The position numbers and the translations under genes were made by a program. From contig JALUWT010000111.1 of the NCBI GenBank assembly GCA_027019325.1, forward strand, positions 1 through 43,045: a DNA stretch of 43,045 nt. Reading direction: 5' to 3'. Numbering within the stretch: position 1 is the first letter of the stretch; each line of letters opens with the position of its first letter. The notes below the pieces were generated by a model, which was not told where the DNA came from, ran no database searches, and saw nothing but the letters and a program-made list of their open reading frames with translations. This document shows, piece by piece, positions 1 to 43,045 of the stretch. The stretch comes from Sulfurimonas sp. GTDB taxonomy: Bacteria > Campylobacterota > Campylobacteria > Campylobacterales > Sulfurimonadaceae.

Positions 1-1
1 T

Positions 2-1345
2 TCGCTTATATTATCTGCATTGAATGTGATGCAGGAAAAAATATTTGATTTTTCACGTAAACAAAAAGACATCAATGCATATTTGGAAAAAGAAGTAGAC
101 AATAAAACAGTGGAGTTACGAAAGCAATTGTTTATAGATAATTTAACGCAATTACCAAATAGAAAAAAACTTTTTATTGATATGGAAAATTCAAATAATG
201 ATGGAGCATTATTGATTTTAAACATTGATGATTTTAAAGAGATTAATGATTTTTACGGTCAGGGTGTCGGTGATTATATTTTAGTAGAGTTTGCAAAAAG
301 ATTGCAGCTTTTTCTTGAAGATGAAAAAAACATCACTCTAAGCCGACTCTCCGGTGATGAATTTGCCTTGTTATTTGCGCATAGACCTTCTTATCGTAGT
401 TTTATGGAAGTGGTCAACAACTTGACCAAAGAGACTGAAAAAATGGTTTTTGAGTATGATCAGAGTGAAATTTTTCTCAGAATTACTATTGGCGGTACTA
501 TGGATCCGCATGATGAAATGCTTGAAAAAGCAGATATCGCTCTTAAGCTCGCAAAAGAACAGAAGAAGTACTTTTTACTTTATGATGAAAAGTTAGATGT
601 AAAAAGACAGTATAAAGAAAATATGGAATGGGTAAAAAAACTAAAAAGTGCTATAAAAGAAGATAGAATCGTACCTTACTTTCAGCCCATATTTGATACC
701 AAAACACAAAAACCCGTAAGTTATGAATGTTTAATCCGTTTAATAGATACTGATGACTCTGTAGTTAGTCCATATAAATTTTTAGATATAGCCAAAAAGA
801 GTAAACTCTATCCGCAATTAACTAAAATAATGGTTGAAAAAAGTTGTCAATATTTTCAGCATAAAGATACAAGTTTTTCCGTGAATCTTTCTATTAATGA
901 TATTCTTGATGTAGATATGGTGGCATACATTCAAAAATGTGTCAAAAAATATGATGTAAATAAAAAGATTGTATTTGAAATTCTTGAAACGGAGGGTATC
1001 GATAATTATGCCGAGGTTTCATCATTTATATTGAGCATGAAGCGACTCGGATGTAAAATTTCCATAGATGACTTCGGTTCAGGCTACTCTAATTTTGAGC
1101 ATATCTTAAAACTTGACATTGATTATATTAAGATTGACGGTAGTCTTATTAAAAATCTTGATACGGATGTGAATGTACAAATAGTTGTTGAAACGATTGT
1201 AGATTTCGCTAAAAAACTGAATCTTATTACGATTGCGGAATTTGTTCATAATCAAGCGGTATTTGAAAAAGTCAAATCGCTTGATATTGAACGCGTGCAG
1301 GGTTTTTATCTGGGAGAACCAGATAAAGAGATATTAGAAAATTAG
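2..1345 (+). CDS. GGDEF/EAL domain protein, 5'-truncated by window edge
   Basis: Reading frame is open from base 2. Degenerate GGDEF (RLSGDEFALLF), EAL-domain motifs (YECLIRL, FEILETEG, SIDDFGSGYSNF, DYIKIDGSLI, VQGFYLGEP). Confidence 0.9.
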   Translation, partial: SLILSALNVMQEKIFDFSRKQKDINAYLEKEVDNKTVELRKQLFIDNLTQLPNRKKLFIDMENSNNDGALLILNIDDFKEINDFYGQGVGDYILVEFAKRLQLFLEDEKNITLSRLSGDEFALLFAHRPSYRSFMEVVNNLTKETEKMVFEYDQSEIFLRITIGGTMDPHDEMLEKADIALKLAKEQKKYFLLYDEKLDVKRQYKENMEWVKKLKSAIKEDRIVPYFQPIFDTKTQKPVSYECLIRLIDTDDSVVSPYKFLDIAKKSKLYPQLTKIMVEKSCQYFQHKDTSFSVNLSINDILDVDMVAYIQKCVKKYDVNKKIVFEILETEGIDNYAEVSSFILSMKRLGCKISIDDFGSGYSNFEHILKLDIDYIKIDGSLIKNLDTDVNVQIVVETIVDFAKKLNLITIAEFVHNQAVFEKVKSLDIERVQGFYLGEPDKEILEN

Positions 1346-2952
1346 TATCTGTATCTGATATAGAAACGGATATCTTGTGCTTTATCTACAACATTTTCGG
1401 CAATATCATTACCGTTAACAATCATTGAAGGTGCAATTTTCATTGCATTTCCTGAAGTATTTCCAAAGAAACCATTACTTCCTGCATATTTATAGTCTAT
1501 GTAGGTATAACGAATTTGCATAGATAAGATGTCTTCTATTAAAGGTTCTGTAAAATATGCTTCATAGGCATCACCGCGAGCAGCAACTTTTGAACCAATA
1601 TTTGTATCTTCTGCATAGGTAATACTTCTCCAATATTGTGAGCCATGGTTATATTCAAGTCCCCAGCGCCCCTCTTCTGAAATTAGTGAAGGAAATTGTG
1701 TTCCTACCCAGTAGGAGTAACCTGTTTTACTCTCTCCTTTCTTTGAGCCAAGCATACCCTGATCTTTATTTGGATTTGTAATACTCATAGCACCACTTAC
1801 AAAGAAGATAGTGTCATCTAAAAAGTCAGAGATACCATCACCAATACCATTAGCTATAAAATTTGCAGTAATAGAATGCAATCCGCCAACGGTATCGAAT
1901 CCAGTATACGTAGTATTTGAATCGATGAGATTGTTAGCATAATAGTATTGTGTATTGACAGTGTACTGTCCATCTGAGTATGGTACAAAGATGAAACCGG
2001 CAAGGTCAATATCTGGATTAGCTCCTTGAGAGCTGTTAACATTTGCATATGGTGTATAAGAGAATTTTGGAGCGGCATTGCTCAAACCTCGACCGGCACA
2101 GAATTTTATATACATACCGTTGACACCTGTAATATTTTCAAGACCAAATTTTGCACTCAGTCCGTCAAATTCAACATTTATAGAGTGTCCCATTGGTGAT
2201 GACGGATGATCATCATCTCTGAAGTTAATCAGATGCCCATTTGTTGATGGACGACGACCAATACTAAATGTCCATGGCATGTCTATACCTGCAAAAGTGC
2301 TGTTTTTATAAAGGAAGTAAACATTTTTTATTCTTACAGTGTCATTATAGGCATTTTCATTTGCAATCCAGTCAAAATTTTCCATTGAACCATTTCGAGC
2401 ATTAATACCGCTTCTTGCACCAAATGCTTTATTATATGCTAGTTGTCCATGGAAACTAAGGTTTTTAGTGGCTGCCCAAGACATATTCATCCAGAATCTG
2501 TTTGTCATGAAAGCATTGTTTTTCGCTGTCTTCCCATTTGCTAGTTTATAGTCTAGATTTTCAATAGCAAATCTGTAATCGACATTAAATTTTAGGTGGT
2601 TCGAATTTGTATTTTTGTTGAGTTCTGCAACATTTTCCTGCAAATCAGCTATTTTTTCATCAACACTCTCTTCATCGTCGCCACCTTCATCATCTGCTTC
2701 TTCATCATTTGTTGCAGTAGATTTCACATCTTCTTTACCATCTGATTCTTCTGCATCTGCGTTGTCATCAGCTTCTTCATCAGTTGCTTTTGCTGATGTT
2801 GCCTTTTGTGCTTTAAGTGTATTGAGTTCTTGTTTCATCTGCTTCATTTGCAGTTCCATTTGCTGAAAACGGTCATACATTGTATCTGCGCTAAGAGCTG
2901 TTGTGCTCAGTAATGCTGCAGTGACCAGTGAAAGTACTAGAGGTTTATTCAT
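1342..2952 (-). CDS. Outer-membrane porin-like protein, signal peptide plus coiled coil and acidic linker (DUF3373-like)
   Basis: Signal peptide MNKPLVLSLVTAALLSTTALSA, coiled-coil MELQMKQMKQELNTLK, beta-barrel-like remainder ending in an aromatic residue (FYIRYRY). Confidence 0.75.
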   Translation of the reverse strand: MNKPLVLSLVTAALLSTTALSADTMYDRFQQMELQMKQMKQELNTLKAQKATSAKATDEEADDNADAEESDGKEDVKSTATNDEEADDEGGDDEESVDEKIADLQENVAELNKNTNSNHLKFNVDYRFAIENLDYKLANGKTAKNNAFMTNRFWMNMSWAATKNLSFHGQLAYNKAFGARSGINARNGSMENFDWIANENAYNDTVRIKNVYFLYKNSTFAGIDMPWTFSIGRRPSTNGHLINFRDDDHPSSPMGHSINVEFDGLSAKFGLENITGVNGMYIKFCAGRGLSNAAPKFSYTPYANVNSSQGANPDIDLAGFIFVPYSDGQYTVNTQYYYANNLIDSNTTYTGFDTVGGLHSITANFIANGIGDGISDFLDDTIFFVSGAMSITNPNKDQGMLGSKKGESKTGYSYWVGTQFPSLISEEGRWGLEYNHGSQYWRSITYAEDTNIGSKVAARGDAYEAYFTEPLIEDILSMQIRYTYIDYKYAGSNGFFGNTSGNAMKIAPSMIVNGNDIAENVVDKAQDIRFYIRYRY

Positions 2953-3151
2953 TTTTTCCCTTTTTTGAAAAATGTCTTACAAAGATAACACATTTTTATA
3001 TTATTTCTGTGATACTATACATCATCTATTATAAAGATAGTTTTAAACTAAGGGATTTTTCTATAATAATTTATTATATTTCAATGGCTTATTAATATTA
3101 TTAGATAAAGAAAAGAGCATAAAAGCAAGCAAGGTTTAAATATATTTTTAG

Positions 3152-3157
3152 TATAAT
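3152..3157 (+). promoter_or_regulatory. Putative sigma70-type -10 box (TATAAT) for rpsB-tsf
   Basis: TATAAT about 150 nt upstream of the rpsB ATG, in an AT-rich context. Confidence 0.5.
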
Positions 3158-3199
3158 TCGCGGATTTTTCCTCTGTATTTGCAGTTGAAAATATTAACA

Positions 3200-3300
3200 G
3201 GTTGTGTCAAAAAACTGGTGCAACTCTCTTTTTAGAGAGTCAATGTTCGACACCTCCAAAGCCAACCAGTGAAATTTCTGGCGCATTATGACGCCTTTTA
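3200..3300 (+). promoter_or_regulatory. Structured rpsB 5' leader candidate with terminator-like hairpin
   Basis: ACTCTCT(3223-3229)/AGAGAGT(3234-3240) hairpin, CTGGT(3215-3219)/ACCAG(3265-3269), alternatives GTGTC/GACAC and GGTTG/CAACC, then GGCG-cattatga-CGCCTTTT just before the RBS. Confidence 0.5.
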
Positions 3301-3310
3301 AGGACCTCTT

Positions 3311-4081
3311 ATGGTAACTATGAAAGACCTATTAGAATGTGGTGTACACTTCGGACACCAAACTCGTCGTTGGAACCCAAAAATGAAAAAATACATTTTC
3401 GGTGTTCGTAAAAATATCTATATTATAGATTTACAAAAAACACTTCGTTACTTCCGTAACACATATACTATTGTAATGGATGCTGCAGCAGAAGGACAAA
3501 CTGTTCTTTTCGTTGGTACTAAAAAACAAGCTCGTAACTCTGTAAGAGACGCTGCTATTGCTTGTAATATGCCATATGTAGACAACAGATGGTTAGGTGG
3601 TATGCTTACTAACTTCCCAACTATTCAAAAATCTATTCGTAAACTTGATGTTATTTCTGAAATGCAAGAGAATGGTCAAATTGACTTGCTTACAAAGAAA
3701 GAAGCACTTATGCTTTCTCGTCAAAAAGTAAAACTAGAGGCTTATTTCGGTGGTATTCGTGATATGAAAAAACTTCCAGATATGCTTTTCGTCATTGATG
3801 CGGTTAAAGAGCACACTGCAGTTTTAGAAGCACGTCGTCTTGGTATCCCAATTGTTGCGCCACTTGACACTAACTGTGACCCTGATCTTATCACTTACCC
3901 AATTCCAGGGAATGATGATGCTATTCGTTCTATCCAGCTTTTTTGTCGTGAAATGACAGCTGCGATTAATGAAGGTAAAGCACTTCGTGATGCACCAGCA
4001 GAAGAAGAGCAAACTGAAGAAGCAGCGACAGAAGCTCCAGCAACTGAAGAAGCAGCAGTAGAAACTACAGAGGAAGCGTAA
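3311..4081 (+). CDS. rpsB: 30S ribosomal protein S2
   Basis: [41 protein letters not shown] is characteristic of S2; precedes tsf. Confidence 0.98.
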
Positions 4082-4082
4082 T

Positions 4083-5135
4083 ATGGCAGCAGTAACAGCA
4101 GCAATGGTTAAGGAGCTACGTCAGGCAACTGATGCTCCTATGATGGATTGTAAAAAAGTTTTAGTTGAAGCTGACGGCGATATGGACAAAGCAAAAGAGC
4201 TTTTAAAAGAACGTGGAATTGCTAAAGCGGCTAAAAAAGCTGATCGTGTAGCAGCAGAAGGTCTTGCGGGACTTAAAATTGCTGATGATTTCTCTAAAGC
4301 AAGTGTTGCAGAGATTAACTCTGAAACAGACTTCGTTGCTCAAAATGAAGGTTTCCAAAATCTTGTAAAAGATACAGTTGCAGAGATTTTCAATAATAAT
4401 CCTGCTGATGTTGAAGCATTTATGAACAGTGATTTTGGAAATAAGTTTACAGAATCTGTAACAAAAATCGGTGAGAAAATTGAACTTCGCCGTTTTGCTA
4501 CACTCAATGCTGAACCAACAGAGGCATTAAACGGATATATTCACTCAAATAACCGTATTGCAGTTATCGTAAAAGCAAAATGTGACTCTGAGAAAACTGC
4601 AGAGTGTATGAGAGACACATTGAAACAAATTGCAATGCATGCATCTGCGATGAAACCAAGTACTTTAAGCTACAAAGATTTTGACCCTGCATATGTTGAA
4701 GGCGAAACAAAAGGTAGAATTGAAGCACTTAAAAAAGATAATGAAGAGTTAAAAAGACTTAAAAAACCTCTTAAAAATGTTCCTCAGTATGTATCTATGA
4801 TGCAATTAACTGATGACGTTATGGCACAAGCGGAAGCTGACATCAAAGCTGAGTTGTTAGCTGAAGGTAAACCAGAGAAAATTTTAGACAGAATCATTCC
4901 TGGTAAAGTTGCAAGATTCATTCTTGACAATACCCTTCTTGACCAAGAGCAGGCGCTTCTTGACCAACAATATGTTTTAGATGATAAATTAACAGTAGCG
5001 AAAGCTATTGAAAAAGCAGCTAAAGCATGTGGCGGTACAGCTGAAATCACTGAATTTGTTCGCCTTGAAGTAGGTGAAGGAATTGAGAAAAAAGAAGAAG
5101 ACTTCGCAGCAGAAGTTGCAGCACAAATGAGCTAA
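4083..5135 (+). CDS. tsf: Elongation factor Ts
   Basis: [37 protein letters not shown] and [11 protein letters not shown] motifs. Confidence 0.98.
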
Positions 5136-5163
5136 GCCTTTGGCTTAACTCATCCTCTTTTTA
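5129..5163 (+). terminator. Rho-independent terminator of rpsB-tsf
   Basis: GAGcTAAGCC-TTT-GGCTTAaCTC stem-loop including the tsf stop codon, followed by T-rich CTCTTTTT. Confidence 0.7.
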
Positions 5164-5224
5164 TTAGAAACTTCTCTCCTTTATAAGCACAGCTCTATTT
5201 AATATTTATGATATAATCCTCATT

Positions 5225-6424
5225 ATGTCTTATGGAAATAAAATAATTGTTATTGGTGGTGGCTATTCCGGAGTTAAAACGGTAGTTCATCTCGCGAATA
5301 ATAAAAACAACGAAATCACCTTCTTTGATAAAAATTCTTACCACTATATGCAAACTGATGCGTATGAACTAATATCTAATGAGAAAGATTTTGCGCAGGT
5401 AAGTGTAGATCTATTTACTCTGTGTGCAGATTTAGGTGAAAATGTCTGTTTTGCAAAACAAGAAGTTACTGATATTAATTTTGACAAAAAACAAGTAATT
5501 ACGACAATTCAAAGATATCATTATGATTATTTAGTCATAGCAGTTGGCTCAAGAACTAAGTTTGTAGAGAGCATAAAGGGACTTAAAGAGTATTCTCACG
5601 GTGTAAAAGTACTTAATCGTGCGATGTACTTCAAACAAAAATTTGAAATGTCTCTTTTTAAGAAAGTGCAAGAGAGTGGAACTGCATGTAAACCGCTCAA
5701 TATAGTTGTGGCCGGTGCAGGATTAAGCGGTGTTGAAATAACAGCTGAAATGGCTTCTTTTGCAAAAGAGTTTTACAGTAAGAATAATTTTTTATGCAGA
5801 AAATTAAATATTGTACTTGTGAGTTCATCAGAGCAGATACTCAAAGGTATGGATCCTTATTTGGTAAAAAAATCTTTAAAAAGACTACTTGATTTAAAAG
5901 TGACAATCAAATCACAAACAAGAGTTGTTTCTTTGACAAAAGAGAGTGTTACTCTAAGTAATGGCGAAGTGATTTCGATGGACTTTATGATTTTTGCAGG
6001 AGGTATTGAACCTAATGGTTTGATATACAAGCTTAAGCTAGACAAAAATAAGAGAAATTTTTTAAATATAAATGAGTATTTACAGGTTCAAAGGTATAAA
6101 GAAGTATTTGCTATTGGTGATTGTGCCACTTTATATAATAAAGATAAATTTATAGCCCCGACTGCAGATGTGGCTGAGCAAATGGCAGAGGTCTGCAGTG
6201 AGAATATTATGAATTTAATTAATCATAGAGAATTAAAAAGACATAATATAAAGTCACGAGGTATTTTAATAGCACTTGGACGAGGCTATGCAACAAGCAG
6301 AATTTTTGGAGTGCATATCTCCGGATATTTGGCGTATTGCATGAAAAAAGTAATAGAAAAGATTTACTTTGCAAAGTTAGACCGGCATTCAAAAAAAGGG
6401 TGTTCTAAAATTTTCAAGATGTAA
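5225..6424 (+). CDS. NAD(P)/FAD-dependent oxidoreductase, type II NADH dehydrogenase-like
   Basis: IIVIGGGYSGVKTVVHLA (FAD), VVAGAGLSGVEITAEMA (NAD), FAIGDCATL. Confidence 0.85.
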   Translation: MSYGNKIIVIGGGYSGVKTVVHLANNKNNEITFFDKNSYHYMQTDAYELISNEKDFAQVSVDLFTLCADLGENVCFAKQEVTDINFDKKQVITTIQRYHYDYLVIAVGSRTKFVESIKGLKEYSHGVKVLNRAMYFKQKFEMSLFKKVQESGTACKPLNIVVAGAGLSGVEITAEMASFAKEFYSKNNFLCRKLNIVLVSSSEQILKGMDPYLVKKSLKRLLDLKVTIKSQTRVVSLTKESVTLSNGEVISMDFMIFAGGIEPNGLIYKLKLDKNKRNFLNINEYLQVQRYKEVFAIGDCATLYNKDKFIAPTADVAEQMAEVCSENIMNLINHRELKRHNIKSRGILIALGRGYATSRIFGVHISGYLAYCMKKVIEKIYFAKLDRHSKKGCSKIFKM

Positions 6425-6461
6425 AATATTATAATAAGCAAGAGTAGAATATAATATCTCC

Positions 6462-7106
6462 ATGAATCTATTATCTGCTAAAAATTTATCATGCTCTTTT
6501 GATTATGAACTTTTTTCAAACGTCTCTTTGGAACTTGACACAAAAGAGAGTATCGCTATTATCGGTCTGAGTGGGAGTGGAAAATCAACACTTTTGCATC
6601 TTCTCTCAACACTTCTCAAGCCAGACAATGGCACTTTAGAACTACTTGGAAAAGATGTCCTAAAGATGAAAAAAAAGCATTTGGCTCTGCTTCGTCGTGG
6701 CAAGCTTGGTCTTGTTTTTCAATCGCACTATCTTTTTAAAGGTTTTAGTGGGTATGAAAATCTTGAGGTTTCGGAAATTTTGTCGCAAGAGCCCATAGAA
6801 CAAGAACTTTTAGAACATCTTAAAATTGCGCATTGTATCGAGCAAAAAGTGACAGAACTCTCAGGCGGACAGCAGCAGCGTGTCTCAATAGCCAGAGTGC
6901 TAACAAAAAAACCGACAATAATTTTTGCAGATGAGCCGACAGGAAACCTTGATAATGTTACAGCATGTGAAGTGATGGACCTTTTCTTTGAGTATGTACA
7001 AAAGCATGAAGCCGGAATGATTTTAGTAACACATGATGATACTCTGGCGTACATGTGCGATAAAGTCTATAAGCTACAAAACAGAGAGCTGATAAGGGTC
7101 AAATAG
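6462..7106 (+). CDS. ABC transporter ATP-binding protein (LolD-like)
   Basis: Walker A GLSGSGKST, signature LSGGQQQRVSIARVL, Walker B IIFADEPTGNLD. No adjacent permease. Confidence 0.9.
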   Translation: MNLLSAKNLSCSFDYELFSNVSLELDTKESIAIIGLSGSGKSTLLHLLSTLLKPDNGTLELLGKDVLKMKKKHLALLRRGKLGLVFQSHYLFKGFSGYENLEVSEILSQEPIEQELLEHLKIAHCIEQKVTELSGGQQQRVSIARVLTKKPTIIFADEPTGNLDNVTACEVMDLFFEYVQKHEAGMILVTHDDTLAYMCDKVYKLQNRELIRVK

Positions 7107-7870
7107 TGGAACTTACACAGATCTTTAACGAAACAAATGTTGTTGGATTTCTGTTGCTTTTTTTCCGTTTTGCTGCACTTTTTATTGCAGTGCCCATCTT
7201 TTCACATAACAATATTCCTATGAATGTAAAAGCTACGATGGCTTTTTTCTTTACGGTTGTCTTTTATGCTTCTATGCCACCTGTGCATATTGCACTGACT
7301 ATTCCGACAATAATTATAGCAATACTCAGTGAGTTTATGCTGGGCTTAGTTGTTGGTGTCGCTCTGCAGCTTGCATACAATGTTATCACTTTCGCGGGCG
7401 GACAGATATCTTTTATGATGGGTTTTTCTATGGCCAGTGCTATCGATCCCCAATCGGGTATCTCTATGCCGATTATTTCACAGTTTTTATCACTGCTCGC
7501 TTTGATGGTGCTTATCGCTTTGCATTTAGACCACTGGATGTTGCTCTTTATCGACCATAGTCTTAAAACGGTTCCTCTCGGTGGTTTTTTAATGAGTAAG
7601 GATGTCTTTCATTATGTTATGCATGCCGCCTCTAATATGTTTTTGATTGGCTTTATCATTGCTTTTCCTATTATAGCGCTCTCCTGGCTTGCTGATGTCA
7701 TTTTTGGAATGTTGATGAAAACAATGCCGCAGTTTAACCTTTTAGTTATCGGTTTTCCTATAAAAATTATGGTTGCCTTTGCTGTTCTCATTGCAACACT
7801 CACAGCTGTGATGCTTGTCTTTAAAGGACAAATGCAAGAAGCTTTTAACGCTTTGGAGATGTTATTTTAG
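7106..7870 (+). CDS. fliR: Flagellar biosynthesis protein FliR (GTG start)
   Basis: FliR-like architecture: IPMNVKATMAFFFTVVFY, GGQISFMMGFSMASAIDPQSG, FPIKIMVAFAVL. Confidence 0.92.
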   Translation: MELTQIFNETNVVGFLLLFFRFAALFIAVPIFSHNNIPMNVKATMAFFFTVVFYASMPPVHIALTIPTIIIAILSEFMLGLVVGVALQLAYNVITFAGGQISFMMGFSMASAIDPQSGISMPIISQFLSLLALMVLIALHLDHWMLLFIDHSLKTVPLGGFLMSKDVFHYVMHAASNMFLIGFIIAFPIIALSWLADVIFGMLMKTMPQFNLLVIGFPIKIMVAFAVLIATLTAVMLVFKGQMQEAFNALEMLF

Positions 7871-7932
7871 TTTTTTTAGGGTACAATAATATGATTTTAA
7901 TAGAATCAAACAAGCTCTCATAAGGAATATGC

Positions 7933-9747
7933 GTGAAGATACTACTGTTAAATGATAATCCGGTTGTAAATAAATTAGTTACATTAAGTGCTCAGAAAAC
8001 TTCTGACGAATTGGATATAGTTACAAATGTTGATGATGTTGCAGGTGCTTCATATGATTTGGTAGTAGTCGATGATGGCATAGGCAGTGAGGAAATACTT
8101 GGCGCCTTAAAAGAGAAACTCGCGTTTTCAAAAAGTTTGTACATCTGTACACGTGATGCTGCAGAGGTTCCAGGCTTTGATACAAGACTTAAAAAACCAT
8201 TTTTACCGACTGACCTTGTAGAGCTTTTTGCGATGTTTGACAAAGATATAGAAAAAGATGAGCTTGTTCAAAGTTTAGAGAGTGAAACTGAACCGCAAGA
8301 ACAAGAGATAGAAGAGCTGGAAGATTTGGACGAGTTGGAAGATATTGCCCTTGATGAACAGGTGGAACTTGATATGGAAGCATTTGATCTTGATGAAGCG
8401 TTCACAGAAGAGGGTGAAGAACTTACGCTTGATGATTTAGATGAAACATTGATAGATGAAGACTCTTTGGAGAGTGAGGAGTTAGGTGAGAGCGTCTTAG
8501 ATGATGAAGAGGCGCAAAAAGTAAAAGAGCTGCTTGATGAAGCAGATGAAGATGCAAGCGATAGCTATCATTTTGATCCGCATATCGCTTCTAAAGAGTT
8601 GGGACTTCCTTTGGATGTGATAGAAGAGTTTGTGAGTGATTTCATAGCACAGGCATTTGAATATAAAGAGGAATTATATGCATCCGCTGTTGCAGAAGAT
8701 TTTACAACAGCGCATGAGATTGCGCATAAGCTCAAAGGTGTTGCAACAAATCTACGCATAGAAAATGCATTTGAAAAATTAGTGACTATTAATAACTCAT
8801 CAGATAAAGCAGAGATTGCGGAACAGCTTGATGCATTCTATGCCATTATTGAAAAATTGAAAACTGCTACTACAGAAGCCACGCAAGAGGATGAACTTAA
8901 TTTTGACTTAGCTTTAGACTTGGAAGATGAGGCGGATGCAGATATTGGAGATGAAGATACACTTGATGAACTCGAAGATGAGCCACTGGATTTCGACTTA
9001 GCATTGGATTTGGAAGATGAAGCAGATATTGACTTGACAGAAGAGGATGAAATGCTGACTTTGGATGATGAACTTGAAGAGAGTGAAGAGGAAGCGTCTC
9101 TTGAAGAAGATATTACGTTGCCAGAACTTGAAGAACTTTCTGCTGAAGTGTCGCCTGAGATAGAGGAAGCTGAAATTTCTGAAGAGGCAGAAGTCGAGGG
9201 TGAAGAAGAGCCTGAAGAAGAGTTGGAACTTGAGGAACTAGAGAGTGACGATGAAGAGGCCCTAGAAGATAAAGTAGATGAAGCAGCGACAGAAGAGCTT
9301 GCAGCAGAGCCAGAAGAAGAAGTTGAGGAAGAAGAGCCTGAAGAAGTTGAAGAGATTGAAGAAGAGGTGTCTGAACCGGAAAATATTGAACAGCAGATAC
9401 AAGAGGCTGTGGAAGATTTAAGTGAAGAAGATTTGGAGAGCGAACTTGATGATGAGACACTTCTAGAGATAGCCGCTTCTGAGATAGATTCTATAGATAA
9501 GTTAAGTTCAAAAGAGTTGAAGCTTGCACTCGGTGAAGAGATAGATGAGATTGAAGATGAAGAAGAAATTTCAACAGAAGATGTAGAAGATTTGTTAGAA
9601 GTTGCTGAAGAAGAGTTGGAAGAAGAGGAGAAAATAGAGGGTGTAGAAGCACTCAAAAAACTTTTAAAAGCCTTGGATGACAAAGATGTGGCAGCATCAA
9701 TGAAGGGAATGAAAATTACTATTAACATAGAGTTGGGTGAAAAATAA
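7933..9747 (+). CDS. Receiver-like/Hpt protein with long acidic low-complexity region
   Basis: N-terminal REC-like fold (VVVDDG, LKKPFLP), Hpt motif AHKLKGVATNLRIENAFEKL, Asp/Glu-rich tract; GTG start after AAGGAA. Confidence 0.75.
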   Translation: MKILLLNDNPVVNKLVTLSAQKTSDELDIVTNVDDVAGASYDLVVVDDGIGSEEILGALKEKLAFSKSLYICTRDAAEVPGFDTRLKKPFLPTDLVELFAMFDKDIEKDELVQSLESETEPQEQEIEELEDLDELEDIALDEQVELDMEAFDLDEAFTEEGEELTLDDLDETLIDEDSLESEELGESVLDDEEAQKVKELLDEADEDASDSYHFDPHIASKELGLPLDVIEEFVSDFIAQAFEYKEELYASAVAEDFTTAHEIAHKLKGVATNLRIENAFEKLVTINNSSDKAEIAEQLDAFYAIIEKLKTATTEATQEDELNFDLALDLEDEADADIGDEDTLDELEDEPLDFDLALDLEDEADIDLTEEDEMLTLDDELEESEEEASLEEDITLPELEELSAEVSPEIEEAEISEEAEVEGEEEPEEELELEELESDDEEALEDKVDEAATEELAAEPEEEVEEEEPEEVEEIEEEVSEPENIEQQIQEAVEDLSEEDLESELDDETLLEIAASEIDSIDKLSSKELKLALGEEIDEIEDEEEISTEDVEDLLEVAEEELEEEEKIEGVEALKKLLKALDDKDVAASMKGMKITINIELGEK

Positions 9748-10367
9748 TGAGTAAAATAGATGGTGCAGTATTAGTACTTTCCGGTCCCAGTGGTGCGGGA
9801 AAAAGTTCTTTGATTCATAAAATTATTGATGATATTGGAAAGTGTTATTTTTCTATTTCAACAACAACAAGACCGATACGAAAAGGGGAAGTTGAAGGTG
9901 TTGATTACTATTTTGTAGACAAAAAAGAGTTTGAACGTGAGATAGAAGAGGACCAGTTCTTAGAGTATGCTGTTGTACATGGAAACTACTATGGAACATC
10001 ACTCAGACCGGTCAAAGAGGCACTTTCACGTGGAAAACTTGTTATTTTTGATATAGATGTACAGGGTAACAGTGCGGTCAACAGCCGCTTGGGAGACATA
10101 ACTACTTCTGTATTTATTACGCCGCCGACACTTTCAGAACTGCGCACAAGGTTAGAGAATCGCTCAACTGATGAGCAGTCTGTGATTGACAGACGCATTA
10201 AAATGGCAAGAAAAGAGATTCAGCGTGTCTCTGAGTATGAATACCTGCTTATTAATGATGATTTAGATGTCGCAGCCGATAAGCTTCGTATCATCGCAAC
10301 AACGGCACGCTTTAAAAAATCGAATGATGAAATAAATGCATTTGTCAATCAGTGGGAAGATTTATAA
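9747..10367 (+). CDS. gmk: Guanylate kinase
   Basis: VLSGPSGAGKSSL, STTTRPIRKGEVEGVDYYFV, YGTSLRPVKEAL. Confidence 0.97.
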   Translation: MSKIDGAVLVLSGPSGAGKSSLIHKIIDDIGKCYFSISTTTRPIRKGEVEGVDYYFVDKKEFEREIEEDQFLEYAVVHGNYYGTSLRPVKEALSRGKLVIFDIDVQGNSAVNSRLGDITTSVFITPPTLSELRTRLENRSTDEQSVIDRRIKMARKEIQRVSEYEYLLINDDLDVAADKLRIIATTARFKKSNDEINAFVNQWEDL

Positions 10368-10386
10368 AAAAAACAAAAAAGTTTGC

Positions 10387-10392
10387 TATAAT
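10387..10392 (+). promoter_or_regulatory. Putative -10 box upstream of tatA
   Basis: GCTATAAT preceded by A/T tracts, 30 nt upstream of ATG. Confidence 0.5.
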
Positions 10393-10421
10393 ATCGCACT
10401 TAAATTATAAAAGGAATAACT

Positions 10422-10652
10422 ATGGGAATGCCTAGTGGAACAGAGTTACTACTCATTTTTGGAATCATCGTACTGCTTTTTGGTGCAAAAAAGATACCTG
10501 ACTTAGCAAAAGGTCTTGGAAAAGGGATCAAAAACTTCAAGCAAGAGATGAAAGAAATTGATGAGGTAGAAGTAGAAGCTCCTAAAAAAGTTGAAAAAAG
10601 TGAAGAGGTAACTTCAAGCGAAGAGACTCCAAAAACTACTACACAAGCGTAA
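10422..10652 (+). CDS. tatA: Sec-independent translocase subunit TatA
   Basis: [36 protein letters not shown]. Confidence 0.95.
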
Positions 10653-10655
10653 GCC

Positions 10656-12251
10656 TTGAAACAAAGAGTATCAGCGCTTTTGCGTGAAAAACTTGGTCGT
10701 GAAGTTGTATTAGAAAAACCTCGAGACCGCTCTTTTGGGCATTTTGCTACTCCGATTGCTTTTTCTTTGGCAAAAGAGCTGAAGAAATCTCCTATGATTA
10801 TAGCAGATGAACTTGCTTCATCTTTTAGCGATTCAGATGAATTTTCAAGCGTTGAGGCTGTTAAGGGCTACCTTAATTTCCGTCTCAGTGAAGTATTTTT
10901 AACAGAGTATGCTTCATGGGCGCTTGAAAATCCGTCACAATTTGCAAAGCAAGAAAAAAATCAAAAGATACTTTTAGAATTTGTCAGTGCAAACCCTACA
11001 GGTCCACTGCATATTGGTCATGCAAGAGGTGCTGTTTATGGCGATACCCTCTACCGTTTAGCAAAGCATCTCGGTTATGACATTACTGCGGAATATTATA
11101 TTAATGATGCCGGAAATCAGATTGATCTGCTTGGACTTTCTATTCAACTCCATGGACGTGAAAATCTTTTGGATGAGACAGTTGAGTATCCTGAGTCGTA
11201 TTACCGTGGGGAGTATCTTGATGCGCTTTCACGAGATGCGATGGAGAAATTTGGTGCAGAGATATTTCATGATGAATCACGTCAGCGTGAGCTTGCAATG
11301 TGGGCAAAAGATGAAGTGATGCAAATCATTGCCAAAGATTTGGCAGATACGAACATCCATTTTGATACTTTTGTTTATGAATCAACGCTTTATGATGATT
11401 GGGACAGAGTCATGAAGAAGATGGGTGAGGGCATTTATGAAGATGACGGCAAAGTCTGGATAGCTTCCGAAGCAAAAGACGATGAGAAAGACAGAGTCGT
11501 CGTGCGTGAAGATGGTCGTCCTACTTATCTTGCCGGTGATATCGTCTACCATAATCAAAAATTTGAACGTGGATATGACCACTACATTAACATTTGGGGA
11601 GCTGACCATCATGGTTATATTCCTCGTGTAAAAGCAGCTGTTGAATATCTTGGATATGATTCAGACAAACTTGAAGTATTACTTTCTCAAATGGTAAGTC
11701 TTTTAAAAGACGGTGAACCATATAAAATGAGTAAACGCGCAGGTAATGTAATACTTATGAGTGATATAGTTGAAGAGATTGGCGCTGATGCATTGCGTTT
11801 TATTTTTGCAAGTAAAAAGAGCGATACTGCACTTGAATTTGATCTTGCAGAGTTTAAAAAGCAAGACAGTTCCAACCCGATTTTTTATATTCAATACGCT
11901 CATGCGAGAATTAAAACACTGCTTGGTAAAAGTGAGCTAAGTGAAGCAGAGATTTTAGCTGCAGAGCTTACAGGTTTAGACAAACAAGCTGACTCACTCC
12001 TTTTTGATACGCTTTTACTCCCTGAAGTGGTTGAAGATGCTTTTAATACGCGTCAGGTGCAAAAACTGACAGATTATCTCAAATCTCTTGCAGCATCTCT
12101 GCATAAGTTCTATTATGATGTGCGTATGATTGGCACAGAAGATGAAGCAAAACTACTAAAACTGATGCTCGTTGTAGCACTCAGCATCAAAACCGGATTT
12201 TCATTAATGGGTATCGAAGCAAAAGATAAAATGGTAAAAGAAGAGGAGTAA
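10656..12251 (+). CDS. argS: Arginyl-tRNA synthetase (TTG start)
   Basis: SANPTGPLHIGHARGAVYGD (HIGH) and KMSKRAGN (KMSK-type) motifs. Confidence 0.97.
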   Translation: MKQRVSALLREKLGREVVLEKPRDRSFGHFATPIAFSLAKELKKSPMIIADELASSFSDSDEFSSVEAVKGYLNFRLSEVFLTEYASWALENPSQFAKQEKNQKILLEFVSANPTGPLHIGHARGAVYGDTLYRLAKHLGYDITAEYYINDAGNQIDLLGLSIQLHGRENLLDETVEYPESYYRGEYLDALSRDAMEKFGAEIFHDESRQRELAMWAKDEVMQIIAKDLADTNIHFDTFVYESTLYDDWDRVMKKMGEGIYEDDGKVWIASEAKDDEKDRVVVREDGRPTYLAGDIVYHNQKFERGYDHYINIWGADHHGYIPRVKAAVEYLGYDSDKLEVLLSQMVSLLKDGEPYKMSKRAGNVILMSDIVEEIGADALRFIFASKKSDTALEFDLAEFKKQDSSNPIFYIQYAHARIKTLLGKSELSEAEILAAELTGLDKQADSLLFDTLLLPEVVEDAFNTRQVQKLTDYLKSLAASLHKFYYDVRMIGTEDEAKLLKLMLVVALSIKTGFSLMGIEAKDKMVKEEE

Positions 12252-12264
12252 AACTCTCTTCTTT

Positions 12265-12957
12265 CTATTTCAAAAGTTTTGAATCTTTTAAAACCGGATA
12301 CTCTTTTTTTATCTCCCCCGCATACTTCTTAGGAATTTGAATCAAAATCGGATTTTTCTTTTTATCTAACCACGTTACAATTTTTCGTAAATCACTCTCT
12401 TTCATAGAGGTACATCCGACTGTTGGGCTGTTGGGTGCCTTTTGAATGTGCATAAAGATGCAAGAGCCGCTCTGCGGCTTTGCGTGAGGATTGTGTGCGA
12501 CGACGATGCCAATTTTGTATTGATCGTCTTTACGGCGCATATGCTCAAAACTCTTTTCATCACCGTGTGCCTGAATGATTTGGTTGTAAAAAGGGGAACT
12601 GCTCTCATCGACGCAGATTGTCTCTTTTGCAGCATAGAGATAGGGAAGTTTTGTGTTTGTTTTGTGCGCATAACCAAAAGCATCTGTGAGTTTGAAAATT
12701 CCTGCGGGTGCTTTTTTGTCGCCTTCTTCTTTTAGTGGCTCATCAGCTGCGTGAGGAATCTTTTTTATGCCGATTCCCCAGCCCAATCCATTTTTCCCAA
12801 GATTCACGTCAATATCTTTACAGAGCACTTTTGACCCCTCATAACACTCCAATTTTGCGTGAGAACTGTTAAAATCATCTGCGACAACTAAAACGATTTG
12901 CTGGGATGCAAACAACAATGTGGAAAAACTTACTGTAATTAAGAAACTTTTTATCAT
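12265..12957 (-). CDS. L,D-transpeptidase family protein (YkuD), secreted
   Basis: Catalytic motif IQKAPNSPTVGCTSMKESDL and signal peptide MIKSFLITVSFSTLLFA; start placed at internal Met because the longer ORF overlaps the divergent gene. Confidence 0.85.
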   Translation of the reverse strand: MIKSFLITVSFSTLLFASQQIVLVVADDFNSSHAKLECYEGSKVLCKDIDVNLGKNGLGWGIGIKKIPHAADEPLKEEGDKKAPAGIFKLTDAFGYAHKTNTKLPYLYAAKETICVDESSSPFYNQIIQAHGDEKSFEHMRRKDDQYKIGIVVAHNPHAKPQSGSCIFMHIQKAPNSPTVGCTSMKESDLRKIVTWLDKKKNPILIQIPKKYAGEIKKEYPVLKDSKLLK

Positions 12958-13021
12958 AAAGTATGGTACTATTACTATTATATGACTGACCTTAGATAAT
13001 TGGGCAAAAAGGCAAAATATT

Positions 13022-13645
13022 ATGAGTATTAAAATAAGACAGGCAAAGGTTGAAGATGCGCCTTTTTTAGCACAAATGATGCTGCAGAGTTCTCGAGCTG
13101 ACAAAAAGGGTGGACTTTTTGATCTGATTTTTGAAACGAATGATGACAAAGAACTTTTAGAAAAACTTGAAAAGCTTGCACAAACAGAAGCAAAAAGTCA
13201 CTGTAACTATAGAAATTTTTTAATTGCTGAGATTGATAATCAAAGCGTAGGAACACTCTGTTCTTATGAACCGCGTAAAGCTACTAAAGAGGTTTTTGTC
13301 AAAGCATTAGAAGAGGTAGGCTGTTCCAACGATATTGCAAATACGCTTGAAGTACTCTACTCTTGCAAATTAGATGTAAGCAGAACGGCACTTATGTTTG
13401 ACTTTATGGAAGAGCTTGATGGCTTCATTGATGTAGGTATTTTAAAAGCTTTGATGCAGAAGTCACTTTTAACAGCACGCCTTAGAGGTTACAGTATTGC
13501 ACAGACAATCATCGAAATAGGCTCACTTGAATCAGAACTTCTCTATAAAAAACTTGGATTTTCAGTTATTGATGAAACAGAGTGTGAATCGTATAAAGAG
13601 ACCTTTGGAAGAAATGGACTCAAACTCCTCTCTATTACATTTTAG
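13022..13645 (+). CDS. GNAT-family N-acetyltransferase-like protein
   Basis: N-terminal IKIRQAKVEDAPFLAQMM and C-terminal LYKKLGFSVIDE resemble the GNAT fold. Confidence 0.7.
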   Translation: MSIKIRQAKVEDAPFLAQMMLQSSRADKKGGLFDLIFETNDDKELLEKLEKLAQTEAKSHCNYRNFLIAEIDNQSVGTLCSYEPRKATKEVFVKALEEVGCSNDIANTLEVLYSCKLDVSRTALMFDFMEELDGFIDVGILKALMQKSLLTARLRGYSIAQTIIEIGSLESELLYKKLGFSVIDETECESYKETFGRNGLKLLSITF

Positions 13646-13690
13646 GATGGCAGTATAGAACTCTCTGCACTTTCTCTTCTTCCATCACTT

Positions 13691-15034
13691 ATGGCAATTG
13701 CCCTTGCGCTATACTCACGTAATGTACTGCTTTCTTTGTTTGGTGGTATCGTTCTGGGTGTTTTTATCCTCCATGATTTTTCTTTTTTCCAGAGTGTAGA
13801 TGAGACATTTGCACTCTTTCTCTCTCTTTTGAGTGAAGGCTGGATACTCAAAACCTTGGCGTTTGCTATTTTAGTCGGCAGTGTGATGGAGCTCTTAGAA
13901 AAAAGCGGCGGCATTAACGGATTTGTTGCTTTTATGACAGAAAAATCAAAACTTGTAAAATCACAGCGTTCGGCACTTATGGTCAGTTATATTATCGGTA
14001 TCATCATTTTCATAGAGTCTTCCATTACCTCTCTCATCGCCGGTGCGGTCGGACGTCCACTTTGTGACAGAGAAGGGGTGGCGCATGCAAAGCTTGCTTT
14101 TGTCTGTGACTCTACCTCTGCACCTATTAGTTCTCTGCTTGTTCTTAACGGCTGGGGAGCATTGTTGCTCGGATTAATCGCGACACAGATTGACAGCGGC
14201 ATCATCAGTGGAGACAGTGTCAGTTGGCTTCTTGAGAGTGTTGTTTTTAATTTCTACTCTATGAGTGCCTTAATTGTAACTTTTTTGGCTGTTTGGTTTA
14301 ACATAGAGATAGGCCCTATGAAAAGAGCAACACTTCCAAAAGTACATGCACAGCTGCATTTCGCACATAAAGCTCCTATGAGTTATATGATAGCACCCAT
14401 TGTTGTTATGATAAGTTCTGTTTTTATTTTTTTGACCATTACAGGTGCCGGAAATATGCTCAAAGGAAGCGGCTCAAGTTCCATCTTTTACACGATGCTG
14501 ACAACCCTTGGCTTTATGTATCTGCTCTATGTCATGAGAGGCAAGATGAGCAGTAAAAGCTATATGCTATCAGCATTAAGAGGAGCAAAAAAGCTCTTCG
14601 GCATTGCAATGATTTTGCTTTTTGCTTTTGCGATTGGCAAGGTGACGAGTGATTTAAAAACGGGGCTCTATCTCGCTTCTCTTGCAAATGAGAGTCTCAG
14701 CCCCTATCTTTTGGCGGGAGTGATATTTTTGCTGAGTTCTGTTATTTCATTCTCTACAGGGACAAGCTGGGGGACTTTTTCTATTATGCTACCTGTTGCG
14801 GTACCTATGGCTGTTGGACTTGATGCCGATGTAGCCTTGGCAATGGGTGCTGTTATAAGCGGAGGCGTATTTGGAGACCACTGCTCACCGATTTCAGATA
14901 CCACCATCATCTCTTCGCTGGCATCTGATTGTGAGGTCATAGAGCATGTCAAAACACAGCTTCCTTATGCACTTATCAGTGGAGCTGTTGCTCTGACCTT
15001 ATTTGTAGTTTTCAGTTTCCTAGGTAGTAGTTGA
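13691..15034 (+). CDS. NhaC-type Na+/H+ antiporter
   Basis: Polytopic; ISFSTGTSWGTFSIMLPVAVPMA and GGVFGDHCSPISDTTIISSLASDCEVIEHVKTQLPYAL. Confidence 0.88.
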   Translation: MAIALALYSRNVLLSLFGGIVLGVFILHDFSFFQSVDETFALFLSLLSEGWILKTLAFAILVGSVMELLEKSGGINGFVAFMTEKSKLVKSQRSALMVSYIIGIIIFIESSITSLIAGAVGRPLCDREGVAHAKLAFVCDSTSAPISSLLVLNGWGALLLGLIATQIDSGIISGDSVSWLLESVVFNFYSMSALIVTFLAVWFNIEIGPMKRATLPKVHAQLHFAHKAPMSYMIAPIVVMISSVFIFLTITGAGNMLKGSGSSSIFYTMLTTLGFMYLLYVMRGKMSSKSYMLSALRGAKKLFGIAMILLFAFAIGKVTSDLKTGLYLASLANESLSPYLLAGVIFLLSSVISFSTGTSWGTFSIMLPVAVPMAVGLDADVALAMGAVISGGVFGDHCSPISDTTIISSLASDCEVIEHVKTQLPYALISGAVALTLFVVFSFLGSS

Positions 15035-15752
15035 TAGAGTAACGCATATCATCATCGAGGTTTTCCATATTTTTAAGCATCCATCGCAGATAGCCGGCAT
15101 CTTCACGCGCTACCTCTTCTAAAGTTTTCCCCTTGTGTTTTCCAAAACGAAATGTTTTGACCAAAATTGGTGTATTTGTCAGATCTACCATTTTTTCAAC
15201 CGGATTTTCTTCTGGAAATTGTTCTTGGACTGCTTTTCGAAGTTTTGATAAAAAGAGTTTGAGAACCAAAACATCACCGATGGCATCATGGGCTTTGACC
15301 TCTATGCCAAGGGCATCTGCCTCTTTTTGCTCCTCTTTGTAGAGATCCATTTTATAGCGAAAATACTGCAAGCGATGTGCATCTTCATCAGGCATGATGT
15401 GTTTGGCGACTCTGAGCGTGTCAATGACTTTCATTTGTACATTAAAACCCTCTTTTTCAAGCATTTTCAGATCAAAAGGGGCATTGTGGATTATCATATA
15501 GTTCTGGGGAGTATTGAGCTCAAGCAGACGTTTGTATGCCGGTAAATCAGTACATTTTTCTTTGCCTTCTATCATCTCAGGTGTGATGCCATGCACCTCC
15601 ATCGCTGCGAAGTGAATGGGTACATCAGTAGAACAAAACTCATTATATACTTCTATCTCTTTGCCCCCTAAAACCACATAGCCGAGCTGAATGATTCTGT
15701 CTGTCTCATCTGTTCCTGTTGTCTCTGTATCTAAAATTATATATTTAGCCAT
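15012..15752 (-). CDS. DEDDh 3'-5' exonuclease with C-terminal exonuclease X-like extension
   Basis: ILDTETTGTDETDRIIQLGYVVL, HNAPFDLKML, HDAIGDVLVL; C-terminal FGKHKGKTLEEVAREDAGYLRWML. Confidence 0.85.
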   Translation of the reverse strand: MAKYIILDTETTGTDETDRIIQLGYVVLGGKEIEVYNEFCSTDVPIHFAAMEVHGITPEMIEGKEKCTDLPAYKRLLELNTPQNYMIIHNAPFDLKMLEKEGFNVQMKVIDTLRVAKHIMPDEDAHRLQYFRYKMDLYKEEQKEADALGIEVKAHDAIGDVLVLKLFLSKLRKAVQEQFPEENPVEKMVDLTNTPILVKTFRFGKHKGKTLEEVAREDAGYLRWMLKNMENLDDDMRYSINYYLGN

Positions 15753-15761
15753 CTCTGCTGT

Positions 15762-17063
15762 TTACCTTCTTTTGCTTTTAAAATTGACATCAAAACTACG
15801 CTGAGAGTTTGCCTTGACTTTGAGCGTAAATGTAACTAAATTTCCCTTAGTATAAACATATTTGAGTTTTGAATCTATGTAAGAGCCACTTTTTTTGTTA
15901 AATGGAATCTTCAGTGTAATGGTTTTGTCTTCATTAGAGTTATTAGAAATTTTGTACTCTATGCGTACATCAAACTGTGTGTTAGTGTCCTTGCGTGAGA
16001 GCATTTTTTGTGTTACTTTGGTGTCAAAGTCTTTGCCGACTCTGAGTGTTACCGGAGTGTTTTTTGGCGTATTTGCGATGTTGTCTTCGCCTAAAAGCAG
16101 TTTTTCCTCTGCATCTTTTGCGTAGATACGAACAAGACCTGTTGGGAGTTCTCTTTGCAGATCTTTTAACTGTACTTCGCGTGTAACACCGCTTGAACGC
16201 TCACCCATAAGATAAAGAGGATTGTTCATGGTCGCGATGTAACTGTTTTGAATTGCCACATCACTTTGTTTGAAAAGTTTTACTCTTGTTTTTTCAAAGG
16301 CATTGAGATCCATTCTACGTGGCAGGGCGTAGTGATGGTATCCGGCTATAGATTTGTGTGCAATGTTCTCTTTATCAGAAGCGAGCATGCGACTTCTGTA
16401 GGCAACAGCTTGTACGTGATTGTAGGCTCTGTTTATATCTCCAGCAATGAGATTGACAGTGGCATTTTTAAAATCTTTTCCTGAGTTGTTGACAATGTCT
16501 ACCCATGCGGTAATATCTGCTTTATCTTTGTGCAAATTGAGAACATAGTCACTTGAAAAAGTGATATTGCGGGCAAGATAGCTGATATCGACATTTGTCT
16601 TAAGTGTTTTTGCACTTTTTATCTCAAATGCAAGAGTGTTATCTGCTTGCAAATTTTTTGGAAGATAAGGGAAAATCATCTCCGCTGTCTGCACAGTCTC
16701 TATTGTACCGGCACTGTTTTTGACAATGGCATGGTGACCACTCAGTGCTAAAAGTGTGACTTTGGAACCATGAGAAATCGCAACTTTTTTGCCTATGAAT
16801 TTTTTTGCCAAATCATGCTGGGTAAGGTTTTTACGTCTGTAAACCTGTGAATAGAGCGTAACAGCTTCCGGTAATTCAATATCTACGGAGTTGTTGATGA
16901 GTGTGTTTGGTATATCATCATATTCTAATTCTCTGTCTGTTTTTTTGATTTCAAATTCTTGAGACTCTTGAACGAGGGCAATATCTGAATTATAAATTGT
17001 AAGTGTTGTTGCGAAAATTGTCTGCGTGAGAACAAAGCTTGAAAGTAAAATGATTCTTTTCAT
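15762..17063 (-). CDS. DUF4139-type secreted protein
   Basis: Signal peptide MKRIILLSSFVLTQTIFA; TLTIYNSDIALVQESQEFEI and later segments resemble DUF4139; AAGGA RBS. Confidence 0.75.
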   Translation of the reverse strand: MKRIILLSSFVLTQTIFATTLTIYNSDIALVQESQEFEIKKTDRELEYDDIPNTLINNSVDIELPEAVTLYSQVYRRKNLTQHDLAKKFIGKKVAISHGSKVTLLALSGHHAIVKNSAGTIETVQTAEMIFPYLPKNLQADNTLAFEIKSAKTLKTNVDISYLARNITFSSDYVLNLHKDKADITAWVDIVNNSGKDFKNATVNLIAGDINRAYNHVQAVAYRSRMLASDKENIAHKSIAGYHHYALPRRMDLNAFEKTRVKLFKQSDVAIQNSYIATMNNPLYLMGERSSGVTREVQLKDLQRELPTGLVRIYAKDAEEKLLLGEDNIANTPKNTPVTLRVGKDFDTKVTQKMLSRKDTNTQFDVRIEYKISNNSNEDKTITLKIPFNKKSGSYIDSKLKYVYTKGNLVTFTLKVKANSQRSFDVNFKSKRR

Positions 17064-17123
17064 AAAGTTCCTTTTTGATATAAAGTATGATACACTTGTA
17101 AAAAAAATAAAAGGCAACAAGTT

Positions 17124-18251
17124 TTGATTACGACTCCTTTTGCTTATCTATTCATCATCGCGCTTAGTGTTACCTTTTTTCATCTTCTTGTCACACGAAC
17201 AAAGATACGCATCTTTGAATTTCTGCCTGCTGTGGTTATGATTTATGCTTTTATGATGCTGCTTGCCTCTTTAGGTACGTTCAGTTACAATGCAGCTATC
17301 AATAATGTCTACACACTGACAAAGACAAACCTTCTGCCTGCAATGCTCTTTTTAATGCTTCTGCAGATTGATTTCAGGCACTTTCTTAAACTCGGTAAAA
17401 AACTTCTTGTTGCGTACATCTTGGCAGTGAGTTCCATCGCTTTTGCATTTATAGCTGTCGCTGCACTGTTTCATTTCCCTCATGAAATGGCAGCTGCTTT
17501 TGGTGCATTGGCAGGCAGTTGGATGGGCGGAACGGCAAATATGGTGGCAGTGGGCTCTGCTCTTGGTGTGAATGAAGATGCCTTTGCCTATGCACTTGTC
17601 GTAGACAGTGTGAACTATACACTCTGGGTGATGCTGCTTCTTTTTCTCGTTCCATTTGCAAAATTTTTCAATCGTTTTACAAAAAGTGAAGCCAATCTTG
17701 CCTATCTGAGTGAAATAGGATGCGCCTGTGCAATGGGTGCAAAAAGATACTGGCTGCTCATCGTTTTAGCACTTTTTGCCTCTTTGGCTGCACAAATGCT
17801 GGCAAACCATTTTGTCATCCTCAACAAAACGACAAGCATTGTCATCATCGCCACGCTTTTAGGCGTACTTGGCTCGTTTACACGGCTGCGTGAGCTCAAC
17901 GGCTCCAGTGAAGTGGCAACGACAATGCTCTACATCCTCATTGCACTCATTGGTTCAAAAGCGGTGATTGCAAACTTTAGTGGTCTTGGTGTTTATGTTG
18001 TAGCAGGTTTTGTTATTTTACTTATTCACGCACTGTTGATGGTGCTTGGCGCCAAACTTTTTAAGCTTGACCTTTTTAGCATTGCTGTTGCATCATTGGC
18101 AAACATCGGCGGTGTGGCATCCGCGCCAATTTTAGCGGCAACCTACAACAAAAATCTTGTAAGTGTCGGTGTACTTATGGCCATTATGGGCTATTTGATT
18201 GGTACGTTCGGTGGACTTTTTGTCGGAACGCTCTTACTACGCCTCTCTTAA
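17124..18251 (+). CDS. DUF819-family membrane protein
   Basis: Polytopic; AAAFGALAGSWMGGTANMVAVGSALGV and ASLANIGGVASAPILAATYNKNLVSVGVLMAIMGYLIGTFGG. Confidence 0.85.
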   Translation: MITTPFAYLFIIALSVTFFHLLVTRTKIRIFEFLPAVVMIYAFMMLLASLGTFSYNAAINNVYTLTKTNLLPAMLFLMLLQIDFRHFLKLGKKLLVAYILAVSSIAFAFIAVAALFHFPHEMAAAFGALAGSWMGGTANMVAVGSALGVNEDAFAYALVVDSVNYTLWVMLLLFLVPFAKFFNRFTKSEANLAYLSEIGCACAMGAKRYWLLIVLALFASLAAQMLANHFVILNKTTSIVIIATLLGVLGSFTRLRELNGSSEVATTMLYILIALIGSKAVIANFSGLGVYVVAGFVILLIHALLMVLGAKLFKLDLFSIAVASLANIGGVASAPILAATYNKNLVSVGVLMAIMGYLIGTFGGLFVGTLLLRLS

Positions 18252-19493
18252 ATTCTCTTGTACGCAGTTGCGTCCGGAATCTTTGGCCCGATACATAGCA
18301 ATGTCTGCAGCTTTTATTAACGCTTCATAGGAGTTGTGCTTTTCATTGAGTTCGGCGACACCGATGCTTACTGTTATACTAAAGAGAGCCTGCGTATCAC
18401 TCTGAAATTTCAAAGCTGCGATTGTTTTGATTAGCCGTACGGCAAAATCATGCGCATGCGAAAGGGACGTTTCAGGTAAGACAATAACAAACTCTTCGCC
18501 TCCATATCTGCCTGAGTAGTCGATCTCACGCAGACTATTTTTTAAAAGAGCGGCAAGTTCTTTGATGACTCTGTCTCCCATCTGATGTCCATAGGTATCG
18601 TTGATTTGCTTAAAGTAATCAATGTCAAGCATGCAAACAGATAAGGGTGTATGATATCTCTGCGCTCTATGGATATCGCGCTTGAGCAACTCATCGAGTA
18701 TCCGTCTGTTGTAGAGAGTGGTTAGAGAATCATGGCGGGAAAGATATCGGAGCTTGAACTCCAGTTCTTTTCTGTCTGTGATGTTGCGTGAGAGTATCAT
18801 CACCGTCGGTTCTGCTTCGTTGTTGTGTTTTAAACTTGCAGAGAGCTCAAACCAGAGCTTGTCTTGGGGTGTCTGTATCTCTATCTGCTCTCCTGAAGAA
18901 CTACCTTCTTGGAGTGTGTGATTGATGGTATCCATTACTGTTTGTGCAGCAGCCAAAGGAAGTATTTCTGTCACACTGTTGCCTAAAAGCTGTTCTTTAT
19001 TTGCAGCGAGTTCTTGAGGATTGTGTGCCCACACATTGATATAGATTCCATCTCGGCTAAGTTCAAACATTAAATCAGGTATGGCTGTAAGTATGGCATC
19101 TTGTGCATGAATGGTCTCTTCAAGTTGTTGACGTGTCTCTTTGAGTTGTGTCGTATCTAATACAGAAACAAAACTTTTTCCCGACTCTTTAAAGTATGTA
19201 ACACTTGCAAGTACATGAAGATATCCATTTTTTGTTTTGAGCCTGATATCGTAATTTTGAGGGAGGTCTTTTGCACCTTGTATGCGTCTGAGATGGTTTT
19301 CTTGCAGTATATTGCAGTCATCTGCATCATAAATCCACTCTAAAAAGGGTGTGCCAACAAACTCATTCTCTTTTAGCTCTAAAAGTTGCAGTAATTTTTT
19401 GTTTGCCATACAAAGCGTTCCATCACGCTCTATGGCAGCAATCCCTATATTTATATTAGAAAAGAGCGTGTTATAATCAATTGACGTCAGCAT
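18237..19493 (-). CDS. PAS-PAS-GGDEF diguanylate cyclase
   Basis: Two PAS-like regions; DSLTTLYNRRILDELL, GRYGGEEFVIVLPET. Confidence 0.9.
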   Translation of the reverse strand: MLTSIDYNTLFSNINIGIAAIERDGTLCMANKKLLQLLELKENEFVGTPFLEWIYDADDCNILQENHLRRIQGAKDLPQNYDIRLKTKNGYLHVLASVTYFKESGKSFVSVLDTTQLKETRQQLEETIHAQDAILTAIPDLMFELSRDGIYINVWAHNPQELAANKEQLLGNSVTEILPLAAAQTVMDTINHTLQEGSSSGEQIEIQTPQDKLWFELSASLKHNNEAEPTVMILSRNITDRKELEFKLRYLSRHDSLTTLYNRRILDELLKRDIHRAQRYHTPLSVCMLDIDYFKQINDTYGHQMGDRVIKELAALLKNSLREIDYSGRYGGEEFVIVLPETSLSHAHDFAVRLIKTIAALKFQSDTQALFSITVSIGVAELNEKHNSYEALIKAADIAMYRAKDSGRNCVQENLREA

Positions 19494-19572
19494 AAAACAC
19501 CTCCCACTTATTAATATCATAGAATAATTTACATATAATAAAGCTTATGATTTTTATCCAGAGGATGATTTT

Positions 19573-19956
19573 TTGATTGTATATAGCTATATATTCCTTT
19601 ATATACTGCTTGAATTGTATGAAGTACAGTGGCAGAAAGCCGAGACGATTATAGGAATGCTTGCGCGTATGTATCAGCAGTATCATAAAAGTATCTTTTT
19701 GTTTTTGATTATGCATCCGACCTTTTATTTTGCTGTCTGGTTTGTGTTTGAAACTAATTATAATCCTTATGCTGTGACACTTTTACTTTTTAAATCAGCT
19801 GATATTATTACCAAGATTCTGCTCATTAAAAAAGTTTTCATTGACAAAGAGTTAAGTGAGGAGTTTAGTGTCTCACTTTTTACGCCTATTGGTCCCTATA
19901 TGCCCTATGTTGGTATACTTCTGTACCCATTTTTTATCTATATGGCACTTTCATGA
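19573..19956 (+). CDS. Small membrane protein of unknown function
   Basis: Hydrophobic 127 aa ORF; TTG start with AGAGGATGA RBS; stop overlaps the next ATG (ATGA). Confidence 0.65.
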   Translation: MIVYSYIFLYILLELYEVQWQKAETIIGMLARMYQQYHKSIFLFLIMHPTFYFAVWFVFETNYNPYAVTLLLFKSADIITKILLIKKVFIDKELSEEFSVSLFTPIGPYMPYVGILLYPFFIYMALS

Positions 19957-20987
19957 AAATTGCTGTAATTACACTCACGCAAGAAAAAATTGCACTTAAA
20001 ACGCCTTTTATCACTGCCTTGCGTGAGGTACGGGATGTGGAGTTCATTCGCGTAAAAATCCTCTGTGATGATGGGAGTTTTACTTACGGAGAAGCACCGG
20101 CGACCAAAGCTGTTACGGGAGAGACATTAGAGAGTATCAGAGAAAATATTTTGGCCGTTAAAGAGCTGTTGATAGGCAAAGAGATAGCAGTCTCTCTAGA
20201 GGCATTACACCAGACAACTATAGGCTCAAGCGCAAAGGCGGCCTTGGATATGGCACTGCTCTTTTTACTTGCTAAGCAGAAAAAAAAGCCTTTGCAAGAA
20301 TTCTTTCATATTAAAGATACAACACCAATAAAGACAGATATCACCATTAGTTTAGGCAGTGCTGAGGTGATGTTTGAAGATGCAAAGCGTGCTCTGCGTG
20401 AGCAGAAGAACATTTTAAAAGTAAAGCTTGGCAGTGATATCGCTCACGCAGTTGAAGTATCGCAACTTCTCTCACGCAAACTGCCTCACGCAACGCTGCT
20501 CATTGATGCAAATCAGGCTTGGAATTTAGAAGAGAGTCTGTATTATCTGCGTGAGACGCAAAACTGTGCGATGGAGCTTATAGAACAGCCGGTGGCTGCT
20601 GCAGATTTAGAGAGTTTGAAAAAGATAAGTCAGGCAAGTAAAGTGCCAATTTTGGCAGATGAAGCAGTCTTTACGCTGCAAGATGTGAAAGATGTTGTGC
20701 AAAACAGCTGTGCAGATATGATAAATATTAAACTCATGAAGTGTGGCGGTCTTTCAAAAGCTGTAGAGATTTTAGAATATGCACGTAAAGAGAAGATTAC
20801 ATGTATGCTTGGGTCGATGTTAGAAGGGCCATACTCCATCAATGCAGCGATATATCTTGCTTTTGCTTACAGAGATGTGGTGCAATTTGTGGATTTGGAC
20901 TCGCCTCTGCTTTATAAAGAGATGCCTCACGAACTTGATTTTGTTTATGAGGCGAATGAAATCATTTTTAAAAATATCCCACTTTAA
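19953..20987 (+). CDS. Enolase-superfamily dipeptide (L-Ala-D/L-Glu) epimerase-like protein
   Basis: KVKLGSD, LLIDANQAW, ELIEQPV, PILADEA, INIKLMKCGG, LGSMLEG motifs. Confidence 0.85.
   Translation: MKIAVITLTQEKIALKTPFITALREVRDVEFIRVKILCDDGSFTYGEAPATKAVTGETLESIRENILAVKELLIGKEIAVSLEALHQTTIGSSAKAALDMALLFLLAKQKKKPLQEFFHIKDTTPIKTDITISLGSAEVMFEDAKRALREQKNILKVKLGSDIAHAVEVSQLLSRKLPHATLLIDANQAWNLEESLYYLRETQNCAMELIEQPVAAADLESLKKISQASKVPILADEAVFTLQDVKDVVQNSCADMINIKLMKCGGLSKAVEILEYARKEKITCMLGSMLEGPYSINAAIYLAFAYRDVVQFVDLDSPLLYKEMPHELDFVYEANEIIFKNIPL
20396..20555. repeat. Cluster of five GCGTGAG/CTCACGC words
   Basis: Positions 20396(+), 20443(-), 20471(-), 20485(-), 20549(+), all extending to the octamer TGCGTGAG/CTCACGCA; two more at 19974(-) and 20021(+). 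Confidence 0.8.
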
Positions 20988-21037
20988 GAAACAAAAAGAT
21001 ATAATTTTGTTGTTTAGAATGAACAAAAGGATTGTAT

Positions 21038-22231
21038 ATGTTAGAAGTCCTCTTTAGAAAACAGGAATATATCTATAGAAAAATCGAAAAAATAGAGTAT
21101 AAACGATATTTTTTTAATGAAGTTGATTTTGAAGAGAAGCTTATTGGGCTTATCGGTGCTAGAGGGATTGGAAAGACCACTTTTTTACTGCAGTATTTGC
21201 AATCTCTCGAAATCCAAGAGAGTAAAAAACTCTACTTTAGTGTAGACAGTATTGTTACAAGCAATATGAAACTTTTTGAGATAGCTGAAGATTTTTATAA
21301 CCTTGGCGGGGAAGTCTTGGTAATAGATGAGATACATAAATATAAAGATTTTGAGATAGAGCTAAAAGAGATTTATGATTTTTTGGACCTCAAAGTTATT
21401 TTCAGTGGTAGCAGTGCTGTTGTATTAGAGCATAAAAAAGCTGACCTGAGTCGCAGAGCTATGATATATAGACTTAAAGGATTGAGTTTTAGGGAGTTCT
21501 TAGAGTTGAAACTTGGCAGTAATTTTGCATCTTTTAGTTTGGATGAAATCTTGCAAGACCACATAACAATAGCCAGAGACATAGCCAAAAAGATAAAACC
21601 GCTTGAACATTTTAAAGAGTATCTAAAGTGTGGATATTACCCATTTTATTTTGAAACAAAAGAGAGTTACTGTATAAAACTTGAAGAGACTATCAATACA
21701 GTTATAGAGAGTGATTTGCCTATTATCTTTAATATAGAGCCATCAAATATACATAAACTCAAACAACTAACAGCTTACATTTGTACTTCAAAGCCTTATG
21801 AGTTGAACCTGACATCGTTAGCTCAAAAGATAGGAATTAATAGAAAAACACTTTATCAATATATTTACTATCTTAATTTAGGCAATATTTTTAGTCGTCT
21901 TGAAGCAAAAGGAAAAGGTGATAGTGTTTTTTCCAAACCTGCCAAGCTTTATCTGAATAATCCAAATCTTAACAACTGTTATTGCCAAAAAAAAGAGGTC
22001 GGTACTATACGAGAGGAATTTTTTCTCAATATGCTAAGCCTTAAGCATAAACTTCTCTATCCCAAACAAGGTGATTTTTTAGTAGATGAAAAATATACAT
22101 TTGAGATAGGTGGAAAAGATAAAAGTTTTAAACAGATAAAAGATATGTGTGATTCTTTTGTAGCGGCTGATAATATAGAAGTGGGCTTTGGCAAGAAAGT
22201 GCCTCTTTGGTTGTTTGGATTTTTGTATTAA
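21038..22231 (+). CDS. AAA family ATPase, DUF4143-type
   Basis: Walker A GARGIGKTTF, VLVIDEIHKYKDFEIELKEIYD, IFSGSSA, C-terminal DUF4143-like segment. Confidence 0.85.
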   Translation: MLEVLFRKQEYIYRKIEKIEYKRYFFNEVDFEEKLIGLIGARGIGKTTFLLQYLQSLEIQESKKLYFSVDSIVTSNMKLFEIAEDFYNLGGEVLVIDEIHKYKDFEIELKEIYDFLDLKVIFSGSSAVVLEHKKADLSRRAMIYRLKGLSFREFLELKLGSNFASFSLDEILQDHITIARDIAKKIKPLEHFKEYLKCGYYPFYFETKESYCIKLEETINTVIESDLPIIFNIEPSNIHKLKQLTAYICTSKPYELNLTSLAQKIGINRKTLYQYIYYLNLGNIFSRLEAKGKGDSVFSKPAKLYLNNPNLNNCYCQKKEVGTIREEFFLNMLSLKHKLLYPKQGDFLVDEKYTFEIGGKDKSFKQIKDMCDSFVAADNIEVGFGKKVPLWLFGFLY

Positions 22232-22263
22232 AGCACTTTCAGAAAGCTTTCATTTTGTATTTA

Positions 22264-23595
22264 TTAAGCAGGTTTTGCGATAAAGCGCAGCCAGATAAAG
22301 CCGAGGGCACCGGCTAGCAGTGAGGCGGAAAGGATGCCTATTTTTGCTTGAAAAATAAGTTCACTATTGCCGACAAATGCCAAATCTGCAACAAAAATAC
22401 TCATCGTAAATCCAATACCGCCAAGAGCGGCAACTCCAAAAATTTGACTCATAGAACTGCCTTGAGGAAGCTTTGCAAGCCCTGTTTTAATCGCGACGAA
22501 GGAAACTCCAGCTATACCTAAAATCTTTCCTCCAATGAGGCCAACAATGATTCCAAGAGAGACCGGCTCAAGAATCACATGGGCAATAGATGCAAAGTTG
22601 ATGTGAATACCTGCATTGGCAAGGGCAAAGAGTGGAATGACAATTAAACTCACAGGCAGATGTAACTCCTGTTCCAAGCGTGTTGCAGGGGAACTGACAG
22701 CATCAATACGGTCTTTAATATTTTGAAGGATGGCTTTTTGCTGCTCATGCATGGTATGGTCTGTTGCTACGGGGTAGCTGTCATACTCTTCAAGCAGATT
22801 TTTTGTCTGCTGTGTTAAATCGATAGGCGGAATTTTTGGTTTTGATGGAATGGCAAAGGCCGCGATAACACCAGCTATTGTCGCATGAATACCTGATTCA
22901 AGCATAAAAAACCACATAAAGATACCGACAATAAAGTAGGGGAGTATAGCATGAATCCCAAAACGATTAAAGCTGACCATAATCAAAAACATACCGCCTG
23001 CCAAAAGTAAAAAATCAAAATGAATCTGTGAAGTATAAAAAAGAGCGATGACTACAACGGCACCCAGGTCATCTACAATGGCAAGGGCTACAAGAAAGGT
23101 TACAAGTGCAGGAGAGACTCTACGACCAAGTAAAACAAGCGCTGAAATGGCAAAGGCAATATCTGTCGCCATGGGAATTCCCCAGCCGCTTGCACCGATA
23201 GTTCCGGAGTTTATACCCATAAAAATAAGTGCAGGTACTATCATTCCGCCAATAGCAGCTAAAATAGGCAGGATTGCCACTTTGATGTTAGAGAGCTCAC
23301 CGACAAGTATTTCACGTTTAATCTCAAGTCCTATCATAAAGAAAAAAATTGCCATCAGTCCGTCATTTATCCAGTGGGACAGGGAGTTTTTTATCTGTAA
23401 AGAACCGATGTCAAACTCTATTTTTGTATGAATAATGTGCTGATAAATTTCATAAAATGGTGAATTTGCAATAATGAGGGCAATGATTGTCGTCCCCATT
23501 AGGATTAGACCTGTTGTCGTTTGTGCATGTAAAAAATGTTCAAATGGAGTGTATACTTTTTTAAAAGCTCTCTCCCAAGGTGCATACATTCTCAT
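22264..23595 (-). CDS. nhaA: Na+/H+ antiporter NhaA
   Basis: NDGLMAIFFFMIGLEIKREILVGEL, MATDIAFAISALVLLG, LVALAIVDDLGAVVVIALFYT. Confidence 0.95.
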   Translation of the reverse strand: MRMYAPWERAFKKVYTPFEHFLHAQTTTGLILMGTTIIALIIANSPFYEIYQHIIHTKIEFDIGSLQIKNSLSHWINDGLMAIFFFMIGLEIKREILVGELSNIKVAILPILAAIGGMIVPALIFMGINSGTIGASGWGIPMATDIAFAISALVLLGRRVSPALVTFLVALAIVDDLGAVVVIALFYTSQIHFDFLLLAGGMFLIMVSFNRFGIHAILPYFIVGIFMWFFMLESGIHATIAGVIAAFAIPSKPKIPPIDLTQQTKNLLEEYDSYPVATDHTMHEQQKAILQNIKDRIDAVSSPATRLEQELHLPVSLIVIPLFALANAGIHINFASIAHVILEPVSLGIIVGLIGGKILGIAGVSFVAIKTGLAKLPQGSSMSQIFGVAALGGIGFTMSIFVADLAFVGNSELIFQAKIGILSASLLAGALGFIWLRFIAKPA

Positions 23596-23663
23596 TGCTC
23601 TTCCTTCTGTTTGTTTATAAAGAAATCTTAGCATAAGTAAAGTGAATTGATACTAAATATTGT

Positions 23664-23669
23664 TATAAT
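23664..23669 (+). promoter_or_regulatory. Putative -10 box for P-type ATPase
   Basis: TTATAATAA about 35 nt upstream of ATG. Confidence 0.4.
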
Positions 23670-23704
23670 AATTGGATGAAAATTTGCACTAAAAGGGTTT
23701 TAAA

Positions 23705-26401
23705 ATGAAATGGTATCAAATGTCTTCAGATGATATTTTTAAGAATTTAGAGAGTGCTGAAGAGGGCCTCTCTAGCAGTGAAGCGCAAAAAAGAGTGGAA
23801 CAATACGGAGCAAATGTATTACGGGTACAAGAGGCTGTTTCCGCTTTTAAAATCTTTTTTATTCAGTTTAAAAATCCTCTCATCATCATTCTTCTCTTTG
23901 GTGTTTTTCTTTCGGCATACGGCGCTCATATGATTGATGCCATTGCCATTACGGTCATTATTTTAATCAATGTCATGATTGGTTTCCTCCAAGAGATAAA
24001 TATGCGTAAATCGATGGATGCCTTAAAAAATATGGTTGCACACATAGCTCAGGTTAAACGAGACGGTGAGTGGCGTGAAGTCCCTGTAGAAAGACTTGTT
24101 AAAGGGGATCTTGTAAAACTTCTTACAGGTAGTAAAGTGCAGGCAGATATGCGTGTTATCTCAGCTAATCAACTACTTATAGAAGAGGCAGCACTGACGG
24201 GTGAATCAGAGGCGATAGAAAAAATTACTGATGCCATACATGAGGATAATCTTGATATTGCCGACTGGAACAATATGGCATTTACCGGAACGCAGGTTCT
24301 TGCCGGTAATGGTGTGGGCGTTGTCTGCGAAACAGGAATGTCCACAGAGCTTGGCAAGATTGCCACAATGATGCACGCTACAAAAGAGGAACCGACACCG
24401 CTGCAGCAGCGTATTCACTCGCTTTCAAAAGTTCTCATCGGTGCAGCATTTATCATCGTTGCCATTGTCATTGGGCTTGGTATCGAGCAGGGGATGAGCT
24501 TTGCTGATATGGTCAACATTGGTATATCACTTACTGTTGCAGCTATTCCTGAGGGATTGCCTACTGTTGTGACGATTGTACTGACTTTAGGTGCAAAAGC
24601 GATGGCAAAGAACTCAGCACTTGTCAGAAAGTTGGCATCTGTTGAGACCTTGGGCTCGACGACAGTCATATGTTCTGATAAAACAGGAACGCTCACGCAG
24701 AACAAGATGCAGGTACTTTCCGCTTTTGTTGCTGGAAAATATTATGAAATATCTGGTTCAGGCTATGAGCCGGAGGGTCTCTTTAACGATGAGAATAGTG
24801 AAAATATAGAAGTATCTGATAATGAAGAGTTAGTGAAATTTTTACAAATATCTGCCATATGTAGTGATGCGCAGATAATTAAAGAGGGGGATACGCACTC
24901 TATTTTAGGAACACCGACAGAGGGTGCAGTAACAGTTGTCGCGGCAAAAGCTGGCATCAACAAAGAAGCAATGTCTCAAGAAGGTTTTGAAGTGATTCAT
25001 ACTTTTCCTTTTGACTCTGCTAGAAAAATGATGAGTGTTGTTATTAAAACACCGCAAGAGCAATACTTTGTCGTAGTAAAAGGCGCACCTGATGTTGTTG
25101 CCAAACGGAGTAAGTTTATCTATTTGCAGGGTGAATCAAAAACACTAGATGCCACAACAAACAAACACATCGACGAAGCCATTGAACGTTTTGCTTCACG
25201 TGCGCTACGTATACTTGCCATTGCTTTTAAACCTATAACAGCGCAACATTTAGATCTGACGCAAGAAGAGTATGAAAACGGTTTTACCTTTTTAGGTGTT
25301 CATGGCATCATAGATCCACCGCGTCCTGAAGTGATACCAGCGGTGAAAGAGTGCCATAGTGCAGGTATTCGAACGATTATGATAACAGGCGACCACGCAC
25401 AAACTGCAGAGGCCATAGCAAGAGAGATTGGTTTTATACAAAAAGGATATGAGCGGGTAGTTGTAGGGAGTGAACTTAACACTATGAGTGATGAGGTGCT
25501 GCAGGAAGTCGTGAAGGAGAGTGCCGTTTTTGCCAGAGTGATTCCTGAACATAAACTACGCATAGTCAATGCTCTCAAAGCCAATGGAGAGGTAACTGCT
25601 ATGACAGGGGACGGGGTAAATGATGCACCGGCACTGAGAACAGCCGACATAGGTGTGGCGATGGGAATTAGCGGAACAGATGTGGCAAAAGATTCAGCAG
25701 ATTTGATTTTACTCGATGACAATTTTACTAGCATTGTCAAAGCGGTACGTGAGGGACGCCGAATTTATGACAACATTAAAAAGTTCATCCGTCAGGACTT
25801 GACTGCCAATGTGAGTGAGGTGAGTGCTATTTTGTTTGCCTTTTTACTTATGGGAGACCATCCTTTAATGACCTTGGCACCGCTGATGATTTTATGGGTC
25901 AACCTTGTAAGTGATGGTATTCCCTCTCTGGCTCTAGGTGTTGAGAAAGGAGAACCCGGTCTTATGCGTAAAAAACCACGCTCATCTTCTGAAGATTTTT
26001 TCTCTGATTATCTCTCCTCACGTATCATTTTAAGAGGATTGATTTTAGGGAGTGTGACCTACTGGCTCTTTAGTTTTGCCCTCAGTAAAGGAGCAGATCT
26101 GCAATATGCACAGACTTTAGCCTTTATGACGCTTGTCTTTGGACAGCTTTTTCACATCTTTGATGCGCGTACATTCTCAACGCTCTATAGACGAAATCCA
26201 TTTGAAAACAGCTACCTGCTTTATGCGATTCTCATAGCAGCTGTTTTATCGCTTCTAATGGTCTACACTCCGATTGGGCATATAGCTTTGGGGACAGAAT
26301 CTTTAACAGCCAAACATATGATTATGGTCATTGCAATTGCAGCTCTGCCGACCTTGATAGTTTCAGGTTTAAAAGAGATATTTAAAATAAAATGGATTTA
26401 A
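23705..26401 (+). CDS. Cation-translocating P-type ATPase (Ca2+-ATPase-like)
   Basis: PEGLPTVVTIVL, CSDKTGTLTQNKM, MITGDHAQTAEAIA, TGDGVNDAPALRTADIGVAMG, LWVNLVSDGIPSLALG. Confidence 0.92.
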   Translation: MKWYQMSSDDIFKNLESAEEGLSSSEAQKRVEQYGANVLRVQEAVSAFKIFFIQFKNPLIIILLFGVFLSAYGAHMIDAIAITVIILINVMIGFLQEINMRKSMDALKNMVAHIAQVKRDGEWREVPVERLVKGDLVKLLTGSKVQADMRVISANQLLIEEAALTGESEAIEKITDAIHEDNLDIADWNNMAFTGTQVLAGNGVGVVCETGMSTELGKIATMMHATKEEPTPLQQRIHSLSKVLIGAAFIIVAIVIGLGIEQGMSFADMVNIGISLTVAAIPEGLPTVVTIVLTLGAKAMAKNSALVRKLASVETLGSTTVICSDKTGTLTQNKMQVLSAFVAGKYYEISGSGYEPEGLFNDENSENIEVSDNEELVKFLQISAICSDAQIIKEGDTHSILGTPTEGAVTVVAAKAGINKEAMSQEGFEVIHTFPFDSARKMMSVVIKTPQEQYFVVVKGAPDVVAKRSKFIYLQGESKTLDATTNKHIDEAIERFASRALRILAIAFKPITAQHLDLTQEEYENGFTFLGVHGIIDPPRPEVIPAVKECHSAGIRTIMITGDHAQTAEAIAREIGFIQKGYERVVVGSELNTMSDEVLQEVVKESAVFARVIPEHKLRIVNALKANGEVTAMTGDGVNDAPALRTADIGVAMGISGTDVAKDSADLILLDDNFTSIVKAVREGRRIYDNIKKFIRQDLTANVSEVSAILFAFLLMGDHPLMTLAPLMILWVNLVSDGIPSLALGVEKGEPGLMRKKPRSSSEDFFSDYLSSRIILRGLILGSVTYWLFSFALSKGADLQYAQTLAFMTLVFGQLFHIFDARTFSTLYRRNPFENSYLLYAILIAAVLSLLMVYTPIGHIALGTESLTAKHMIMVIAIAALPTLIVSGLKEIFKIKWI

Positions 26402-26474
26402 ATAAATACTTAATAAAAGTAAGGCAGTGAATTTTTTATAGATAAGATGTAAAAAAGTTGAGTATAATCATTTC

Positions 26475-27719
26475 ATGAATTTAGAATCTTTAAAAAATCA
26501 GACTCTTTTGTTTCTTGGAAAGTCGCGTGCGTTTAGTGAAGCGGAGTTCTTTTCGCAGCTTGAGGTGCATACTGTTGCTTTGACAAAAGAGCTGCGTGAG
26601 GATGTTCACTTTGTCTTAGAAGGACGTATGCTGACACCTTATGAGCAGAACTTAAGTGATGAGCTTTATGCTATGCAGAAGTATCAGTTCTTAAAGATAG
26701 ATGATTTTGAAAAGGCATTGGCTGAGCAGATAGATGATGCTGTTTTACTGATGAGTTTGAAGCTTTCAAATGACAAAGTACGACTGAAAAGTTTTTTGCA
26801 CAACAGCTGCGTGAGTGATACGCTCTTTTTTAAACTCCTAAAAATGTACAAATGGCAGGGTGAGGATTTCTTTGAAAATGATGATAACCGTGATGTAAGT
26901 GCGGCACTCATTGGAAGATTTTATGAAAATATTGAGCGCAATCATAATGTGCAGTATGCTACAACCGGCATCATCCATCTCATTTCGCAGACAAAAAATC
27001 CCGAGTTGCTTGAAGCCATCAGTGAACTCGAAGCAGTGAATTTTCATCCAAAGATTAAAGTTCTTTTGGCACAGCACCCCTTTACACCGCAAAAAGTACT
27101 CAAAAAGTTAGTACAATCAAATGCACAAGAAATGCTTGAAGCGATGAGCAAAAATTCTGAATTAGACAAAGAGACAGCTTTCGTTCTGATAGAAAAAGAG
27201 GATGTTTTGGCGAAAAATATCGCTGAAAATATTGACTTGGATGCAGAGCTTTTTGAAAAACTTCTGCCTCACGCAGCGACTCTTGCTCTCAATGAGAGTC
27301 TGCGTGAGGAGATGCAAATAAAACTTTTTGATTTAGGCAGTGAAGAAGTTTTTTTCTCTTTAGCGCATAATGTGCAGTTGACTTCAGAGCTAATAGAAAA
27401 ACTTTTTGCACTCCACAACGACTCTTACACGCAAGCACTTTATAAAAATGCCAGCGTGAGCAGTGCGCTTTTAGAAGAGGCGTATGAAGATGAGAAAAAT
27501 CATCTCTCTTTGGCACAAAATACTGCTGCGCCGCAAAGTATTTTAGAAAAACTCTATGCAGGTGGTGATGCTGAGATATTGGGTGCACTTGCTTGTAATA
27601 CAAATACACCTGTAGATATTCTCTATCAGCTCCAACTCGACAGACGTTTTGAGCGAGCTGTTAAAACAAATGAAGCTTTTGGTAAATCGATACAAAGTCA
27701 AAATATAGGATGGTTATAA
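26475..27719 (+). CDS. Leucine-rich-variant (LRV)/HEAT-like repeat protein
   Basis: Repeated helical units such as LAQNTAAPQSILEKLYAGGD and LACNTNTPVDILYQLQLD; overlaps the following MoxR gene. Confidence 0.65.
   Translation: MNLESLKNQTLLFLGKSRAFSEAEFFSQLEVHTVALTKELREDVHFVLEGRMLTPYEQNLSDELYAMQKYQFLKIDDFEKALAEQIDDAVLLMSLKLSNDKVRLKSFLHNSCVSDTLFFKLLKMYKWQGEDFFENDDNRDVSAALIGRFYENIERNHNVQYATTGIIHLISQTKNPELLEAISELEAVNFHPKIKVLLAQHPFTPQKVLKKLVQSNAQEMLEAMSKNSELDKETAFVLIEKEDVLAKNIAENIDLDAELFEKLLPHAATLALNESLREEMQIKLFDLGSEEVFFSLAHNVQLTSELIEKLFALHNDSYTQALYKNASVSSALLEEAYEDEKNHLSLAQNTAAPQSILEKLYAGGDAEILGALACNTNTPVDILYQLQLDRRFERAVKTNEAFGKSIQSQNIGWL
27267..27309. repeat. Inverted pair of CCTCACGCAG/CTGCGTGAGG forming an intragenic hairpin
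   Basis: CCTCACGCAG(27267-27276) and CTGCGTGAGG(27300-27309), with inner ACTCT(27279-27283)/AGAGT(27295-27299). Confidence 0.8.
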
Positions 27720-28714
27720 TGCAGGCAAAAAATCTTAAAAAGAGTCTTGAATCCTTGGTCACACAAAAGGTACCGACTTTTCTCTGGGGTGCTCCGGGAA
27801 TTGGAAAATCTTCGATAGTCAAGCAGATAGCAGAGGAAAAAGAGCTTGGTTTTATAGATCTGCGTTTGGCTTTGATGGATCCAACTGACCTTAAAGGCAT
27901 TCCTTTTTACGATAAAGAGAGCCATACGGCACTCTGGGCAGCACCTGCATTTTTGCCGCGTGAGGGAGAGGGCATACTCTTTTTAGATGAGCTGAACTCT
28001 GCCGCTCCAGCGGTGCAGTCTTCTGCCTATCAGCTTATTTTGGACAGACGGGTAGGTGAGTATGTTCTTCCAGAGGGTTGGGCAATAGTTGCTGCAGGAA
28101 ATCGTGAAGGAGACAGAGGAGTGACTTATAAAATGCCTGCACCTTTAGCCAACAGATTTGTGCATTTTGAACTGGAAGTGAGTGTAGATGACTGGCGTGA
28201 GTGGGCATACAAAAATGTACTGGATAGCCACATAATTGCATACATCTCTTACAAAAATGAGCACCTTTTTACTTTTGATGCCAAATCTCAGCAGAAGAGT
28301 TTTGCAACACCGAGAAGCTGGGCGTATGTGCATAGTATCTTACAAAGTGGGGTCGAGGCAAATCTGCTGCTTGATGTCATAAGTGGCGCAGTCGGGCGTG
28401 AGGTGGCTGTAAGTTTTTTAAGTTTTTTACGTGTTGCGGACAGATTGCCGGATATTGATGGGATACTTCTTGGAGAGCTGCATGAACAGAGTGAAGGAGT
28501 GGATGTACTCTATGCGCTTGGGAGCGGACTTGTCAGCAAATATCTGCAAAATCCGAATGAGAAATCCTTGGAAAACCTGCTTGACTATACCTTGGAGATG
28601 CAGCCGGAGTTTGCTGTGATGATAGTGCAGGATCTGCAAAAAAATGGTGTGACAATGGAGCAGTCAGAGAACTTTAAAGCGTGGGTGCAAAAGTTCGCAT
28701 ATCTCTTGGCGTAA
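27719..28714 (+). CDS. MoxR-type AAA+ ATPase
   Basis: FLWGAPGIGKSSIVKQIA, GILFLDELNSAAPAVQSSAYQLILDRRVGEYVLPEGW, VAAGNREGDRGVTYKMPAPLANRF. Confidence 0.9.
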   Translation: MQAKNLKKSLESLVTQKVPTFLWGAPGIGKSSIVKQIAEEKELGFIDLRLALMDPTDLKGIPFYDKESHTALWAAPAFLPREGEGILFLDELNSAAPAVQSSAYQLILDRRVGEYVLPEGWAIVAAGNREGDRGVTYKMPAPLANRFVHFELEVSVDDWREWAYKNVLDSHIIAYISYKNEHLFTFDAKSQQKSFATPRSWAYVHSILQSGVEANLLLDVISGAVGREVAVSFLSFLRVADRLPDIDGILLGELHEQSEGVDVLYALGSGLVSKYLQNPNEKSLENLLDYTLEMQPEFAVMIVQDLQKNGVTMEQSENFKAWVQKFAYLLA

Positions 28715-28717
28715 AGC

Positions 28718-29824
28718 ATGAAAGCAAAAGAAAAAATCTCTCAGGCAAAAGCGAAACTTTTAGTCGATTACCCCTATTTTGGAACTTTGGCCTCAAAACT
28801 GGAACTTTTGATCAATGATGATCTGGAGAGTTTTAAGAGTGACGGCAAAAAGTTGGAGTATCGAGAGGAGTATCTGGCTGACCTGGAGCTTTGCGAAATA
28901 GAGTTTCTCTTGGCAAACGGTGCGATGCATCAGGTACTAGCACATGATAATCGTAAGAACAACAGAAGCGGCTGGCTCTGGCAGATGGCAACAGATATTG
29001 CCATTAATGATATGCTTTTACAAAATGGTATGAATATGCCACAGGGTGCGCAATATAGAAAACGTTTCAGTGGAATGTATGCTGAAGAGATATATGCCGA
29101 GCTTAAAGATGACATCCTGCGTGAAGATGAAGATCTTGAGTATGAAGCGGACAATGCGGATGATGTAGAGCAAAAAGAGAATGAAAAGCAGGAACAAGAG
29201 CAACTGCTCCAAGAACAGCTTTTAGCCGAAGAAGCCATCTCTCTTTTAGAATCCCAAATGAAAATGGGTGAAGCTCCAGAGTCGATGGAGCGTTTTTTTG
29301 ACATTGAAGTTTTTGGTAAAGTGGACTGGCGAAGTGAACTGCGTGAGGCACTTGAACAGTACTTCAGAGATGATTATGTGATGATGCCGCCTTCAAAAAA
29401 ACTGCTTTATCAGGGAATATACCTGCCTTCAAGCAGTTCACAAACCTTTCGCTTGGTTATTGCCATTGACTCTTCGGATTCTGTGGATGAAGCGCTATTA
29501 AATGAATTTTTATCTGAAGTCACTTTTTTGATGGAGCAGGTGCAAAACTATATCATCGATATGATTGTTTGTGATGATAGAATCCACTCTCACACAAGTT
29601 TTTACAGTGGTGAAGCTTTGGATGTAAAGATTATTGGCAGTGCTGGAACAGATTTTCGTCCTGTTTTTGAGTTTATAGAAAAAGAGTTGGATGATGTGAA
29701 ACTACTGCTCTATTTTACAGACCTGGAAGGGATTTTCCCAAGAGAAGCACCTGCTTATGAGGTAAAATGGGTAACGCCTAAAGAGGAAGAAATTCCTTTT
29801 GGGAAAATTATTTTATTGGATTAG
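28718..29824 (+). CDS. VWA-like protein with DUF2201-type N-terminus
   Basis: MIDAS-like AIDSSDSV, GTDFRPVF, YFTDLEG; N-terminal MHQVLAHDNR...WLWQMATDIAINDMLL. Confidence 0.85.
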   Translation: MKAKEKISQAKAKLLVDYPYFGTLASKLELLINDDLESFKSDGKKLEYREEYLADLELCEIEFLLANGAMHQVLAHDNRKNNRSGWLWQMATDIAINDMLLQNGMNMPQGAQYRKRFSGMYAEEIYAELKDDILREDEDLEYEADNADDVEQKENEKQEQEQLLQEQLLAEEAISLLESQMKMGEAPESMERFFDIEVFGKVDWRSELREALEQYFRDDYVMMPPSKKLLYQGIYLPSSSSQTFRLVIAIDSSDSVDEALLNEFLSEVTFLMEQVQNYIIDMIVCDDRIHSHTSFYSGEALDVKIIGSAGTDFRPVFEFIEKELDDVKLLLYFTDLEGIFPREAPAYEVKWVTPKEEEIPFGKIILLD

Positions 29825-31077
29825 TTCCCATGGAAGATAAGTCTGTTTCTTCCTTCATTTTTCGCTTTATAGAGCATCATATCTGCTTCATTGATGGCCT
29901 CTTCAAGTGTTTCATCATCATTAAACAAAACTGCTCCGATAGAGATAGTGAAGGTAATGAATTGCTCTTTATCAACTTGAAATGAGTAATTTTCAACTTC
30001 TGAATGAATTCTTGCTAAAATATCCTGCGCACTGTAGCGGTTAATATTTTTTAAAACGATACAAAACTCTTCGCCTCCAAAACGGGCAACGACATCTTTT
30101 GGGCTTGTAGAACTACGTAAAATATCTGCAAGTGTTACGATGACTTTGTCACCAATATCATGTCCATAGGTGTCATTGACATTTTTAAAGTGGTCGATAT
30201 CTATCATGGCAATAGCAAATTTTTCACCACTCTCTTTAATATCTTCTACATACTCGTTTATCTCTTTAAAGAAGTATCGGCGATTATAAAGACCTGTCAG
30301 GTAGTCACGGTTTGCATAGTTCATAATCATCTGGATGTTTTCTAACGCTTCTATGGAGTTGTTGACACGGCAGGAGAACTCCTCTTTTGAAAAAGGTTTT
30401 TTGATGTAGTCATTTGCACCGTGCTTTAAAAAGAGCGCACTTACCTCTGTATCTTCACTGCCGGAGAGTGCCAGAATGCAGAGCTCATCTTTTGAGTAGG
30501 TTTGACGAATCTCATAGGTAAGCTCAAGTCCGTTCATGACGGGCATATTGTAATCTGTCAAAACAAGAGAGATGTCGGGTTTTGCCTGTAGCATGCCAAT
30601 TGCTTCTTCTCCATGAGCCACGGTGATGACCTGAAAAAAGAGATTTTCAAGCATATTTTGCATCTGTTTTCGAAAAACTATGGAGTCATCTACAACCAAA
30701 ACTTTATGCTGCTGATTTTTTCTAAGACGCTCGATGCTTTGGATGATGTAATTGATATCACCCACTCCGCCTTTATTTATATAGTCTATGATGTCCTTTT
30801 TCAGCATTTTATTACGGAAATCTTTGTCAATATTGGCACTGAGTACTATGACATGATTTTTTTTCGAAAGTGCATAATCGACAACCTCACCATCAGGTGC
30901 ATCGGGCAGGTTGATGTCTAGGAGTGTGATGAAGTATTTGTATCGCGCCAAAAAGAGCTTGGCCTCGGCCAGTGTGTAGGCAACATCAACTTCCATCTCC
31001 AGAGCATGCTCTATCTTTTTAGATATCAGTTTTGCAAGCGTTTTGTTGTCTTCAACGATTAAAATTCTTTCACTCAT
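29821..31077 (-). CDS. Dual receiver-GGDEF response regulator
   Basis: REC1 (ILIVEDN, LLDINLP), REC2 (VLVVDDS, LVLTDYNMP), GGDEF (RDYLTGLYNRR, ARFGGEEFCIVL). Confidence 0.92.
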   Translation of the reverse strand: MSERILIVEDNKTLAKLISKKIEHALEMEVDVAYTLAEAKLFLARYKYFITLLDINLPDAPDGEVVDYALSKKNHVIVLSANIDKDFRNKMLKKDIIDYINKGGVGDINYIIQSIERLRKNQQHKVLVVDDSIVFRKQMQNMLENLFFQVITVAHGEEAIGMLQAKPDISLVLTDYNMPVMNGLELTYEIRQTYSKDELCILALSGSEDTEVSALFLKHGANDYIKKPFSKEEFSCRVNNSIEALENIQMIMNYANRDYLTGLYNRRYFFKEINEYVEDIKESGEKFAIAMIDIDHFKNVNDTYGHDIGDKVIVTLADILRSSTSPKDVVARFGGEEFCIVLKNINRYSAQDILARIHSEVENYSFQVDKEQFITFTISIGAVLFNDDETLEEAINEADMMLYKAKNEGRNRLIFHGN

Positions 31078-31165
31078 CTATTGTCTCCAAAATATGTTAG
31101 AAATCTATCCAAAGAGTATAGCCTCATTAATCTAAAATTATAGTAAGAGTAGGTAGTATCTTTTT

Positions 31166-32431
31166 ATGAATTATATGCATGTTACTTTAGACAAATTAAA
31201 CAATCATCAAAATGTTTTTTTAACCGGTGGAGCAGGGGTTGGAAAGACTACAATTACACGAGAGATTATTGCAGAGTATGAAGCAGAAGCGAAAAAAGTT
31301 GCCAAACTTGCCTCCACTGGAATGGCTGCGACACTTATCGGTGGGCAAACACTGCACAGTTTTTTAGATCTTGGTATCGCTTCTGACATGCAGGAGTTGC
31401 AACAAAACGGTAAATTTGAGATAAAAAAGAAGATTAAAAAACTCATCGGTGCGATGGATCTCATCGTCATTGATGAGGTTTCTATGGTGAGTGATGCACT
31501 CTTTGAGATGATAGAGCTTCGTCTCACGCAGGGTGGATTTTCCGGCTCCCTTCTGCTCGTAGGTGATTTTTTGCAGCTGCCGCCTGTTGTTCGCGGTTAT
31601 GGTGAGGTAAAATATGCTTTTGAGTCCGCTTCATGGCAAAATTTTAACTTTGAGACTGTGGAGCTCACGCATGTTTACAGAACCGATGACAGCGCCTTTA
31701 TAGAGCTTCTGCATGCCGTTCGTTTTGGTCAGATTGATGAAAGTGTCCACAACCGGCTCAATGCATTTATAAAACCGCTGCCAAATGATTTAAGCCAATT
31801 TAGCTTTTTGTTTGGAAAAAATCTCTCTGCTTCGCGTCATAACAAAAAAGAGCTTGAACACATTGAAGGGGAACTTTTTACAAAAGAAGCACAGATAATT
31901 AAGCATCAAAAAACTACAAGCGACAAAGAGGTAGAACGATTTATGGATGATGCCAGAATAGATAAAAATCTGGAACTTAAAATCGGTGCGCCTGTTCTCT
32001 TCTCACGCAATGCCTGGAACTATTTTAACGGGGAGCGGGGTGTTGTTGTCAATGTCGATGCGAGCTATGTGTATGTAGAAAAAAGTGATGGAAAAGTCGT
32101 TAAACTAGAGAGTGTTGCACAGAGTAAAAGTCTCTGGAAGGAAAAAACACTCAAAGGCAAGAAAGAGATGGTGGAAGAGAATCTTTTTAGTGTCTACCAG
32201 TACCCGATAAAACTCGCGTTTGCCATTACCATCCACAAGTCACAAGGCATGAGCATCGAAGATCTCATCATTGACACTAACGAAATTTTTGCTCCTTCAC
32301 AGTTTTATGTGGCACTCTCACGGGCATCTAATCCAAAACGACTCACACTCATCGCTCCAAGAAAACAGTGGTATAAGCTTGCCTTTGTCAATGAAAAGGC
32401 GATGCAGTTTGTTAAAGAGGGAAGATGCTGA
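31166..32431 (+). CDS. PIF1-like/RecD-like helicase
   Basis: VFLTGGAGVGKTTITREI, LIVIDEVSMVSDALFEMIE, LLLVGDFLQLPPV, AFAITIHKSQGMSIEDLIID, FYVALSRAS. Confidence 0.88.
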   Translation: MNYMHVTLDKLNNHQNVFLTGGAGVGKTTITREIIAEYEAEAKKVAKLASTGMAATLIGGQTLHSFLDLGIASDMQELQQNGKFEIKKKIKKLIGAMDLIVIDEVSMVSDALFEMIELRLTQGGFSGSLLLVGDFLQLPPVVRGYGEVKYAFESASWQNFNFETVELTHVYRTDDSAFIELLHAVRFGQIDESVHNRLNAFIKPLPNDLSQFSFLFGKNLSASRHNKKELEHIEGELFTKEAQIIKHQKTTSDKEVERFMDDARIDKNLELKIGAPVLFSRNAWNYFNGERGVVVNVDASYVYVEKSDGKVVKLESVAQSKSLWKEKTLKGKKEMVEENLFSVYQYPIKLAFAITIHKSQGMSIEDLIIDTNEIFAPSQFYVALSRASNPKRLTLIAPRKQWYKLAFVNEKAMQFVKEGRC

Positions 32432-33309
32432 AAAAAACTGACAGCGGCATACTCTTTATGCTCGGCTCTGCTCTTATCTCTGCTTTTAACGGGGCGATTA
32501 CAAAAATACTCTCTGAAGATATTTCCGCACTTGAGATTGTTTTTTTTAGAAACCTCATAGGTATTTTCATCATTTTGTATGCACTTAAACATACGCCTCC
32601 TAAGCTGAGCGGTGGAAAAATTCATCTGCTTTTTACACGCGGACTTTTTGGTTTTATGGCGATGATTCTGTTTTTTTATACCATTACAGTCATTCCTTTA
32701 GGTGAGGCGATAACGTTGAACAAAACCTCTCCTTTTTTTGTGACGATTCTTGCTTTTTTTCTTCTACGTGAGCACCTGACGCTGAAAACTCTTTTGGCTT
32801 TACTCATCGGTTTTATGGGGGTTGTCTTTATTGTCAAACCTTTTGGTCTTACATTCTCTTATGCCCACTTTTTAGGGATACTTGGCGGTTTTTTTGCAGC
32901 AGCGGCCTACACGACGATAAAAAAGATAAAAGACATTTATGATTCTCGTGTTATTGTGCTCTCTTTTGTAGGCATCGGAACATTGATGCCGGCACTGCTG
33001 TTTTTACTCGCGCCTTTCATTGCAGTACCTCAGGCTCTCGCCTTTTTGTTTCCAAAATTTATACTGCATTTGAGCGTGTATACCTGGGCATTAATTGCAC
33101 TTATGGCCTTTATATCAACTCTTTCACAATGGCTTTTGACAAAAGCATACTCTGCTAAAAATTTAAGTGTAGTGGGTGTCATCAGCTACACAAATATTCC
33201 CTTTGCCATTGGTTTTGGAGCACTTTTAGGGGATAAATTTCCAGATATATTTACATTTTTAGGCATAGGATTAATTATTTTTGGAGGAATTTTAGTCAGT
33301 AAAAAATAA
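32425..33309 (+). CDS. EamA/DMT-family transporter
   Basis: About 10 hydrophobic segments, duplicated EamA-like architecture; start overlaps upstream stop. Confidence 0.85.
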   Translation: MLKKTDSGILFMLGSALISAFNGAITKILSEDISALEIVFFRNLIGIFIILYALKHTPPKLSGGKIHLLFTRGLFGFMAMILFFYTITVIPLGEAITLNKTSPFFVTILAFFLLREHLTLKTLLALLIGFMGVVFIVKPFGLTFSYAHFLGILGGFFAAAAYTTIKKIKDIYDSRVIVLSFVGIGTLMPALLFLLAPFIAVPQALAFLFPKFILHLSVYTWALIALMAFISTLSQWLLTKAYSAKNLSVVGVISYTNIPFAIGFGALLGDKFPDIFTFLGIGLIIFGGILVSKK

Positions 33310-33353
33310 CATTTCAGAATATTTATAGTTTAAAAGGAGTAGAATATTTCCAG

Positions 33354-34946
33354 ATGAAAAATTTGAAAAACTCTGATATCTCTATAGAAGATATTCCCTC
33401 AGATGTATTTATTTGTAGATTGGTGGATGATACATTCATCATTATAGACAGCAATGAAGCAGCACTGCGCTCAATAGCAAGGTTAAAAGAAGAAGTAGTG
33501 GGGAGTGATATTCTTGAATTGATTGAAGAGATTAAAGAATCAAATTTTAGAGATATTCTTTATGAAGCGCATGCTTCCTCACACAGCATAGATTTTAATA
33601 TTCCCTGTTTTATTCATGACAATCTCTGCCGATGGCATAAAGGAAGTGTGAAACGGCTTTTTAATGGAGATTTGATACTTTATTATAAGAACATTGAGAG
33701 AGAAAAAGAACTCGAATTTGAAGAGCTACAGTATCAGCTTGAACTCATCAGTGAAGCACCTTACGTAGGTCTTTGTATTTTTAATGAAGAGCGTTTTCTC
33801 TATGCAAACAAAGTTTTGCAAAATATGCTTGGTTACTCTTTTGAAGAGCTAAAGCAAAGTACCCCTCTAGAGCTCCTAGATACAGAAAATGAAGAGGAGT
33901 ATAGAAGTAATCTTAGCAAAAGAGTAGAGGGAAATCGTTTTACAACAGCATACATAGACAGTAAAATAAAAAGAAAAGATTCCCGAGAAATTTGTGTGCG
34001 TTTTTGTGTACAGACTATTGACTACAGAGGAGAACATGCAGCATTAGCTAGTGTCATAGATATAACAAAAATTGTAGATCAAGAACAGAGAACAAAGCGC
34101 TTGTCTCAGGCTTTGGAGCAGACAGACGACTTATTGCTCATTACTGATGTACAAGGGTACATTCACTTCGTAAATAAAAGATTTCTAGATAAGTTTGGCT
34201 ATGAAGAGCAGGAGCTCATCGGTCAGCAGCCAAATATATTGAAATCCGGCAAGCACAGTAGACGATTTTATAAGCGACTGTGGGAAACACTACTTTCGGG
34301 AAAAATATATAAAAATACACTTATCAACAAGACGAAAAAGGGGAAACTTGTCTATCTTGAAACGACCATTACTCCCGTTTTTGACAGAAGTGGTGTGATT
34401 GAGAGCTTTGTCTCTACTGCTAAAGATGTCAGCTATCAGGTGAAGACTAAACGAAGGCTCAAAAAACTGGCTATGGTCGATACCTTAACAAAAACGTTGA
34501 ATCGTTACGCGATAGATAAAGAGATAGATTACTCTATTTCAGTTGCACAGCGTTATAGTATGCCATTTTCAGTGTTGATGATTGATGTTGATTACTTTAA
34601 AAAGATAAATGACAGTTATGGACATCATGTTGGCGATGTAGTCTTGAGAAATACGAGTGATATGTTGCGTAAAAATATTCGTAAAATCGACAAACTGGGT
34701 CGCTGGGGCGGTGAGGAATTTATTATCATCATGCATGCTAGTGAGAGAGAAACGGCAAGTAACAAAGCTGAAGAACTGCGTCAATTGATAGAGAAGAATT
34801 GTGTAAAAGGGATGTATAATATCACAGTAAGCATTGGTGTGACATCATACGATGAAGATGATACAAGAAGTACACTTTTTGCCAGAGTTGACGATGCGCT
34901 CTATAGAGCAAAAGAAGAAGGGAGAAATAGAGTTGTTGTTTTATAA
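33354..34946 (+). CDS. PAS-domain diguanylate cyclase
   Basis: Multiple PAS-like segments; VDTLTKTLNRYAIDKEI, GRWGGEEFIIIMHA. Confidence 0.9.
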   Translation: MKNLKNSDISIEDIPSDVFICRLVDDTFIIIDSNEAALRSIARLKEEVVGSDILELIEEIKESNFRDILYEAHASSHSIDFNIPCFIHDNLCRWHKGSVKRLFNGDLILYYKNIEREKELEFEELQYQLELISEAPYVGLCIFNEERFLYANKVLQNMLGYSFEELKQSTPLELLDTENEEEYRSNLSKRVEGNRFTTAYIDSKIKRKDSREICVRFCVQTIDYRGEHAALASVIDITKIVDQEQRTKRLSQALEQTDDLLLITDVQGYIHFVNKRFLDKFGYEEQELIGQQPNILKSGKHSRRFYKRLWETLLSGKIYKNTLINKTKKGKLVYLETTITPVFDRSGVIESFVSTAKDVSYQVKTKRRLKKLAMVDTLTKTLNRYAIDKEIDYSISVAQRYSMPFSVLMIDVDYFKKINDSYGHHVGDVVLRNTSDMLRKNIRKIDKLGRWGGEEFIIIMHASERETASNKAEELRQLIEKNCVKGMYNITVSIGVTSYDEDDTRSTLFARVDDALYRAKEEGRNRVVVL

Positions 34947-35085
34947 AAATAGTATTTTAATACTTTTGTTTGCCATATTTGGAATGAGTGCCTGCAGTAG
35001 CAAAAATCAGGGAGTTTCCCAAAAAGAGTATATGCGTTCTAATAAGGCGAGTGAAAAAGCTTTAGATAAATTAGATAGAGAGTAG
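34933..35085 (+). CDS. Small putative lipoprotein (TTG start)
   Basis: LLFYKNSILILLFAIFGMSACSSKNQG: hydrophobic leader plus lipobox-like MSAC; overlaps the preceding stop. Confidence 0.5.
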   Translation: MLFYKNSILILLFAIFGMSACSSKNQGVSQKEYMRSNKASEKALDKLDRE

Positions 35086-35105
35086 ATGGGCGAGAAGCCC
35101 ATCTA
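35083..35105. terminator. Intergenic hairpin between convergent genes
   Basis: Perfect 9-bp stem TAGATGGGC-gagaa-GCCCATCTA; no strong T tract on either side. Confidence 0.4.
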
Positions 35106-35114
35106 AAAGAATTC

Positions 35115-35711
35115 TTATAATTCTGATTCGTGTTTTGCTAAGTACTCAGCAACACCTTCAGTGCTTGCTTTCATACCTTCGTCACCTTTTTGCCAACCAG
35201 CAGCACATACTTCACCAAACTCGTCAGTAAATTGTTGAGCGTCAATCATTCTTAACATCTCATCAACATTACGTCCAAGAGGAAGGTCATTGACAACTGC
35301 ATGACGAATAATTCCGTTGTTGTCGATTAAAAATGAACCACGAAGTGCAACAGCATCATTTAAAAGTACATCATAATCACGTGCGATGTTTTTAGTAAGG
35401 TCTGCTACAAGTGGGAAGTTGATTCTGCCAATTCCACCTTTTTCAACCGGAGTCTCTCTCCATGCAAAGTGAGAAAATTGTGAGTCTACAGAGATACCTA
35501 CAACATTTACACCACGACTTTGAAACTCTTCATGTCTGTGAGAAAATGCAATGATTTCTGATGGGCAAACAAAAGTAAAATCGAGTGGATAAAAGAAAAC
35601 TACTGTCCCTTTTTCACCATAATTTTCGCTTAACGTGAAATCTTCAACGATTGAACCATCTGCTAAAACTGCAGTAGCTGTAAAATCCGGAGCTGGGTTT
35701 GTTACTAACAT
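35115..35711 (-). CDS. 2-Cys peroxiredoxin (AhpC/TSA family)
   Basis: FFYPLDFTFVCPSEIIAF, GISVDSQFSHFAWRETP, VCAAGWQKGDEGMK. Confidence 0.95.
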   Translation of the reverse strand: MLVTNPAPDFTATAVLADGSIVEDFTLSENYGEKGTVVFFYPLDFTFVCPSEIIAFSHRHEEFQSRGVNVVGISVDSQFSHFAWRETPVEKGGIGRINFPLVADLTKNIARDYDVLLNDAVALRGSFLIDNNGIIRHAVVNDLPLGRNVDEMLRMIDAQQFTDEFGEVCAAGWQKGDEGMKASTEGVAEYLAKHESEL

Positions 35712-35842
35712 ATATATGTCCTTGTATTGTTTTTTATGTCAGGATTTTATCTAAACTTTACTAATAAAAATCTATATTTTTTTATTTAATTTATTTTATT
35801 ATCAAGCTCTATTTAATCTTAATATAATACAATACTTCTATT

Positions 35843-36823
35843 ATGCTTTTTAAGATTAAAAATAAATTTATAATTTTACTTTTTTGTGTATTCTCTTCTT
35901 TACAGGCAGATGAATATGGATTTGTTCTCTACAATGACTTTTTTGTGGGGAATGATGGACATTTCACCAATGGAGCATCACTGCTTTGGCTGGAAGATAA
36001 TCAAAATAATAGATACACGAATTTTCTGCTTAGAACTTTTGATACCATCTCCTTTCCTCTGGATCAATCCAAAAACCATAATGCCGGTATAAGCATTGAT
36101 CAAATTATGTTGACTCCTAATGATACGCTAAAAACTACACCCCAATATGATGATTTTCCTTATGCGGGTTATTTGTCATTATCTACATATCTATTTGAGT
36201 GGGACAGCCATGCTTTTAATGAGTACAGTATGGAGTTTGGTGTTGTAGGAAAAGAATCTGGTGCTGAATGGGTGCAAAAAACATTTCATAAAATCATAGG
36301 GAGTGAAGAGCCTCAAGGTTGGAATACTCAGCTCAGTACAAGATATACACTTAATCTGATGTTTAAGCACGGTGTAAAATCATGGCAGGGAAGAGTTGGA
36401 AATAATCTTCAAGGGGATTGGTTTAACCATTATGGAGTTACACTGGGAACTTTCAATATTTCAGCTTTTGCAGGTACCGCCATAAGAATTGGACAAAACT
36501 ATGTTCAGAACTTTAATTCACATTATCCCTATTTAAAAGAGGAGAGTGCCCTGCTTGGTTTACAAACTAAACAGGGCTTTGGATGGTCGGCAAGTACGGG
36601 CATTGACACAAAAGTACTGGCATATTCTCATTTTCTTGATACAGCAAAAGAGAATGGTTATCAAACGGATAAAAATGTTTTGAATGCTCTGATGCATGTT
36701 GCAGGGACTCTGTATTACAATCGACATAAATTTCGCCTTTTCTATGAACTCCCATCGCGCTATACTAAGGAACAAAAAAGCCTTAATATCTTTGGTGGGC
36801 TCGCTTATTCATACAAATTTTAA
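35843..36823 (+). CDS. LpxR-like lipid A deacylase family (DUF2219) outer-membrane protein
   Basis: Signal peptide; NDFFVGNDGHFTNGASLLWL, DDFPYAGYLSLS, GWNTQLSTRYTLNLMFKHG. Confidence 0.75.
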   Translation: MLFKIKNKFIILLFCVFSSLQADEYGFVLYNDFFVGNDGHFTNGASLLWLEDNQNNRYTNFLLRTFDTISFPLDQSKNHNAGISIDQIMLTPNDTLKTTPQYDDFPYAGYLSLSTYLFEWDSHAFNEYSMEFGVVGKESGAEWVQKTFHKIIGSEEPQGWNTQLSTRYTLNLMFKHGVKSWQGRVGNNLQGDWFNHYGVTLGTFNISAFAGTAIRIGQNYVQNFNSHYPYLKEESALLGLQTKQGFGWSASTGIDTKVLAYSHFLDTAKENGYQTDKNVLNALMHVAGTLYYNRHKFRLFYELPSRYTKEQKSLNIFGGLAYSYKF

Positions 36824-36843
36824 TTGTATTATTTTTAGTGTGC

Positions 36844-36849
36844 TATAAT
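36844..36849 (+). promoter_or_regulatory. Putative -10 box for metK
   Basis: TGCTATAATC upstream of a roughly 55-60 nt leader ending in AAGGA. Confidence 0.5.
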
Positions 36850-36910
36850 CCGCCCGATTTATGGAGCGGAGTGTTATTACTTTGACTCTATACTTCAATA
36901 AGGAAAATCG

Positions 36911-38068
36911 ATGACGAAAGAGCATATATTTACTTCAGAGTCTGTAACAGAAGGGCACCCTGATAAGATGGCAGATCAGATCAGTGATGCAATTCTGGAT
37001 TATATTATTGAAAATGATAAAAATGCGAGAGTAGCGTGTGAAACTCTCGTGTCTAATGGTTTTTGTGTAATTGCAGGCGAACTGAAGACTACGGCGTACG
37101 CGCCAATGCAAGAGATTGCAAGACAAGTAATTCGAGATATCGGATATACAGATGCAACATATGGATTCGACTACCGTTCTGCGGCAGTTTTAAATGGAAT
37201 TGGTGAGCAGTCGCCTGATATTAATCAGGGTGTTGATCAAGCCGGTGGAGAGACAGGAGCCGGTGATCAGGGCTTGATGTTTGGCTATGCATGCCGTGAG
37301 ACAGATGTTCTTATGCCGTTGCCTATTCATTTAGCTCACCGTTTGACACAAAGATTGGCATATGTACGTAAAGAGGGCATAGTCCCTTATCTGCGTCCTG
37401 ATGGAAAAGCACAAATCAGTGTGAAATATATTGATGACAAACCCGTTTCTGTTGAGACTATTGTTATCTCTACACAACACCATGAGGGTATCTCTCAAGA
37501 TTTAATTCGTGAAGATATGATCAAAGAGGTTATTAAAGAGGTGATTCCTGTTGAGATGTTAAGCGATGAGACAATATTTCACATAAATCCAACAGGAAAA
37601 TTTGTAATCGGCGGACCGCAAGGTGATGCAGGTCTTACCGGTCGTAAGATTATCGTAGACACGTATGGCGGAAGCTGTCCTCACGGCGGTGGAGCATTCT
37701 CAGGAAAAGATCCGACCAAGGTTGATCGTTCCGCTGCATATGCAGCGCGCTGGGTTGCTAAAAACCTTGTTGCCAGCGGTGCATGTGATAGAGTAACACT
37801 TCAAGTTGCCTATGCTATTGGTGTTGTTCAGCCTGTCTCTATTATGGTAGATACGCATGGAACAGGAAAAGTGGATGAGGCGAAGATTGAAGCGTGTGTA
37901 AAAGAGTTGTTTGACCTTTCGCCGGCTGGCATTATCAACTCACTGGATCTTTTAAAACCAATATATAGAAAAACTGCAGCTTATGGTCACTTTGGTCGTA
38001 CGGAAGATAGTTTTACTTGGGAAAAGACAGATAGAGTTGATGAAATAAAAGCATATTTAAGCCTTTAA
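36911..38068 (+). CDS. metK: S-adenosylmethionine synthetase
   Basis: [58 protein letters not shown]. Confidence 0.98.
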
Positions 38069-38110
38069 AAGGGCATGATGAAATGTAACAAAGTATGCAT
38101 TTTTTCTATT

Positions 38111-38147
38111 AATGAAGAACTTTTAGCTACATTTAAAATTCTTCATT
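38111..38147. repeat. Inverted repeat upstream of ferredoxin gene
   Basis: AATGAAGAA-c-TTTT / AAAATTCTTCATT, 13 bp stem with one bulged C and 10 nt loop. Confidence 0.6.
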
Positions 38148-38181
38148 GTATAGTTACCTTAATAAAAATCAGGAGAAGATA

Positions 38182-38466
38182 ATGGCAGTAATTATTAATG
38201 ATACATGTATTAACTGTGGTGCTTGTATAGACGAATGTCCAGTAGAAGCAATTGTAGATGAAGATGATAATCCAACAGGTGAAGAAATTTACTATGTATA
38301 TGGTGACAAATGTGTTGAGTGTGTAGGCCATCATGATGAACCAGCATGTGCAACAGCATGTCCTACCGAGGGTTGTATCACTTGGGATGCTATTGGTGAT
38401 TCTCCAGAGCATCGCGAAGATGTTACAGATGAGCAACGTTCAAGCCACGAGCCGGTTGTAGAATAG
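38182..38466 (+). CDS. Ferredoxin, 2[4Fe-4S] type
   Basis: CINCGACIDECP and CVECVGHHDEPACATACP cysteine motifs; AGGAG RBS. Confidence 0.93.
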   Translation: MAVIINDTCINCGACIDECPVEAIVDEDDNPTGEEIYYVYGDKCVECVGHHDEPACATACPTEGCITWDAIGDSPEHREDVTDEQRSSHEPVVE

Positions 38467-38478
38467 TCTCGTACAATT

Positions 38479-38507
38479 AAAGTACCTTCTGGGTACTTTA
38501 TTTTTTG
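38479..38507 (+). terminator. Rho-independent terminator after ferredoxin
   Basis: AAAGTACC-ttctg-GGTACTTT stem followed by ATTTTTT. Confidence 0.8.
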
Positions 38508-38579
38508 CAAAAATTACACTTACGCTTTTTAAAAATCACAAATTTTTACTTTTTAAACTAAAACATACTTTTTTTTAGA

Positions 38580-38585
38580 TATAAT
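38580..38585 (+). promoter_or_regulatory. Putative -10 box for ndk
   Basis: TATAAT preceded by a T tract, 35 nt upstream of ATG. Confidence 0.5.
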
Positions 38586-38619
38586 GCCACTCTAATTTTA
38601 TATTTTCAGAGGAGATTTG

Positions 38620-39033
38620 ATGGAACGTACACTATCCATAATCAAGCCAGATGCAGTTGCAAAAGGTGTTATAGGCAAAATTTTAGATCGTTTTGAAAGC
38701 AATGGTCTTAAGATTGCAGCTACAAGAAAGATTCAACTTTCACGTGGTGATGCAGAAGCATTTTATGCAGTTCATGCAGAAAGACCTTTTTTCAACGATC
38801 TTGTTGATTTTATGATCAGCGGTCCTGTTGTAGTTTCAGTTCTTGAAGGTGAAAATGCAATGCAAAAGAACCGTGATTTAATGGGGGCAACAAACCCTAA
38901 AGAGGCAGAAGCCGGTACAATCCGTGCAGATTTCGCTGAAAATATAGATGCAAATGCAGTTCATGGAAGCGATTCCGTTGAAAATGCAGCAGTTGAAATT
39001 GCATTCTTTTTCTCAGAGAGAGAAATTTCTTAA
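38620..39033 (+). CDS. ndk: Nucleoside diphosphate kinase
   Basis: [21 protein letters not shown], active-site [20 protein letters not shown]. Confidence 0.98.
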
Positions 39034-39042
39034 GTAATCTCC

Positions 39043-39402
39043 ATGAAGGTGATGCTTAGAAAAGTAACAAAGACACCCTTAGATTTCGAGCTGAAATCTG
39101 ATGAAATAACTTTTAAAGGTTATTTGGAGTATTATAAGGGCAAATTAATTTTGCTCAAAGCAAAGCTTGCAGGAACGCTTCTCAAGCCTTGCGATATTTG
39201 TGCAGAAGAATTTAAACTCGAGCTTGATGAAAATATAGAATTTTTCATCTCTGACGGTTTATATGAAGATGATGGCAGCCTCGAATTAGATGTTGTTGAA
39301 TCTTTGAATGGTAATGCAGATATTGATGAGTTGTTAAACTCTGAGATAGAACTTATCAAAAGTGATTACCACGCATGCGGTAATTGCAAAAAAATAAATT
39401 AA
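39043..39402 (+). CDS. DUF177 (YceD-like) protein
   Basis: Position immediately before rpmF-plsX-fabH, CDICAEEFKLELDENIEFFI. Confidence 0.8.
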   Translation: MKVMLRKVTKTPLDFELKSDEITFKGYLEYYKGKLILLKAKLAGTLLKPCDICAEEFKLELDENIEFFISDGLYEDDGSLELDVVESLNGNADIDELLNSEIELIKSDYHACGNCKKIN

Positions 39403-39419
39403 ATTAAAGGAAAATTATT

Positions 39420-39569
39420 ATGGCAGTACCTAAGAGAAGAGTATCTCACTCTCGTTCAGCAAAACGTAGAACACACTATAAAATTTCTTTAGCGCGTCCA
39501 GTTAAAGATAAAGATGGAACATACAGATTACCACACCACATTAACCCAACTACTGGTGAGTATAAATAA
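39420..39569 (+). CDS. rpmF: 50S ribosomal protein L32
   Basis: Absent from ORF track (49 aa); translates as [49 protein letters not shown]. Confidence 0.97.
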
Positions 39570-39573
39570 TTAA

Positions 39574-40572
39574 ATGGTAAAAATTGCAATCGATGCAATG
39601 GGTGGGGACTTTGGTCCCGAACCAATTGTTAAGGGAACACTTCAAGCACTTAAGAAAAAATCATTTACACCAGTCTTAGTAGGAAAGAAATCAGAAATTT
39701 TACCTCTGTTACCAAAACGTTATAGAGATAAGATTTTAATTATTGAAGCGGACGATGTTATTGCAATGGGTGATGCAGCAACTGATGCTGTAAAGCGCAA
39801 AGAGAGCACTATTTATAAAGCAGTAGAACTTGTAAAAAACGGTGAAGCTGATGGTGTGGTAAGTGCAGGGCACAGTGGTGCTACAATGACACTTGCAACA
39901 CTAAGAATAGGTCGCCTTTCAGGTGTTTCTCGTCCGGCACTTGTAACACTTATGCCAACCAAGACGGGACGCCGTTCCGTTGTTTTAGATGTTGGTGCAA
40001 ATGTTGACTCAAAACCGGAGCACTTAGCAGAATTTGCTATTATGGGTGGATGTTATGCAGAAGATGTTTTAGGCATCGAAGAGCCTTCTATCGGACTTCT
40101 TGCAAATGGGGAAGAAGATTCCAAAGGCAATGAAGTGACAAAAGCAGCTTTTAAACTTCTACAGGGCTATAAAGGTTTTAAAGGGAATGTTGAAGGTGGA
40201 GACATCTTTAATGGAAGCTGTGATGTCATCACGTGTGACGGCTTTATCGGAAATCTTGTTCTTAAAACAAGTGAAGGCGTCGCTTCTACTATCTCTATAC
40301 TTATCAAAGATTACATCAAAAAATCACCTATTCGTATTACTGGAGCACTTTTAATGCGAAGAGTATTTAAACTGCTCAAAAAAGAGATAGATTACGCTGA
40401 AGTAGGCGGTGCACCGTTGATCGGTATCAAAGGATGCGCTATTGTTTCACATGGTAAGAGTAATGCAAAAGCAATCGAAAATGCTATTTATCAGGCTATC
40501 TCCTATGTAGATACCGGTGTAAATGAGCATATTATTGCAAGACTTGCAGAGCTAAAAGATAAGGAAGTTTAA
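39574..40572 (+). CDS. plsX: Phosphate acyltransferase PlsX
   Basis: [54 protein letters not shown]. Confidence 0.97.
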
Positions 40573-40573
40573 T

Positions 40574-41578
40574 ATGGCATATGCTGCTTTTCGTTCTATT
40601 GGTGCGTACGTTCCAGAGAAAATACTGACAAATGAAGATCTGGCAAAGATGGTTGATACCTCTGATGAATGGATAACGAAACGTACAGGTATCAAAGAGC
40701 GTCATATTGCAGCAAAAGATGAGTTTACATCTGATATGGGTCTCAAAGCTGCTACAAAAGCCTTAGAGCGTAGTGGGGTTGAGAAAGATAAGATTGATAT
40801 GCTTATTTGTGCAACTATCTCACCCGATTATTTCTGTATGCCTTCAACAGCAACTATTATTGCAAACAAACTTGGCATCAAAGGGGCAACTGCTTTTGAT
40901 GTAACTGCAGCTTGTACCGGTTTTATCTATTCACTTTCTATTGCAAAGGCTTTCATTGAATCGGGAATGAAAAAGAATGTACTTATTGTAGGTTCTGAAA
41001 AGCTTTCTGCTATTACAGATTACACTGATCGTGGTACATGTATCTTGTTTGGTGACGGTGCGGGTTCTGCGGTTATCTCTGCAACTGACAAAAAAGAGGA
41101 AGCCATTATTGATATTCATACCGGAGCAGATGGTGAATATGCAGATCTTTTAATGACTCCAAATGGTGGAACAGGCTCTGCTCATGATTCTTTAGAGGCA
41201 GAATCAGGAAGTTGCTTTATGCAAATGAAGGGTAATGAGACTTTTAAAGTTGCAGTACGCACACTTACAAATGATGTCAAAGAAATCTTGACTGAAAACA
41301 ACATTAAAAGTGAAGATATAAAGCATTTTATTCCTCATCAGGCAAATTTGAGAATTATTAAAGCTGTTGGTGATGCTCTTAAAATGAGAGAAGACCAAGT
41401 AGTCATTACAGTTCAAAAATATGGAAATACTTCTGGCGCTTCTATTCCTATGGCAATCAATGATCTTTATGAAGCGGGCAACTTAGAAGTAGGTGAGATT
41501 ATGCTTCTTGATGCTTTTGGTGGTGGTCTTACATGGGGTTCTGCTTTAGTTCCTTTTTCTCCGATCAGCAAGCTCTGA
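40574..41578 (+). CDS. fabH: 3-oxoacyl-ACP synthase III
   Basis: [54 protein letters not shown]. Confidence 0.98.
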
Positions 41579-41983
41579 TTCTCTTCTTTCTGTCTGTAGA
41601 CTTGCAAAGTTCTTTGCAAGTTTTTCATGCAGACGTTTATAAAACTCTTTTTCATCAGGCAAATTTAACTTGGCGTCTCTGAGTTTCTCTCCCCACATTG
41701 GATTTGGAAAATAACTGTCATTCTCAAAGCGTGCCATGACATGAATGTGCACACGAGGTAGCATATTGGCAAAAGAGGCCATATTGATTTTTTTAGGCTT
41801 ATAATACTCTCGCATCTCTTCTTCAATAATGTAGTAAACATCCCAAAATTTGTTTCGCAAATCTTTTGGCATATCGGTAAGTTCTTTGTAGGGGGCTTTT
41901 GTGAAAATCTTGAGCCAAGGGATTTCGCTCTCTTCTTTTTCTACTGAAATAGCAGGGTCATCATATATAATTGTGTGTTGCAT
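41546..41983 (-). CDS. HIT-family protein
   Basis: [29 protein letters not shown]; HxHx-type motif; convergent overlap with fabH. Confidence 0.75.
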
Positions 41984-42031
41984 AATTAAACCTTTCAAGT
42001 AATTAGGTTTAATTATAGCAAAATTTAACTT

Positions 42032-43045
42032 TTAGTCTCTATGTCTGTTTGACGAGCTTCTGTTTCCTCTGTATCCACCACCGCTACGGTTTCTGTCACG
42101 ATTTCCACTACCGCCGCCACCTGAACGATTTTTGTTTCCACGGTATCCACCACGGCTTCTTCCACCACGACCATGAGAATCGTTACGTTTTCCTGCACGC
42201 TCTAAAATTGCTGTAAGTTTATCAGCAGGAATTCCGATGCTACTTGGTCCTTTGATATCTTGTTTGTCAAGAATCATTGAGATGAGTTTGAACATAATAG
42301 TCTCTTCATCAATGTCCTCTTTGAGTTTATCAAGAACTTTATGCGCTTCATCATAAATTTTTTGATTTTCAATATTTTTTACGATGTTATCAACAGTAGT
42401 CTCACGCAGGTCAGTTTTACTAGGAACAAAAGCATGCTCCATAGAAGTACCGACTTTTTTCTTGATACGTTGTAACTCTTTGAACTCTAAAGGAGTAAGG
42501 AGTGTAATCGCTTTTCCTTTTGTTCCGGCACGTCCTGTACGACCAATACGGTGAACATAAGATTCTGGGTCAAACGGAATATGGTAGTTAAATACATGTG
42601 AGATGTTGTTAACATGGATTCCACGTGCAGCGACATCTGTTGCAACGAGAACTTTTATAGAATCGTTTTTAAACCCTTTTATAACAGTCTCACGTTGGCG
42701 TTGCTCCATATCTCCATGAAGACCATTTGCTAAATAACCAGCATTGCTAAGAACATTTGAGAGTCTATCTACTTCAGATTTTGTACGGCAAAATACAATT
42801 GCTTTTTTAGTCCCTTCCGAATCCATAAGACGAATAACAGCATCATCACGCTCATGCTCATCAATTACATAGTAGAGTTGTTCGATGTCTGCATTTGTTG
42901 TTTCACCTTTAGTGATAGAGATAAACTCAGGATCTTTCAAAATTCTTGCAGCAAGCGTTTTAATCGGTTGTGGCATAGTTGCTGAGAAAAGGAGAGTTTG
43001 ACGGTTTGTTGGAAGATATGAAAATATTTCATTAATATCATCTAA
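42032..43045 (-). CDS. DEAD-box RNA helicase, C-terminal part (truncated by window edge)
   Basis: Frame continues upstream of the listed Met through SATMPQPIK; helicase C motifs (VLVATDVAARGIHV, YVHRIGRTGRAG), RGG-like C-terminal tail. Confidence 0.93.
   Translation of the reverse strand, partial: LDDINEIFSYLPTNRQTLLFSATMPQPIKTLAARILKDPEFISITKGETTNADIEQLYYVIDEHERDDAVIRLMDSEGTKKAIVFCRTKSEVDRLSNVLSNAGYLANGLHGDMEQRQRETVIKGFKNDSIKVLVATDVAARGIHVNNISHVFNYHIPFDPESYVHRIGRTGRAGTKGKAITLLTPLEFKELQRIKKKVGTSMEHAFVPSKTDLRETTVDNIVKNIENQKIYDEAHKVLDKLKEDIDEETIMFKLISMILDKQDIKGPSSIGIPADKLTAILERAGKRNDSHGRGGRSRGGYRGNKNRSGGGGSGNRDRNRSGGGYRGNRSSSNRHRD

Follow-up and report, generated by a model that had tools for sequence, protein, structure and literature searches.

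The stretch of DNA analysed here (the window, 43,045 nucleotides of contig JALUWT010000111.1) belongs to a fragmented MAG of the sulfur-oxidising genus Sulfurimonas, phylum Campylobacterota (G000; 2.035 Mb in 218 contigs, contamination estimate 7.7%). Alongside rpsB, tsf, argS, a P-type ATPase gene and a RecD-like helicase gene, it carries 30 copies of the heptamer GCGTGAG/CTCACGC (19 and 11, respectively), compared with 3.0 expected under an order-2 Markov model. Twenty-five of these heptamers extend to the octamer TGCGTGAG/CTCACGCA, for which the same model expects 1.2 copies. Heptamer and octamer each rank first among words of their length in the window; among 9-mers the first is CTGCGTGAG, with 15 copies against 0.24 expected. 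The original prediction had counted 30 heptamers and 25 octamers by hand, and each of its listed start positions proved exact on recount; its GC content of about 37% was close to the measured 38.3%, and its expectations of roughly 2 heptamers and fewer than one octamer give way to the slightly higher Markov values. The copies do lie in the span that it assigned (11285–42407), but they are clustered within 11.3–32.0 kb of the window. The features are listed below, where CTCACGCA is the word on the minus strand, G071 and G012 are sister genomes, and the dialects are the genus-wide words described further on.

1–11284: word-free stretch with rpsB, tsf and others; the orthologous stretch is also without the word in G071 and G012
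11285–11291, plus strand: GCGTGAG, heptamer only, in argS
12481–12488, plus strand: TGCGTGAG, intact in G071 and G012
12748–12755, plus strand: TGCGTGAG, intact in G071, G012 and G068
12856–12863, plus strand: TGCGTGAG, intact in G012
15992–15999, plus strand: TGCGTGAG, intact in G071 and G012; G013 and G119 have TGCGTTTG (dialect B form) here
17023–17030, plus strand: TGCGTGAG, intact in G071 and G012
17887–17894, plus strand: TGCGTGAG, intact in G071 and G012; at position 17887 a TGCGTTTT form is also found in two D-dialect genomes
18525–18532, minus strand: CTCACGCA
18785–18792, plus strand: TGCGTGAG
19974–19981, minus strand: CTCACGCA, intact in G071 and G012
20020–20027, plus strand: TGCGTGAG, intact in G071 and G012
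20395–20402, plus strand: TGCGTGAG, intact in G071
20443–20450, minus strand: CTCACGCA
20471–20478, minus strand: CTCACGCA
20485–20492, minus strand: CTCACGCA
20548–20555, plus strand: TGCGTGAG
24692–24699, minus strand: CTCACGCA, inside the P-type ATPase gene
26593–26600, plus strand: TGCGTGAG
26808–26815, plus strand: TGCGTGAG
27268–27275, minus strand: CTCACGCA
27301–27308, plus strand: TGCGTGAG
27454–27460, plus strand: GCGTGAG, heptamer only
27958–27964, plus strand: GCGTGAG, heptamer only
28195–28201, plus strand: GCGTGAG, heptamer only
28396–28402, plus strand: GCGTGAG, heptamer only
29340–29347, plus strand: TGCGTGAG, intact in G012; G013 and G119 have TGCGTTTA (dialect B form) here
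31523–31530, minus strand: CTCACGCA, inside the RecD-like helicase gene
31664–31671, minus strand: CTCACGCA, inside the RecD-like helicase gene
32002–32009, minus strand: CTCACGCA, intact in G012
42401–42408, minus strand: CTCACGCA, intact in G071 and G012

The over-representation claimed for the window extends to the whole genome. The G000 assembly contains 767 copies of TGCGTGAG (394 + 373), compared with 25 of the reversed word, and a 355-kb sample of it holds 167 octamers where 9.1 are expected; the best 7-, 8- and 9-mers of this sample are all parts of YTGCGTGAG. Aligned copies from the sample gave a sharp core with random flanks at background level, and a consensus of C or T, then TGCGTGAG, then any base except T (YTGCGTGAGV). 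Near-variants of TGCGTGAG were at most mildly enriched in the sample, indicating that the enrichment is sequence-specific. Comparable abundance was found in the relative G071 (two contigs, completeness 100%, contamination 0%), which carries 962 copies genome-wide and 401 in 800 kb sampled (17.3 expected); the abundance of the word is thus also seen outside the fragmented and partly contaminated MAG.

Conservation of the word in related genomes was assessed in 234 kb shared between G000 and G071 at 78% DNA identity. Of 122 words, 76 (62%) were intact, compared with 424 of 2723 8-mers of the same composition (16%). Identity rose from about 77% in the flanks to 81–94% in the octamer core, and this step was confined to the eight bases. 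In the largest pairings of G000 or G071 with genomes that use other words (six of them: G013, G119, G120, G010, G060 and G073), none of 198 aligned sites was intact, at a DNA identity only slightly lower (71–75%). Comparisons with the further B-dialect genomes G139 and G015 added 14 sites, 2 of which were intact.

Three further words, B, C and D, were found through k-mer discovery in relatives, and the four were then counted in 135 Sulfurimonas genomes, a dialect being called when its word reached both 100 copies and a fivefold excess over the reversed control. Dialect A, TGCGTGAG, was assigned to 7 genomes with 621–962 copies each; an eighth had 99 copies, and the remaining genomes were near control. 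Dialect B, CTGCGTTT, was found in 29 genomes (up to 2331 copies), dialect C, GCATGTGGA, in 17 (up to 1412 copies, control 4) and dialect D, TACATGTAA, in 23 (up to 1099 copies, a figure in which each TTACATGTAA counts twice, once per strand, because D is near-palindromic). Any of the four words was present in 75 genomes and none of them in 60. Only one genome carried two words, whereas 15 overlaps were expected; none of 100,000 random draws gave so low a number, which is no strict probability because the genomes are related. When the 30 nearest genomes were placed on an ArgS tree, 3 changes sufficed to explain the labels A, B and D, compared with 11 in shuffles. TGCGT is common to A and B, and CATGT to C and D. 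We also had the impression of a central GT in all four words. Conversion of A sites into B sites in place would be suggested by the dialect B forms at positions 15992 and 29340 (in G013 and G119), but the two kinds of site seldom fall together, and the overall coincidence is not above that of non-carriers. Among 399 genomes drawn evenly across the order, none outside the genus reached a comparable level of TGCGTGAG, the maximum there being about four times control. Helicobacter carries an almost palindromic word of the TAGAWTCTA type.

We also examined the competence machinery. The comEC gene was present in 56 of 60 relatives. The genome of the window has an operon encoding T2SSF, an MshE-type T2SSE, an AAA ATPase, a secretin and a PilO-like protein, together with three pilin-like genes near comEC and two more elsewhere. 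By a comparison of gene order, this operon resembles the cts genes of Campylobacter jejuni. The ctsF-E-X-P-D set is required for transformation of C. jejuni (PMC8308473). As far as tested, comEC and the T2SSE pilus ATPase occur in all dialects and also in genomes without a detected word; their presence is thus no guide to which word a genome carries, and it permits uptake without proving it. No competence reports for Sulfurimonas were found in the literature searched.

The placement of the copies bears on whether the word could arise by chance from codon or peptide preference, or from a dispersed repeat family, a reading to which we give almost no credence. The original prediction had noted copies in several reading frames and both orientations, and in the 355-kb sample 163 of 167 lie inside ORFs, 76 on the same strand as the gene and 87 on the opposite strand, in five of the six frames; the sixth would create a stop. 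In the G071 sample, 375 of 401 copies are in ORFs and 25 outside them (212 opposite to and 163 on the strand of the gene), with no clear bias toward gene ends. The commonest frame, CTG-CGT-GAG (LRE), accounts for 64 of the 163 copies, as a peptide preference might produce. In carriers, however, 70–72% of Leu-Arg-Glu tripeptides are spelt by the word, compared with 4% expected; for LTQ, AHA, PHA and SHA the share is at least half (expected range for all five, 2–6%). Within these peptides the word stands 12–24-fold above codon-usage expectation, and LRE itself is four to five times commoner in carriers than in G010, G060 and G073 combined. This excess of spelling, together with the surplus of LRE, indicates that the word drives codons and peptides and not the reverse. 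Codon and peptide bias, already discounted in the original prediction, is thus ruled out by the frame, strand and codon-usage counts, and a longer dispersed repeat by the random flanks. Neither genome-wide counts near Markov expectation nor confinement to one frame was found, and the status of TGCGTGAG as a functional word is supported by its conservation between species and by the forced choice of codons and amino acids.

GC skew changes sign near 0.98 Mb along the complete chromosome of G071; of the 401 words sampled there, 233 are on the leading strand and 168 on the lagging. This leading-strand excess (58%) would suit a Chi site of the lineage, at which AddAB or RecBCD pauses during recombinational repair, as would the short, non-palindromic, over-represented and G-rich nature of TGCGTGAG and the RecD-like helicase gene in the window. 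Trinucleotide composition alone predicts 65%, above the observed value, so no Chi- or KOPS-like polarity is present; orientation relative to the G-rich strand is even in the genome of the window (84/83), and congeners replace the word entirely, in one case with a near-palindromic word incapable of polarity. We therefore consider a Chi function improbable. A KOPS (FtsK guide sequence) was rejected because polarity switching at ori and dif was not seen in G071. Somewhat less improbable, but still unlikely, is that the word is recognised by a protein that modifies DNA or belongs to the nucleoid (for example an orphan or type II/III-like methylase), or is HIP1-like, and is kept for methylation or for the organisation of the chromosome, whether or not uptake is involved. 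Dialect D and the Helicobacter word, with their near-palindromic form, would fit such a target, as would C. jejuni, whose uptake depends on the methylated motif RAATTY and CtsM (PMC10046745). The word nevertheless shows neither polarity nor a macrodomain pattern, islands lack it, and its intragenic copies come at a cost to protein sequence. Restriction or modification targets are usually not 20-fold enriched, which also counts against this reading. The absence from islands was seen in four low-GC 20-kb pieces of G071, which hold 4 words where about 16 are predicted from the composition-corrected genome rate. Two of them hold none: one encodes a TraG/TraD-like protein, a restriction-modification system and an integrase (a conjugative island), and the other polysaccharide synthesis. 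A core-rich, island-poor and polarity-free pattern like that of TGCGTGAG is known from neisserial uptake sequences (PMC2734928, PMC3630211).

Taken together, YTGCGTGAGV is probably the DNA uptake (self-recognition) word of a Sulfurimonas subclade and one dialect in a genus-wide word family, as judged from sequence comparisons. Of the functions initially proposed, namely uptake, Chi or protein binding, a functional word is retained, Chi is disfavoured, and uptake is favoured by the lack of polarity beyond composition, the use of both gene strands and all permitted frames, the absence from islands and the exclusive dialects. The cts-like competence machine, akin to a type II/IV pilus, would carry a DNA receptor (a minor pilin is the candidate) that binds the word in double-stranded DNA whichever strand it is on; word-bearing DNA would be drawn through the secretin, cross ComEC single-stranded and then recombine. 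Preferential uptake of word-bearing alleles would be the selective step, through which recombination would restore and keep the word in shared core genes, at the expense of codon preference and even of amino-acid preference; islands that are not shared would remain word-free. On a broader scale, it seems reasonably likely that DNA self-recognition words arose in Sulfurimonas, and perhaps elsewhere in the Campylobacterota (in Helicobacter, for example), independently of those in Neisseriaceae and Pasteurellaceae, and that a single genus has switched between at least four of them.

The original prediction knew of no described word for this lineage; likewise, no papers joining uptake sequences with Sulfurimonas were found, and the literature searched gave no such words for Campylobacterota. 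Uptake words have so far been a two-family curiosity, mainly of Neisseria and Haemophilus relatives. With four nearly exclusive words spread over 75 of the 135 genomes, and relatives apparently free of any, the genus offers a natural series for studying word origin, switching, receptor co-evolution and gene flow, which a complete A-dialect genome makes testable. The word even dictates which amino acids are used, and it could serve as a marker of foreign DNA and mis-binned contigs in Sulfurimonas MAGs. If the uptake reading is true, uptake specificity would act as a barrier to gene flow inside a genus of chemosynthetic bacteria.

Among known systems, the DUS of Neisseriaceae are similar in being short (10–12-mers, compared with 8–10 here) and present in hundreds to thousands of copies per genome (PMC3630211). 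The dialects of Neisseria DUS have a core in common (PMC3630211), and acquired genes lack DUS (PMC2734928); both systems show one dialect per clade, a shared core (CTG there, TGCGT in A and B here), depletion in acquired DNA and no replication polarity. They differ in phylum and sequence, and Sulfurimonas has several unrelated words inside one genus. Close inverted pairs of the word were few in the G071 sample, and TGCGTGAG does not lie in the intergenic terminator hairpins typical of Neisseria DUS; the receptor there is ComP, whereas here there are candidate pilins only. The USS of Pasteurellaceae (PMC2346458, PMC12616744) share a 9–10-mer core, a mostly intragenic location, both orientations and a slight antisense excess (212/163 in G071), whereas TGCGTGAG is a different word in a different lineage, without AT-rich extension flanks or clear gene-end bias. 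Word D differs from known DUS and USS in being near-palindromic. Chi sites (RecBCD/AddAB) are likewise short, non-palindromic and over-represented, but TGCGTGAG lacks polarity beyond composition, and other words substitute for it within the genus. HIP1 of cyanobacteria is a highly iterated, mostly genic, palindromic octamer; dialect D is likewise nearly palindromic, whereas TGCGTGAG is not palindromic. The RAATTY/CtsM system of C. jejuni (PMC10046745), in the same phylum, likewise tells self DNA by a motif at uptake and employs a cts pilus/secretin machine, but relies on a common methylated hexamer, in contrast to the enriched word of Sulfurimonas.

The A-dialect word, the octamer within YTGCGTGAGV, has no copies in window positions 1-11284 or 32011-42400, although most of the DNA in these two parts is common to relatives. 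The counterpart of positions 1-11284 also lacks the word in two A-dialect relatives, the two-contig genome G071 and the sister MAG G012, whereas window positions 32011-43045 have four projected word copies in each of them. Separately, a CGCCGCCGTCAGGGTC-like GC-rich repeat, with approximately 35 copies in the G071 chromosome sample, is probably a local repeat array. G012 encodes a homologue of the competence DNA-uptake gene comEC that is interrupted by an in-frame TGA (G012:C74:7242-7985), which could reflect either an assembly error or a competence gene in decay.

Elsewhere in Sulfurimonas, hundreds of iterations of the palindrome TTACATGTAA were observed in G060, G010, G073, G114, G118 and other genomes. 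The genomes in which it is iterated are without the other three dialect words (A, B and C), and its copies are chiefly intragenic, with 53 of the 64 copies of TACATGTA located within genes. A GGCATGTGGAA-type word was found in the CG01 locus L067 and in 17 genomes of the genus, in which GCATGTGGA reaches up to 1412 copies per genome, with the reversed control near zero.

Over-represented words were also observed in other Campylobacterales. In the MAG locus L044, CTTCATGAA occurs 10 times in 21 kb. Among the named Helicobacter genomes of L051, L055, L056, L058, L059, L060, L062 and L064, AGATTCTA is not over-represented in this manner in Helicobacter sp. NHP21005 but is hugely so in several, with 4858 copies in H. 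bilis and 3667 in H. cinaedi, against approximately 200 of the reversed word. It forms a piece of the near-palindromic TAGAWTCTA family, which contains GAWTC.
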